In this document: in pieces, positions 1-64,000 of the stretch
Layout: every line of letters begins with the position of its first letter
Numbering within the stretch: position 1 is the first letter of the stretch
NCBI GenBank assembly: GCA_029215795.1
Contig: JARDYH010000041.1
Span: 62,001-126,000, forward strand
Length of the DNA stretch: 64,000 bases
Direction of reading: 5' to 3'
Origin: Anniella stebbinsi
Taxonomy: Eukaryota > Chordata > Lepidosauria > Squamata > Anniellidae
Made by a program: the position numbers and the translations under genes
Notes under the pieces: model-generated
Told to the model about the DNA's origin: nothing
Database searches by the model: none
The model's input: only the letters and a program-made list of their open reading frames with translations

Positions 1-1871
1 ACTTGCGCGTTCTGTACAAAAACGCATCCGTCACGCCGCAAATAAACGGATGGAAGGGATCGGAGGTGAGAATCAAATCGGGACTGAGACAGGGTTGCCC
101 GTTGAGCCCTTTGTTATATATACTGGCGATAGACCCGCTGCTAGCTTCCATTCAGCGGGACGAGCGTATTCGTGGACTGCCTTTGGGATTAACGGCAGAG
201 GAGGAGAGAGAACCGGAAACGTCTGGGAGACAAAAGAAAATCACGCCTCAGGAGGTGAAGACTATAGCGCACGCCGACGACGTTTATGTCTTCCTGACAC
301 GAAAGGAAGAGACGGAAAGGGTCGTGAAGCACTTGGAAGAATACGGTAGGGCTTCGGGAGCGGCGGTGAATCAAAATAAAAGCAAAATTTATGATTTGAA
401 GATCAGAGAGAGAACGATCAAAGTCACGACATTACAAGAAGCGGAGAGTAAACGACGGGGAAGGTCGGAACGACGAGAACAGAAAGGGGAATCTGATGAA
501 TCCGATGAAGATGAAATAGAGACAGCTGCCGTTAAGATCCTGGGAGTTAGTTTTTCTTTGACGGAAGACGGCTGGGAAGAAAACTGGCTTTTATGGGAAA
601 AAAGAGTAGAGGAAAAACTTAAAAAATGGAAGGGATGGAATCTGGATGTGTATAGAAAAGTAAAATATTTCAATACCTATTGTGTAACAGCTGCTAATAA
701 TTTGGCGGTGGTATACCCGCCACCAAAAAAAGTGATAGAGAGGGTGAATACGCAACTTTTTCTATTTCTTTGGCGAATTAAGAATTATCCTCTGTCTAGG
801 ACGGTGGCATATTTGAAAGTAAGTGAGGGAGGATTGGGACTACCTGCCATCGGCCCCCTCTTTATAGCAACCTTTGTGAGTAATAATTTTCACCAGGGAG
901 GGTTTGCAGGAGATGGTAAGGGACGGGTGGCGATTCGATCCGTGTATGGAGACAAATGGAAAAATATGCAATGGGGGAAAAAATGGTGGGAGAAGGAAAT
1001 GACAAATTTTAAACTGACAGAAGCGATGAAGGTTCCTTTGCCTAAATATCTTAGGGAAGCGGTGCTTCTAATGCACCTCTGGAAAGTGCCATCTGCTTCT
1101 TTTAAAAAACAGCAAACGAGTCTAAAGGAGGTGAAAAGGACAATATATACAGATATTTTGAATAACAACTTTGTAAACGTGTGGAAAGAACGTAACATAC
1201 GTAAGGAACATATCTCGCGTTATTTAAAATCTGGCGATGTAGCTCAAAGTGTGTTTCAGGATAAAAGGATACCTTACAGTTTGTGGGACCTAAGGTGGAA
1301 AATGTACCATCAGGTCTACAGTATAGGAACAACGAATCCGTGGCGATCGGACGAGCGCCAACGGTGCCAAAGACCGGGTTGTGTAAATAAGAAGAGTACT
1401 GGGTTAGGCGGGGTTAAGGAAAAAGAAACTTTTCAGCATTTTATACAGGATTGCCCACCGGCTAAACGGGTGTGGGAAAAGGTGGCCGATCGTTTGAAGT
1501 GGCCCTTTTTGGAAAATCAAACATGGGAAAATATCTTGTCTGGAATAGAGCCGACAGGGGGGTTTCAAGGACCGGAAAAAAAGGTGGGTCCGAATAAGAA
1601 TAAGGACAGGGAAAAGAGTAGTAAGGAAAAGGGGTTTTGGAAGGTGCCGTGGACAACGGTTCGTTTGATAAATCTTTTAGTGCTGCTGATTATAGGAATC
1701 CAGCGTACAAAAGCATTAAAGAGTGGAAACGAAGAAAAGGTAGAGATCTCTGTTCAATTTGTTATTAATAGAGTAAGATCAATAGCAAGATATGAAAAGA
1801 AAAGAACTCCAAACAATAGGTGGCAAAAGTGGTGGAAGTGGTTGGAAAATTCGACAACGCCTATTACGTAA
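1..1871 (+). CDS. ORF2 protein, C-terminal half (unit A)
   Basis: Codons start at position 3; the 5' end is outside the window. The fragment holds RT motif B (GLRQGCPLSPLL), motif C (AHADDVYVFL), motif D (GAAVNQNKSKI), motif E (KILGVSF), a basic thumb/linker region, and the C-terminal C-X4-C-X18-H-X4-C cluster typical of L1/Tx1-type ORF2 proteins. The frame is open to TAA at 1869-1871. The protein would supply reverse transcription of element RNA at the target. No internal stop or frameshift is seen. Confidence 0.93.
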   Translation, partial: LRVLYKNASVTPQINGWKGSEVRIKSGLRQGCPLSPLLYILAIDPLLASIQRDERIRGLPLGLTAEEEREPETSGRQKKITPQEVKTIAHADDVYVFLTRKEETERVVKHLEEYGRASGAAVNQNKSKIYDLKIRERTIKVTTLQEAESKRRGRSERREQKGESDESDEDEIETAAVKILGVSFSLTEDGWEENWLLWEKRVEEKLKKWKGWNLDVYRKVKYFNTYCVTAANNLAVVYPPPKKVIERVNTQLFLFLWRIKNYPLSRTVAYLKVSEGGLGLPAIGPLFIATFVSNNFHQGGFAGDGKGRVAIRSVYGDKWKNMQWGKKWWEKEMTNFKLTEAMKVPLPKYLREAVLLMHLWKVPSASFKKQQTSLKEVKRTIYTDILNNNFVNVWKERNIRKEHISRYLKSGDVAQSVFQDKRIPYSLWDLRWKMYHQVYSIGTTNPWRSDERQRCQRPGCVNKKSTGLGGVKEKETFQHFIQDCPPAKRVWEKVADRLKWPFLENQTWENILSGIEPTGGFQGPEKKVGPNKNKDREKSSKEKGFWKVPWTTVRLINLLVLLIIGIQRTKALKSGNEEKVEISVQFVINRVRSIARYEKKRTPNNRWQKWWKWLENSTTPIT

Positions 1872-2122
1872 TACACTAATGTACTGTTGATGGAGGGAGT
1901 GAGGTGAAATAAGGTAATATGAAAAGGCTGTTAATTGTATTTTGTAACTTTTATGGCGTCATGTAGAAGTATGTATACTATTTTTTGAAATAATTTGAAT
2001 CTTGTGTATAATTTTTGAATACTTTACTTCTGTTTTATCTGTTTTATCTGTACAGTAGTATGTTTTTTTAAAATAAAAAATTTATTCCTAAAAAAAAAAA
2101 AAAAAAAAAAATTTATTCCTAA
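1872..2122 (+). other. 3' UTR, poly(A) and telomere junction (unit A)
   Basis: The AT-rich 3' UTR spans 218 nt (1872-2089). It contains a doubled TTTTATCTG and an AATAAA polyadenylation signal at 2072-2077. TTTATTCCT (2081-2089) is followed by 22 A (2090-2111), then by a second TTTATTCCT plus AA (2112-2122) that merges into the CCCTAA tract. The AATAAA lies 12 nt upstream of the A run, as expected for a retrotransposed Pol II transcript. Confidence 0.9.
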
Positions 2123-2474
2123 CCCTAACCCTAACCCTAACCCTAACCCTAACCCTAACCCTAACCCTAACCCTAACCCTAACCCTAACCCTAACCCTAA
2201 CCCTAACCCTAACCCTAACCCTAACCCTAACCCTAACCCTAACCCTAACCCTAACCCTAACCCTAACCCTAACCCTAACCCTAACCCTAACCCTAACCCT
2301 AACCCTAACCCTAACCCTAACCCTAACCCTAACCCTAACCCTAACCCTAACCCTAACCCTAACCCTAACCCTTAACCCTTAACCCTTAACCCTTAACCTT
2401 AACCTTAACCTTAACCTTAACCTTAACCTTAACCTTAACCTTAACCTTAACCTTAACCTTAACCTTAACCTTAA
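2123..2474 (+). repeat. Telomeric tract J1, (CCCTAA)41
   Basis: Counted directly: 41 CCCTAA (2123-2368), 4 CCCTTAA (2369-2396) and 13 CCTTAA (2397-2474). The G-rich TTAGGG strand is the - strand, so its 3' end points to lower coordinates. If this is a chromosome end, the terminus lies to the left. The order pure, CCCTTAA, CCTTAA is the order seen in the other tracts. Confidence 0.97.
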
Positions 2475-2660
2475 CCTCAACCACTGAGGTGGAAGGAGGT
2501 GTTTCACAACAGCTCCTGCTTTGGGAAACGCATAACGAGCTCTACGTTGGACAAAACGAATGGTACCCCAAAAACTGTGAAACTGCAGTGTGGGGGAAGT
2601 GTTGGGGAACTAGGAGATGCCTTTTTGGGGTCTCTACCCCAAAAATTCAAGGAGAAAACG
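2475..2660 (+). promoter_or_regulatory. 5' leader with uORFs and hairpin (unit B)
   Basis: The leader is 186 nt. A short palindrome CCAC-TGAG-GTGG (2481-2492) sits at the element's left border. A six-codon uORF spans 2560-2580. A 66-codon uORF (2617-2817) overlaps the ORF1 start in another frame. TTTTTGGGGT (2622-2631) and ACCCCAAAAA (2636-2645) form a perfect 10-bp stem with a CTCT loop, 15 nt before the ORF1 ATG. A second ACCCCAAAAA at 2565-2574 could compete for the same left arm. No TATA box or initiator can be assigned with confidence. Confidence 0.7.
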
Positions 2661-5600
2661 ATGTCGGAAGCTGACCTCCCAGGCACGGCTCTGCAGAAGG
2701 AAGAGGACAAAGTGGCTGACACCGGAAAAGAACACAGTGAGTCTTTCATTGAAAACCCTGAAACTGGAAAAGATCGCCTTAGTAAAACAGAGGGTGAAGA
2801 AAGGGTACCCCATCTAGTAGAAGACTTGAAAAGAAAGGATTTGAAGGAAAAGGGTATGCTAACTGGGAGGGAAATACAGAAGGAAGGGCCCTTGCGAGAG
2901 CTCTCAGTCCCCTCTTGTGAGAAGGAGTTTTTTTCCATTGAAAATACAAAGGAACAACCTGAAGACCTTTTGTTAAGGGAGCGAAAGGAAGAAGGAGGGG
3001 GGGTGAGAGTTGGAAGCCCCCAAACCCGAGGAGGAGATGTTAAAACCCTACCCGCGGGCTCTCTTCCCGAATGGGGAGAGGATCTAATCCGGTCCCAGGC
3101 CTCGTGGACTCTTCCAGATGAGCCAGGCCCGGAGCAAACTCATTATGACTCAGCGTTTGTTTGCAGAGAGCCACAGGAAGTGCCTCTTAGCCGGCAGAAA
3201 GTAGAAATGAGCTGGCAGGAAATGGGGTCGCTGGAAAGGGGGAGGGACAGATCGCCCATTAAGCCTGGAGAGGCTTTTCAAAGGTCCCCTGAAATTGACT
3301 GGCAGGGAAGACGTCCAATGGGAGCTGAAATCTGTACAGAACCTGCAAAATACAGTTTAATGCAGCAAAGGAGCAGGGACACTGACTTTTTGGAAGTAAA
3401 AGCATACAGACCGGGATTTCTGAGTGCTGATTCTGGCACTTATTTGTCTGTTTCTGATTCTGAAGTAGTTTCTTTTCAAAGAAGAAACACTGACAGTGGG
3501 GAAGGAAAAAAGGACTTTGATTGTAGTCCAGATATGTTTGAGTCTGTGCAGCAACAGACCCCCTTTTTGCAGAATACACCCATTGGATCTGGGATGGAAC
3601 AGGCAGACATCGTTATGAATATGACAGACGAAAAAGATGACAGTAAACAGGGAGAAAATAGAAAGGAACGTCTGAGAGATAAATGGGCCAACTCTTCCAA
3701 CTCGAGAGAGAAAAGAATTTTAATGCAGTGGGAAACGCAAATGTGCCTTCCTATGGAAGATGTGCATAAATTTCTTTTGTACCCTCCCTTTGATGAAAAT
3801 GACCTGGTCAAATTATGGGGATTTATAGTGGTACGCGTGGCTTTGAGTGGGCCGGCTCAGGAAAAGAAGCTCAATAAACTGGGACACGAGAAACTTTTTC
3901 GCTTGTTGGAAAGCGCGCGTGAACCTATTTTGGAACTGTTGAAAGGCAATGAGGTTGCCGACCGAGAGGATGCCGTGACGGCCGTGAAGTTGACGGAGAA
4001 TATTGTCGAACGGATGTTGATCATGCGTAAGCCGCGGACCTCTCGGGAAAGTTTTCCCAAATGGCTAGAAGAAAGGGAATTTATCAGAATGCTACAAGAA
4101 GTTTTGAGAGAATGGGAGAAACCCGAGAGGCGAAGCACGCTAGCTCAGCCTATCCTATGTAGAGACACGAATGATAAAAATCTCGTGATGACGAGAGAGG
4201 ACTATATGGAGTGGTTGGCTTTAATAATTTCTTATTTACGGCAGAGGGGGACGTTAAAGAAAAGATATGGGAGAGACTCTTTTCTAGATTTGCAAACGCG
4301 GAGCCGAGGGACGGATGTCACGGAAGAGCGAGGAGCTTCGCTGACGACTGGAGGAAGAACGCCTGTAATGGGAGACCCGGAGGTGGAGCCGGATGGCGAT
4401 ACGGAGGAGGAGAGTCGGGCCTTTTTCATTGAACAGGGGACTTCTGCGCTTGCAGGGTCCCCGCAAATCGGTGAGGACCTAACTTTCGGTCTTAGCTCGG
4501 GGGAGAAGTCTTTACCTAAAGGCAAGAGATCTAGGAAAGAGGGGAGTGAAAACCCCTCGCCGGCGGCCGATAGGGGGAAAAAGGCTAGGACGGGAGGCGT
4601 AGAGTTGGATCCGAACGAAGTAGAATCTGAGACTCGATTTCACAGGGTGTCGGAAACGGAGACGGAGACGGGGGAGGAGTCGGGAGAGGAGTCGGATATG
4701 GAGTCGGAGCTCTTGTCTGATGTAGAAATAGAATGCGGACAACGAGCGGAGGAAGGGAAAGGGGAAATCCGGGAATCTTCTGTAACAGTAGGGACTAAAG
4801 CACAGGAGGGGAGGAAAAAAGGAGACGGGACGGAAGGGGTTAGAGGCGGAAGGAGTTCGGGATCGGGCAGTCCTTTAGCCGAACTGATTAGGTGGAGTTC
4901 GGACCCGGATTTATTAGAATTGGAGGAGGTGGTACGGTTAGAAGAGAGGGTAGACGTTCCCCGAGATAATGGGGGGGTCGGAGAGGGGAAACGGAAGTCG
5001 GGCCCGGATGCTGCTGGTGTTTCTGCTTTCTCCCCTGCCGAGGATTCGATCTGTGCGGATGGAGGAGAAAGCGGGACGGGACTTTCGTCGGAGTCGAAGG
5101 CGCCTTTGGCGGACGTGGACTGTGATGAACGTGCGCTCGGAGATTCGCTCAGGGGGCGAAAGGAACGGCATTTTCAACAAGGAGCGCGGCCGAAGGAAAG
5201 AGGGACTTTGGGACATTCGCTTCCACCTGTACGAAGTGTTTATAAAATTGGTCTTGTGAGTAATGGCGTTCCGCCGCCGCCGACGTCGCCTTCTCGTGAG
5301 GTTTCTCCGAGTACTGTAGCGGCCTCGGAGAAACCCAGAGAATCGATCGTCGGAGATGATACGACACGGGGAGAGGTTACGGAGGGGGAATCGACAATAA
5401 ATACAGAAGCGCGGGAAGGGCCCCCTTCGCAAGGGAAGCAGAGGGTGAGATCCTATGCTGCGGCTGCGGCGGGGGAGTCCGATGCTGGGGGGTCGGGGAA
5501 TAGAATGGGAGGGGAAAGGCCAAATATGAGAGGATACAGAGATTTAGAGTTGGATATGTTTGAAGATCAAGAACTCTTAGACCGATATTATTCGGGAATC

Positions 5601-7454
5601 CCGGACGACTACGATGCTCGCCAGAGATATGTAGTACGTCTGCGGTATAGAGGACAGGACCCGCAGAAAATATCGAGGAACTATATTGAAAATGAGATAC
5701 TTTTTCGATTTTTGAAATATCCTAAGGAGGACATTTTGGCGGTTATCATCCCGCTAGGGATGAGGGAGATAGATATTTGCTTGAGAACGGAACGGGCGTA
5801 CCAAAAGTTTTGGGATTTGTGTCGATTGGCGGTGAAAAACAGAGCCTCGATTTTTAAGGATTACGATGTGGTCCCTCTTTTTCGAGGAGAGACTAAAGTT
5901 TTGACCGTGAGCTTCCGAACGACGAGTATACCTAAAGAGGACATCGCTACGTGGCTTGGCCGTCATTGCCGAGTCATGATGGAACCGGAAAAGAAACTAT
6001 CCGAGGCGGGAATTTGGACGGGAGAGTTTAGAGCGATAGTGGCCTTGGACAGGACGGCCTACGGCGGACCAAGGCACTTGCCGAAGTATTTCTTTTTGGG
6101 AGCGGACAGGGGAATGACCCGATATAGCGGTCAGCCCTCGGCGTGCTTCCAATGCGGAGGTTACGATCACCATCGCCGCAATTGTACCACTCCGCTCTGT
6201 TCCAAGTGTGGAACTAAAGGACATAGCACGATGCATTGTGACAGAGAGGTGACTTGTAGCTTGTGTAGACAAATCGGGCACCCGTACATGTGGTGCCCGG
6301 CCTCCAAGTATAATATGGACGATGACGAGAGATTTAGGGAAGCTTCGAGGAGAGCGACCGAAGGGAAAAGACGACAGGAAGAAAAGGAAAAAAAGGAACG
6401 AGCGGAAAGGGACGGGAAGCAAAAAGAAAGAGAAAACGAGGCGGCGAAGGACAAAAGAACGTCATACGCTCGAGTTCGGGACATTTTAGGAAAGGCGAGA
6501 GGAGGAAACGGAAGCTCTGCGGGAAGCTCGACACAAAGCCACGGGTCTGAGAAGGAACGAGAGGATGAGTTGTACAGGCAAAGTCGGGAAATGGAAGAAC
6601 GGGAACGTGTCGAAGCGTGGAAAACAGTTTCTAGTCACAGAAAAGGTAAAGAAAAGGATGCGGGGAAATCATCTTCCGAGAGACCTCAAACTCAGAACCG
6701 GTTTTCAGTGTTACAAGAAGAAGAAGTCATGGAGATAGGGGAACAGGAAGAAGAGAGGGAAAGAACATGTGTCGTCCCTGGGTTAGGAAAAGAACCCCAA
6801 AACGATCAATCTCCCAAGGAGCAGAGAGACCTTCGAGAAAACAAGAGGGCGAAAAAGCAAGGGGCGGATACGCGTCGGCAGCTGTCGAGGAGAAGCGTGG
6901 CGGATCTGAAGGAGGAATATGACATGCTGGAGGTAGAAGTCGGGATGGCGAGAAGAGAGATACCTTCTTTGTTAGCGGATGAAACGGAAAAGGGAACCGA
7001 CGAGCGCTCCAAAAGAATAGATAAACTCAGCAAAAGAAAAGAAGAATGGGAGTGGCGATTAGAGAAATTACGACGCACGATGGAGGAAAAAACTGAATTA
7101 CGGGGGTTAGAAGGAAAAAAGAAACAAACGGAAGAAGAAGAGATGGAAATAGAGCCCGACGAAACAGAAGAGCGAGATGTACGAAAGGAGATTTTAGAAG
7201 AAAACAATCCCGAATCTGGAAAGGACGCGGGAGAGGAGATGACGTCGAAAGCCGGAGGGCGACGTCTAGATCAAACTACGGTCTCGGTGGAAGAGGAACA
7301 AAAGGTAGAGGGAAGTTCTTGTCCTGAAAACCCTCACCCGGGAGGAACCGGACAGGAACCGGATATAATTAGTAGGACTACACCTCCAAATCTATCGGAG
7401 GGGGTAGACTCATTGACAATTTCTGGAGATAGTTCAGGAACGGGAATAAGCTAA
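2661..7454 (+). CDS. ORF1 protein, CCHC zinc-knuckle RNA-binding (unit B)
   Basis: Predicted nucleic-acid-binding, RNP-forming protein of 1597 aa. I start at the first in-frame ATG (2661), which has A at -3; the frame is open further upstream but without ATG. Residues 1-350 are polar and look disordered; about 350-535 is a predicted mostly helical, more ordered region; about 540-950 is acidic and low complexity, with E/S/T runs near 663-695 and five alanines near 935. About 956-1160 resembles the ZCCHC3/Tx1-type ORF1 region (probably RRM-like folds). Three CX2CX4HX4C knuckles follow: C1162-C1175, C1180-C1193 and C1199-C1212. The tail is charged, with probable coiled coil at about 1408-1485. 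This is long for an ORF1 protein, and the N-terminal half is unrecognised. Residue 1435 is Pro here. It precedes ORF2 by a 109-nt spacer in another frame. Confidence 0.88.
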   Translation: MSEADLPGTALQKEEDKVADTGKEHSESFIENPETGKDRLSKTEGEERVPHLVEDLKRKDLKEKGMLTGREIQKEGPLRELSVPSCEKEFFSIENTKEQPEDLLLRERKEEGGGVRVGSPQTRGGDVKTLPAGSLPEWGEDLIRSQASWTLPDEPGPEQTHYDSAFVCREPQEVPLSRQKVEMSWQEMGSLERGRDRSPIKPGEAFQRSPEIDWQGRRPMGAEICTEPAKYSLMQQRSRDTDFLEVKAYRPGFLSADSGTYLSVSDSEVVSFQRRNTDSGEGKKDFDCSPDMFESVQQQTPFLQNTPIGSGMEQADIVMNMTDEKDDSKQGENRKERLRDKWANSSNSREKRILMQWETQMCLPMEDVHKFLLYPPFDENDLVKLWGFIVVRVALSGPAQEKKLNKLGHEKLFRLLESAREPILELLKGNEVADREDAVTAVKLTENIVERMLIMRKPRTSRESFPKWLEEREFIRMLQEVLREWEKPERRSTLAQPILCRDTNDKNLVMTREDYMEWLALIISYLRQRGTLKKRYGRDSFLDLQTRSRGTDVTEERGASLTTGGRTPVMGDPEVEPDGDTEEESRAFFIEQGTSALAGSPQIGEDLTFGLSSGEKSLPKGKRSRKEGSENPSPAADRGKKARTGGVELDPNEVESETRFHRVSETETETGEESGEESDMESELLSDVEIECGQRAEEGKGEIRESSVTVGTKAQEGRKKGDGTEGVRGGRSSGSGSPLAELIRWSSDPDLLELEEVVRLEERVDVPRDNGGVGEGKRKSGPDAAGVSAFSPAEDSICADGGESGTGLSSESKAPLADVDCDERALGDSLRGRKERHFQQGARPKERGTLGHSLPPVRSVYKIGLVSNGVPPPPTSPSREVSPSTVAASEKPRESIVGDDTTRGEVTEGESTINTEAREGPPSQGKQRVRSYAAAAAGESDAGGSGNRMGGERPNMRGYRDLELDMFEDQELLDRYYSGIPDDYDARQRYVVRLRYRGQDPQKISRNYIENEILFRFLKYPKEDILAVIIPLGMREIDICLRTERAYQKFWDLCRLAVKNRASIFKDYDVVPLFRGETKVLTVSFRTTSIPKEDIATWLGRHCRVMMEPEKKLSEAGIWTGEFRAIVALDRTAYGGPRHLPKYFFLGADRGMTRYSGQPSACFQCGGYDHHRRNCTTPLCSKCGTKGHSTMHCDREVTCSLCRQIGHPYMWCPASKYNMDDDERFREASRRATEGKRRQEEKEKKERAERDGKQKERENEAAKDKRTSYARVRDILGKARGGNGSSAGSSTQSHGSEKEREDELYRQSREMEERERVEAWKTVSSHRKGKEKDAGKSSSERPQTQNRFSVLQEEEVMEIGEQEEERERTCVVPGLGKEPQNDQSPKEQRDLRENKRAKKQGADTRRQLSRRSVADLKEEYDMLEVEVGMARREIPSLLADETEKGTDERSKRIDKLSKRKEEWEWRLEKLRRTMEEKTELRGLEGKKKQTEEEEMEIEPDETEERDVRKEILEENNPESGKDAGEEMTSKAGGRRLDQTTVSVEEEQKVEGSSCPENPHPGGTGQEPDIISRTTPPNLSEGVDSLTISGDSSGTGIS

Positions 7455-7563
7455 AGAGATATAGATATAATTTAGAGGTTTTTTAGAGTTTAAGGGATGT
7501 TATTAAATTCATAAGTTTGTATCATATAATACAGGTTTAAGTAAGTACGGTCCTACGACGTAA

Positions 7564-10500
7564 ATCAAAATTTATCATACAAAACAATTCAATACAAATA
7601 CAAATTTTTCCATAGCCACTTGGAATTGCAGAGGTTTAAGACAACGGGAAAGGAGAGAAGAAATATTATCGGCTCTTTCGAAGTTAGGCCCCGATATTAT
7701 TATTTTGCAGGAAATTAATTTTGATTCGGAAAAGGAAAGAAGTCTAGCTCAAAAATTTTGGTCGTGGGGACCGTCAGTCTGGTCATATAACGAAACGGGA
7801 AGAGGAGGAGTAGGAGCGATAATAAAATGGAAACGGGGAATGAAAATCAAGAGGACCGTAGAAGCCGATCCCGGACATTTGGTCGTCGTAGATTTCAGTC
7901 TCCGGGAAAGGCGGGAGGAAGGTAGCGAGGAAGAAATCCATTTTAGATTGTGCGCCCTTTATGCGCCGACTACGCTTCAACGTAGGAAGAAATTATGGCA
8001 GACTTTGAAGGATCACGTTCAAACGAATAGGTCTTTAATCATCGTGGGAGATTTTAACAATAGAACAAGCTTGAGCGACCACGTTAATTTAGCGAACGGT
8101 GATCTCGGAGGTAAGAAGAAAGAATTACCTCTGACGCCCGAAGAGAGGGAACTGCAAAACTTATTAAAGAGAGACTTGCGGTTGCAAGATAAGGCGACGC
8201 TTATAGATAATCAATTAGAGTATTTCCCTATTTGGAGCAGGAAAGTTTATATGGAAAGGTTTCAGCAGTTAGATGGGGTAAAGTTTACTTTTTATCATCC
8301 CAGATTTGTAAGTAGGATAGATAGAATTTGGGGGAAAGAAGATCTAAAGGTGAACCGGGTTCAAGTTCTCTTAACTCCGTGGTCTGACCATGGGATTTTA
8401 ATGATGGACTTTTACACCGGTGAGGTTTTGATTAAAGGAAGACCGGGTTGGAGACTCGCTCCTAGGTTGTTGCAGGATACCGATTGCAAGGAAGAATTAG
8501 AAAAGGTCATGGATTATTCCGAAAGGTTGAGATCGTACGAAGGAACGGGCCCGATCGTGTGGTGGGAGGAGTTAAAAAGAACGGTTAAGAGGACCTGTAT
8601 TTCTTTGGCGAAAAAAGAGTACAAAATAGATCTCAGAAATTATCAACGGGCCTTGTATTCTTACCTGAAAATTCACTATAAAATAAACAAAGGGCTACCG
8701 TGGGATAAAAAGGAATTAGACAGATCGGCGGAAGCGATAAGGCAATATCAACAGCAACAACATTGGTTGAGAGTGGAAAAACAAAAAAATAGATCTACCG
8801 GTCCTATAATAGACAAAGGAGAGTGGGAAGCGGACAAAAAGACAAACAGCAGGGAAAGCTTTAAAGGATTAAGGAACAACGCGGGAGAGAGGATCAAAAC
8901 AAAACCTCGAGAGATGATGGACATTATGGAAGACTATTACACAAAGGTTTATAGAAAGCAAGTTATTTCAAAAGAAGATATGTTACATTTTCTTAAAAAA
9001 ACTAACAAGGACGATCTGAAAGGACTTACGGAGGAGGAAAAACAAGCCATGATCGCTCCGATAGAGAAAGAGGAAATTTTGAAAGTGATAGCGCAAGGCA
9101 AAACCAAATCGTCACCGGGCCCGGACGGGTTGACGTATTCCTTTTACAAAACTTTTAAAGAGGAAGTAGCCGAACCGTTAGCTCGAGCCTTTAATGCTGC
9201 TTTAAAAAATCAATGTCTGGGTGAGACTTTTTATCGAGGAACTTTGATTTTTTTGCCGAAAGGAGGAGATTTAACCCTTCCTGAAAATTGGCGCCCGATT
9301 ACCCTCACTGATGTAGACTATAGGATTTTAGCGAAAGTTCTCAACAACAGGCTATCTAAAGTGGTTTCAAAATTGGTAGTGGGCTTGCAAACGAGCGCCG
9401 TCCCCGGTAGACGAATGTCAGACTCTTTATGTTTGGTCAGAGAATTTTTTCACTTTCGGAGTTTGAAACCTCAAAATCGAGGTTTGCTTCAATTAGACCA
9501 GTCGAAAGCTTTCGACAGGGTCGATCAAGATTATCTATGGGAAGTTTTAACGCTGAAGGGAGTTCCGCTGGTATTTATAGAACACTTGCGCGTTCTGTAC
9601 AAAAACGCATCCGTCACGCCGCAAATAAACGGATGGAAGGGATCGGAGGTGAGAATCAAATCGGGACTGAGACAGGGTTGCCCGTTGAGCCCTTTGTTAT
9701 ATATACTGGCGATAGACCCGCTGCTAGCTTCCATTCAGCGGGACGAGCGTATTCGTGGACTGCCTTTGGGATTAACGGCAGAGGAGGAGAGAGAACCGGA
9801 AACGTCTGGGAGACAAAAGAAAATCACGCCTCAGGAGGTGAAGACTATAGCGCACGCCGACGACGTTTATGTCTTCCTGACACGAAAGGAAGAGACGGAA
9901 AGGGTCGTGAAGCACTTGGAAGAATACGGTAGGGCTTCGGGAGCGGCGGTGAATCAAAATAAAAGCAAAATTTATGATTTGAAGATCAGAGAGAGAACGA
10001 TCAAAGTCACGACATTACAAGAAGCGGAGAGTAAACGACGGGGAAGGTCGGAACGACGAGAACAGAAAGGGGAATCTGATGAATCCGATGAAGATGAAAT
10101 AGAGACAGCTGCCGTTAAGATCCTGGGAGTTAGTTTTTCTTTGACGGAAGACGGCTGGGAAGAAAACTGGCTTTTATGGGAAAAAAGAGTAGAGGAAAAA
10201 CTTAAAAAATGGAAGGGATGGAATCTGGATGTGTATAGAAAAGTAAAATATTTCAATACCTATTGTGTAACAGCTGCTAATAATTTGGCGGTGGTATACC
10301 CGCCACCAAAAAAAGTGATAGAGAGGGTGAATACGCAACTTTTTCTATTTCTTTGGCGAATTAAGAATTATCCTCTGTCTAGGACGGTGGCATATTTGAA
10401 AGTAAGTGAGGGAGGATTGGGACTACCTGCCATCGGCCCCCTCTTTATAGCAACCTTTGTGAGTAATAATTTTCACCAGGGAGGGTTTGCAGGAGATGGT

Positions 10501-11454
10501 AAGGGACGGGTGGCGATTCGATCCGTGTATGGAGACAAATGGAAAAATATGCAATGGGGGAAAAAATGGTGGGAGAAGGAAATGACAAATTTTAAACTGA
10601 CAGAAGCGATGAAGGTTCCTTTGCCTAAATATCTTAGGGAAGCGGTGCTTCTAATGCACCTCTGGAAAGTGCCATCTGCTTCTTTTAAAAAACAGCAAAC
10701 GAGTCTAAAGGAGGTGAAAAGGACAATATATACAGATATTTTGAATAACAACTTTGTAAACGTGTGGAAAGAACGTAACATACGTAAGGAACATATCTCG
10801 CGTTATTTAAAATCTGGCGATGTAGCTCAAAGTGTGTTTCAGGATAAAAGGATACCTTACAGTTTGTGGGACCTAAGGTGGAAAATGTACCATCAGGTCT
10901 ACAGTATAGGAACAACGAATCCGTGGCGATCGGACGAGCGCCAACGGTGCCAAAGACCGGGTTGTGTAAATAAGAAGAGTACTGGGTTAGGCGGGGTTAA
11001 GGAAAAAGAAACTTTTCAGCATTTTATACAGGATTGCCCACCGGCTAAACGGGTGTGGGAAAAGGTGGCCGATCGTTTGAAGTGGCCCTTTTTGGAAAAT
11101 CAAACATGGGAAAATATCTTGTCTGGAATAGAGCCGACAGGGGGGTTTCAAGGACCGGAAAAAAAGGTGGGTCCGAATAAGAATAAGGACAGGGAAAAGA
11201 GTAGTAAGGAAAAGGGGTTTTGGAAGGTGCCGTGGACAACGGTTCGTTTGATAAATCTTTTAGTGCTGCTGATTATAGGAATCCAGCGTACAAAAGCATT
11301 AAAGAGTGGAAACGAAGAAAAGGTAGAGATCTCTGTTCAATTTGTTATTAATAGAGTAAGATCAATAGCAAGATATGAAAAGAAAAGAACTCCAAACAAT
11401 AGGTGGCAAAAGTGGTGGAAGTGGTTGGAAAATTCGACAACGCCTATTACGTAA
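7564..11454 (+). CDS. ORF2 protein: APE endonuclease-reverse transcriptase (unit B)
   Basis: The frame opens after TAA (7561-7563) and runs 1296 codons. There is no in-frame ATG before the endonuclease domain; the first one is about 90 codons in, past essential residues, so the true start is uncertain and probably non-AUG. Numbered from 7564: endonuclease motifs TWNCRGL (19-25), LQE (E50), ALYAP, GDFN (D163, N165), SRIDRI (D253) and SDH (D275, H276) give a complete APE-type active site. RT motifs: SSPGPDG near 516, LDQSKAFDRVD (D645), RQGCPLSPLL, AHADD (D766, D767) and KILGVSF. The last domain has C1129-X4-C1134-X18-H1153-X4-C1158. The protein should nick DNA and prime reverse transcription of element RNA. 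HADD replaces the usual F/Y-ADD. No RNase H domain is seen. Confidence 0.9.
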   Translation: MKIYHTKQFNTNTNFSIATWNCRGLRQRERREEILSALSKLGPDIIILQEINFDSEKERSLAQKFWSWGPSVWSYNETGRGGVGAIIKWKRGMKIKRTVEADPGHLVVVDFSLRERREEGSEEEIHFRLCALYAPTTLQRRKKLWQTLKDHVQTNRSLIIVGDFNNRTSLSDHVNLANGDLGGKKKELPLTPEERELQNLLKRDLRLQDKATLIDNQLEYFPIWSRKVYMERFQQLDGVKFTFYHPRFVSRIDRIWGKEDLKVNRVQVLLTPWSDHGILMMDFYTGEVLIKGRPGWRLAPRLLQDTDCKEELEKVMDYSERLRSYEGTGPIVWWEELKRTVKRTCISLAKKEYKIDLRNYQRALYSYLKIHYKINKGLPWDKKELDRSAEAIRQYQQQQHWLRVEKQKNRSTGPIIDKGEWEADKKTNSRESFKGLRNNAGERIKTKPREMMDIMEDYYTKVYRKQVISKEDMLHFLKKTNKDDLKGLTEEEKQAMIAPIEKEEILKVIAQGKTKSSPGPDGLTYSFYKTFKEEVAEPLARAFNAALKNQCLGETFYRGTLIFLPKGGDLTLPENWRPITLTDVDYRILAKVLNNRLSKVVSKLVVGLQTSAVPGRRMSDSLCLVREFFHFRSLKPQNRGLLQLDQSKAFDRVDQDYLWEVLTLKGVPLVFIEHLRVLYKNASVTPQINGWKGSEVRIKSGLRQGCPLSPLLYILAIDPLLASIQRDERIRGLPLGLTAEEEREPETSGRQKKITPQEVKTIAHADDVYVFLTRKEETERVVKHLEEYGRASGAAVNQNKSKIYDLKIRERTIKVTTLQEAESKRRGRSERREQKGESDESDEDEIETAAVKILGVSFSLTEDGWEENWLLWEKRVEEKLKKWKGWNLDVYRKVKYFNTYCVTAANNLAVVYPPPKKVIERVNTQLFLFLWRIKNYPLSRTVAYLKVSEGGLGLPAIGPLFIATFVSNNFHQGGFAGDGKGRVAIRSVYGDKWKNMQWGKKWWEKEMTNFKLTEAMKVPLPKYLREAVLLMHLWKVPSASFKKQQTSLKEVKRTIYTDILNNNFVNVWKERNIRKEHISRYLKSGDVAQSVFQDKRIPYSLWDLRWKMYHQVYSIGTTNPWRSDERQRCQRPGCVNKKSTGLGGVKEKETFQHFIQDCPPAKRVWEKVADRLKWPFLENQTWENILSGIEPTGGFQGPEKKVGPNKNKDREKSSKEKGFWKVPWTTVRLINLLVLLIIGIQRTKALKSGNEEKVEISVQFVINRVRSIARYEKKRTPNNRWQKWWKWLENSTTPIT

Positions 11455-11697
11455 TACACTAATGTACTGTTGATGGAGGGAGTGAGGTGAAATAAGGTAA
11501 TATGAAAAGGCTGTTAATTGTATTTTGTAACTTTTATGGCGTCATGTAGAAGTATGTATACTATTTTTTGAAATAATTTGAATCTTGTGTATAATTTTTG
11601 AATACTTTACTTCTGTTTTATCTGTTTTATCTGTACAGTAGTATGTTTTTTTAAAATAAAAAATTTATTCCTAAAAAAAAAAAAAATTTATTCCTAA
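11455..11697 (+). other. 3' UTR, short poly(A), telomere junction (unit B)
   Basis: 218-nt UTR with AATAAA at 11655-11660. TTTATTCCT at 11664-11672, 14 A at 11673-11686, then TTTATTCCTAA at 11687-11697. The A run is eight shorter than in units A, C, D, E and F. Confidence 0.9.
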
Positions 11698-11883
11698 CCC
11701 TAACCCTAACCCTAACCCTAACCCTAACCCTAACCCTAACCCTAACCCTAACCCTAACCCTAACCCTAACCCTAACCCTAACCCTAACCCTAACCCTAAC
11801 CCTAACCCTAACCCTAACCCTAACCCTAACCCTAACCCTAACCTTAACCTTAACCTTAACCTTAACCTTAACCTTAACCTTAA
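11698..11883 (+). repeat. Telomeric tract J2, (CCCTAA)24, shortest
   Basis: 24 CCCTAA (11698-11841) pass directly into 7 CCTTAA (11842-11883). There is no CCCTTAA block. Every other tract has 4-5 CCCTTAA and 13 CCTTAA, so this looks like an internal loss that removed the transition zone. On the - strand this tract stays open in two frames encoding VR and LG dipeptides, which I do not call as genes. Confidence 0.97.
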
Positions 11884-12069
11884 CCTCAACCACTGAGGTG
11901 GAAGGAGGTGTTTCACAACAGCTCCTGCTTTGGGAAACGCATAACGAGCTCTACGTTGGACAAAACGAATGGTACCCCAAAAACTGTGAAACTGCAGTGT
12001 GGGGGAAGTGTTGGGGAACTAGGAGATGCCTTTTTGGGGTCTCTACCCCAAAAATTCAAGGAGAAAACG
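11884..12069 (+). promoter_or_regulatory. 5' leader with hairpin (unit C)
   Basis: Same leader as unit B; the hairpin lies at 12031-12054 and the overlapping 66-codon uORF at 12026-12226. It follows the shortened J2 tract. Confidence 0.65.
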
Positions 12070-15000
12070 ATGTCGGAAGCTGACCTCCCAGGCACGGCTC
12101 TGCAGAAGGAAGAGGACAAAGTGGCTGACACCGGAAAAGAACACAGTGAGTCTTTCATTGAAAACCCTGAAACTGGAAAAGATCGCCTTAGTAAAACAGA
12201 GGGTGAAGAAAGGGTACCCCATCTAGTAGAAGACTTGAAAAGAAAGGATTTGAAGGAAAAGGGTATGCTAACTGGGAGGGAAATACAGAAGGAAGGGCCC
12301 TTGCGAGAGCTCTCAGTCCCCTCTTGTGAGAAGGAGTTTTTTTCCATTGAAAATACAAAGGAACAACCTGAAGACCTTTTGTTAAGGGAGCGAAAGGAAG
12401 AAGGAGGGGGGGTGAGAGTTGGAAGCCCCCAAACCCGAGGAGGAGATGTTAAAACCCTACCCGCGGGCTCTCTTCCCGAATGGGGAGAGGATCTAATCCG
12501 GTCCCAGGCCTCGTGGACTCTTCCAGATGAGCCAGGCCCGGAGCAAACTCATTATGACTCAGCGTTTGTTTGCAGAGAGCCACAGGAAGTGCCTCTTAGC
12601 CGGCAGAAAGTAGAAATGAGCTGGCAGGAAATGGGGTCGCTGGAAAGGGGGAGGGACAGATCGCCCATTAAGCCTGGAGAGGCTTTTCAAAGGTCCCCTG
12701 AAATTGACTGGCAGGGAAGACGTCCAATGGGAGCTGAAATCTGTACAGAACCTGCAAAATACAGTTTAATGCAGCAAAGGAGCAGGGACACTGACTTTTT
12801 GGAAGTAAAAGCATACAGACCGGGATTTCTGAGTGCTGATTCTGGCACTTATTTGTCTGTTTCTGATTCTGAAGTAGTTTCTTTTCAAAGAAGAAACACT
12901 GACAGTGGGGAAGGAAAAAAGGACTTTGATTGTAGTCCAGATATGTTTGAGTCTGTGCAGCAACAGACCCCCTTTTTGCAGAATACACCCATTGGATCTG
13001 GGATGGAACAGGCAGACATCGTTATGAATATGACAGACGAAAAAGATGACAGTAAACAGGGAGAAAATAGAAAGGAACGTCTGAGAGATAAATGGGCCAA
13101 CTCTTCCAACTCGAGAGAGAAAAGAATTTTAATGCAGTGGGAAACGCAAATGTGCCTTCCTATGGAAGATGTGCATAAATTTCTTTTGTACCCTCCCTTT
13201 GATGAAAATGACCTGGTCAAATTATGGGGATTTATAGTGGTACGCGTGGCTTTGAGTGGGCCGGCTCAGGAAAAGAAGCTCAATAAACTGGGACACGAGA
13301 AACTTTTTCGCTTGTTGGAAAGCGCGCGTGAACCTATTTTGGAACTGTTGAAAGGCAATGAGGTTGCCGACCGAGAGGATGCCGTGACGGCCGTGAAGTT
13401 GACGGAGAATATTGTCGAACGGATGTTGATCATGCGTAAGCCGCGGACCTCTCGGGAAAGTTTTCCCAAATGGCTAGAAGAAAGGGAATTTATCAGAATG
13501 CTACAAGAAGTTTTGAGAGAATGGGAGAAACCCGAGAGGCGAAGCACGCTAGCTCAGCCTATCCTATGTAGAGACACGAATGATAAAAATCTCGTGATGA
13601 CGAGAGAGGACTATATGGAGTGGTTGGCTTTAATAATTTCTTATTTACGGCAGAGGGGGACGTTAAAGAAAAGATATGGGAGAGACTCTTTTCTAGATTT
13701 GCAAACGCGGAGCCGAGGGACGGATGTCACGGAAGAGCGAGGAGCTTCGCTGACGACTGGAGGAAGAACGCCTGTAATGGGAGACCCGGAGGTGGAGCCG
13801 GATGGCGATACGGAGGAGGAGAGTCGGGCCTTTTTCATTGAACAGGGGACTTCTGCGCTTGCAGGGTCCCCGCAAATCGGTGAGGACCTAACTTTCGGTC
13901 TTAGCTCGGGGGAGAAGTCTTTACCTAAAGGCAAGAGATCTAGGAAAGAGGGGAGTGAAAACCCCTCGCCGGCGGCCGATAGGGGGAAAAAGGCTAGGAC
14001 GGGAGGCGTAGAGTTGGATCCGAACGAAGTAGAATCTGAGACTCGATTTCACAGGGTGTCGGAAACGGAGACGGAGACGGGGGAGGAGTCGGGAGAGGAG
14101 TCGGATATGGAGTCGGAGCTCTTGTCTGATGTAGAAATAGAATGCGGACAACGAGCGGAGGAAGGGAAAGGGGAAATCCGGGAATCTTCTGTAACAGTAG
14201 GGACTAAAGCACAGGAGGGGAGGAAAAAAGGAGACGGGACGGAAGGGGTTAGAGGCGGAAGGAGTTCGGGATCGGGCAGTCCTTTAGCCGAACTGATTAG
14301 GTGGAGTTCGGACCCGGATTTATTAGAATTGGAGGAGGTGGTACGGTTAGAAGAGAGGGTAGACGTTCCCCGAGATAATGGGGGGGTCGGAGAGGGGAAA
14401 CGGAAGTCGGGCCCGGATGCTGCTGGTGTTTCTGCTTTCTCCCCTGCCGAGGATTCGATCTGTGCGGATGGAGGAGAAAGCGGGACGGGACTTTCGTCGG
14501 AGTCGAAGGCGCCTTTGGCGGACGTGGACTGTGATGAACGTGCGCTCGGAGATTCGCTCAGGGGGCGAAAGGAACGGCATTTTCAACAAGGAGCGCGGCC
14601 GAAGGAAAGAGGGACTTTGGGACATTCGCTTCCACCTGTACGAAGTGTTTATAAAATTGGTCTTGTGAGTAATGGCGTTCCGCCGCCGCCGACGTCGCCT
14701 TCTCGTGAGGTTTCTCCGAGTACTGTAGCGGCCTCGGAGAAACCCAGAGAATCGATCGTCGGAGATGATACGACACGGGGAGAGGTTACGGAGGGGGAAT
14801 CGACAATAAATACAGAAGCGCGGGAAGGGCCCCCTTCGCAAGGGAAGCAGAGGGTGAGATCCTATGCTGCGGCTGCGGCGGGGGAGTCCGATGCTGGGGG
14901 GTCGGGGAATAGAATGGGAGGGGAAAGGCCAAATATGAGAGGATACAGAGATTTAGAGTTGGATATGTTTGAAGATCAAGAACTCTTAGACCGATATTAT

Positions 15001-16863
15001 TCGGGAATCCCGGACGACTACGATGCTCGCCAGAGATATGTAGTACGTCTGCGGTATAGAGGACAGGACCCGCAGAAAATATCGAGGAACTATATTGAAA
15101 ATGAGATACTTTTTCGATTTTTGAAATATCCTAAGGAGGACATTTTGGCGGTTATCATCCCGCTAGGGATGAGGGAGATAGATATTTGCTTGAGAACGGA
15201 ACGGGCGTACCAAAAGTTTTGGGATTTGTGTCGATTGGCGGTGAAAAACAGAGCCTCGATTTTTAAGGATTACGATGTGGTCCCTCTTTTTCGAGGAGAG
15301 ACTAAAGTTTTGACCGTGAGCTTCCGAACGACGAGTATACCTAAAGAGGACATCGCTACGTGGCTTGGCCGTCATTGCCGAGTCATGATGGAACCGGAAA
15401 AGAAACTATCCGAGGCGGGAATTTGGACGGGAGAGTTTAGAGCGATAGTGGCCTTGGACAGGACGGCCTACGGCGGACCAAGGCACTTGCCGAAGTATTT
15501 CTTTTTGGGAGCGGACAGGGGAATGACCCGATATAGCGGTCAGCCCTCGGCGTGCTTCCAATGCGGAGGTTACGATCACCATCGCCGCAATTGTACCACT
15601 CCGCTCTGTTCCAAGTGTGGAACTAAAGGACATAGCACGATGCATTGTGACAGAGAGGTGACTTGTAGCTTGTGTAGACAAATCGGGCACCCGTACATGT
15701 GGTGCCCGGCCTCCAAGTATAATATGGACGATGACGAGAGATTTAGGGAAGCTTCGAGGAGAGCGACCGAAGGGAAAAGACGACAGGAAGAAAAGGAAAA
15801 AAAGGAACGAGCGGAAAGGGACGGGAAGCAAAAAGAAAGAGAAAACGAGGCGGCGAAGGACAAAAGAACGTCATACGCTCGAGTTCGGGACATTTTAGGA
15901 AAGGCGAGAGGAGGAAACGGAAGCTCTGCGGGAAGCTCGACACAAAGCCACGGGTCTGAGAAGGAACGAGAGGATGAGTTGTACAGGCAAAGTCGGGAAA
16001 TGGAAGAACGGGAACGTGTCGAAGCGTGGAAAACAGTTTCTAGTCACAGAAAAGGTAAAGAAAAGGATGCGGGGAAATCATCTTCCGAGAGACCTCAAAC
16101 TCAGAACCGGTTTTCAGTGTTACAAGAAGAAGAAGTCATGGAGATAGGGGAACAGGAAGAAGAGAGGGAAAGAACATGTGTCGTCCCTGGGTTAGGAAAA
16201 GAACCCCAAAACGATCAATCTCCCAAGGAGCAGAGAGACCTTCGAGAAAACAAGAGGGCGAAAAAGCAAGGGGCGGATACGCGTCGGCAGCTGTCGAGGA
16301 GAAGCGTGGCGGATCTGAAGGAGGAATATGACATGCTGGAGGTAGAAGTCGGGATGGCGAGAAGAGAGATACGTTCTTTGTTAGCGGATGAAACGGAAAA
16401 GGGAACCGACGAGCGCTCCAAAAGAATAGATAAACTCAGCAAAAGAAAAGAAGAATGGGAGTGGCGATTAGAGAAATTACGACGCACGATGGAGGAAAAA
16501 ACTGAATTACGGGGGTTAGAAGGAAAAAAGAAACAAACGGAAGAAGAAGAGATGGAAATAGAGCCCGACGAAACAGAAGAGCGAGATGTACGAAAGGAGA
16601 TTTTAGAAGAAAACAATCCCGAATCTGGAAAGGACGCGGGAGAGGAGATGACGTCGAAAGCCGGAGGGCGACGTCTAGATCAAACTACGGTCTCGGTGGA
16701 AGAGGAACAAAAGGTAGAGGGAAGTTCTTGTCCTGAAAACCCTCACCCGGGAGGAACCGGACAGGAACCGGATATAATTAGTAGGACTACACCTCCAAAT
16801 CTATCGGAGGGGGTAGACTCATTGACAATTTCTGGAGATAGTTCAGGAACGGGAATAAGCTAA
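12070..16863 (+). CDS. ORF1 protein (unit C), Arg1435 variant
   Basis: 1597 aa from the ATG at 12070. Domain order is as in unit B. The only protein difference seen is Pro1435 to Arg, in the predicted coiled-coil tail. Because proline disfavours helix, the Arg form would make a longer uninterrupted helix, so Arg may be the ancestral or better-functioning state; this is inference. Zinc knuckles fall at about 15553-15705. Confidence 0.88.
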   Translation: MSEADLPGTALQKEEDKVADTGKEHSESFIENPETGKDRLSKTEGEERVPHLVEDLKRKDLKEKGMLTGREIQKEGPLRELSVPSCEKEFFSIENTKEQPEDLLLRERKEEGGGVRVGSPQTRGGDVKTLPAGSLPEWGEDLIRSQASWTLPDEPGPEQTHYDSAFVCREPQEVPLSRQKVEMSWQEMGSLERGRDRSPIKPGEAFQRSPEIDWQGRRPMGAEICTEPAKYSLMQQRSRDTDFLEVKAYRPGFLSADSGTYLSVSDSEVVSFQRRNTDSGEGKKDFDCSPDMFESVQQQTPFLQNTPIGSGMEQADIVMNMTDEKDDSKQGENRKERLRDKWANSSNSREKRILMQWETQMCLPMEDVHKFLLYPPFDENDLVKLWGFIVVRVALSGPAQEKKLNKLGHEKLFRLLESAREPILELLKGNEVADREDAVTAVKLTENIVERMLIMRKPRTSRESFPKWLEEREFIRMLQEVLREWEKPERRSTLAQPILCRDTNDKNLVMTREDYMEWLALIISYLRQRGTLKKRYGRDSFLDLQTRSRGTDVTEERGASLTTGGRTPVMGDPEVEPDGDTEEESRAFFIEQGTSALAGSPQIGEDLTFGLSSGEKSLPKGKRSRKEGSENPSPAADRGKKARTGGVELDPNEVESETRFHRVSETETETGEESGEESDMESELLSDVEIECGQRAEEGKGEIRESSVTVGTKAQEGRKKGDGTEGVRGGRSSGSGSPLAELIRWSSDPDLLELEEVVRLEERVDVPRDNGGVGEGKRKSGPDAAGVSAFSPAEDSICADGGESGTGLSSESKAPLADVDCDERALGDSLRGRKERHFQQGARPKERGTLGHSLPPVRSVYKIGLVSNGVPPPPTSPSREVSPSTVAASEKPRESIVGDDTTRGEVTEGESTINTEAREGPPSQGKQRVRSYAAAAAGESDAGGSGNRMGGERPNMRGYRDLELDMFEDQELLDRYYSGIPDDYDARQRYVVRLRYRGQDPQKISRNYIENEILFRFLKYPKEDILAVIIPLGMREIDICLRTERAYQKFWDLCRLAVKNRASIFKDYDVVPLFRGETKVLTVSFRTTSIPKEDIATWLGRHCRVMMEPEKKLSEAGIWTGEFRAIVALDRTAYGGPRHLPKYFFLGADRGMTRYSGQPSACFQCGGYDHHRRNCTTPLCSKCGTKGHSTMHCDREVTCSLCRQIGHPYMWCPASKYNMDDDERFREASRRATEGKRRQEEKEKKERAERDGKQKERENEAAKDKRTSYARVRDILGKARGGNGSSAGSSTQSHGSEKEREDELYRQSREMEERERVEAWKTVSSHRKGKEKDAGKSSSERPQTQNRFSVLQEEEVMEIGEQEEERERTCVVPGLGKEPQNDQSPKEQRDLRENKRAKKQGADTRRQLSRRSVADLKEEYDMLEVEVGMARREIRSLLADETEKGTDERSKRIDKLSKRKEEWEWRLEKLRRTMEEKTELRGLEGKKKQTEEEEMEIEPDETEERDVRKEILEENNPESGKDAGEEMTSKAGGRRLDQTTVSVEEEQKVEGSSCPENPHPGGTGQEPDIISRTTPPNLSEGVDSLTISGDSSGTGIS

Positions 16864-16972
16864 AGAGATATAGATATAATTTAGAGGTTTTTTAGAGTTT
16901 AAGGGATGTTATTAAATTCATAAGTTTGTATCATATAATACAGGTTTAAGTAAGTACGGTCCTACGACGTAA

Positions 16973-19900
16973 ATCAAAATTTATCATACAAAACAATTCA
17001 ATACAAATACAAATTTTTCCATAGCCACTTGGAATTGCAGAGGTTTAAGACAACGGGAAAGGAGAGAAGAAATATTATCGGCTCTTTCGAAGTTAGGCCC
17101 CGATATTATTATTTTGCAGGAAATTAATTTTGATTCGGAAAAGGAAAGAAGTCTAGCTCAAAAATTTTGGTCGTGGGGACCGTCAGTCTGGTCATATAAC
17201 GAAACGGGAAGAGGAGGAGTAGGAGCGATAATAAAATGGAAACGGGGAATGAAAATCAAGAGGACCGTAGAAGCCGATCCCGGACATTTGGTCGTCGTAG
17301 ATTTCAGTCTCCGGGAAAGGCGGGAGGAAGGTAGCGAGGAAGAAATCCATTTTAGATTGTGCGCCCTTTATGCGCCGACTACGCTTCAACGTAGGAAGAA
17401 ATTATGGCAGACTTTGAAGGATCACGTTCAAACGAATAGGTCTTTAATCATCGTGGGAGATTTTAACAATAGAACAAGCTTGAGCGACCACGTTAATTTA
17501 GCGAACGGTGATCTCGGAGGTAAGAAGAAAGAATTACCTCTGACGCCCGAAGAGAGGGAACTGCAAAACTTATTAAAGAGAGACTTGCGGTTGCAAGATA
17601 AGGCGACGCTTATAGATAATCAATTAGAGTATTTCCCTATTTGGAGCAGGAAAGTTTATATGGAAAGGTTTCAGCAGTTAGATGGGGTAAAGTTTACTTT
17701 TTATCATCCCAGATTTGTAAGTAGGATAGATAGAATTTGGGGGAAAGAAGATCTAAAGGTGAACCGGGTTCAAGTTCTCTTAACTCCGTGGTCTGACCAT
17801 GGGATTTTAATGATGGACTTTTACACCGGTGAGGTTTTGATTAAAGGAAGACCGGGTTGGAGACTCGCTCCTAGGTTGTTGCAGGATACCGATTGCAAGG
17901 AAGAATTAGAAAAGGTCATGGATTATTCCGAAAGGTTGAGATCGTACGAAGGAACGGGCCCGATCGTGTGGTGGGAGGAGTTAAAAAGAACGGTTAAGAG
18001 GACCTGTATTTCTTTGGCGAAAAAAGAGTACAAAATAGATCTCAGAAATTATCAACGGGCCTTGTATTCTTACCTGAAAATTCACTATAAAATAAACAAA
18101 GGGCTACCGTGGGATAAAAAGGAATTAGACAGATCGGCGGAAGCGATAAGGCAATATCAACAGCAACAACATTGGTTGAGAGTGGAAAAACAAAAAAATA
18201 GATCTACCGGTCCTATAATAGACAAAGGAGAGTGGGAAGCGGACAAAAAGACAAACAGCAGGGAAAGCTTTAAAGGATTAAGGAACAACGCGGGAGAGAG
18301 GATCAAAACAAAACCTCGAGAGATGATGGACATTATGGAAGACTATTACACAAAGGTTTATAGAAAGCAAGTTATTTCAAAAGAAGATATGTTACATTTT
18401 CTTAAAAAAACTAACAAGGACGATCTGAAAGGACTTACGGAGGAGGAAAAACAAGCCATGATCGCTCCGATAGAGAAAGAGGAAATTTTGAAAGTGATAG
18501 CGCAAGGCAAAACCAAATCGTCACCGGGCCCGGACGGGTTGACGTATTCCTTTTACAAAACTTTTAAAGAGGAAGTAGCCGAACCGTTAGCTCGAGCCTT
18601 TAATGCTGCTTTAAAAAATCAATGTCTGGGTGAGACTTTTTATCGAGGAACTTTGATTTTTTTGCCGAAAGGAGGAGATTTAACCCTTCCTGAAAATTGG
18701 CGCCCGATTACCCTCACTGATGTAGACTATAGGATTTTAGCGAAAGTTCTCAACAACAGGCTATCTAAAGTGGTTTCAAAATTGGTAGTGGGCTTGCAAA
18801 CGAGCGCCGTCCCCGGTAGACGAATGTCAGACTCTTTATGTTTGGTCAGAGAATTTTTTCACTTTCGGAGTTTGAAACCTCAAAATCGAGGTTTGCTTCA
18901 ATTAGACCAGTCGAAAGCTTTCGACAGGGTCGATCAAGATTATCTATGGGAAGTTTTAACGCTGAAGGGAGTTCCGCTGGTATTTATAGAACACTTGCGC
19001 GTTCTGTACAAAAACGCATCCGTCACGCCGCAAATAAACGGATGGAAGGGATCGGAGGTGAGAATCAAATCGGGACTGAGACAGGGTTGCCCGTTGAGCC
19101 CTTTGTTATATATACTGGCGATAGACCCGCTGCTAGCTTCCATTCAGCGGGACGAGCGTATTCGTGGACTGCCTTTGGGATTAACGGCAGAGGAGGAGAG
19201 AGAACCGGAAACGTCTGGGAGACAAAAGAAAATCACGCCTCAGGAGGTGAAGACTATAGCGCACGCCGACGACGTTTATGTCTTCCTGACACGAAAGGAA
19301 GAGACGGAAAGGGTCGTGAAGCACTTGGAAGAATACGGTAGGGCTTCGGGAGCGGCGGTGAATCAAAATAAAAGCAAAATTTATGATTTGAAGATCAGAG
19401 AGAGAACGATCAAAGTCACGACATTACAAGAAGCGGAGAGTAAACGACGGGGAAGGTCGGAACGACGAGAACAGAAAGGGGAATCTGATGAATCCGATGA
19501 AGATGAAATAGAGACAGCTGCCGTTAAGATCCTGGGAGTTAGTTTTTCTTTGACGGAAGACGGCTGGGAAGAAAACTGGCTTTTATGGGAAAAAAGAGTA
19601 GAGGAAAAACTTAAAAAATGGAAGGGATGGAATCTGGATGTGTATAGAAAAGTAAAATATTTCAATACCTATTGTGTAACAGCTGCTAATAATTTGGCGG
19701 TGGTATACCCGCCACCAAAAAAAGTGATAGAGAGGGTGAATACGCAACTTTTTCTATTTCTTTGGCGAATTAAGAATTATCCTCTGTCTAGGACGGTGGC
19801 ATATTTGAAAGTAAGTGAGGGAGGATTGGGACTACCTGCCATCGGCCCCCTCTTTATAGCAACCTTTGTGAGTAATAATTTTCACCAGGGAGGGTTTGCA

Positions 19901-20863
19901 GGAGATGGTAAGGGACGGGTGGCGATTCGATCCGTGTATGGAGACAAATGGAAAAATATGCAATGGGGGAAAAAATGGTGGGAGAAGGAAATGACAAATT
20001 TTAAACTGACAGAAGCGATGAAGGTTCCTTTGCCTAAATATCTTAGGGAAGCGGTGCTTCTAATGCACCTCTGGAAAGTGCCATCTGCTTCTTTTAAAAA
20101 ACAGCAAACGAGTCTAAAGGAGGTGAAAAGGACAATATATACAGATATTTTGAATAACAACTTTGTAAACGTGTGGAAAGAACGTAACATACGTAAGGAA
20201 CATATCTCGCGTTATTTAAAATCTGGCGATGTAGCTCAAAGTGTGTTTCAGGATAAAAGGATACCTTACAGTTTGTGGGACCTAAGGTGGAAAATGTACC
20301 ATCAGGTCTACAGTATAGGAACAACGAATCCGTGGCGATCGGACGAGCGCCAACGGTGCCAAAGACCGGGTTGTGTAAATAAGAAGAGTACTGGGTTAGG
20401 CGGGGTTAAGGAAAAAGAAACTTTTCAGCATTTTATACAGGATTGCCCACCGGCTAAACGGGTGTGGGAAAAGGTGGCCGATCGTTTGAAGTGGCCCTTT
20501 TTGGAAAATCAAACATGGGAAAATATCTTGTCTGGAATAGAGCCGACAGGGGGGTTTCAAGGACCGGAAAAAAAGGTGGGTCCGAATAAGAATAAGGACA
20601 GGGAAAAGAGTAGTAAGGAAAAGGGGTTTTGGAAGGTGCCGTGGACAACGGTTCGTTTGATAAATCTTTTAGTGCTGCTGATTATAGGAATCCAGCGTAC
20701 AAAAGCATTAAAGAGTGGAAACGAAGAAAAGGTAGAGATCTCTGTTCAATTTGTTATTAATAGAGTAAGATCAATAGCAAGATATGAAAAGAAAAGAACT
20801 CCAAACAATAGGTGGCAAAAGTGGTGGAAGTGGTTGGAAAATTCGACAACGCCTATTACGTAA
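16973..20863 (+). CDS. ORF2 endonuclease-reverse transcriptase (unit C)
   Basis: Open for 1296 codons after the in-frame TAA at 16970-16972, again with no ATG before the endonuclease motifs. The protein is identical to unit B from TTG 17114 onward, including the APE active-site residues, RT motifs A-E and the C-terminal CCHC cluster. Confidence 0.9.
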   Translation: MKIYHTKQFNTNTNFSIATWNCRGLRQRERREEILSALSKLGPDIIILQEINFDSEKERSLAQKFWSWGPSVWSYNETGRGGVGAIIKWKRGMKIKRTVEADPGHLVVVDFSLRERREEGSEEEIHFRLCALYAPTTLQRRKKLWQTLKDHVQTNRSLIIVGDFNNRTSLSDHVNLANGDLGGKKKELPLTPEERELQNLLKRDLRLQDKATLIDNQLEYFPIWSRKVYMERFQQLDGVKFTFYHPRFVSRIDRIWGKEDLKVNRVQVLLTPWSDHGILMMDFYTGEVLIKGRPGWRLAPRLLQDTDCKEELEKVMDYSERLRSYEGTGPIVWWEELKRTVKRTCISLAKKEYKIDLRNYQRALYSYLKIHYKINKGLPWDKKELDRSAEAIRQYQQQQHWLRVEKQKNRSTGPIIDKGEWEADKKTNSRESFKGLRNNAGERIKTKPREMMDIMEDYYTKVYRKQVISKEDMLHFLKKTNKDDLKGLTEEEKQAMIAPIEKEEILKVIAQGKTKSSPGPDGLTYSFYKTFKEEVAEPLARAFNAALKNQCLGETFYRGTLIFLPKGGDLTLPENWRPITLTDVDYRILAKVLNNRLSKVVSKLVVGLQTSAVPGRRMSDSLCLVREFFHFRSLKPQNRGLLQLDQSKAFDRVDQDYLWEVLTLKGVPLVFIEHLRVLYKNASVTPQINGWKGSEVRIKSGLRQGCPLSPLLYILAIDPLLASIQRDERIRGLPLGLTAEEEREPETSGRQKKITPQEVKTIAHADDVYVFLTRKEETERVVKHLEEYGRASGAAVNQNKSKIYDLKIRERTIKVTTLQEAESKRRGRSERREQKGESDESDEDEIETAAVKILGVSFSLTEDGWEENWLLWEKRVEEKLKKWKGWNLDVYRKVKYFNTYCVTAANNLAVVYPPPKKVIERVNTQLFLFLWRIKNYPLSRTVAYLKVSEGGLGLPAIGPLFIATFVSNNFHQGGFAGDGKGRVAIRSVYGDKWKNMQWGKKWWEKEMTNFKLTEAMKVPLPKYLREAVLLMHLWKVPSASFKKQQTSLKEVKRTIYTDILNNNFVNVWKERNIRKEHISRYLKSGDVAQSVFQDKRIPYSLWDLRWKMYHQVYSIGTTNPWRSDERQRCQRPGCVNKKSTGLGGVKEKETFQHFIQDCPPAKRVWEKVADRLKWPFLENQTWENILSGIEPTGGFQGPEKKVGPNKNKDREKSSKEKGFWKVPWTTVRLINLLVLLIIGIQRTKALKSGNEEKVEISVQFVINRVRSIARYEKKRTPNNRWQKWWKWLENSTTPIT

Positions 20864-21114
20864 TACACTAATGTACTGTTGATGGAGGGAGTGAGGTGAA
20901 ATAAGGTAATATGAAAAGGCTGTTAATTGTATTTTGTAACTTTTATGGCGTCATGTAGAAGTATGTATACTATTTTTTGAAATAATTTGAATCTTGTGTA
21001 TAATTTTTGAATACTTTACTTCTGTTTTATCTGTTTTATCTGTACAGTAGTATGTTTTTTTAAAATAAAAAATTTATTCCTAAAAAAAAAAAAAAAAAAA
21101 AAATTTATTCCTAA
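20864..21114 (+). other. 3' UTR, poly(A), telomere junction (unit C)
   Basis: 218-nt UTR, TTTATTCCT, 22 A at 21082-21103, then TTTATTCCTAA at 21104-21114. Confidence 0.9.
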
Positions 21115-21471
21115 CCCTAACCCTAACCCTAACCCTAACCCTAACCCTAACCCTAACCCTAACCCTAACCCTAACCCTAACCCTAACCTAACCCTAACCC
21201 TAACCCTAACCCTAACCCTAACCCTAACCCTAACCCTAACCCTAACCCTAACCCTAACCCTAACCCTAACCCTAACCCTAACCCTAACCCTAACCCTAAC
21301 CCTAACCCTAACCCTAACCCTAACCCTAACCCTAACCCTAACCCTAACCCTAACCCTAACCCTAACCCTTAACCCTTAACCCTTAACCCTTAACCTTAAC
21401 CTTAACCTTAACCTTAACCTTAACCTTAACCTTAACCTTAACCTTAACCTTAACCTTAACCTTAACCTTAA
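21115..21471 (+). repeat. Telomeric tract J3 with CCTAA variant
   Basis: 12 CCCTAA, one shortened CCTAA (21187-21191), 29 CCCTAA (21192-21365), 4 CCCTTAA (21366-21393), 13 CCTTAA (21394-21471). The CCTAA after exactly 12 repeats recurs in J5, which argues that J3 and J5 share descent. Confidence 0.97.
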
Positions 21472-21657
21472 CCTCAACCACTGAGGTGGAAGGAGGTGTT
21501 TCACAACAGCTCCTGCTTTGGGAAACGCATAACGAGCTCTACGTTGGACAAAACGAATGGTACCCCAAAAACTGTGAAACTGCAGTGTGGGGGAAGTGTT
21601 GGGGAACTAGGAGATGCCTTTTTGGGGTCTCTACCCCAAAAATTCAAGGAGAAAACG
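21472..21657 (+). promoter_or_regulatory. 5' leader with hairpin (unit D)
   Basis: Same leader as unit B; hairpin at 21619-21642, ORF1 ATG at 21658. Confidence 0.65.
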
Positions 21658-24600
21658 ATGTCGGAAGCTGACCTCCCAGGCACGGCTCTGCAGAAGGAAG
21701 AGGACAAAGTGGCTGACACCGGAAAAGAACACAGTGAGTCTTTCATTGAAAACCCTGAAACTGGAAAAGATCGCCTTAGTAAAACAGAGGGTGAAGAAAG
21801 GGTACCCCATCTAGTAGAAGACTTGAAAAGAAAGGATTTGAAGGAAAAGGGTATGCTAACTGGGAGGGAAATACAGAAGGAAGGGCCCTTGCGAGAGCTC
21901 TCAGTCCCCTCTTGTGAGAAGGAGTTTTTTTCCATTGAAAATACAAAGGAACAACCTGAAGACCTTTTGTTAAGGGAGCGAAAGGAAGAAGGAGGGGGGG
22001 TGAGAGTTGGAAGCCCCCAAACCCGAGGAGGAGATGTTAAAACCCTACCCGCGGGCTCTCTTCCCGAATGGGGAGAGGATCTAATCCGGTCCCAGGCCTC
22101 GTGGACTCTTCCAGATGAGCCAGGCCCGGAGCAAACTCATTATGACTCAGCGTTTGTTTGCAGAGAGCCACAGGAAGTGCCTCTTAGCCGGCAGAAAGTA
22201 GAAATGAGCTGGCAGGAAATGGGGTAAGTAGAAATGAGCTGGCAGGAAATGGGGTCGCTGGAAAGGGGGAGGGACAGATCGCCCATTAAGCCTGGAGAGG
22301 CTTTTCAAAGGTCCCCTGAAATTGACTGGCAGGGAAGACGTCCAATGGGAGCTGAAATCTGTACAGAACCTGCAAAATACAGTTTAATGCAGCAAAGGAG
22401 CAGGGACACTGACTTTTTGGAAGTAAAAGCATACAGACCGGGATTTCTGAGTGCTGATTCTGGCACTTATTTGTCTGTTTCTGATTCTGAAGTAGTTTCT
22501 TTTCAAAGAAGAAACACTGACAGTGGGGAAGGAAAAAAGGACTTTGATTGTAGTCCAGATATGTTTGAGTCTGTGCAGCAACAGACCCCCTTTTTGCAGA
22601 ATACACCCATTGGATCTGGGATGGAACAGGCAGACATCGTTATGAATATGACAGACGAAAAAGATGACAGTAAACAGGGAGAAAATAGAAAGGAACGTCT
22701 GAGAGATAAATGGGCCAACTCTTCCAACTCGAGAGAGAAAAGAATTTTAATGCAGTGGGAAACGCAAATGTGCCTTCCTATGGAAGATGTGCATAAATTT
22801 CTTTTGTACCCTCCCTTTGATGAAAATGACCTGGTCAAATTATGGGGATTTATAGTGGTACGCGTGGCTTTGAGTGGGCCGGCTCAGGAAAAGAAGCTCA
22901 ATAAACTGGGACACGAGAAACTTTTTCGCTTGTTGGAAAGCGCGCGTGAACCTATTTTGGAACTGTTGAAAGGCAATGAGGTTGCCGACCGAGAGGATGC
23001 CGTGACGGCCGTGAAGTTGACGGAGAATATTGTCGAACGGATGTTGATCATGCGTAAGCCGCGGACCTCTCGGGAAAGTTTTCCCAAATGGCTAGAAGAA
23101 AGGGAATTTATCAGAATGCTACAAGAAGTTTTGAGAGAATGGGAGAAACCCGAGAGGCGAAGCACGCTAGCTCAGCCTATCCTATGTAGAGACACGAATG
23201 ATAAAAATCTCGTGATGACGAGAGAGGACTATATGGAGTGGTTGGCTTTAATAATTTCTTATTTACGGCAGAGGGGGACGTTAAAGAAAAGATATGGGAG
23301 AGACTCTTTTCTAGATTTGCAAACGCGGAGCCGAGGGACGGATGTCACGGAAGAGCGAGGAGCTTCGCTGACGACTGGAGGAAGAACGCCTGTAATGGGA
23401 GACCCGGAGGTGGAGCCGGATGGCGATACGGAGGAGGAGAGTCGGGCCTTTTTCATTGAACAGGGGACTTCTGCGCTTGCAGGGTCCCCGCAAATCGGTG
23501 AGGACCTAACTTTCGGTCTTAGCTCGGGGGAGAAGTCTTTACCTAAAGGCAAGAGATCTAGGAAAGAGGGGAGTGAAAACCCCTCGCCGGCGGCCGATAG
23601 GGGGAAAAAGGCTAGGACGGGAGGCGTAGAGTTGGATCCGAACGAAGTAGAATCTGAGACTCGATTTCACAGGGTGTCGGAAACGGAGACGGAGACGGGG
23701 GAGGAGTCGGGAGAGGAGTCGGATATGGAGTCGGAGCTCTTGTCTGATGTAGAAATAGAATGCGGACAACGAGCGGAGGAAGGGAAAGGGGAAATCCGGG
23801 AATCTTCTGTAACAGTAGGGACTAAAGCACAGGAGGGGAGGAAAAAAGGAGACGGGACGGAAGGGGTTAGAGGCGGAAGGAGTTCGGGATCGGGCAGTCC
23901 TTTAGCCGAACTGATTAGGTGGAGTTCGGACCCGGATTTATTAGAATTGGAGGAGGTGGTACGGTTAGAAGAGAGGGTAGACGTTCCCCGAGATAATGGG
24001 GGGGTCGGAGAGGGGAAACGGAAGTCGGGCCCGGATGCTGCTGGTGTTTCTGCTTTCTCCCCTGCCGAGGATTCGATCTGTGCGGATGGAGGAGAAAGCG
24101 GGACGGGACTTTCGTCGGAGTCGAAGGCGCCTTTGGCGGACGTGGACTGTGATGAACGTGCGCTCGGAGATTCGCTCAGGGGGCGAAAGGAACGGCATTT
24201 TCAACAAGGAGCGCGGCCGAAGGAAAGAGGGACTTTGGGACATTCGCTTCCACCTGTACGAAGTGTTTATAAAATTGGTCTTGTGAGTAATGGCGTTCCG
24301 CCGCCGCCGACGTCGCCTTCTCGTGAGGTTTCTCCGAGTACTGTAGCGGCCTCGGAGAAACCCAGAGAATCGATCGTCGGAGATGATACGACACGGGGAG
24401 AGGTTACGGAGGGGGAATCGACAATAAATACAGAAGCGCGGGAAGGGCCCCCTTCGCAAGGGAAGCAGAGGGTGAGATCCTATGCTGCGGCTGCGGCGGG
24501 GGAGTCCGATGCTGGGGGGTCGGGGAATAGAATGGGAGGGGAAAGGCCAAATATGAGAGGATACAGAGATTTAGAGTTGGATATGTTTGAAGATCAAGAA

Positions 24601-26481
24601 CTCTTAGACCGATATTATTCGGGAATCCCGGACGACTACGATGCTCGCCAGAGATATGTAGTACGTCTGCGGTATAGAGGACAGGACCCGCAGAAAATAT
24701 CGAGGAACTATATTGAAAATGAGATACTTTTTCGATTTTTGAAATATCCTAAGGAGGACATTTTGGCGGTTATCATCCCGCTAGGGATGAGGGAGATAGA
24801 TATTTGCTTGAGAACGGAACGGGCGTACCAAAAGTTTTGGGATTTGTGTCGATTGGCGGTGAAAAACAGAGCCTCGATTTTTAAGGATTACGATGTGGTC
24901 CCTCTTTTTCGAGGAGAGACTAAAGTTTTGACCGTGAGCTTCCGAACGACGAGTATACCTAAAGAGGACATCGCTACGTGGCTTGGCCGTCATTGCCGAG
25001 TCATGATGGAACCGGAAAAGAAACTATCCGAGGCGGGAATTTGGACGGGAGAGTTTAGAGCGATAGTGGCCTTGGACAGGACGGCCTACGGCGGACCAAG
25101 GCACTTGCCGAAGTATTTCTTTTTGGGAGCGGACAGGGGAATGACCCGATATAGCGGTCAGCCCTCGGCGTGCTTCCAATGCGGAGGTTACGATCACCAT
25201 CGCCGCAATTGTACCACTCCGCTCTGTTCCAAGTGTGGAACTAAAGGACATAGCACGATGCATTGTGACAGAGAGGTGACTTGTAGCTTGTGTAGACAAA
25301 TCGGGCACCCGTACATGTGGTGCCCGGCCTCCAAGTATAATATGGACGATGACGAGAGATTTAGGGAAGCTTCGAGGAGAGCGACCGAAGGGAAAAGACG
25401 ACAGGAAGAAAAGGAAAAAAAGGAACGAGCGGAAAGGGACGGGAAGCAAAAAGAAAGAGAAAACGAGGCGGCGAAGGACAAAAGAACGTCATACGCTCGA
25501 GTTCGGGACATTTTAGGAAAGGCGAGAGGAGGAAACGGAAGCTCTGCGGGAAGCTCGACACAAAGCCACGGGTCTGAGAAGGAACGAGAGGATGAGTTGT
25601 ACAGGCAAAGTCGGGAAATGGAAGAACGGGAACGTGTCGAAGCGTGGAAAACAGTTTCTAGTCACAGAAAAGGTAAAGAAAAGGATGCGGGGAAATCATC
25701 TTCCGAGAGACCTCAAACTCAGAACCGGTTTTCAGTGTTACAAGAAGAAGAAGTCATGGAGATAGGGGAACAGGAAGAAGAGAGGGAAAGAACATGTGTC
25801 GTCCCTGGGTTAGGAAAAGAACCCCAAAACGATCAATCTCCCAAGGAGCAGAGAGACCTTCGAGAAAACAAGAGGGCGAAAAAGCAAGGGGCGGATACGC
25901 GTCGGCAGCTGTCGAGGAGAAGCGTGGCGGATCTGAAGGAGGAATATGACATGCTGGAGGTAGAAGTCGGGATGGCGAGAAGAGAGATACCTTCTTTGTT
26001 AGCGGATGAAACGGAAAAGGGAACCGACGAGCGCTCCAAAAGAATAGATAAACTCAGCAAAAGAAAAGAAGAATGGGAGTGGCGATTAGAGAAATTACGA
26101 CGCACGATGGAGGAAAAAACTGAATTACGGGGGTTAGAAGGAAAAAAGAAACAAACGGAAGAAGAAGAGATGGAAATAGAGCCCGACGAAACAGAAGAGC
26201 GAGATGTACGAAAGGAGATTTTAGAAGAAAACAATCCCGAATCTGGAAAGGACGCGGGAGAGGAGATGACGTCGAAAGCCGGAGGGCGACGTCTAGATCA
26301 AACTACGGTCTCGGTGGAAGAGGAACAAAAGGTAGAGGGAAGTTCTTGTCCTGAAAACCCTCACCCGGGAGGAACCGGACAGGAACCGGATATAATTAGT
26401 AGGACTACACCTCCAAATCTATCGGAGGGGGTAGACTCATTGACAATTTCTGGAGATAGTTCAGGAACGGGAATAAGCTAA
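21658..26481 (+). pseudogene. ORF1 with in-frame stop from 30-bp duplication (unit D)
   Basis: The first reading segment ends at TAA 22225-22227, codon 190 from the ATG. Because the insertion is 30 bp the frame is kept, and an in-frame ATG lies at 22234, six nucleotides after the stop. A 1415-codon frame continues from there to 26481, with all three zinc knuckles and the coiled-coil tail. The copy could therefore still yield an N-terminally shortened ORF1 protein by re-initiation, or full-length by readthrough. Whether either occurs is unknown. Confidence 0.85.
22195..22254 (+). repeat. 30-bp perfect tandem duplication in unit D ORF1
   Basis: Two adjacent 30-bp copies, each beginning AAGTAGAAATGAGC and ending ATGGGGT. 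The corresponding place in all other visible copies has one. The join produces GGG-TAA, the only premature stop seen in any ORF1 in the window. It is typical of replication slippage, though an assembly or read error cannot be excluded. Confidence 0.88.
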
Positions 26482-26590
26482 AGAGATATAGATATAATTT
26501 AGAGGTTTTTTAGAGTTTAAGGGATGTTATTAAATTCATAAGTTTGTATCATATAATACAGGTTTAAGTAAGTACGGTCCTACGACGTAA

Positions 26591-29500
26591 ATCAAAATTT
26601 ATCATACAAAACAATTCAATACAAATACAAATTTTTCCATAGCCACTTGGAATTGCAGAGGTTTAAGACAACGGGAAAGGAGAGAAGAAATATTATCGGC
26701 TCTTTCGAAGTTAGGCCCCGATATTATTATTTTGCAGGAAATTAATTTTGATTCGGAAAAGGAAAGAAGTCTAGCTCAAAAATTTTGGTCGTGGGGACCG
26801 TCAGTCTGGTCATATAACGAAACGGGAAGAGGAGGAGTAGGAGCGATAATAAAATGGAAACGGGGAATGAAAATCAAGAGGACCGTAGAAGCCGATCCCG
26901 GACATTTGGTCGTCGTAGATTTCAGTCTCCGGGAAAGGCGGGAGGAAGGTAGCGAGGAAGAAATCCATTTTAGATTGTGCGCCCTTTATGCGCCGACTAC
27001 GCTTCAACGTAGGAAGAAATTATGGCAGACTTTGAAGGATCACGTTCAAACGAATAGGTCTTTAATCATCGTGGGAGATTTTAACAATAGAACAAGCTTG
27101 AGCGACCACGTTAATTTAGCGAACGGTGATCTCGGAGGTAAGAAGAAAGAATTACCTCTGACGCCCGAAGAGAGGGAACTGCAAAACTTATTAAAGAGAG
27201 ACTTGCGGTTGCAAGATAAGGCGACGCTTATAGATAATCAATTAGAGTATTTCCCTATTTGGAGCAGGAAAGTTTATATGGAAAGGTTTCAGCAGTTAGA
27301 TGGGGTAAAGTTTACTTTTTATCATCCCAGATTTGTAAGTAGGATAGATAGAATTTGGGGGAAAGAAGATCTAAAGGTGAACCGGGTTCAAGTTCTCTTA
27401 ACTCCGTGGTCTGACCATGGGATTTTAATGATGGACTTTTACACCGGTGAGGTTTTGATTAAAGGAAGACCGGGTTGGAGACTCGCTCCTAGGTTGTTGC
27501 AGGATACCGATTGCAAGGAAGAATTAGAAAAGGTCATGGATTATTCCGAAAGGTTGAGATCGTACGAAGGAACGGGCCCGATCGTGTGGTGGGAGGAGTT
27601 AAAAAGAACGGTTAAGAGGACCTGTATTTCTTTGGCGAAAAAAGAGTACAAAATAGATCTCAGAAATTATCAACGGGCCTTGTATTCTTACCTGAAAATT
27701 CACTATAAAATAAACAAAGGGCTACCGTGGGATAAAAAGGAATTAGACAGATCGGCGGAAGCGATAAGGCAATATCAACAGCAACAACATTGGTTGAGAG
27801 TGGAAAAACAAAAAAATAGATCTACCGGTCCTATAATAGACAAAGGAGAGTGGGAAGCGGACAAAAAGACAAACAGCAGGGAAAGCTTTAAAGGATTAAG
27901 GAACAACGCGGGAGAGAGGATCAAAACAAAACCTCGAGAGATGATGGACATTATGGAAGACTATTACACAAAGGTTTATAGAAAGCAAGTTATTTCAAAA
28001 GAAGATATGTTACATTTTCTTAAAAAAACTAACAAGGACGATCTGAAAGGACTTACGGAGGAGGAAAAACAAGCCATGATCGCTCCGATAGAGAAAGAGG
28101 AAATTTTGAAAGTGATAGCGCAAGGCAAAACCAAATCGTCACCGGGCCCGGACGGGTTGACGTATTCCTTTTACAAAACTTTTAAAGAGGAAGTAGCCGA
28201 ACCGTTAGCTCGAGCCTTTAATGCTGCTTTAAAAAATCAATGTCTGGGTGAGACTTTTTATCGAGGAACTTTGATTTTTTTGCCGAAAGGAGGAGATTTA
28301 ACCCTTCCTGAAAATTGGCGCCCGATTACCCTCACTGATGTAGACTATAGGATTTTAGCGAAAGTTCTCAACAACAGGCTATCTAAAGTGGTTTCAAAAT
28401 TGGTAGTGGGCTTGCAAACGAGCGCCGTCCCCGGTAGACGAATGTCAGACTCTTTATGTTTGGTCAGAGAATTTTTTCACTTTCGGAGTTTGAAACCTCA
28501 AAATCGAGGTTTGCTTCAATTAGACCAGTCGAAAGCTTTCGACAGGGTCGATCAAGATTATCTATGGGAAGTTTTAACGCTGAAGGGAGTTCCGCTGGTA
28601 TTTATAGAACACTTGCGCGTTCTGTACAAAAACGCATCCGTCACGCCGCAAATAAACGGATGGAAGGGATCGGAGGTGAGAATCAAATCGGGACTGAGAC
28701 AGGGTTGCCCGTTGAGCCCTTTGTTATATATACTGGCGATAGACCCGCTGCTAGCTTCCATTCAGCGGGACGAGCGTATTCGTGGACTGCCTTTGGGATT
28801 AACGGCAGAGGAGGAGAGAGAACCGGAAACGTCTGGGAGACAAAAGAAAATCACGCCTCAGGAGGTGAAGACTATAGCGCACGCCGACGACGTTTATGTC
28901 TTCCTGACACGAAAGGAAGAGACGGAAAGGGTCGTGAAGCACTTGGAAGAATACGGTAGGGCTTCGGGAGCGGCGGTGAATCAAAATAAAAGCAAAATTT
29001 ATGATTTGAAGATCAGAGAGAGAACGATCAAAGTCACGACATTACAAGAAGCGGAGAGTAAACGACGGGGAAGGTCGGAACGACGAGAACAGAAAGGGGA
29101 ATCTCATGAATCCGATGAAGATGAAATAGAGACAGCTGCCGTTAAGATCCTGGGAGTTAGTTTTTCTTTGACGGAAGACGGCTGGGAAGAAAACTGGCTT
29201 TTATGGGAAAAAAGAGTAGAGGAAAAACTTAAAAAATGGAAGGGATGGAATCTGGATGTGTATAGAAAAGTAAAATATTTCAATACCTATTGTGTAACAG
29301 CTGCTAATAATTTGGCGGTGGTATACCCGCCACCAAAAAAAGTGATAGAGAGGGTGAATACGCAACTTTTTCTATTTCTTTGGCGAATTAAGAATTATCC
29401 TCTGTCTAGGACGGTGGCATATTTGAAAGTAAGTGAGGGAGGATTGGGACTACCTGCCATCGGCCCCCTCTTTATAGCAACCTTTGTGAGTAATAATTTT

Positions 29501-30481
29501 CACCAGGGAGGGTTTGCAGGAGATGGTAAGGGACGGGTGGCGATTCGATCCGTGTATGGAGACAAATGGAAAAATATGCAATGGGGGAAAAAATGGTGGG
29601 AGAAGGAAATGACAAATTTTAAACTGACAGAAGCGATGAAGGTTCCTTTGCCTAAATATCTTAGGGAAGCGGTGCTTCTAATGCACCTCTGGAAAGTGCC
29701 ATCTGCTTCTTTTAAAAAACAGCAAACGAGTCTAAAGGAGGTGAAAAGGACAATATATACAGATATTTTGAATAACAACTTTGTAAACGTGTGGAAAGAA
29801 CGTAACATACGTAAGGAACATATCTCGCGTTATTTAAAATCTGGCGATGTAGCTCAAAGTGTGTTTCAGGATAAAAGGATACCTTACAGTTTGTGGGACC
29901 TAAGGTGGAAAATGTACCATCAGGTCTACAGTATAGGAACAACGAATCCGTGGCGATCGGACGAGCGCCAACGGTGCCAAAGACCGGGTTGTGTAAATAA
30001 GAAGAGTACTGGGTTAGGCGGGGTTAAGGAAAAAGAAACTTTTCAGCATTTTATACAGGATTGCCCACCGGCTAAACGGGTGTGGGAAAAGGTGGCCGAT
30101 CGTTTGAAGTGGCCCTTTTTGGAAAATCAAACATGGGAAAATATCTTGTCTGGAATAGAGCCGACAGGGGGGTTTCAAGGACCGGAAAAAAAGGTGGGTC
30201 CGAATAAGAATAAGGACAGGGAAAAGAGTAGTAAGGAAAAGGGGTTTTGGAAGGTGCCGTGGACAACGGTTCGTTTGATAAATCTTTTAGTGCTGCTGAT
30301 TATAGGAATCCAGCGTACAAAAGCATTAAAGAGTGGAAACGAAGAAAAGGTAGAGATCTCTGTTCAATTTGTTATTAATAGAGTAAGATCAATAGCAAGA
30401 TATGAAAAGAAAAGAACTCCAAACAATAGGTGGCAAAAGTGGTGGAAGTGGTTGGAAAATTCGACAACGCCTATTACGTAA
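26591..30481 (+). CDS. ORF2 endonuclease-reverse transcriptase (unit D), His variant
   Basis: Open throughout, with the same non-ATG 5' end as the other copies. It differs from unit B by one residue: CAT (29105-29107) in place of GAT, giving GESHESDE instead of GESDESDE. The change lies in an acidic linker between RT motifs D and E, away from catalytic residues. The same change occurs in unit F. Confidence 0.9.
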   Translation: MKIYHTKQFNTNTNFSIATWNCRGLRQRERREEILSALSKLGPDIIILQEINFDSEKERSLAQKFWSWGPSVWSYNETGRGGVGAIIKWKRGMKIKRTVEADPGHLVVVDFSLRERREEGSEEEIHFRLCALYAPTTLQRRKKLWQTLKDHVQTNRSLIIVGDFNNRTSLSDHVNLANGDLGGKKKELPLTPEERELQNLLKRDLRLQDKATLIDNQLEYFPIWSRKVYMERFQQLDGVKFTFYHPRFVSRIDRIWGKEDLKVNRVQVLLTPWSDHGILMMDFYTGEVLIKGRPGWRLAPRLLQDTDCKEELEKVMDYSERLRSYEGTGPIVWWEELKRTVKRTCISLAKKEYKIDLRNYQRALYSYLKIHYKINKGLPWDKKELDRSAEAIRQYQQQQHWLRVEKQKNRSTGPIIDKGEWEADKKTNSRESFKGLRNNAGERIKTKPREMMDIMEDYYTKVYRKQVISKEDMLHFLKKTNKDDLKGLTEEEKQAMIAPIEKEEILKVIAQGKTKSSPGPDGLTYSFYKTFKEEVAEPLARAFNAALKNQCLGETFYRGTLIFLPKGGDLTLPENWRPITLTDVDYRILAKVLNNRLSKVVSKLVVGLQTSAVPGRRMSDSLCLVREFFHFRSLKPQNRGLLQLDQSKAFDRVDQDYLWEVLTLKGVPLVFIEHLRVLYKNASVTPQINGWKGSEVRIKSGLRQGCPLSPLLYILAIDPLLASIQRDERIRGLPLGLTAEEEREPETSGRQKKITPQEVKTIAHADDVYVFLTRKEETERVVKHLEEYGRASGAAVNQNKSKIYDLKIRERTIKVTTLQEAESKRRGRSERREQKGESHESDEDEIETAAVKILGVSFSLTEDGWEENWLLWEKRVEEKLKKWKGWNLDVYRKVKYFNTYCVTAANNLAVVYPPPKKVIERVNTQLFLFLWRIKNYPLSRTVAYLKVSEGGLGLPAIGPLFIATFVSNNFHQGGFAGDGKGRVAIRSVYGDKWKNMQWGKKWWEKEMTNFKLTEAMKVPLPKYLREAVLLMHLWKVPSASFKKQQTSLKEVKRTIYTDILNNNFVNVWKERNIRKEHISRYLKSGDVAQSVFQDKRIPYSLWDLRWKMYHQVYSIGTTNPWRSDERQRCQRPGCVNKKSTGLGGVKEKETFQHFIQDCPPAKRVWEKVADRLKWPFLENQTWENILSGIEPTGGFQGPEKKVGPNKNKDREKSSKEKGFWKVPWTTVRLINLLVLLIIGIQRTKALKSGNEEKVEISVQFVINRVRSIARYEKKRTPNNRWQKWWKWLENSTTPIT

Positions 30482-30732
30482 TACACTAATGTACTGTTGA
30501 TGGAGGGAGTGAGGTGAAATAAGGTAATATGAAAAGGCTGTTAATTGTATTTTGTAACTTTTATGGCGTCATGTAGAAGTATGTATACTATTTTTTGAAA
30601 TAATTTGAATCTTGTGTATAATTTTTGAATACTTTACTTCTGTTTTATCTGTTTTATCTGTACAGTAGTATGTTTTTTTAAAATAAAAAATTTATTCCTA
30701 AAAAAAAAAAAAAAAAAAAAATTTATTCCTAA
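30482..30732 (+). other. 3' UTR, poly(A), telomere junction (unit D)
   Basis: 218-nt UTR, 22 A at 30700-30721, then TTTATTCCTAA at 30722-30732. Confidence 0.9.
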
Positions 30733-31109
30733 CCCTAACCCTAACCCTAACCCTAACCCTAACCCTAACCCTAACCCTAACCCTAACCCTAACCCTAACC
30801 CTAACCCTAACCCTAACCCTAACCCTAACCCTAACCCTAACCCTAACCCTAACCCTAACCCTAACCCTAACCCTAACCCTAACCCTAACCCTAACCCTAA
30901 CCCTAACCCTAACCCTAACCCTAACCCTAACCCTAACCCTAACCCTAACCCTAACCCTAACCCTAACCCTAACCCTAACCCTAACCCTAACCCTAACCCT
31001 TAACCCTTAACCCTTAACCCTTAACCCTTAACCTTAACCTTAACCTTAACCTTAACCTTAACCTTAACCTTAACCTTAACCTTAACCTTAACCTTAACCT
31101 TAACCTTAA
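30733..31109 (+). repeat. Telomeric tract J4, (CCCTAA)44
   Basis: 44 uninterrupted CCCTAA (30733-30996), 5 CCCTTAA (30997-31031), 13 CCTTAA (31032-31109). It has the most pure repeats of the seven tracts. The five CCCTTAA and the lack of the CCTAA variant are shared with J6. Confidence 0.97.
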
Positions 31110-31295
31110 CCTCAACCACTGAGGTGGAAGGAGGTGTTTCACAACAGCTCCTGCTTTGGGAAACGCATAACGAGCTCTACGTTGGACAAAACGAATGGTA
31201 CCCCAAAAACTGTGAAACTGCAGTGTGGGGGAAGTGTTGGGGAACTAGGAGATGCCTTTTTGGGGTCTCTACCCCAAAAATTCAAGGAGAAAACG
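31110..31295 (+). promoter_or_regulatory. 5' leader with hairpin (unit E)
   Basis: Same leader as unit B; hairpin at 31257-31280, ORF1 ATG at 31296. Confidence 0.65.
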
Positions 31296-34200
31296 ATGTC
31301 GGAAGCTGACCTCCCAGGCACGGCTCTGCAGAAGGAAGAGGACAAAGTGGCTGACACCGGAAAAGAACACAGTGAGTCTTTCATTGAAAACCCTGAAACT
31401 GGAAAAGATCGCCTTAGTAAAACAGAGGGTGAAGAAAGGGTACCCCATCTAGTAGAAGACTTGAAAAGAAAGGATTTGAAGGAAAAGGGTATGCTAACTG
31501 GGAGGGAAATACAGAAGGAAGGGCCCTTGCGAGAGCTCTCAGTCCCCTCTTGTGAGAAGGAGTTTTTTTCCATTGAAAATACAAAGGAACAACCTGAAGA
31601 CCTTTTGTTAAGGGAGCGAAAGGAAGAAGGAGGGGGGGTGAGAGTTGGAAGCCCCCAAACCCGAGGAGGAGATGTTAAAACCCTACCCGCGGGCTCTCTT
31701 CCCGAATGGGGAGAGGATCTAATCCGGTCCCAGGCCTCGTGGACTCTTCCAGATGAGCCAGGCCCGGAGCAAACTCATTATGACTCAGCGTTTGTTTGCA
31801 GAGAGCCACAGGAAGTGCCTCTTAGCCGGCAGAAAGTAGAAATGAGCTGGCAGGAAATGGGGTCGCTGGAAAGGGGGAGGGACAGATCGCCCATTAAGCC
31901 TGGAGAGGCTTTTCAAAGGTCCCCTGAAATTGACTGGCAGGGAAGACGTCCAATGGGAGCTGAAATCTGTACAGAACCTGCAAAATACAGTTTAATGCAG
32001 CAAAGGAGCAGGGACACTGACTTTTTGGAAGTAAAAGCATACAGACCGGGATTTCTGAGTGCTGATTCTGGCACTTATTTGTCTGTTTCTGATTCTGAAG
32101 TAGTTTCTTTTCAAAGAAGAAACACTGACAGTGGGGAAGGAAAAAAGGACTTTGATTGTAGTCCAGATATGTTTGAGTCTGTGCAGCAACAGACCCCCTT
32201 TTTGCAGAATACACCCATTGGATCTGGGATGGAACAGGCAGACATCGTTATGAATATGACAGACGAAAAAGATGACAGTAAACAGGGAGAAAATAGAAAG
32301 GAACGTCTGAGAGATAAATGGGCCAACTCTTCCAACTCGAGAGAGAAAAGAATTTTAATGCAGTGGGAAACGCAAATGTGCCTTCCTATGGAAGATGTGC
32401 ATAAATTTCTTTTGTACCCTCCCTTTGATGAAAATGACCTGGTCAAATTATGGGGATTTATAGTGGTACGCGTGGCTTTGAGTGGGCCGGCTCAGGAAAA
32501 GAAGCTCAATAAACTGGGACACGAGAAACTTTTTCGCTTGTTGGAAAGCGCGCGTGAACCTATTTTGGAACTGTTGAAAGGCAATGAGGTTGCCGACCGA
32601 GAGGATGCCGTGACGGCCGTGAAGTTGACGGAGAATATTGTCGAACGGATGTTGATCATGCGTAAGCCGCGGACCTCTCGGGAAAGTTTTCCCAAATGGC
32701 TAGAAGAAAGGGAATTTATCAGAATGCTACAAGAAGTTTTGAGAGAATGGGAGAAACCCGAGAGGCGAAGCACGCTAGCTCAGCCTATCCTATGTAGAGA
32801 CACGAATGATAAAAATCTCGTGATGACGAGAGAGGACTATATGGAGTGGTTGGCTTTAATAATTTCTTATTTACGGCAGAGGGGGACGTTAAAGAAAAGA
32901 TATGGGAGAGACTCTTTTCTAGATTTGCAAACGCGGAGCCGAGGGACGGATGTCACGGAAGAGCGAGGAGCTTCGCTGACGACTGGAGGAAGAACGCCTG
33001 TAATGGGAGACCCGGAGGTGGAGCCGGATGGCGATACGGAGGAGGAGAGTCGGGCCTTTTTCATTGAACAGGGGACTTCTGCGCTTGCAGGGTCCCCGCA
33101 AATCGGTGAGGACCTAACTTTCGGTCTTAGCTCGGGGGAGAAGTCTTTACCTAAAGGCAAGAGATCTAGGAAAGAGGGGAGTGAAAACCCCTCGCCGGCG
33201 GCCGATAGGGGGAAAAAGGCTAGGACGGGAGGCGTAGAGTTGGATCCGAACGAAGTAGAATCTGAGACTCGATTTCACAGGGTGTCGGAAACGGAGACGG
33301 AGACGGGGGAGGAGTCGGGAGAGGAGTCGGATATGGAGTCGGAGCTCTTGTCTGATGTAGAAATAGAATGCGGACAACGAGCGGAGGAAGGGAAAGGGGA
33401 AATCCGGGAATCTTCTGTAACAGTAGGGACTAAAGCACAGGAGGGGAGGAAAAAAGGAGACGGGACGGAAGGGGTTAGAGGCGGAAGGAGTTCGGGATCG
33501 GGCAGTCCTTTAGCCGAACTGATTAGGTGGAGTTCGGACCCGGATTTATTAGAATTGGAGGAGGTGGTACGGTTAGAAGAGAGGGTAGACGTTCCCCGAG
33601 ATAATGGGGGGGTCGGAGAGGGGAAACGGAAGTCGGGCCCGGATGCTGCTGGTGTTTCTGCTTTCTCCCCTGCCGAGGATTCGATCTGTGCGGATGGAGG
33701 AGAAAGCGGGACGGGACTTTCGTCGGAGTCGAAGGCGCCTTTGGCGGACGTGGACTGTGATGAACGTGCGCTCGGAGATTCGCTCAGGGGGCGAAAGGAA
33801 CGGCATTTTCAACAAGGAGCGCGGCCGAAGGAAAGAGGGACTTTGGGACATTCGCTTCCACCTGTACGAAGTGTTTATAAAATTGGTCTTGTGAGTAATG
33901 GCGTTCCGCCGCCGCCGACGTCGCCTTCTCGTGAGGTTTCTCCGAGTACTGTAGCGGCCTCGGAGAAACCCAGAGAATCGATCGTCGGAGATGATACGAC
34001 ACGGGGAGAGGTTACGGAGGGGGAATCGACAATAAATACAGAAGCGCGGGAAGGGCCCCCTTCGCAAGGGAAGCAGAGGGTGAGATCCTATGCTGCGGCT
34101 GCGGCGGGGGAGTCCGATGCTGGGGGGTCGGGGAATAGAATGGGAGGGGAAAGGCCAAATATGAGAGGATACAGAGATTTAGAGTTGGATATGTTTGAAG

Positions 34201-36089
34201 ATCAAGAACTCTTAGACCGATATTATTCGGGAATCCCGGACGACTACGATGCTCGCCAGAGATATGTAGTACGTCTGCGGTATAGAGGACAGGACCCGCA
34301 GAAAATATCGAGGAACTATATTGAAAATGAGATACTTTTTCGATTTTTGAAATATCCTAAGGAGGACATTTTGGCGGTTATCATCCCGCTAGGGATGAGG
34401 GAGATAGATATTTGCTTGAGAACGGAACGGGCGTACCAAAAGTTTTGGGATTTGTGTCGATTGGCGGTGAAAAACAGAGCCTCGATTTTTAAGGATTACG
34501 ATGTGGTCCCTCTTTTTCGAGGAGAGACTAAAGTTTTGACCGTGAGCTTCCGAACGACGAGTATACCTAAAGAGGACATCGCTACGTGGCTTGGCCGTCA
34601 TTGCCGAGTCATGATGGAACCGGAAAAGAAACTATCCGAGGCGGGAATTTGGACGGGAGAGTTTAGAGCGATAGTGGCCTTGGACAGGACGGCCTACGGC
34701 GGACCAAGGCACTTGCCGAAGTATTTCTTTTTGGGAGCGGACAGGGGAATGACCCGATATAGCGGTCAGCCCTCGGCGTGCTTCCAATGCGGAGGTTACG
34801 ATCACCATCGCCGCAATTGTACCACTCCGCTCTGTTCCAAGTGTGGAACTAAAGGACATAGCACGATGCATTGTGACAGAGAGGTGACTTGTAGCTTGTG
34901 TAGACAAATCGGGCACCCGTACATGTGGTGCCCGGCCTCCAAGTATAATATGGACGATGACGAGAGATTTAGGGAAGCTTCGAGGAGAGCGACCGAAGGG
35001 AAAAGACGACAGGAAGAAAAGGAAAAAAAGGAACGAGCGGAAAGGGACGGGAAGCAAAAAGAAAGAGAAAACGAGGCGGCGAAGGACAAAAGAACGTCAT
35101 ACGCTCGAGTTCGGGACATTTTAGGAAAGGCGAGAGGAGGAAACGGAAGCTCTGCGGGAAGCTCGACACAAAGCCACGGGTCTGAGAAGGAACGAGAGGA
35201 TGAGTTGTACAGGCAAAGTCGGGAAATGGAAGAACGGGAACGTGTCGAAGCGTGGAAAACAGTTTCTAGTCACAGAAAAGGTAAAGAAAAGGATGCGGGG
35301 AAATCATCTTCCGAGAGACCTCAAACTCAGAACCGGTTTTCAGTGTTACAAGAAGAAGAAGTCATGGAGATAGGGGAACAGGAAGAAGAGAGGGAAAGAA
35401 CATGTGTCGTCCCTGGGTTAGGAAAAGAACCCCAAAACGATCAATCTCCCAAGGAGCAGAGAGACCTTCGAGAAAACAAGAGGGCGAAAAAGCAAGGGGC
35501 GGATACGCGTCGGCAGCTGTCGAGGAGAAGCGTGGCGGATCTGAAGGAGGAATATGACATGCTGGAGGTAGAAGTCGGGATGGCGAGAAGAGAGATACCT
35601 TCTTTGTTAGCGGATGAAACGGAAAAGGGAACCGACGAGCGCTCCAAAAGAATAGATAAACTCAGCAAAAGAAAAGAAGAATGGGAGTGGCGATTAGAGA
35701 AATTACGACGCACGATGGAGGAAAAAACTGAATTACGGGGGTTAGAAGGAAAAAAGAAACAAACGGAAGAAGAAGAGATGGAAATAGAGCCCGACGAAAC
35801 AGAAGAGCGAGATGTACGAAAGGAGATTTTAGAAGAAAACAATCCCGAATCTGGAAAGGACGCGGGAGAGGAGATGACGTCGAAAGCCGGAGGGCGACGT
35901 CTAGATCAAACTACGGTCTCGGTGGAAGAGGAACAAAAGGTAGAGGGAAGTTCTTGTCCTGAAAACCCTCACCCGGGAGGAACCGGACAGGAACCGGATA
36001 TAATTAGTAGGACTACACCTCCAAATCTATCGGAGGGGGTAGACTCATTGACAATTTCTGGAGATAGTTCAGGAACGGGAATAAGCTAA
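31296..36089 (+). CDS. ORF1 protein (unit E)
   Basis: 1597 aa, identical in translation to unit B (Pro at residue 1435). Zinc knuckles lie at about 34779-34931, after the ZCCHC3-like region and before the charged coiled-coil tail. Confidence 0.88.
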   Translation: MSEADLPGTALQKEEDKVADTGKEHSESFIENPETGKDRLSKTEGEERVPHLVEDLKRKDLKEKGMLTGREIQKEGPLRELSVPSCEKEFFSIENTKEQPEDLLLRERKEEGGGVRVGSPQTRGGDVKTLPAGSLPEWGEDLIRSQASWTLPDEPGPEQTHYDSAFVCREPQEVPLSRQKVEMSWQEMGSLERGRDRSPIKPGEAFQRSPEIDWQGRRPMGAEICTEPAKYSLMQQRSRDTDFLEVKAYRPGFLSADSGTYLSVSDSEVVSFQRRNTDSGEGKKDFDCSPDMFESVQQQTPFLQNTPIGSGMEQADIVMNMTDEKDDSKQGENRKERLRDKWANSSNSREKRILMQWETQMCLPMEDVHKFLLYPPFDENDLVKLWGFIVVRVALSGPAQEKKLNKLGHEKLFRLLESAREPILELLKGNEVADREDAVTAVKLTENIVERMLIMRKPRTSRESFPKWLEEREFIRMLQEVLREWEKPERRSTLAQPILCRDTNDKNLVMTREDYMEWLALIISYLRQRGTLKKRYGRDSFLDLQTRSRGTDVTEERGASLTTGGRTPVMGDPEVEPDGDTEEESRAFFIEQGTSALAGSPQIGEDLTFGLSSGEKSLPKGKRSRKEGSENPSPAADRGKKARTGGVELDPNEVESETRFHRVSETETETGEESGEESDMESELLSDVEIECGQRAEEGKGEIRESSVTVGTKAQEGRKKGDGTEGVRGGRSSGSGSPLAELIRWSSDPDLLELEEVVRLEERVDVPRDNGGVGEGKRKSGPDAAGVSAFSPAEDSICADGGESGTGLSSESKAPLADVDCDERALGDSLRGRKERHFQQGARPKERGTLGHSLPPVRSVYKIGLVSNGVPPPPTSPSREVSPSTVAASEKPRESIVGDDTTRGEVTEGESTINTEAREGPPSQGKQRVRSYAAAAAGESDAGGSGNRMGGERPNMRGYRDLELDMFEDQELLDRYYSGIPDDYDARQRYVVRLRYRGQDPQKISRNYIENEILFRFLKYPKEDILAVIIPLGMREIDICLRTERAYQKFWDLCRLAVKNRASIFKDYDVVPLFRGETKVLTVSFRTTSIPKEDIATWLGRHCRVMMEPEKKLSEAGIWTGEFRAIVALDRTAYGGPRHLPKYFFLGADRGMTRYSGQPSACFQCGGYDHHRRNCTTPLCSKCGTKGHSTMHCDREVTCSLCRQIGHPYMWCPASKYNMDDDERFREASRRATEGKRRQEEKEKKERAERDGKQKERENEAAKDKRTSYARVRDILGKARGGNGSSAGSSTQSHGSEKEREDELYRQSREMEERERVEAWKTVSSHRKGKEKDAGKSSSERPQTQNRFSVLQEEEVMEIGEQEEERERTCVVPGLGKEPQNDQSPKEQRDLRENKRAKKQGADTRRQLSRRSVADLKEEYDMLEVEVGMARREIPSLLADETEKGTDERSKRIDKLSKRKEEWEWRLEKLRRTMEEKTELRGLEGKKKQTEEEEMEIEPDETEERDVRKEILEENNPESGKDAGEEMTSKAGGRRLDQTTVSVEEEQKVEGSSCPENPHPGGTGQEPDIISRTTPPNLSEGVDSLTISGDSSGTGIS

Positions 36090-36198
36090 AGAGATATAGA
36101 TATAATTTAGAGGTTTTTTAGAGTTTAAGGGATGTTATTAAATTCATAAGTTTGTATCATATAATACAGGTTTAAGTAAGTACGGTCCTACGACGTAA

Positions 36199-39100
36199 AT
36201 CAAAATTTATCATACAAAACAATTCAATACAAATACAAATTTTTCCATAGCCACTTGGAATTGCAGAGGTTTAAGACAACGGGAAAGGAGAGAAGAAATA
36301 TTATCGGCTCTTTCGAAGTTAGGCCCCGATATTATTATTTTGCAGGAAATTAATTTTGATTCGGAAAAGGAAAGAAGTCTAGCTCAAAAATTTTGGTCGT
36401 GGGGACCGTCAGTCTGGTCATATAACGAAACGGGAAGAGGAGGAGTAGGAGCGATAATAAAATGGAAACGGGGAATGAAAATCAAGAGGACCGTAGAAGC
36501 CGATCCCGGACATTTGGTCGTCGTAGATTTCAGTCTCCGGGAAAGGCGGGAGGAAGGTAGCGAGGAAGAAATCCATTTTAGATTGTGCGCCCTTTATGCG
36601 CCGACTACGCTTCAACGTAGGAAGAAATTATGGCAGACTTTGAAGGATCACGTTCAAACGAATAGGTCTTTAATCATCGTGGGAGATTTTAACAATAGAA
36701 CAAGCTTGAGCGACCACGTTAATTTAGCGAACGGTGATCTCGGAGGTAAGAAGAAAGAATTACCTCTGACGCCCGAAGAGAGGGAACTGCAAAACTTATT
36801 AAAGAGAGACTTGCGGTTGCAAGATAAGGCGACGCTTATAGATAATCAATTAGAGTATTTCCCTATTTGGAGCAGGAAAGTTTATATGGAAAGGTTTCAG
36901 CAGTTAGATGGGGTAAAGTTTACTTTTTATCATCCCAGATTTGTAAGTAGGATAGATAGAATTTGGGGGAAAGAAGATCTAAAGGTGAACCGGGTTCAAG
37001 TTCTCTTAACTCCGTGGTCTGACCATGGGATTTTAATGATGGACTTTTACACCGGTGAGGTTTTGATTAAAGGAAGACCGGGTTGGAGACTCGCTCCTAG
37101 GTTGTTGCAGGATACCGATTGCAAGGAAGAATTAGAAAAGGTCATGGATTATTCCGAAAGGTTGAGATCGTACGAAGGAACGGGCCCGATCGTGTGGTGG
37201 GAGGAGTTAAAAAGAACGGTTAAGAGGACCTGTATTTCTTTGGCGAAAAAAGAGTACAAAATAGATCTCAGAAATTATCAACGGGCCTTGTATTCTTACC
37301 TGAAAATTCACTATAAAATAAACAAAGGGCTACCGTGGGATAAAAAGGAATTAGACAGATCGGCGGAAGCGATAAGGCAATATCAACAGCAACAACATTG
37401 GTTGAGAGTGGAAAAACAAAAAAATAGATCTACCGGTCCTATAATAGACAAAGGAGAGTGGGAAGCGGACAAAAAGACAAACAGCAGGGAAAGCTTTAAA
37501 GGATTAAGGAACAACGCGGGAGAGAGGATCAAAACAAAACCTCGAGAGATGATGGACATTATGGAAGACTATTACACAAAGGTTTATAGAAAGCAAGTTA
37601 TTTCAAAAGAAGATATGTTACATTTTCTTAAAAAAACTAACAAGGACGATCTGAAAGGACTTACGGAGGAGGAAAAACAAGCCATGATCGCTCCGATAGA
37701 GAAAGAGGAAATTTTGAAAGTGATAGCGCAAGGCAAAACCAAATCGTCACCGGGCCCGGACGGGTTGACGTATTCCTTTTACAAAACTTTTAAAGAGGAA
37801 GTAGCCGAACCGTTAGCTCGAGCCTTTAATGCTGCTTTAAAAAATCAATGTCTGGGTGAGACTTTTTATCGAGGAACTTTGATTTTTTTGCCGAAAGGAG
37901 GAGATTTAACCCTTCCTGAAAATTGGCGCCCGATTACCCTCACTGATGTAGACTATAGGATTTTAGCGAAAGTTCTCAACAACAGGCTATCTAAAGTGGT
38001 TTCAAAATTGGTAGTGGGCTTGCAAACGAGCGCCGTCCCCGGTAGACGAATGTCAGACTCTTTATGTTTGGTCAGAGAATTTTTTCACTTTCGGAGTTTG
38101 AAACCTCAAAATCGAGGTTTGCTTCAATTAGACCAGTCGAAAGCTTTCGACAGGGTCGATCAAGATTATCTATGGGAAGTTTTAACGCTGAAGGGAGTTC
38201 CGCTGGTATTTATAGAACACTTGCGCGTTCTGTACAAAAACGCATCCGTCACGCCGCAAATAAACGGATGGAAGGGATCGGAGGTGAGAATCAAATCGGG
38301 ACTGAGACAGGGTTGCCCGTTGAGCCCTTTGTTATATATACTGGCGATAGACCCGCTGCTAGCTTCCATTCAGCGGGACGAGCGTATTCGTGGACTGCCT
38401 TTGGGATTAACGGCAGAGGAGGAGAGAGAACCGGAAACGTCTGGGAGACAAAAGAAAATCACGCCTCAGGAGGTGAAGACTATAGCGCACGCCGACGACG
38501 TTTATGTCTTCCTGACACGAAAGGAAGAGACGGAAAGGGTCGTGAAGCACTTGGAAGAATACGGTAGGGCTTCGGGAGCGGCGGTGAATCAAAATAAAAG
38601 CAAAATTTATGATTTGAAGATCAGAGAGAGAACGATCAAAGTCACGACATTACAAGAAGCGGAGAGTAAACGACGGGGAAGGTCGGAACGACGAGAACAG
38701 AAAGGGGAATCTGATGAATCCGATGAAGATGAAATAGAGACAGCTGCCGTTAAGATCCTGGGAGTTAGTTTTTCTTTGACGGAAGACGGCTGGGAAGAAA
38801 ACTGGCTTTTATGGGAAAAAAGAGTAGAGGAAAAACTTAAAAAATGGAAGGGATGGAATCTGGATGTGTATAGAAAAGTAAAATATTTCAATACCTATTG
38901 TGTAACAGCTGCTAATAATTTGGCGGTGGTATACCCGCCACCAAAAAAAGTGATAGAGAGGGTGAATACGCAACTTTTTCTATTTCTTTGGCGAATTAAG
39001 AATTATCCTCTGTCTAGGACGGTGGCATATTTGAAAGTAAGTGAGGGAGGATTGGGACTACCTGCCATCGGCCCCCTCTTTATAGCAACCTTTGTGAGTA

Positions 39101-40089
39101 ATAATTTTCACCAGGGAGGGTTTGCAGGAGATGGTAAGGGACGGGTGGCGATTCGATCCGTGTATGGAGACAAATGGAAAAATATGCAATGGGGGAAAAA
39201 ATGGTGGGAGAAGGAAATGACAAATTTTAAACTGACAGAAGCGATGAAGGTTCCTTTGCCTAAATATCTTAGGGAAGCGGTGCTTCTAATGCACCTCTGG
39301 AAAGTGCCATCTGCTTCTTTTAAAAAACAGCAAACGAGTCTAAAGGAGGTGAAAAGGACAATATATACAGATATTTTGAATAACAACTTTGTAAACGTGT
39401 GGAAAGAACGTAACATACGTAAGGAACATATCTCGCGTTATTTAAAATCTGGCGATGTAGCTCAAAGTGTGTTTCAGGATAAAAGGATACCTTACAGTTT
39501 GTGGGACCTAAGGTGGAAAATGTACCATCAGGTCTACAGTATAGGAACAACGAATCCGTGGCGATCGGACGAGCGCCAACGGTGCCAAAGACCGGGTTGT
39601 GTAAATAAGAAGAGTACTGGGTTAGGCGGGGTTAAGGAAAAAGAAACTTTTCAGCATTTTATACAGGATTGCCCACCGGCTAAACGGGTGTGGGAAAAGG
39701 TGGCCGATCGTTTGAAGTGGCCCTTTTTGGAAAATCAAACATGGGAAAATATCTTGTCTGGAATAGAGCCGACAGGGGGGTTTCAAGGACCGGAAAAAAA
39801 GGTGGGTCCGAATAAGAATAAGGACAGGGAAAAGAGTAGTAAGGAAAAGGGGTTTTGGAAGGTGCCGTGGACAACGGTTCGTTTGATAAATCTTTTAGTG
39901 CTGCTGATTATAGGAATCCAGCGTACAAAAGCATTAAAGAGTGGAAACGAAGAAAAGGTAGAGATCTCTGTTCAATTTGTTATTAATAGAGTAAGATCAA
40001 TAGCAAGATATGAAAAGAAAAGAACTCCAAACAATAGGTGGCAAAAGTGGTGGAAGTGGTTGGAAAATTCGACAACGCCTATTACGTAA
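36199..40089 (+). CDS. ORF2 endonuclease-reverse transcriptase (unit E)
   Basis: 1296 open codons, identical in translation to unit B from TTG 36340 onward. Endonuclease, RT and CCHC domains are complete. There is no ATG upstream of the endonuclease motifs. Confidence 0.9.
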   Translation: MKIYHTKQFNTNTNFSIATWNCRGLRQRERREEILSALSKLGPDIIILQEINFDSEKERSLAQKFWSWGPSVWSYNETGRGGVGAIIKWKRGMKIKRTVEADPGHLVVVDFSLRERREEGSEEEIHFRLCALYAPTTLQRRKKLWQTLKDHVQTNRSLIIVGDFNNRTSLSDHVNLANGDLGGKKKELPLTPEERELQNLLKRDLRLQDKATLIDNQLEYFPIWSRKVYMERFQQLDGVKFTFYHPRFVSRIDRIWGKEDLKVNRVQVLLTPWSDHGILMMDFYTGEVLIKGRPGWRLAPRLLQDTDCKEELEKVMDYSERLRSYEGTGPIVWWEELKRTVKRTCISLAKKEYKIDLRNYQRALYSYLKIHYKINKGLPWDKKELDRSAEAIRQYQQQQHWLRVEKQKNRSTGPIIDKGEWEADKKTNSRESFKGLRNNAGERIKTKPREMMDIMEDYYTKVYRKQVISKEDMLHFLKKTNKDDLKGLTEEEKQAMIAPIEKEEILKVIAQGKTKSSPGPDGLTYSFYKTFKEEVAEPLARAFNAALKNQCLGETFYRGTLIFLPKGGDLTLPENWRPITLTDVDYRILAKVLNNRLSKVVSKLVVGLQTSAVPGRRMSDSLCLVREFFHFRSLKPQNRGLLQLDQSKAFDRVDQDYLWEVLTLKGVPLVFIEHLRVLYKNASVTPQINGWKGSEVRIKSGLRQGCPLSPLLYILAIDPLLASIQRDERIRGLPLGLTAEEEREPETSGRQKKITPQEVKTIAHADDVYVFLTRKEETERVVKHLEEYGRASGAAVNQNKSKIYDLKIRERTIKVTTLQEAESKRRGRSERREQKGESDESDEDEIETAAVKILGVSFSLTEDGWEENWLLWEKRVEEKLKKWKGWNLDVYRKVKYFNTYCVTAANNLAVVYPPPKKVIERVNTQLFLFLWRIKNYPLSRTVAYLKVSEGGLGLPAIGPLFIATFVSNNFHQGGFAGDGKGRVAIRSVYGDKWKNMQWGKKWWEKEMTNFKLTEAMKVPLPKYLREAVLLMHLWKVPSASFKKQQTSLKEVKRTIYTDILNNNFVNVWKERNIRKEHISRYLKSGDVAQSVFQDKRIPYSLWDLRWKMYHQVYSIGTTNPWRSDERQRCQRPGCVNKKSTGLGGVKEKETFQHFIQDCPPAKRVWEKVADRLKWPFLENQTWENILSGIEPTGGFQGPEKKVGPNKNKDREKSSKEKGFWKVPWTTVRLINLLVLLIIGIQRTKALKSGNEEKVEISVQFVINRVRSIARYEKKRTPNNRWQKWWKWLENSTTPIT

Positions 40090-40340
40090 TACACTAATGT
40101 ACTGTTGATGGAGGGAGTGAGGTGAAATAAGGTAATATGAAAAGGCTGTTAATTGTATTTTGTAACTTTTATGGCGTCATGTAGAAGTATGTATACTATT
40201 TTTTGAAATAATTTGAATCTTGTGTATAATTTTTGAATACTTTACTTCTGTTTTATCTGTTTTATCTGTACAGTAGTATGTTTTTTTAAAATAAAAAATT
40301 TATTCCTAAAAAAAAAAAAAAAAAAAAAATTTATTCCTAA
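40090..40340 (+). other. 3' UTR, poly(A), telomere junction (unit E)
   Basis: 218-nt UTR, 22 A at 40308-40329, then TTTATTCCTAA at 40330-40340. Confidence 0.9.
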
Positions 40341-40679
40341 CCCTAACCCTAACCCTAACCCTAACCCTAACCCTAACCCTAACCCTAACCCTAACCCTAA
40401 CCCTAACCCTAACCTAACCCTAACCCTAACCCTAACCCTAACCCTAACCCTAACCCTAACCCTAACCCTAACCCTAACCCTAACCCTAACCCTAACCCTA
40501 ACCCTAACCCTAACCCTAACCCTAACCCTAACCCTAACCCTAACCCTAACCCTAACCCTAACCCTAACCCTAACCCTTAACCCTTAACCCTTAACCCTTA
40601 ACCTTAACCTTAACCTTAACCTTAACCTTAACCTTAACCTTAACCTTAACCTTAACCTTAACCTTAACCTTAACCTTAA
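40341..40679 (+). repeat. Telomeric tract J5 with CCTAA variant
   Basis: 12 CCCTAA, one CCTAA (40413-40417), 26 CCCTAA (40418-40573), 4 CCCTTAA (40574-40601), 13 CCTTAA (40602-40679). It matches J3 except for three fewer repeats after the variant. Confidence 0.97.
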
Positions 40680-40865
40680 CCTCAACCACTGAGGTGGAAG
40701 GAGGTGTTTCACAACAGCTCCTGCTTTGGGAAACGCATAACGAGCTCTACGTTGGACAAAACGAATGGTACCCCAAAAACTGTGAAACTGCAGTGTGGGG
40801 GAAGTGTTGGGGAACTAGGAGATGCCTTTTTGGGGTCTCTACCCCAAAAATTCAAGGAGAAAACG
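40680..40865 (+). promoter_or_regulatory. 5' leader with hairpin (unit F)
   Basis: Same leader as unit B; hairpin at 40827-40850, ORF1 ATG at 40866. Confidence 0.65.
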
Positions 40866-43800
40866 ATGTCGGAAGCTGACCTCCCAGGCACGGCTCTGCA
40901 GAAGGAAGAGGACAAAGTGGCTGACACCGGAAAAGAACACAGTGAGTCTTTCATTGAAAACCCTGAAACTGGAAAAGATCGCCTTAGTAAAACAGAGGGT
41001 GAAGAAAGGGTACCCCATCTAGTAGAAGACTTGAAAAGAAAGGATTTGAAGGAAAAGGGTATGCTAACTGGGAGGGAAATACAGAAGGAAGGGCCCTTGC
41101 GAGAGCTCTCAGTCCCCTCTTGTGAGAAGGAGTTTTTTTCCATTGAAAATACAAAGGAACAACCTGAAGACCTTTTGTTAAGGGAGCGAAAGGAAGAAGG
41201 AGGGGGGGTGAGAGTTGGAAGCCCCCAAACCCGAGGAGGAGATGTTAAAACCCTACCCGCGGGCTCTCTTCCCGAATGGGGAGAGGATCTAATCCGGTCC
41301 CAGGCCTCGTGGACTCTTCCAGATGAGCCAGGCCCGGAGCAAACTCATTATGACTCAGCGTTTGTTTGCAGAGAGCCACAGGAAGTGCCTCTTAGCCGGC
41401 AGAAAGTAGAAATGAGCTGGCAGGAAATGGGGTCGCTGGAAAGGGGGAGGGACAGATCGCCCATTAAGCCTGGAGAGGCTTTTCAAAGGTCCCCTGAAAT
41501 TGACTGGCAGGGAAGACGTCCAATGGGAGCTGAAATCTGTACAGAACCTGCAAAATACAGTTTAATGCAGCAAAGGAGCAGGGACACTGACTTTTTGGAA
41601 GTAAAAGCATACAGACCGGGATTTCTGAGTGCTGATTCTGGCACTTATTTGTCTGTTTCTGATTCTGAAGTAGTTTCTTTTCAAAGAAGAAACACTGACA
41701 GTGGGGAAGGAAAAAAGGACTTTGATTGTAGTCCAGATATGTTTGAGTCTGTGCAGCAACAGACCCCCTTTTTGCAGAATACACCCATTGGATCTGGGAT
41801 GGAACAGGCAGACATCGTTATGAATATGACAGACGAAAAAGATGACAGTAAACAGGGAGAAAATAGAAAGGAACGTCTGAGAGATAAATGGGCCAACTCT
41901 TCCAACTCGAGAGAGAAAAGAATTTTAATGCAGTGGGAAACGCAAATGTGCCTTCCTATGGAAGATGTGCATAAATTTCTTTTGTACCCTCCCTTTGATG
42001 AAAATGACCTGGTCAAATTATGGGGATTTATAGTGGTACGCGTGGCTTTGAGTGGGCCGGCTCAGGAAAAGAAGCTCAATAAACTGGGACACGAGAAACT
42101 TTTTCGCTTGTTGGAAAGCGCGCGTGAACCTATTTTGGAACTGTTGAAAGGCAATGAGGTTGCCGACCGAGAGGATGCCGTGACGGCCGTGAAGTTGACG
42201 GAGAATATTGTCGAACGGATGTTGATCATGCGTAAGCCGCGGACCTCTCGGGAAAGTTTTCCCAAATGGCTAGAAGAAAGGGAATTTATCAGAATGCTAC
42301 AAGAAGTTTTGAGAGAATGGGAGAAACCCGAGAGGCGAAGCACGCTAGCTCAGCCTATCCTATGTAGAGACACGAATGATAAAAATCTCGTGATGACGAG
42401 AGAGGACTATATGGAGTGGTTGGCTTTAATAATTTCTTATTTACGGCAGAGGGGGACGTTAAAGAAAAGATATGGGAGAGACTCTTTTCTAGATTTGCAA
42501 ACGCGGAGCCGAGGGACGGATGTCACGGAAGAGCGAGGAGCTTCGCTGACGACTGGAGGAAGAACGCCTGTAATGGGAGACCCGGAGGTGGAGCCGGATG
42601 GCGATACGGAGGAGGAGAGTCGGGCCTTTTTCATTGAACAGGGGACTTCTGCGCTTGCAGGGTCCCCGCAAATCGGTGAGGACCTAACTTTCGGTCTTAG
42701 CTCGGGGGAGAAGTCTTTACCTAAAGGCAAGAGATCTAGGAAAGAGGGGAGTGAAAACCCCTCGCCGGCGGCCGATAGGGGGAAAAAGGCTAGGACGGGA
42801 GGCGTAGAGTTGGATCCGAACGAAGTAGAATCTGAGACTCGATTTCACAGGGTGTCGGAAACGGAGACGGAGACGGGGGAGGAGTCGGGAGAGGAGTCGG
42901 ATATGGAGTCGGAGCTCTTGTCTGATGTAGAAATAGAATGCGGACAACGAGCGGAGGAAGGGAAAGGGGAAATCCGGGAATCTTCTGTAACAGTAGGGAC
43001 TAAAGCACAGGAGGGGAGGAAAAAAGGAGACGGGACGGAAGGGGTTAGAGGCGGAAGGAGTTCGGGATCGGGCAGTCCTTTAGCCGAACTGATTAGGTGG
43101 AGTTCGGACCCGGATTTATTAGAATTGGAGGAGGTGGTACGGTTAGAAGAGAGGGTAGACGTTCCCCGAGATAATGGGGGGGTCGGAGAGGGGAAACGGA
43201 AGTCGGGCCCGGATGCTGCTGGTGTTTCTGCTTTCTCCCCTGCCGAGGATTCGATCTGTGCGGATGGAGGAGAAAGCGGGACGGGACTTTCGTCGGAGTC
43301 GAAGGCGCCTTTGGCGGACGTGGACTGTGATGAACGTGCGCTCGGAGATTCGCTCAGGGGGCGAAAGGAACGGCATTTTCAACAAGGAGCGCGGCCGAAG
43401 GAAAGAGGGACTTTGGGACATTCGCTTCCACCTGTACGAAGTGTTTATAAAATTGGTCTTGTGAGTAATGGCGTTCCGCCGCCGCCGACGTCGCCTTCTC
43501 GTGAGGTTTCTCCGAGTACTGTAGCGGCCTCGGAGAAACCCAGAGAATCGATCGTCGGAGATGATACGACACGGGGAGAGGTTACGGAGGGGGAATCGAC
43601 AATAAATACAGAAGCGCGGGAAGGGCCCCCTTCGCAAGGGAAGCAGAGGGTGAGATCCTATGCTGCGGCTGCGGCGGGGGAGTCCGATGCTGGGGGGTCG
43701 GGGAATAGAATGGGAGGGGAAAGGCCAAATATGAGAGGATACAGAGATTTAGAGTTGGATATGTTTGAAGATCAAGAACTCTTAGACCGATATTATTCGG

Positions 43801-45659
43801 GAATCCCGGACGACTACGATGCTCGCCAGAGATATGTAGTACGTCTGCGGTATAGAGGACAGGACCCGCAGAAAATATCGAGGAACTATATTGAAAATGA
43901 GATACTTTTTCGATTTTTGAAATATCCTAAGGAGGACATTTTGGCGGTTATCATCCCGCTAGGGATGAGGGAGATAGATATTTGCTTGAGAACGGAACGG
44001 GCGTACCAAAAGTTTTGGGATTTGTGTCGATTGGCGGTGAAAAACAGAGCCTCGATTTTTAAGGATTACGATGTGGTCCCTCTTTTTCGAGGAGAGACTA
44101 AAGTTTTGACCGTGAGCTTCCGAACGACGAGTATACCTAAAGAGGACATCGCTACGTGGCTTGGCCGTCATTGCCGAGTCATGATGGAACCGGAAAAGAA
44201 ACTATCCGAGGCGGGAATTTGGACGGGAGAGTTTAGAGCGATAGTGGCCTTGGACAGGACGGCCTACGGCGGACCAAGGCACTTGCCGAAGTATTTCTTT
44301 TTGGGAGCGGACAGGGGAATGACCCGATATAGCGGTCAGCCCTCGGCGTGCTTCCAATGCGGAGGTTACGATCACCATCGCCGCAATTGTACCACTCCGC
44401 TCTGTTCCAAGTGTGGAACTAAAGGACATAGCACGATGCATTGTGACAGAGAGGTGACTTGTAGCTTGTGTAGACAAATCGGGCACCCGTACATGTGGTG
44501 CCCGGCCTCCAAGTATAATATGGACGATGACGAGAGATTTAGGGAAGCTTCGAGGAGAGCGACCGAAGGGAAAAGACGACAGGAAGAAAAGGAAAAAAAG
44601 GAACGAGCGGAAAGGGACGGGAAGCAAAAAGAAAGAGAAAACGAGGCGGCGAAGGACAAAAGAACGTCATACGCTCGAGTTCGGGACATTTTAGGAAAGG
44701 CGAGAGGAGGAAACGGAAGCTCTGCGGGAAGCTCGACACAAAGCCACGGGTCTGAGAAGGAACGAGAGGATGAGTTGTACAGGCAAAGTCGGGAAATGGA
44801 AGAACGGGAACGTGTCGAAGCGTGGAAAACAGTTTCTAGTCACAGAAAAGGTAAAGAAAAGGATGCGGGGAAATCATCTTCCGAGAGACCTCAAACTCAG
44901 AACCGGTTTTCAGTGTTACAAGAAGAAGAAGTCATGGAGATAGGGGAACAGGAAGAAGAGAGGGAAAGAACATGTGTCGTCCCTGGGTTAGGAAAAGAAC
45001 CCCAAAACGATCAATCTCCCAAGGAGCAGAGAGACCTTCGAGAAAACAAGAGGGCGAAAAAGCAAGGGGCGGATACGCGTCGGCAGCTGTCGAGGAGAAG
45101 CGTGGCGGATCTGAAGGAGGAATATGACATGCTGGAGGTAGAAGTCGGGATGGCGAGAAGAGAGATACCTTCTTTGTTAGCGGATGAAACGGAAAAGGGA
45201 ACCGACGAGCGCTCCAAAAGAATAGATAAACTCAGCAAAAGAAAAGAAGAATGGGAGTGGCGATTAGAGAAATTACGACGCACGATGGAGGAAAAAACTG
45301 AATTACGGGGGTTAGAAGGAAAAAAGAAACAAACGGAAGAAGAAGAGATGGAAATAGAGCCCGACGAAACAGAAGAGCGAGATGTACGAAAGGAGATTTT
45401 AGAAGAAAACAATCCCGAATCTGGAAAGGACGCGGGAGAGGAGATGACGTCGAAAGCCGGAGGGCGACGTCTAGATCAAACTACGGTCTCGGTGGAAGAG
45501 GAACAAAAGGTAGAGGGAAGTTCTTGTCCTGAAAACCCTCACCCGGGAGGAACCGGACAGGAACCGGATATAATTAGTAGGACTACACCTCCAAATCTAT
45601 CGGAGGGGGTAGACTCATTGACAATTTCTGGAGATAGTTCAGGAACGGGAATAAGCTAA
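40866..45659 (+). CDS. ORF1 protein (unit F)
   Basis: 1597 aa, identical in translation to unit B. No stop or shift is seen; residue 1435 is Pro. Confidence 0.88.
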   Translation: MSEADLPGTALQKEEDKVADTGKEHSESFIENPETGKDRLSKTEGEERVPHLVEDLKRKDLKEKGMLTGREIQKEGPLRELSVPSCEKEFFSIENTKEQPEDLLLRERKEEGGGVRVGSPQTRGGDVKTLPAGSLPEWGEDLIRSQASWTLPDEPGPEQTHYDSAFVCREPQEVPLSRQKVEMSWQEMGSLERGRDRSPIKPGEAFQRSPEIDWQGRRPMGAEICTEPAKYSLMQQRSRDTDFLEVKAYRPGFLSADSGTYLSVSDSEVVSFQRRNTDSGEGKKDFDCSPDMFESVQQQTPFLQNTPIGSGMEQADIVMNMTDEKDDSKQGENRKERLRDKWANSSNSREKRILMQWETQMCLPMEDVHKFLLYPPFDENDLVKLWGFIVVRVALSGPAQEKKLNKLGHEKLFRLLESAREPILELLKGNEVADREDAVTAVKLTENIVERMLIMRKPRTSRESFPKWLEEREFIRMLQEVLREWEKPERRSTLAQPILCRDTNDKNLVMTREDYMEWLALIISYLRQRGTLKKRYGRDSFLDLQTRSRGTDVTEERGASLTTGGRTPVMGDPEVEPDGDTEEESRAFFIEQGTSALAGSPQIGEDLTFGLSSGEKSLPKGKRSRKEGSENPSPAADRGKKARTGGVELDPNEVESETRFHRVSETETETGEESGEESDMESELLSDVEIECGQRAEEGKGEIRESSVTVGTKAQEGRKKGDGTEGVRGGRSSGSGSPLAELIRWSSDPDLLELEEVVRLEERVDVPRDNGGVGEGKRKSGPDAAGVSAFSPAEDSICADGGESGTGLSSESKAPLADVDCDERALGDSLRGRKERHFQQGARPKERGTLGHSLPPVRSVYKIGLVSNGVPPPPTSPSREVSPSTVAASEKPRESIVGDDTTRGEVTEGESTINTEAREGPPSQGKQRVRSYAAAAAGESDAGGSGNRMGGERPNMRGYRDLELDMFEDQELLDRYYSGIPDDYDARQRYVVRLRYRGQDPQKISRNYIENEILFRFLKYPKEDILAVIIPLGMREIDICLRTERAYQKFWDLCRLAVKNRASIFKDYDVVPLFRGETKVLTVSFRTTSIPKEDIATWLGRHCRVMMEPEKKLSEAGIWTGEFRAIVALDRTAYGGPRHLPKYFFLGADRGMTRYSGQPSACFQCGGYDHHRRNCTTPLCSKCGTKGHSTMHCDREVTCSLCRQIGHPYMWCPASKYNMDDDERFREASRRATEGKRRQEEKEKKERAERDGKQKERENEAAKDKRTSYARVRDILGKARGGNGSSAGSSTQSHGSEKEREDELYRQSREMEERERVEAWKTVSSHRKGKEKDAGKSSSERPQTQNRFSVLQEEEVMEIGEQEEERERTCVVPGLGKEPQNDQSPKEQRDLRENKRAKKQGADTRRQLSRRSVADLKEEYDMLEVEVGMARREIPSLLADETEKGTDERSKRIDKLSKRKEEWEWRLEKLRRTMEEKTELRGLEGKKKQTEEEEMEIEPDETEERDVRKEILEENNPESGKDAGEEMTSKAGGRRLDQTTVSVEEEQKVEGSSCPENPHPGGTGQEPDIISRTTPPNLSEGVDSLTISGDSSGTGIS

Positions 45660-45768
45660 AGAGATATAGATATAATTTAGAGGTTTTTTAGAGTTTAAGG
45701 GATGTTATTAAATTCATAAGTTTGTATCATATAATACAGGTTTAAGTAAGTACGGTCCTACGACGTAA

Positions 45769-48700
45769 ATCAAAATTTATCATACAAAACAATTCAATAC
45801 AAATACAAATTTTTCCATAGCCACTTGGAATTGCAGAGGTTTAAGACAACGGGAAAGGAGAGAAGAAATATTATCGGCTCTTTCGAAGTTAGGCCCCGAT
45901 ATTATTATTTTGCAGGAAATTAATTTTGATTCGGAAAAGGAAAGAAGTCTAGCTCAAAAATTTTGGTCGTGGGGACCGTCAGTCTGGTCATATAACGAAA
46001 CGGGAAGAGGAGGAGTAGGAGCGATAATAAAATGGAAACGGGGAATGAAAATCAAGAGGACCGTAGAAGCCGATCCCGGACATTTGGTCGTCGTAGATTT
46101 CAGTCTCCGGGAAAGGCGGGAGGAAGGTAGCGAGGAAGAAATCCATTTTAGATTGTGCGCCCTTTATGCGCCGACTACGCTTCAACGTAGGAAGAAATTA
46201 TGGCAGACTTTGAAGGATCACGTTCAAACGAATAGGTCTTTAATCATCGTGGGAGATTTTAACAATAGAACAAGCTTGAGCGACCACGTTAATTTAGCGA
46301 ACGGTGATCTCGGAGGTAAGAAGAAAGAATTACCTCTGACGCCCGAAGAGAGGGAACTGCAAAACTTATTAAAGAGAGACTTGCGGTTGCAAGATAAGGC
46401 GACGCTTATAGATAATCAATTAGAGTATTTCCCTATTTGGAGCAGGAAAGTTTATATGGAAAGGTTTCAGCAGTTAGATGGGGTAAAGTTTACTTTTTAT
46501 CATCCCAGATTTGTAAGTAGGATAGATAGAATTTGGGGGAAAGAAGATCTAAAGGTGAACCGGGTTCAAGTTCTCTTAACTCCGTGGTCTGACCATGGGA
46601 TTTTAATGATGGACTTTTACACCGGTGAGGTTTTGATTAAAGGAAGACCGGGTTGGAGACTCGCTCCTAGGTTGTTGCAGGATACCGATTGCAAGGAAGA
46701 ATTAGAAAAGGTCATGGATTATTCCGAAAGGTTGAGATCGTACGAAGGAACGGGCCCGATCGTGTGGTGGGAGGAGTTAAAAAGAACGGTTAAGAGGACC
46801 TGTATTTCTTTGGCGAAAAAAGAGTACAAAATAGATCTCAGAAATTATCAACGGGCCTTGTATTCTTACCTGAAAATTCACTATAAAATAAACAAAGGGC
46901 TACCGTGGGATAAAAAGGAATTAGACAGATCGGCGGAAGCGATAAGGCAATATCAACAGCAACAACATTGGTTGAGAGTGGAAAAACAAAAAAATAGATC
47001 TACCGGTCCTATAATAGACAAAGGAGAGTGGGAAGCGGACAAAAAGACAAACAGCAGGGAAAGCTTTAAAGGATTAAGGAACAACGCGGGAGAGAGGATC
47101 AAAACAAAACCTCGAGAGATGATGGACATTATGGAAGACTATTACACAAAGGTTTATAGAAAGCAAGTTATTTCAAAAGAAGATATGTTACATTTTCTTA
47201 AAAAAACTAACAAGGACGATCTGAAAGGACTTACGGAGGAGGAAAAACAAGCCATGATCGCTCCGATAGAGAAAGAGGAAATTTTGAAAGTGATAGCGCA
47301 AGGCAAAACCAAATCGTCACCGGGCCCGGACGGGTTGACGTATTCCTTTTACAAAACTTTTAAAGAGGAAGTAGCCGAACCGTTAGCTCGAGCCTTTAAT
47401 GCTGCTTTAAAAAATCAATGTCTGGGTGAGACTTTTTATCGAGGAACTTTGATTTTTTTGCCGAAAGGAGGAGATTTAACCCTTCCTGAAAATTGGCGCC
47501 CGATTACCCTCACTGATGTAGACTATAGGATTTTAGCGAAAGTTCTCAACAACAGGCTATCTAAAGTGGTTTCAAAATTGGTAGTGGGCTTGCAAACGAG
47601 CGCCGTCCCCGGTAGACGAATGTCAGACTCTTTATGTTTGGTCAGAGAATTTTTTCACTTTCGGAGTTTGAAACCTCAAAATCGAGGTTTGCTTCAATTA
47701 GACCAGTCGAAAGCTTTCGACAGGGTCGATCAAGATTATCTATGGGAAGTTTTAACGCTGAAGGGAGTTCCGCTGGTATTTATAGAACACTTGCGCGTTC
47801 TGTACAAAAACGCATCCGTCACGCCGCAAATAAACGGATGGAAGGGATCGGAGGTGAGAATCAAATCGGGACTGAGACAGGGTTGCCCGTTGAGCCCTTT
47901 GTTATATATACTGGCGATAGACCCGCTGCTAGCTTCCATTCAGCGGGACGAGCGTATTCGTGGACTGCCTTTGGGATTAACGGCAGAGGAGGAGAGAGAA
48001 CCGGAAACGTCTGGGAGACAAAAGAAAATCACGCCTCAGGAGGTGAAGACTATAGCGCACGCCGACGACGTTTATGTCTTCCTGACACGAAAGGAAGAGA
48101 CGGAAAGGGTCGTGAAGCACTTGGAAGAATACGGTAGGGCTTCGGGAGCGGCGGTGAATCAAAATAAAAGCAAAATTTATGATTTGAAGATCAGAGAGAG
48201 AACGATCAAAGTCACGACATTACAAGAAGCGGAGAGTAAACGACGGGGAAGGTCGGAACGACGAGAACAGAAAGGGGAATCTCATGAATCCGATGAAGAT
48301 GAAATAGAGACAGCTGCCGTTAAGATCCTGGGAGTTAGTTTTTCTTTGACGGAAGACGGCTGGGAAGAAAACTGGCTTTTATGGGAAAAAAGAGTAGAGG
48401 AAAAACTTAAAAAATGGAAGGGATGGAATCTGGATGTGTATAGAAAAGTAAAATATTTCAATACCTATTGTGTAACAGCTGCTAATAATTTGGCGGTGGT
48501 ATACCCGCCACCAAAAAAAGTGATAGAGAGGGTGAATACGCAACTTTTTCTATTTCTTTGGCGAATTAAGAATTATCCTCTGTCTAGGACGGTGGCATAT
48601 TTGAAAGTAAGTGAGGGAGGATTGGGACTACCTGCCATCGGCCCCCTCTTTATAGCAACCTTTGTGAGTAATAATTTTCACCAGGGAGGGTTTGCAGGAG

Positions 48701-49658
48701 ATGGTAAGGGACGGGTGGCGATTCGATCCGTGTATGGAGACAAATGGAAAAATATGCAATGGGGGAAAAAATGGTGGGAGAAGGAAATGACAAATTTTAA
48801 ACTGACAGAAGCGATGAAGGTTCCTTTGCCTAAATATCTTAGGGAAGCGGTGCTTCTAATGCACCTCTGGAAAGTGCCATCTGCTTCTTTTAAAAAACAG
48901 CAAACGAGTCTAAAGGAGGTGAAAAGGACAATATATACAGATATTTTGAATAACAACTTTGTAAACGTGTGGAAAGAACGTAACATACGTAAGGAACATA
49001 TCTCGCGTTATTTAAAATCTGGCGATGTAGCTCAAAGTGTGTTTCAGGAAAAAGGATACCTTACAGTTTGTGGGACCTAAGGTGGAAAATGTACCATCAG
49101 GTCTACAGTATAGGAACAACGAATCCGTGGCGATCGGACGAGCGCCAACGGTGCCAAAGACCGGGTTGTGTAAATAAGAAGAGTACTGGGTTAGGCGGGG
49201 TTAAGGAAAAAGAAACTTTTCAGCATTTTATACAGGATTGCCCACCGGCTAAACGGGTGTGGGAAAAGGTGGCCGATCGTTTGAAGTGGCCCTTTTTGGA
49301 AAATCAAACATGGGAAAATATCTTGTCTGGAATAGAGCCGACAGGGGGGTTTCAAGGACCGGAAAAAAAGGTGGGTCCGAATAAGAATAAGGACAGGGAA
49401 AAGAGTAGTAAGGAAAAGGGGTTTTGGAAGGTGCCGTGGACAACGGTTCGTTTGATAAATCTTTTAGTGCTGCTGATTATAGGAATCCAGCGTACAAAAG
49501 CATTAAAGAGTGGAAACGAAGAAAAGGTAGAGATCTCTGTTCAATTTGTTATTAATAGAGTAAGATCAATAGCAAGATATGAAAAGAAAAGAACTCCAAA
49601 CAATAGGTGGCAAAAGTGGTGGAAGTGGTTGGAAAATTCGACAACGCCTATTACGTAA
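45769..49658 (+). pseudogene. ORF2 with 1-nt deletion near the C terminus (unit F)
   Basis: Other copies read GGATAAAAGG; here the sequence at 49047-49055 is GGAAAAAGG, one T short. The frame shifts near codon 1094 and stops at 49078-49080 after about ten altered residues. The endonuclease and RT catalytic motifs lie upstream and stay intact, but about 195 residues with the C-terminal C-X4-C-X18-H-X4-C cluster are lost from the frame; that region is still open from 49068 to 49658. The deletion makes a five-A run, so a sequencing error is possible. The His variant is CAT at 48283-48285. Confidence 0.85.
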
Positions 49659-49909
49659 TACACTAATGTACTGTTGATGGAGGGAGTGAGGTGAAATAAG
49701 GTAATATGAAAAGGCTGTTAATTGTATTTTGTAACTTTTATGGCGTCATGTAGAAGTATGTATACTATTTTTTGAAATAATTTGAATCTTGTGTATAATT
49801 TTTGAATACTTTACTTCTGTTTTATCTGTTTTATCTGTACAGTAGTATGTTTTTTTAAAATAAAAAATTTATTCCTAAAAAAAAAAAAAAAAAAAAAATT
49901 TATTCCTAA
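49659..49909 (+). other. 3' UTR, poly(A), telomere junction (unit F)
   Basis: 218-nt UTR, 22 A at 49877-49898, then TTTATTCCTAA at 49899-49909. Confidence 0.9.
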
Positions 49910-50268
49910 CCCTAACCCTAACCCTAACCCTAACCCTAACCCTAACCCTAACCCTAACCCTAACCCTAACCCTAACCCTAACCCTAACCCTAACCCTAAC
50001 CCTAACCCTAACCCTAACCCTAACCCTAACCCTAACCCTAACCCTAACCCTAACCCTAACCCTAACCCTAACCCTAACCCTAACCCTAACCCTAACCCTA
50101 ACCCTAACCCTAACCCTAACCCTAACCCTAACCCTAACCCTAACCCTAACCCTAACCCTTAACCCTTAACCCTTAACCCTTAACCCTTAACCTTAACCTT
50201 AACCTTAACCTTAACCTTAACCTTAACCTTAACCTTAACCTTAACCTTAACCTTAACCTTAACCTTAA
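49910..50268 (+). repeat. Telomeric tract J6, (CCCTAA)41
   Basis: 41 uninterrupted CCCTAA (49910-50155), 5 CCCTTAA (50156-50190), 13 CCTTAA (50191-50268). Same type as J4. Confidence 0.97.
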
Positions 50269-50454
50269 CCTCAACCACTGAGGTGGAAGGAGGTGTTTCA
50301 CAACAGCTCCTGCTTTGGGAAACGCATAACGAGCTCTACGTTGGACAAAACGAATGGTACCCCAAAAACTGTGAAACTGCAGTGTGGGGGAAGTGTTGGG
50401 GAACTAGGAGATGCCTTTTTGGGGTCTCTACCCCAAAAATTCAAGGAGAAAACG
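50269..50454 (+). promoter_or_regulatory. 5' leader with hairpin (unit G)
   Basis: Same leader as unit B; hairpin at 50416-50439, ORF1 ATG at 50455. Confidence 0.65.
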
Positions 50455-53400
50455 ATGTCGGAAGCTGACCTCCCAGGCACGGCTCTGCAGAAGGAAGAGG
50501 ACAAAGTGGCTGACACCGGAAAAGAACACAGTGAGTCTTTCATTGAAAACCCTGAAACTGGAAAAGATCGCCTTAGTAAAACAGAGGGTGAAGAAAGGGT
50601 ACCCCATCTAGTAGAAGACTTGAAAAGAAAGGATTTGAAGGAAAAGGGTATGCTAACTGGGAGGGAAATACAGAAGGAAGGGCCCTTGCGAGAGCTCTCA
50701 GTCCCCTCTTGTGAGAAGGAGTTTTTTTCCATTGAAAATACAAAGGAACAACCTGAAGACCTTTTGTTAAGGGAGCGAAAGGAAGAAGGAGGGGGGGTGA
50801 GAGTTGGAAGCCCCCAAACCCGAGGAGGAGATGTTAAAACCCTACCCGCGGGCTCTCTTCCCGAATGGGGAGAGGATCTAATCCGGTCCCAGGCCTCGTG
50901 GACTCTTCCAGATGAGCCAGGCCCGGAGCAAACTCATTATGACTCAGCGTTTGTTTGCAGAGAGCCACAGGAAGTGCCTCTTAGCCGGCAGAAAGTAGAA
51001 ATGAGCTGGCAGGAAATGGGGTCGCTGGAAAGGGGGAGGGACAGATCGCCCATTAAGCCTGGAGAGGCTTTTCAAAGGTCCCCTGAAATTGACTGGCAGG
51101 GAAGACGTCCAATGGGAGCTGAAATCTGTACAGAACCTGCAAAATACAGTTTAATGCAGCAAAGGAGCAGGGACACTGACTTTTTGGAAGTAAAAGCATA
51201 CAGACCGGGATTTCTGAGTGCTGATTCTGGCACTTATTTGTCTGTTTCTGATTCTGAAGTAGTTTCTTTTCAAAGAAGAAACACTGACAGTGGGGAAGGA
51301 AAAAAGGACTTTGATTGTAGTCCAGATATGTTTGAGTCTGTGCAGCAACAGACCCCCTTTTTGCAGAATACACCCATTGGATCTGGGATGGAACAGGCAG
51401 ACATCGTTATGAATATGACAGACGAAAAAGATGACAGTAAACAGGGAGAAAATAGAAAGGAACGTCTGAGAGATAAATGGGCCAACTCTTCCAACTCGAG
51501 AGAGAAAAGAATTTTAATGCAGTGGGAAACGCAAATGTGCCTTCCTATGGAAGATGTGCATAAATTTCTTTTGTACCCTCCCTTTGATGAAAATGACCTG
51601 GTCAAATTATGGGGATTTATAGTGGTACGCGTGGCTTTGAGTGGGCCGGCTCAGGAAAAGAAGCTCAATAAACTGGGACACGAGAAACTTTTTCGCTTGT
51701 TGGAAAGCGCGCGTGAACCTATTTTGGAACTGTTGAAAGGCAATGAGGTTGCCGACCGAGAGGATGCCGTGACGGCCGTGAAGTTGACGGAGAATATTGT
51801 CGAACGGATGTTGATCATGCGTAAGCCGCGGACCTCTCGGGAAAGTTTTCCCAAATGGCTAGAAGAAAGGGAATTTATCAGAATGCTACAAGAAGTTTTG
51901 AGAGAATGGGAGAAACCCGAGAGGCGAAGCACGCTAGCTCAGCCTATCCTATGTAGAGACACGAATGATAAAAATCTCGTGATGACGAGAGAGGACTATA
52001 TGGAGTGGTTGGCTTTAATAATTTCTTATTTACGGCAGAGGGGGACGTTAAAGAAAAGATATGGGAGAGACTCTTTTCTAGATTTGCAAACGCGGAGCCG
52101 AGGGACGGATGTCACGGAAGAGCGAGGAGCTTCGCTGACGACTGGAGGAAGAACGCCTGTAATGGGAGACCCGGAGGTGGAGCCGGATGGCGATACGGAG
52201 GAGGAGAGTCGGGCCTTTTTCATTGAACAGGGGACTTCTGCGCTTGCAGGGTCCCCGCAAATCGGTGAGGACCTAACTTTCGGTCTTAGCTCGGGGGAGA
52301 AGTCTTTACCTAAAGGCAAGAGATCTAGGAAAGAGGGGAGTGAAAACCCCTCGCCGGCGGCCGATAGGGGGAAAAAGGCTAGGACGGGAGGCGTAGAGTT
52401 GGATCCGAACGAAGTAGAATCTGAGACTCGATTTCACAGGGTGTCGGAAACGGAGACGGAGACGGGGGAGGAGTCGGGAGAGGAGTCGGATATGGAGTCG
52501 GAGCTCTTGTCTGATGTAGAAATAGAATGCGGACAACGAGCGGAGGAAGGGAAAGGGGAAATCCGGGAATCTTCTGTAACAGTAGGGACTAAAGCACAGG
52601 AGGGGAGGAAAAAAGGAGACGGGACGGAAGGGGTTAGAGGCGGAAGGAGTTCGGGATCGGGCAGTCCTTTAGCCGAACTGATTAGGTGGAGTTCGGACCC
52701 GGATTTATTAGAATTGGAGGAGGTGGTACGGTTAGAAGAGAGGGTAGACGTTCCCCGAGATAATGGGGGGGTCGGAGAGGGGAAACGGAAGTCGGGCCCG
52801 GATGCTGCTGGTGTTTCTGCTTTCTCCCCTGCCGAGGATTCGATCTGTGCGGATGGAGGAGAAAGCGGGACGGGACTTTCGTCGGAGTCGAAGGCGCCTT
52901 TGGCGGACGTGGACTGTGATGAACGTGCGCTCGGAGATTCGCTCAGGGGGCGAAAGGAACGGCATTTTCAACAAGGAGCGCGGCCGAAGGAAAGAGGGAC
53001 TTTGGGACATTCGCTTCCACCTGTACGAAGTGTTTATAAAATTGGTCTTGTGAGTAATGGCGTTCCGCCGCCGCCGACGTCGCCTTCTCGTGAGGTTTCT
53101 CCGAGTACTGTAGCGGCCTCGGAGAAACCCAGAGAATCGATCGTCGGAGATGATACGACACGGGGAGAGGTTACGGAGGGGGAATCGACAATAAATACAG
53201 AAGCGCGGGAAGGGCCCCCTTCGCAAGGGAAGCAGAGGGTGAGATCCTATGCTGCGGCTGCGGCGGGGGAGTCCGATGCTGGGGGGTCGGGGAATAGAAT
53301 GGGAGGGGAAAGGCCAAATATGAGAGGATACAGAGATTTAGAGTTGGATATGTTTGAAGATCAAGAACTCTTAGACCGATATTATTCGGGAATCCCGGAC

Positions 53401-55248
53401 GACTACGATGCTCGCCAGAGATATGTAGTACGTCTGCGGTATAGAGGACAGGACCCGCAGAAAATATCGAGGAACTATATTGAAAATGAGATACTTTTTC
53501 GATTTTTGAAATATCCTAAGGAGGACATTTTGGCGGTTATCATCCCGCTAGGGATGAGGGAGATAGATATTTGCTTGAGAACGGAACGGGCGTACCAAAA
53601 GTTTTGGGATTTGTGTCGATTGGCGGTGAAAAACAGAGCCTCGATTTTTAAGGATTACGATGTGGTCCCTCTTTTTCGAGGAGAGACTAAAGTTTTGACC
53701 GTGAGCTTCCGAACGACGAGTATACCTAAAGAGGACATCGCTACGTGGCTTGGCCGTCATTGCCGAGTCATGATGGAACCGGAAAAGAAACTATCCGAGG
53801 CGGGAATTTGGACGGGAGAGTTTAGAGCGATAGTGGCCTTGGACAGGACGGCCTACGGCGGACCAAGGCACTTGCCGAAGTATTTCTTTTTGGGAGCGGA
53901 CAGGGGAATGACCCGATATAGCGGTCAGCCCTCGGCGTGCTTCCAATGCGGAGGTTACGATCACCATCGCCGCAATTGTACCACTCCGCTCTGTTCCAAG
54001 TGTGGAACTAAAGGACATAGCACGATGCATTGTGACAGAGAGGTGACTTGTAGCTTGTGTAGACAAATCGGGCACCCGTACATGTGGTGCCCGGCCTCCA
54101 AGTATAATATGGACGATGACGAGAGATTTAGGGAAGCTTCGAGGAGAGCGACCGAAGGGAAAAGACGACAGGAAGAAAAGGAAAAAAAGGAACGAGCGGA
54201 AAGGGACGGGAAGCAAAAAGAAAGAGAAAACGAGGCGGCGAAGGACAAAAGAACGTCATACGCTCGAGTTCGGGACATTTTAGGAAAGGCGAGAGGAGGA
54301 AACGGAAGCTCTGCGGGAAGCTCGACACAAAGCCACGGGTCTGAGAAGGAACGAGAGGATGAGTTGTACAGGCAAAGTCGGGAAATGGAAGAACGGGAAC
54401 GTGTCGAAGCGTGGAAAACAGTTTCTAGTCACAGAAAAGGTAAAGAAAAGGATGCGGGGAAATCATCTTCCGAGAGACCTCAAACTCAGAACCGGTTTTC
54501 AGTGTTACAAGAAGAAGAAGTCATGGAGATAGGGGAACAGGAAGAAGAGAGGGAAAGAACATGTGTCGTCCCTGGGTTAGGAAAAGAACCCCAAAACGAT
54601 CAATCTCCCAAGGAGCAGAGAGACCTTCGAGAAAACAAGAGGGCGAAAAAGCAAGGGGCGGATACGCGTCGGCAGCTGTCGAGGAGAAGCGTGGCGGATC
54701 TGAAGGAGGAATATGACATGCTGGAGGTAGAAGTCGGGATGGCGAGAAGAGAGATACGTTCTTTGTTAGCGGATGAAACGGAAAAGGGAACCGACGAGCG
54801 CTCCAAAAGAATAGATAAACTCAGCAAAAGAAAAGAAGAATGGGAGTGGCGATTAGAGAAATTACGACGCACGATGGAGGAAAAAACTGAATTACGGGGG
54901 TTAGAAGGAAAAAAGAAACAAACGGAAGAAGAAGAGATGGAAATAGAGCCCGACGAAACAGAAGAGCGAGATGTACGAAAGGAGATTTTAGAAGAAAACA
55001 ATCCCGAATCTGGAAAGGACGCGGGAGAGGAGATGACGTCGAAAGCCGGAGGGCGACGTCTAGATCAAACTACGGTCTCGGTGGAAGAGGAACAAAAGGT
55101 AGAGGGAAGTTCTTGTCCTGAAAACCCTCACCCGGGAGGAACCGGACAGGAACCGGATATAATTAGTAGGACTACACCTCCAAATCTATCGGAGGGGGTA
55201 GACTCATTGACAATTTCTGGAGATAGTTCAGGAACGGGAATAAGCTAA
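50455..55248 (+). CDS. ORF1 protein (unit G), Arg1435 variant
   Basis: 1597 aa, identical in translation to unit C, including Arg at residue 1435 in the coiled-coil tail. All three CCHC knuckles are present (about 53938-54090). Confidence 0.88.
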   Translation: MSEADLPGTALQKEEDKVADTGKEHSESFIENPETGKDRLSKTEGEERVPHLVEDLKRKDLKEKGMLTGREIQKEGPLRELSVPSCEKEFFSIENTKEQPEDLLLRERKEEGGGVRVGSPQTRGGDVKTLPAGSLPEWGEDLIRSQASWTLPDEPGPEQTHYDSAFVCREPQEVPLSRQKVEMSWQEMGSLERGRDRSPIKPGEAFQRSPEIDWQGRRPMGAEICTEPAKYSLMQQRSRDTDFLEVKAYRPGFLSADSGTYLSVSDSEVVSFQRRNTDSGEGKKDFDCSPDMFESVQQQTPFLQNTPIGSGMEQADIVMNMTDEKDDSKQGENRKERLRDKWANSSNSREKRILMQWETQMCLPMEDVHKFLLYPPFDENDLVKLWGFIVVRVALSGPAQEKKLNKLGHEKLFRLLESAREPILELLKGNEVADREDAVTAVKLTENIVERMLIMRKPRTSRESFPKWLEEREFIRMLQEVLREWEKPERRSTLAQPILCRDTNDKNLVMTREDYMEWLALIISYLRQRGTLKKRYGRDSFLDLQTRSRGTDVTEERGASLTTGGRTPVMGDPEVEPDGDTEEESRAFFIEQGTSALAGSPQIGEDLTFGLSSGEKSLPKGKRSRKEGSENPSPAADRGKKARTGGVELDPNEVESETRFHRVSETETETGEESGEESDMESELLSDVEIECGQRAEEGKGEIRESSVTVGTKAQEGRKKGDGTEGVRGGRSSGSGSPLAELIRWSSDPDLLELEEVVRLEERVDVPRDNGGVGEGKRKSGPDAAGVSAFSPAEDSICADGGESGTGLSSESKAPLADVDCDERALGDSLRGRKERHFQQGARPKERGTLGHSLPPVRSVYKIGLVSNGVPPPPTSPSREVSPSTVAASEKPRESIVGDDTTRGEVTEGESTINTEAREGPPSQGKQRVRSYAAAAAGESDAGGSGNRMGGERPNMRGYRDLELDMFEDQELLDRYYSGIPDDYDARQRYVVRLRYRGQDPQKISRNYIENEILFRFLKYPKEDILAVIIPLGMREIDICLRTERAYQKFWDLCRLAVKNRASIFKDYDVVPLFRGETKVLTVSFRTTSIPKEDIATWLGRHCRVMMEPEKKLSEAGIWTGEFRAIVALDRTAYGGPRHLPKYFFLGADRGMTRYSGQPSACFQCGGYDHHRRNCTTPLCSKCGTKGHSTMHCDREVTCSLCRQIGHPYMWCPASKYNMDDDERFREASRRATEGKRRQEEKEKKERAERDGKQKERENEAAKDKRTSYARVRDILGKARGGNGSSAGSSTQSHGSEKEREDELYRQSREMEERERVEAWKTVSSHRKGKEKDAGKSSSERPQTQNRFSVLQEEEVMEIGEQEEERERTCVVPGLGKEPQNDQSPKEQRDLRENKRAKKQGADTRRQLSRRSVADLKEEYDMLEVEVGMARREIRSLLADETEKGTDERSKRIDKLSKRKEEWEWRLEKLRRTMEEKTELRGLEGKKKQTEEEEMEIEPDETEERDVRKEILEENNPESGKDAGEEMTSKAGGRRLDQTTVSVEEEQKVEGSSCPENPHPGGTGQEPDIISRTTPPNLSEGVDSLTISGDSSGTGIS

Positions 55249-55357
55249 AGAGATATAGATATAATTTAGAGGTTTTTTAGAGTTTAAGGGATGTTATTAA
55301 ATTCATAAGTTTGTATCATATAATACAGGTTTAAGTAAGTACGGTCCTACGACGTAA

Positions 55358-58300
55358 ATCAAAATTTATCATACAAAACAATTCAATACAAATACAAATT
55401 TTTCCATAGCCACTTGGAATTGCAGAGGTTTAAGACAACGGGAAAGGAGAGAAGAAATATTATCGGCTCTTTCGAAGTTAGGCCCCGATATTATTATTTT
55501 GCAGGAAATTAATTTTGATTCGGAAAAGGAAAGAAGTCTAGCTCAAAAATTTTGGTCGTGGGGACCGTCAGTCTGGTCATATAACGAAACGGGAAGAGGA
55601 GGAGTAGGAGCGATAATAAAATGGAAACGGGGAATGAAAATCAAGAGGACCGTAGAAGCCGATCCCGGACATTTGGTCGTCGTAGATTTCAGTCTCCGGG
55701 AAAGGCGGGAGGAAGGTAGCGAGGAAGAAATCCATTTTAGATTGTGCGCCCTTTATGCGCCGACTACGCTTCAACGTAGGAAGAAATTATGGCAGACTTT
55801 GAAGGATCACGTTCAAACGAATAGGTCTTTAATCATCGTGGGAGATTTTAACAATAGAACAAGCTTGAGCGACCACGTTAATTTAGCGAACGGTGATCTC
55901 GGAGGTAAGAAGAAAGAATTACCTCTGACGCCCGAAGAGAGGGAACTGCAAAACTTATTAAAGAGAGACTTGCGGTTGCAAGATAAGGCGACGCTTATAG
56001 ATAATCAATTAGAGTATTTCCCTATTTGGAGCAGGAAAGTTTATATGGAAAGGTTTCAGCAGTTAGATGGGGTAAAGTTTACTTTTTATCATCCCAGATT
56101 TGTAAGTAGGATAGATAGAATTTGGGGGAAAGAAGATCTAAAGGTGAACCGGGTTCAAGTTCTCTTAACTCCGTGGTCTGACCATGGGATTTTAATGATG
56201 GACTTTTACACCGGTGAGGTTTTGATTAAAGGAAGACCGGGTTGGAGACTCGCTCCTAGGTTGTTGCAGGATACCGATTGCAAGGAAGAATTAGAAAAGG
56301 TCATGGATTATTCCGAAAGGTTGAGATCGTACGAAGGAACGGGCCCGATCGTGTGGTGGGAGGAGTTAAAAAGAACGGTTAAGAGGACCTGTATTTCTTT
56401 GGCGAAAAAAGAGTACAAAATAGATCTCAGAAATTATCAACGGGCCTTGTATTCTTACCTGAAAATTCACTATAAAATAAACAAAGGGCTACCGTGGGAT
56501 AAAAAGGAATTAGACAGATCGGCGGAAGCGATAAGGCAATATCAACAGCAACAACATTGGTTGAGAGTGGAAAAACAAAAAAATAGATCTACCGGTCCTA
56601 TAATAGACAAAGGAGAGTGGGAAGCGGACAAAAAGACAAACAGCAGGGAAAGCTTTAAAGGATTAAGGAACAACGCGGGAGAGAGGATCAAAACAAAACC
56701 TCGAGAGATGATGGACATTATGGAAGACTATTACACAAAGGTTTATAGAAAGCAAGTTATTTCAAAAGAAGATATGTTACATTTTCTTAAAAAAACTAAC
56801 AAGGACGATCTGAAAGGACTTACGGAGGAGGAAAAACAAGCCATGATCGCTCCGATAGAGAAAGAGGAAATTTTGAAAGTGATAGCGCAAGGCAAAACCA
56901 AATCGTCACCGGGCCCGGACGGGTTGACGTATTCCTTTTACAAAACTTTTAAAGAGGAAGTAGCCGAACCGTTAGCTCGAGCCTTTAATGCTGCTTTAAA
57001 AAATCAATGTCTGGGTGAGACTTTTTATCGAGGAACTTTGATTTTTTTGCCGAAAGGAGGAGATTTAACCCTTCCTGAAAATTGGCGCCCGATTACCCTC
57101 ACTGATGTAGACTATAGGATTTTAGCGAAAGTTCTCAACAACAGGCTATCTAAAGTGGTTTCAAAATTGGTAGTGGGCTTGCAAACGAGCGCCGTCCCCG
57201 GTAGACGAATGTCAGACTCTTTATGTTTGGTCAGAGAATTTTTTCACTTTCGGAGTTTGAAACCTCAAAATCGAGGTTTGCTTCAATTAGACCAGTCGAA
57301 AGCTTTCGACAGGGTCGATCAAGATTATCTATGGGAAGTTTTAACGCTGAAGGGAGTTCCGCTGGTATTTATAGAACACTTGCGCGTTCTGTACAAAAAC
57401 GCATCCGTCACGCCGCAAATAAACGGATGGAAGGGATCGGAGGTGAGAATCAAATCGGGACTGAGACAGGGTTGCCCGTTGAGCCCTTTGTTATATATAC
57501 TGGCGATAGACCCGCTGCTAGCTTCCATTCAGCGGGACGAGCGTATTCGTGGACTGCCTTTGGGATTAACGGCAGAGGAGGAGAGAGAACCGGAAACGTC
57601 TGGGAGACAAAAGAAAATCACGCCTCAGGAGGTGAAGACTATAGCGCACGCCGACGACGTTTATGTCTTCCTGACACGAAAGGAAGAGACGGAAAGGGTC
57701 GTGAAGCACTTGGAAGAATACGGTAGGGCTTCGGGAGCGGCGGTGAATCAAAATAAAAGCAAAATTTATGATTTGAAGATCAGAGAGAGAACGATCAAAG
57801 TCACGACATTACAAGAAGCGGAGAGTAAACGACGGGGAAGGTCGGAACGACGAGAACAGAAAGGGGAATCTGATGAATCCGATGAAGATGAAATAGAGAC
57901 AGCTGCCGTTAAGATCCTGGGAGTTAGTTTTTCTTTGACGGAAGACGGCTGGGAAGAAAACTGGCTTTTATGGGAAAAAAGAGTAGAGGAAAAACTTAAA
58001 AAATGGAAGGGATGGAATCTGGATGTGTATAGAAAAGTAAAATATTTCAATACCTATTGTGTAACAGCTGCTAATAATTTGGCGGTGGTATACCCGCCAC
58101 CAAAAAAAGTGATAGAGAGGGTGAATACGCAACTTTTTCTATTTCTTTGGCGAATTAAGAATTATCCTCTGTCTAGGACGGTGGCATATTTGAAAGTAAG
58201 TGAGGGAGGATTGGGACTACCTGCCATCGGCCCCCTCTTTATAGCAACCTTTGTGAGTAATAATTTTCACCAGGGAGGGTTTGCAGGAGATGGTAAGGGA

Positions 58301-59248
58301 CGGGTGGCGATTCGATCCGTGTATGGAGACAAATGGAAAAATATGCAATGGGGGAAAAAATGGTGGGAGAAGGAAATGACAAATTTTAAACTGACAGAAG
58401 CGATGAAGGTTCCTTTGCCTAAATATCTTAGGGAAGCGGTGCTTCTAATGCACCTCTGGAAAGTGCCATCTGCTTCTTTTAAAAAACAGCAAACGAGTCT
58501 AAAGGAGGTGAAAAGGACAATATATACAGATATTTTGAATAACAACTTTGTAAACGTGTGGAAAGAACGTAACATACGTAAGGAACATATCTCGCGTTAT
58601 TTAAAATCTGGCGATGTAGCTCAAAGTGTGTTTCAGGATAAAAGGATACCTTACAGTTTGTGGGACCTAAGGTGGAAAATGTACCATCAGGTCTACAGTA
58701 TAGGAACAACGAATCCGTGGCGATCGGACGAGCGCCAACGGTGCCAAAGACCGGGTTGTGTAAATAAGAAGAGTACTGGGTTAGGCGGGGTTAAGGAAAA
58801 AGAAACTTTTCAGCATTTTATACAGGATTGCCCACCGGCTAAACGGGTGTGGGAAAAGGTGGCCGATCGTTTGAAGTGGCCCTTTTTGGAAAATCAAACA
58901 TGGGAAAATATCTTGTCTGGAATAGAGCCGACAGGGGGGTTTCAAGGACCGGAAAAAAAGGTGGGTCCGAATAAGAATAAGGACAGGGAAAAGAGTAGTA
59001 AGGAAAAGGGGTTTTGGAAGGTGCCGTGGACAACGGTTCGTTTGATAAATCTTTTAGTGCTGCTGATTATAGGAATCCAGCGTACAAAAGCATTAAAGAG
59101 TGGAAACGAAGAAAAGGTAGAGATCTCTGTTCAATTTGTTATTAATAGAGTAAGATCAATAGCAAGATATGAAAAGAAAAGAACTCCAAACAATAGGTGG
59201 CAAAAGTGGTGGAAGTGGTTGGAAAATTCGACAACGCCTATTACGTAA
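55358..59248 (+). CDS. ORF2 endonuclease-reverse transcriptase (unit G)
   Basis: 1296 open codons, identical in translation to unit B from TTG 55499 onward. Complete endonuclease, RT and C-terminal cysteine cluster; no ATG before the endonuclease motifs. Confidence 0.9.
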   Translation: MKIYHTKQFNTNTNFSIATWNCRGLRQRERREEILSALSKLGPDIIILQEINFDSEKERSLAQKFWSWGPSVWSYNETGRGGVGAIIKWKRGMKIKRTVEADPGHLVVVDFSLRERREEGSEEEIHFRLCALYAPTTLQRRKKLWQTLKDHVQTNRSLIIVGDFNNRTSLSDHVNLANGDLGGKKKELPLTPEERELQNLLKRDLRLQDKATLIDNQLEYFPIWSRKVYMERFQQLDGVKFTFYHPRFVSRIDRIWGKEDLKVNRVQVLLTPWSDHGILMMDFYTGEVLIKGRPGWRLAPRLLQDTDCKEELEKVMDYSERLRSYEGTGPIVWWEELKRTVKRTCISLAKKEYKIDLRNYQRALYSYLKIHYKINKGLPWDKKELDRSAEAIRQYQQQQHWLRVEKQKNRSTGPIIDKGEWEADKKTNSRESFKGLRNNAGERIKTKPREMMDIMEDYYTKVYRKQVISKEDMLHFLKKTNKDDLKGLTEEEKQAMIAPIEKEEILKVIAQGKTKSSPGPDGLTYSFYKTFKEEVAEPLARAFNAALKNQCLGETFYRGTLIFLPKGGDLTLPENWRPITLTDVDYRILAKVLNNRLSKVVSKLVVGLQTSAVPGRRMSDSLCLVREFFHFRSLKPQNRGLLQLDQSKAFDRVDQDYLWEVLTLKGVPLVFIEHLRVLYKNASVTPQINGWKGSEVRIKSGLRQGCPLSPLLYILAIDPLLASIQRDERIRGLPLGLTAEEEREPETSGRQKKITPQEVKTIAHADDVYVFLTRKEETERVVKHLEEYGRASGAAVNQNKSKIYDLKIRERTIKVTTLQEAESKRRGRSERREQKGESDESDEDEIETAAVKILGVSFSLTEDGWEENWLLWEKRVEEKLKKWKGWNLDVYRKVKYFNTYCVTAANNLAVVYPPPKKVIERVNTQLFLFLWRIKNYPLSRTVAYLKVSEGGLGLPAIGPLFIATFVSNNFHQGGFAGDGKGRVAIRSVYGDKWKNMQWGKKWWEKEMTNFKLTEAMKVPLPKYLREAVLLMHLWKVPSASFKKQQTSLKEVKRTIYTDILNNNFVNVWKERNIRKEHISRYLKSGDVAQSVFQDKRIPYSLWDLRWKMYHQVYSIGTTNPWRSDERQRCQRPGCVNKKSTGLGGVKEKETFQHFIQDCPPAKRVWEKVADRLKWPFLENQTWENILSGIEPTGGFQGPEKKVGPNKNKDREKSSKEKGFWKVPWTTVRLINLLVLLIIGIQRTKALKSGNEEKVEISVQFVINRVRSIARYEKKRTPNNRWQKWWKWLENSTTPIT

Positions 59249-59492
59249 TACACTAATGTACTGTTGATGGAGGGAGTGAGGTGAAATAAGGTAATATGAA
59301 AAGGCTGTTAATTGTATTTTGTAACTTTTATGGCGTCATGTAGAAGTATGTATACTATTTTTTGAAATAATTTGAATCTTGTGTATAATTTTTGAATACT
59401 TTACTTCTGTTTTATCTGTTTTATCTGTACAGTAGTATGTTTTTTTAAAATAAAAAATTTATTCCTAAAAAAAAAAAAAAATTTATTCCTAA
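59249..59492 (+). other. 3' UTR, short poly(A), telomere junction (unit G)
   Basis: 218-nt UTR, 15 A at 59467-59481, then TTTATTCCTAA at 59482-59492. Confidence 0.9.
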
Positions 59493-59862
59493 CCCTAACC
59501 CTAACCCTAACCCTAACCCTAACCCTAACCCTAACCCTAACCCTAACCCTAACCCTAACCCTAACCCTAACCCTAACCCTAACCCTAACCCTAACCCTAA
59601 CCCTAACCCTAACCCTAACCTAACCCTAACCCTAACCCTAACCCTAACCCTAACCCTAACCCTAACCCTAACCCTAACCCTAACCCTAACCCTAACCCTA
59701 ACCCTAACCCTAACCCTAACCCTAACCCTAACCCTAACCCTAACCCTAACCCTTAACCCTTAACCCTTAAACCTTAACCCTTAACCTTAACCTTAACCTT
59801 AACCTTAACCTTAACCTTAACCTTAACCTTAACCTTAACCTTAACCTTAACCTTAACCTTAA
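59493..59862 (+). repeat. Telomeric tract J7 with CCTAA and ACCTTAA variants
   Basis: 21 CCCTAA, one CCTAA (59619-59623), 21 CCCTAA (59624-59749). The next block is three CCCTTAA, one ACCTTAA (59771-59777) and one CCCTTAA, followed by 13 CCTTAA (59785-59862). It has the CCTAA variant of J3/J5, but at a different offset, and the five-repeat middle block of J4/J6. Confidence 0.97.
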
Positions 59863-60048
59863 CCTCAACCACTGAGGTGGAAGGAGGTGTTTCACAACAG
59901 CTCCTGCTTTGGGAAACGCATAACGAGCTCTACGTTGGACAAAACGAATGGTACCCCAAAAACTGTGAAACTGCAGTGTGGGGGAAGTGTTGGGGAACTA
60001 GGAGATGCCTTTTTGGGGTCTCTACCCCAAAAATTCAAGGAGAAAACG
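59863..60048 (+). promoter_or_regulatory. 5' leader with hairpin (unit H)
   Basis: Same leader as unit B; hairpin at 60010-60033, ORF1 ATG at 60049. Confidence 0.65.
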
Positions 60049-63000
60049 ATGTCGGAAGCTGACCTCCCAGGCACGGCTCTGCAGAAGGAAGAGGACAAAG
60101 TGGCTGACACCGGAAAAGAACACAGTGAGTCTTTCATTGAAAACCCTGAAACTGGAAAAGATCGCCTTAGTAAAACAGAGGGTGAAGAAAGGGTACCCCA
60201 TCTAGTAGAAGACTTGAAAAGAAAGGATTTGAAGGAAAAGGGTATGCTAACTGGGAGGGAAATACAGAAGGAAGGGCCCTTGCGAGAGCTCTCAGTCCCC
60301 TCTTGTGAGAAGGAGTTTTTTTCCATTGAAAATACAAAGGAACAACCTGAAGACCTTTTGTTAAGGGAGCGAAAGGAAGAAGGAGGGGGGGTGAGAGTTG
60401 GAAGCCCCCAAACCCGAGGAGGAGATGTTAAAACCCTACCCGCGGGCTCTCTTCCCGAATGGGGAGAGGATCTAATCCGGTCCCAGGCCTCGTGGACTCT
60501 TCCAGATGAGCCAGGCCCGGAGCAAACTCATTATGACTCAGCGTTTGTTTGCAGAGAGCCACAGGAAGTGCCTCTTAGCCGGCAGAAAGTAGAAATGAGC
60601 TGGCAGGAAATGGGGTCGCTGGAAAGGGGGAGGGACAGATCGCCCATTAAGCCTGGAGAGGCTTTTCAAAGGTCCCCTGAAATTGACTGGCAGGGAAGAC
60701 GTCCAATGGGAGCTGAAATCTGTACAGAACCTGCAAAATACAGTTTAATGCAGCAAAGGAGCAGGGACACTGACTTTTTGGAAGTAAAAGCATACAGACC
60801 GGGATTTCTGAGTGCTGATTCTGGCACTTATTTGTCTGTTTCTGATTCTGAAGTAGTTTCTTTTCAAAGAAGAAACACTGACAGTGGGGAAGGAAAAAAG
60901 GACTTTGATTGTAGTCCAGATATGTTTGAGTCTGTGCAGCAACAGACCCCCTTTTTGCAGAATACACCCATTGGATCTGGGATGGAACAGGCAGACATCG
61001 TTATGAATATGACAGACGAAAAAGATGACAGTAAACAGGGAGAAAATAGAAAGGAACGTCTGAGAGATAAATGGGCCAACTCTTCCAACTCGAGAGAGAA
61101 AAGAATTTTAATGCAGTGGGAAACGCAAATGTGCCTTCCTATGGAAGATGTGCATAAATTTCTTTTGTACCCTCCCTTTGATGAAAATGACCTGGTCAAA
61201 TTATGGGGATTTATAGTGGTACGCGTGGCTTTGAGTGGGCCGGCTCAGGAAAAGAAGCTCAATAAACTGGGACACGAGAAACTTTTTCGCTTGTTGGAAA
61301 GCGCGCGTGAACCTATTTTGGAACTGTTGAAAGGCAATGAGGTTGCCGACCGAGAGGATGCCGTGACGGCCGTGAAGTTGACGGAGAATATTGTCGAACG
61401 GATGTTGATCATGCGTAAGCCGCGGACCTCTCGGGAAAGTTTTCCCAAATGGCTAGAAGAAAGGGAATTTATCAGAATGCTACAAGAAGTTTTGAGAGAA
61501 TGGGAGAAACCCGAGAGGCGAAGCACGCTAGCTCAGCCTATCCTATGTAGAGACACGAATGATAAAAATCTCGTGATGACGAGAGAGGACTATATGGAGT
61601 GGTTGGCTTTAATAATTTCTTATTTACGGCAGAGGGGGACGTTAAAGAAAAGATATGGGAGAGACTCTTTTCTAGATTTGCAAACGCGGAGCCGAGGGAC
61701 GGATGTCACGGAAGAGCGAGGAGCTTCGCTGACGACTGGAGGAAGAACGCCTGTAATGGGAGACCCGGAGGTGGAGCCGGATGGCGATACGGAGGAGGAG
61801 AGTCGGGCCTTTTTCATTGAACAGGGGACTTCTGCGCTTGCAGGGTCCCCGCAAATCGGTGAGGACCTAACTTTCGGTCTTAGCTCGGGGGAGAAGTCTT
61901 TACCTAAAGGCAAGAGATCTAGGAAAGAGGGGAGTGAAAACCCCTCGCCGGCGGCCGATAGGGGGAAAAAGGCTAGGACGGGAGGCGTAGAGTTGGATCC
62001 GAACGAAGTAGAATCTGAGACTCGATTTCACAGGGTGTCGGAAACGGAGACGGAGACGGGGGAGGAGTCGGGAGAGGAGTCGGATATGGAGTCGGAGCTC
62101 TTGTCTGATGTAGAAATAGAATGCGGACAACGAGCGGAGGAAGGGAAAGGGGAAATCCGGGAATCTTCTGTAACAGTAGGGACTAAAGCACAGGAGGGGA
62201 GGAAAAAAGGAGACGGGACGGAAGGGGTTAGAGGCGGAAGGAGTTCGGGATCGGGCAGTCCTTTAGCCGAACTGATTAGGTGGAGTTCGGACCCGGATTT
62301 ATTAGAATTGGAGGAGGTGGTACGGTTAGAAGAGAGGGTAGACGTTCCCCGAGATAATGGGGGGGTCGGAGAGGGGAAACGGAAGTCGGGCCCGGATGCT
62401 GCTGGTGTTTCTGCTTTCTCCCCTGCCGAGGATTCGATCTGTGCGGATGGAGGAGAAAGCGGGACGGGACTTTCGTCGGAGTCGAAGGCGCCTTTGGCGG
62501 ACGTGGACTGTGATGAACGTGCGCTCGGAGATTCGCTCAGGGGGCGAAAGGAACGGCATTTTCAACAAGGAGCGCGGCCGAAGGAAAGAGGGACTTTGGG
62601 ACATTCGCTTCCACCTGTACGAAGTGTTTATAAAATTGGTCTTGTGAGTAATGGCGTTCCGCCGCCGCCGACGTCGCCTTCTCGTGAGGTTTCTCCGAGT
62701 ACTGTAGCGGCCTCGGAGAAACCCAGAGAATCGATCGTCGGAGATGATACGACACGGGGAGAGGTTACGGAGGGGGAATCGACAATAAATACAGAAGCGC
62801 GGGAAGGGCCCCCTTCGCAAGGGAAGCAGAGGGTGAGATCCTATGCTGCGGCTGCGGCGGGGGAGTCCGATGCTGGGGGGTCGGGGAATAGAATGGGAGG
62901 GGAAAGGCCAAATATGAGAGGATACAGAGATTTAGAGTTGGATATGTTTGAAGATCAAGAACTCTTAGACCGATATTATTCGGGAATCCCGGACGACTAC

Positions 63001-64000
63001 GATGCTCGCCAGAGATATGTAGTACGTCTGCGGTATAGAGGACAGGACCCGCAGAAAATATCGAGGAACTATATTGAAAATGAGATACTTTTTCGATTTT
63101 TGAAATATCCTAAGGAGGACATTTTGGCGGTTATCATCCCGCTAGGGATGAGGGAGATAGATATTTGCTTGAGAACGGAACGGGCGTACCAAAAGTTTTG
63201 GGATTTGTGTCGATTGGCGGTGAAAAACAGAGCCTCGATTTTTAAGGATTACGATGTGGTCCCTCTTTTTCGAGGAGAGACTAAAGTTTTGACCGTGAGC
63301 TTCCGAACGACGAGTATACCTAAAGAGGACATCGCTACGTGGCTTGGCCGTCATTGCCGAGTCATGATGGAACCGGAAAAGAAACTATCCGAGGCGGGAA
63401 TTTGGACGGGAGAGTTTAGAGCGATAGTGGCCTTGGACAGGACGGCCTACGGCGGACCAAGGCACTTGCCGAAGTATTTCTTTTTGGGAGCGGACAGGGG
63501 AATGACCCGATATAGCGGTCAGCCCTCGGCGTGCTTCCAATGCGGAGGTTACGATCACCATCGCCGCAATTGTACCACTCCGCTCTGTTCCAAGTGTGGA
63601 ACTAAAGGACATAGCACGATGCATTGTGACAGAGAGGTGACTTGTAGCTTGTGTAGACAAATCGGGCACCCGTACATGTGGTGCCCGGCCTCCAAGTATA
63701 ATATGGACGATGACGAGAGATTTAGGGAAGCTTCGAGGAGAGCGACCGAAGGGAAAAGACGACAGGAAGAAAAGGAAAAAAAGGAACGAGCGGAAAGGGA
63801 CGGGAAGCAAAAAGAAAGAGAAAACGAGGCGGCGAAGGACAAAAGAACGTCATACGCTCGAGTTCGGGACATTTTAGGAAAGGCGAGAGGAGGAAACGGA
63901 AGCTCTGCGGGAAGCTCGACACAAAGCCACGGGTCTGAGAAGGAACGAGAGGATGAGTTGTACAGGCAAAGTCGGGAAATGGAAGAACGGGAACGTGTCG
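60049..64000 (+). CDS. ORF1 protein, N-terminal part (unit H)
   Basis: Open from ATG 60049 to the window end, about 1317 codons. It includes the N-terminal low-complexity half, the ZCCHC3-like region and all three zinc knuckles (about 63532-63684). The coiled-coil tail and stop are cut off by the window edge. No stop interrupts the visible part, unlike unit D. Confidence 0.87.
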   Translation, partial: MSEADLPGTALQKEEDKVADTGKEHSESFIENPETGKDRLSKTEGEERVPHLVEDLKRKDLKEKGMLTGREIQKEGPLRELSVPSCEKEFFSIENTKEQPEDLLLRERKEEGGGVRVGSPQTRGGDVKTLPAGSLPEWGEDLIRSQASWTLPDEPGPEQTHYDSAFVCREPQEVPLSRQKVEMSWQEMGSLERGRDRSPIKPGEAFQRSPEIDWQGRRPMGAEICTEPAKYSLMQQRSRDTDFLEVKAYRPGFLSADSGTYLSVSDSEVVSFQRRNTDSGEGKKDFDCSPDMFESVQQQTPFLQNTPIGSGMEQADIVMNMTDEKDDSKQGENRKERLRDKWANSSNSREKRILMQWETQMCLPMEDVHKFLLYPPFDENDLVKLWGFIVVRVALSGPAQEKKLNKLGHEKLFRLLESAREPILELLKGNEVADREDAVTAVKLTENIVERMLIMRKPRTSRESFPKWLEEREFIRMLQEVLREWEKPERRSTLAQPILCRDTNDKNLVMTREDYMEWLALIISYLRQRGTLKKRYGRDSFLDLQTRSRGTDVTEERGASLTTGGRTPVMGDPEVEPDGDTEEESRAFFIEQGTSALAGSPQIGEDLTFGLSSGEKSLPKGKRSRKEGSENPSPAADRGKKARTGGVELDPNEVESETRFHRVSETETETGEESGEESDMESELLSDVEIECGQRAEEGKGEIRESSVTVGTKAQEGRKKGDGTEGVRGGRSSGSGSPLAELIRWSSDPDLLELEEVVRLEERVDVPRDNGGVGEGKRKSGPDAAGVSAFSPAEDSICADGGESGTGLSSESKAPLADVDCDERALGDSLRGRKERHFQQGARPKERGTLGHSLPPVRSVYKIGLVSNGVPPPPTSPSREVSPSTVAASEKPRESIVGDDTTRGEVTEGESTINTEAREGPPSQGKQRVRSYAAAAAGESDAGGSGNRMGGERPNMRGYRDLELDMFEDQELLDRYYSGIPDDYDARQRYVVRLRYRGQDPQKISRNYIENEILFRFLKYPKEDILAVIIPLGMREIDICLRTERAYQKFWDLCRLAVKNRASIFKDYDVVPLFRGETKVLTVSFRTTSIPKEDIATWLGRHCRVMMEPEKKLSEAGIWTGEFRAIVALDRTAYGGPRHLPKYFFLGADRGMTRYSGQPSACFQCGGYDHHRRNCTTPLCSKCGTKGHSTMHCDREVTCSLCRQIGHPYMWCPASKYNMDDDERFREASRRATEGKRRQEEKEKKERAERDGKQKERENEAAKDKRTSYARVRDILGKARGGNGSSAGSSTQSHGSEKEREDELYRQSREMEERERV

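Follow-up and report, generated by a model that had tools for sequence, protein, structure and literature searches.

The window, i.e., the whole stretch of 64,000 nucleotides of Anniella stebbinsi DNA analyzed here, was confirmed to consist of copies of a single non-LTR element, hereafter A, arrayed head to tail with CCCTAA tracts between them. The initial annotation had counted eight copies of A, six of them complete, and seven tracts in a single orientation; both counts were borne out, the latter by tract mapping, and the two partial copies are those cut by the window edges. The features are listed below, X being the last few bases of the element.

1..2122, + strand: A copy 0, 3' part only, ends in X-A(n)-X
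2123..2474, no strand: spacer 1, (CCCTAA)41, then CCCTTAA and CCTTAA variants
2475..11697, + strand: A copy 1, complete, both ORFs open
2661..7454, + strand: ORF1 of copy 1, from the first in-frame ATG, 1597 aa
3705..4229, + strand: ORF1 N-terminal domain common to A and B, residues 411-585 of the stop-to-stop frame
7564..11454, + strand: ORF2 of copy 1, stop-to-stop frame of 1296 aa; APE endonuclease, and a reverse transcriptase bearing the HADD motif
11698..11883, no strand: spacer 2, short type, (CCCTAA)24 (CCTTAA)7
11884..21114, + strand: A copy 2, complete, both ORFs open
21115..21471, no strand: spacer 3
21472..30732, + strand: A copy 3, complete; ORF1 stop within a 30-bp tandem duplication (22196-22255), ORF2 open
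30733..31109, no strand: spacer 4
31110..40340, + strand: A copy 4, complete, both ORFs open
40341..40679, no strand: spacer 5, with a CCTAA variant positioned as in spacer 3
40680..49909, + strand: A copy 5, complete; 1-bp deletion causing an ORF2 frameshift
49910..50268, no strand: spacer 6
50269..59492, + strand: A copy 6, complete, both ORFs open
59493..59862, no strand: spacer 7, with a rare CCCTTAAACCTTAA variant in common with the first spacer of contig C41
59863..64000, + strand: A copy 7, 5' part, cut at the window edge

Each CCCTAA tract starts at the first base of its spacer, in the same orientation throughout, and the tracts contained 41, 24, 41, 44, 38, 41, and 42 unit matches, in order; the first bases of copies 1 to 7 are the 5' ends of A in the window. 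Chance repeats were excluded by the Tandem Repeats Finder scores of the tracts (337-632) and by the near-identity of the units over about 9.2 kb each. Differences among the window copies were limited to 2 SNPs, a duplication of 30 bp, and a 1-bp deletion, besides a variable length of the A-run (14-22). Both ORFs were open in four of the six complete copies (1, 2, 4, and 6). The contig that contains the window, C41, measures 148.6 kb in a genome of 1.89 Gb and carries 15 element starts.

The assignment to a Tx1/L1-like LINE with ORF1 and ORF2, proposed at the outset, was supported by the domains of both proteins. ORF1 contained two RBD_ZCCHC3 domains (2.6e-13 and 1.1e-20, respectively) and a weak CCHC zinc knuckle (E 0.094, below its cut-off), and is thus of the fish type, both ZCCHC3 domains being listed for the fish protein P0014 as well. 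In ORF2, Exo_endo_phos (4.5e-19) and RVT_1 (5e-33) were detected, the best solved relative was LINE-1 ORF2p (3.1e-57), and no in-frame ATG was found before residue 93. The ORF1 N-terminal domain shared with B, a diverged second family, had no Pfam match and returned nothing at E <= 10 in the protein search; its AlphaFold model was poor, with a mean pLDDT of 53.8. When ORF1 was compared with that of a copy on C7 (98.6% identical; 1429 codons with no stop), a dN/dS of 0.32 was obtained, while the other ORF1 comparisons, with few changes each, scattered between 0.21 and 1.91, two of those copies having an ORF1 stop. A full-length uninterrupted ORF2 was present in 29 of 36 scored matches (the best 36 of 17,742). 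Virtually all telomeric elements surveyed are described as carrying G-quadruplex motifs, in the part of the review consulted (PMC10088271); A has 0 such motifs (G3+N1-7) on either strand, and a G-quadruplex bias was dropped as the cause of its telomere residence.

Every spacer in the window was composite and was made, from left to right, of X-A(14-22)-X, (CCCTAA)n, (CCCTTAA)0-4, (CCTTAA)7-14, and the next 5' end, CCTCAACCACTGAGG. Thirteen of the 15 spacers on C41 were of the long type, and this near-constancy showed that most window units were copied as DNA. Long or short spacer types recurred on C41, C61, and C57, and SNPs and spacer variants were common to non-adjacent units, as in copies 3 and 5, or in spacer 7 and the first C41 spacer. 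At the 14 junctions where the next 5' end belonged to a different family, the second X was the element's own first X in 12, one of them with an extra TC; in the remaining two, which look allelic, it was a TA-rich variant. Judging from these sequences, the X-A(n)-X 3' junction appears to be a copy of the element's own end, and it is new as far as the searches reach.

Next, the distribution of the elements in the genome was analyzed. All readable element-end junctions were telomeric: 30/30 for A 5', 25/25 for A 3', 5/5 for B 5', 8/8 for B 3', and 1/1 for A' 3', counted by element end alone with loci L001-L008 left out, and not all independent, as allelic contigs are probably included. Copies were thus telomere-flanked at both ends wherever the junctions were readable, 12 of the 28 fetched junction stretches being masked as N at the junction. 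On the ten largest scaffolds (C1-C10), 15 of the 20 ends carried A or B, and the orientation was plus at starts and minus at ends, with the 5' end outward, in 15/15 cases. With a DNA probe (best 40 of 52 candidates), 10 of the 11 matches on large scaffolds were terminal and 29 more lay on small contigs; the ORF2 search (best 36 of 17,742) gave 8 of 10, with 26 more on small contigs. Most scored copies were therefore on small unplaced contigs (29/40 and 26/36). Among these best candidates, a scope in which older internal copies may be missed, recent copies were confined to chromosome ends, and the internal ones also adjoined telomere repeats, the 3' ends of two internal A copies being telomeric (2/2). 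The copy at the start of C9 breaks into non-telomeric DNA. The claim of telomeric residence thus held among the best-scoring copies, rather than most copies lying outside telomeric repeats, and a generic L1 landing anywhere was dropped, since all readable element-end junctions were telomeric.

Of the 18 scaffold termini that could be read, three carried long TTAGGG/CCCTAA repeats, namely the start of C3, the start of C10, and the end of C8; at the last of these, the 5' end of B leads into TTAGGG. Two matches to exons of the TERT RNA-binding domain, with no stops, were detected in the genome. With TERT exons and terminal repeats present, the picture was not that of a HeT-A-type telomere, which has neither telomerase nor a simple terminal repeat. 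A decayed copy deep inside C2 keeps the same junction structure. In addition, a head-to-head fossil pair at C2:242.40 Mb has the look of a scar left by chromosome fusion. Element base 4473/4474 is the breakpoint in the C7 copy and in the C2 copy alike; that the two carry one common nested insertion was rejected, because the insert on C7 proved to be another LINE, with 23-26% identity to A ORF2.

It had been stated that no telomere-repeat family of this kind was described, and this did not hold. Tx1-1_ACar, a 'telomere-specific Tx1' of the green anole dating from 2013, appears in the consulted parts of two reviews as inserted in telomeric repeats (PMC10088271, PMC5537684), the first of which gives Kojima and Jurka 2013, Repbase Rep. 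13:843, as its source. Like A, it is a Tx1/L1-like element within lizard telomeric repeats; these partial accounts describe no genome-wide layout, second family, or 3' junction for it. Among Anolis carolinensis proteins, the closest match found was P0006, with 42% identity over 70% of A ORF2, and in a tree built only from homologues from the protein search plus B, it grouped with A and B (support 100/100). A profile search with A1 gave no further close clade member. By its ORF2 relatives, the genome looks squamate. Judged via P0006, which we do not equate with Tx1-1_ACar, A probably represents a different family.

A also resembles TRAS1 and SART1 of Bombyx mori in being a LINE inserted inside telomerase-type repeats. 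Its poly(A) meets the C-strand repeat, which is opposite to SART1 as described in the available text and hence presumably as in TRAS1. Those elements belong to the R1 clade and target TTAGG, whereas A targets TTAGGG and has L1 as its closest solved relative, our tree having no R1 reference. The X-A(n)-X junction is not described for either in the portions of the literature consulted; when the tail of SART1 is short or missing, cDNA can start inside the 3' UTR at telomere-like bases, as reported in the available part of PMC7265360. According to partial texts, HeT-A, TART, and TAHRE of Drosophila are, like A and B, several families mixed at chromosome ends (PMC5537684, PMC10088271), but they replace telomerase, whereas the genome with A and B retains TERT exons and TTAGGG. 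From similarly partial sources, the fungal FoTeR and MoTeR are LINEs of telomeres whose 5' end faces the terminus, as that of A does, but they have a restriction-like endonuclease instead of APE (PMC12857005), and Zepp1 of Chlorella and GilM and GilT of Giardia, the latter two assigned to the CRE clade, are telomere-located LINEs in other hosts (PMC10088271). In sum, A is a LINE of Tx1/L1 type that is specific to the telomere repeat and has TRAS-like polarity. Families A and B, whole-unit copying, the shared ORF1 domain, and the C2 head-to-head pair are new as far as our searches reach.

We consider that A is probably a LINE of this type that is active, or was so until recently, and that targets the telomere repeat itself. 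In the proposed cycle, ORF1 and ORF2 proteins would bring the element RNA to a chromosome end, where the APE endonuclease may nick the G-rich strand of (TTAGGG)n, or a free G-strand end may serve, so that the primer ends in TTAGG. Inside a tandem repeat, a nick site or a target-site duplication is unreadable. The primer would pair with the final CCUAA in the 3' UTR of the element itself; the first cDNA would copy X, its T-run would slip back onto the poly(A) tail, and the tail, X, and the element would then be copied, so that X-A(n)-X would come to lie next to the telomere. Distally, telomere repeats would be joined to the 5' end, and inter-end recombination may have copied whole element-plus-spacer units, giving the uniform array of the window.

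That insertions of A and B materially lengthen or maintain the ends beside telomerase is unlikely. Their presence at three-quarters of the large-scaffold ends and the length of the array contig alone agree with such a role, as does the fact that several scaffolds terminate inside an element, but these may just be incomplete, and TERT exons plus three termini with long TTAGGG/CCCTAA indicate that the elements need not maintain ends. We also regard as unlikely that retrotransposition has ceased and that the array is a passive satellite, in which one or a few old insertions were spread only by recombination, rolling circle, or break-induced replication among chromosome ends. The near-identity of the eight window copies, the variants common to non-adjacent units, the spacer types recurring among contigs, and some ORF1 dN/dS values near 1 (few changes) would be expected from this; nevertheless, the neighbors are varied (A to A, A to B, B to A, A to C), X agrees in each family with the 3' end of that family, a relative, C, looks by eye 5'-truncated and joined to telomere, and the ORFs are open, with the low ORF1 dN/dS against the C7 copy.

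A HeT-A-like attachment, in which RNA started from the 3' end of the upstream neighbor and carrying the spacer as a 5' tag was added onto a bare end, is quite improbable. HeT-A, like TART and TAHRE, has its 3' end toward the centromere, the polarity also of A and B, the spacers are near-constant, and the second X can be read as the tag of the upstream neighbor. However, such a tag would track the donor's neighbor, and at mixed junctions the second X follows the preceding element's own family (12/14, the TA-rich variant in the other two), and HeT-A-type tags were dropped; TERT exons and the long terminal repeats argue in the same direction. Finally, collapsed or wrongly joined repeats are a highly improbable source of the array: C41 is small, apparently unplaced, and nearly uniform, and C57, with junctions in common, resembles an alternative haplotype of the C8 start, but the same junction structure occurs on many scaffolds and in the decayed copy deep in C2.

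The usual picture of a vertebrate telomere is TTAGGG and nothing else. In this TERT-bearing genome, 15 of the 20 large-scaffold ends harbor LINEs from two families, and many of these LINEs have an intact ORF2. A tentative and rather speculative extension of the targeting of the telomere repeat by A is that these chromosome ends are hybrid, made of telomerase repeats plus at least two telomere-only LINE families that co-evolve as a community; the shared ORF1 domain would dock on the telomere, arrays would lengthen the ends, and breaks and joins would fuse chromosomes, leaving pairs such as that at C2:242.40 Mb. The X-A(n)-X junction may preserve a readable record of the start of cDNA synthesis, and these elements would provide a vertebrate system for retrotransposon telomere targeting, hybrid ends, and element-marked chromosome fusions.

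As the initial annotation had proposed, the window proved to be an array of one element, A, interleaved with telomere-type tracts in one orientation:

Starts at 2123, 11698, 21115, 30733, 40341, 49910 and 59493: (CCCTAA)n tracts of 24 to 44 units (n = 7).
Intervals between tracts, + strand: copies of A, ~9.2 kb each, six complete and one cut at each window edge.

These copies differed by two SNPs and the length of the A-run; in addition, copy 3 had a 30-bp duplication and copy 5 a deletion of 1 bp. ORF1 (1597 aa, counted from the first ATG) contained a pair of RNA-binding domains of the ZCCHC3 type plus a weak zinc knuckle, and ORF2 (1296 aa) an APE endonuclease and a reverse transcriptase (RT) whose closest solved relative was LINE-1 ORF2p. 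Both frames were open in four of the six complete copies. The first in-frame ATG of ORF2 lay at or beyond residue 93, past the first endonuclease motifs (7564-7840), so its translation may start unusually.

A second, GC-rich family, B, had an ORF2 ~35% identical to that of A, and A-to-B and B-to-A neighbours shared one orientation and were separated by telomere repeats. Junctions were located from the element ends alone; the counts cover the fetched loci apart from L001-L008 and include probably allelic contigs. In one fetched set, 12 of 28 stretches had N across the junction and went unscored. Telomere-type repeats preceded the 5' ends of A (30/30) and B (5/5), and lay at most 75 bases from the 3' ends of A (25/25), B (8/8) and a further relative, A' (1/1). 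The proposed check on the share of copies flanked by telomere repeats gave telomeric flanks at all readable element-end junctions of A and B among the top-scoring copies.

Each family closed ahead of the telomere with a short end sequence, X, an A-run and X again, X-A(n)-X, where X was TTTATTCC in A, TTATTTTCC in A' and TCTCTCATCC in B. At junctions to the 5' end of a different family, the second X was the element's own in 12 of 14 cases (one with an extra TC) and a TA-rich variant in the other two, which look allelic. HeT-A carries a tag from its upstream neighbour, and a second X of that origin is disfavoured because such a tag would not follow the element's own family, yet the second X did so in those 12 junctions. 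Most likely, a TTAGG primer would pair with the terminal CCUAA of the element RNA, and the primed cDNA would copy X, slip back through its own T-run onto the poly(A) tail, and restart there, generating X-A(n)-X. SART1 has been reported (PMC7265360) to begin cDNA internally at telomere-like bases when the tail is short or absent.

Across the genome, the best 40 of 52 DNA-probe candidates for A, a lower bound, included at least 10 close to the starts of scaffolds C2, C3, C4, C5, C6, C8 and C9, one internal copy (C7:4.53 Mb) and 29 on small contigs (C41, C57, C61, C65, C84, C85). The best 36 of 17,742 first-look candidates of the ORF2 protein search, likewise covering top-scoring copies and not lower-scoring older ones, included at least eight close to scaffold ends (C2, C3, C4, C5, C8, C10), two internal (C7:4.51 Mb and C2:242.41 Mb) and 26 on small contigs; 29 were full length without a stop, three had stops (1, 1 and 25) and four were partial. 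The ten largest scaffolds have 20 ends, and A or B was present at 15 of them, always with the 5' end outward (15/15):

Scaffold starts with A or B: C2, C3, C4, C5, C6, C8, C9, C10.
Scaffold ends with A or B: C1, C2, C3, C6, C8, C9, C10.

At the remaining five (C1 start, both C7 ends, C4 end, C5 end), 1.2 kb each was read, and elements may still be present there. Two copies count against a simple picture: the one at the C9 start gives way to non-telomeric DNA at element base 2843, and another LINE interrupts the internal C7 copy, whose 3' end still shows X-A(n)-X and telomere repeats.

Several other sequences were recognised by eye. 28S rDNA-like sequence adjoined the internal C7 copy (locus L012, ~9690-10000) and was present at the C1 start (L051), broken at what we take to be the R2 insertion site. 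Two satellite-like repeats were seen (loci L055, L059, L073 and L065): one, of the GGGGAAGTCTA type, was shared by the C7 start and the contigs C12 and C88, and the other, a longer repeat, lay at the C7 end, immediately ahead of a few TTAGGG units.

Long terminal repeats were found at three of the 18 readable termini (of 20), which were read in sampled stretches:

C3 start, 1-3000: pure telomere repeat.
C10 start: near-pure repeat at 1-1200, pure at 10.0-10.5 kb.
C8 end: B 5' end leading into TTAGGG near 101.470 Mb, last 1.2 kb nearly pure TTAGGG.

Apart from the C7 end, the other readable termini stopped in an element or other sequence. The TERT RNA-binding domain gave two exon matches without stops (C6:15.117-15.118 Mb), and none of 14 control genomes matched. 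For ORF1, the C7 copy compared with copy 1 gave a dN/dS of 0.32 (27 silent and 30 replacement changes across 1429 codons free of stops); other comparisons had few or zero changes, with dN/dS from 0.21 to 1.91 where defined, and two of those copies had one ORF1 stop each.

The assembly comprised 1.89 Gb in 91 contigs, and the window is bases 62001-126000 of C41 (148,570 bp), both ends of which fall within A copies. The spacers preceding all 15 element starts on C41 were read: 13 were of one long type and two of a short type also present on C61 and C57. Non-adjacent copies 3 and 5 had a common SNP and a common spacer variant, non-adjacent copies 2 and 6 had a SNP in common, and spacer 7 carried the same rare variant as the first spacer of C41. 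Because spacer types are nearly constant and rare variants are common to non-adjacent units, most units here arose by DNA copying of the element together with its spacer. The mixed-family junctions outside this array need separate insertions.

On contig C85, B leads into CCCTAA repeats (read at ~10.5-10.7, 15.0-15.4 and 20.0-24.2 kb), which give way to CCCTACC, CCTTCA and CCTTAA variants ahead of A. At locus L014 (4219-4973), the interval from the telomere to the A 5' end holds CCCTACC, (CCTTCA)n and (CCTTAA)n runs, variant telomere repeats that have expanded next to A. A third sequence, C, which resembles A, was joined to CCCTAA and apparently 5'-truncated (two probably allelic junctions, judged by eye). 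The N-terminal half of ORF1 contained a ~180-aa domain common to A (3705-4229) and B (locus L019:1532-2068; 25% identity, E 1e-16), for which searches of Pfam and a protein database found no match or relative. Its predicted model was helical and of poor quality, and we regard the domain as a candidate for telomere docking.

Inside C2, a decayed pair was found:

C2:242.4009-242.4127 Mb (loci L113, L110, L114, L111): head-to-head decayed elements, with an unfetched gap within the A copy.

The A copy (242.41 Mb) had 79% protein identity and 25 stops, and retained X, a decayed A-run, X and then ~70 bases of decaying CCCTAA-like repeats. Upstream, on the opposite strand, lay an A'-like element (ORF2 in two pieces, 42% and 35% identical to A) whose 3' end abutted a degenerate TTAGGG tract at least 0.7 kb long. 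The pair thus sits between inward-facing degenerate telomere tracts, in the order TTAGGG, A'(-), A(+), CCCTAA. An inversion is an alternative source of such a pair; a chromosome-fusion scar is likely, because this order matches that expected of two chromosome ends joined within arrays.

ORF2 relatives of A included Anolis, Varanus and Lerista proteins, which point to a squamate genome. A 42-row RT tree placed A, B, one protein each from Anolis, Varanus and Lerista, two unnamed proteins (P0004 and P0005) and a protein recorded from Nuttalliella in one clade (support 100/100). The RT motif was HADD in the seven of eight members in which it was readable (A, B, P0003-P0007), and mostly YADD or FADD outside the clade, where HADD also occurred in P0015 and P0025. 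The Nuttalliella protein (P0003; 37% to A) is recorded from the tick N. namaqua, which feeds on lizards, and may be carried-over host DNA or a real tick element.

The initial annotation could name no described telomere-repeat family matching A. A family of this kind is nevertheless described: Tx1-1_ACar of the anole lizard, said in PMC10088271 to sit in telomeric repeats, is named in PMC5537684 as well. It was not mentioned in the available portions of PMC4700185 (term search) or the FoTeR paper (PMC12857005). Among the full-text literature matches listed, mostly titles and abstract starts and with subscription papers largely outside coverage, no other account of a squamate telomere-specific LINE was recognised. 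Telomere-specific LINEs of this kind were therefore already known. As far as the literature searched shows, A and B join them as new members, and new detail comes from the 3' signature, the mixed arrays, the ORF1 domain and the fossil pair.
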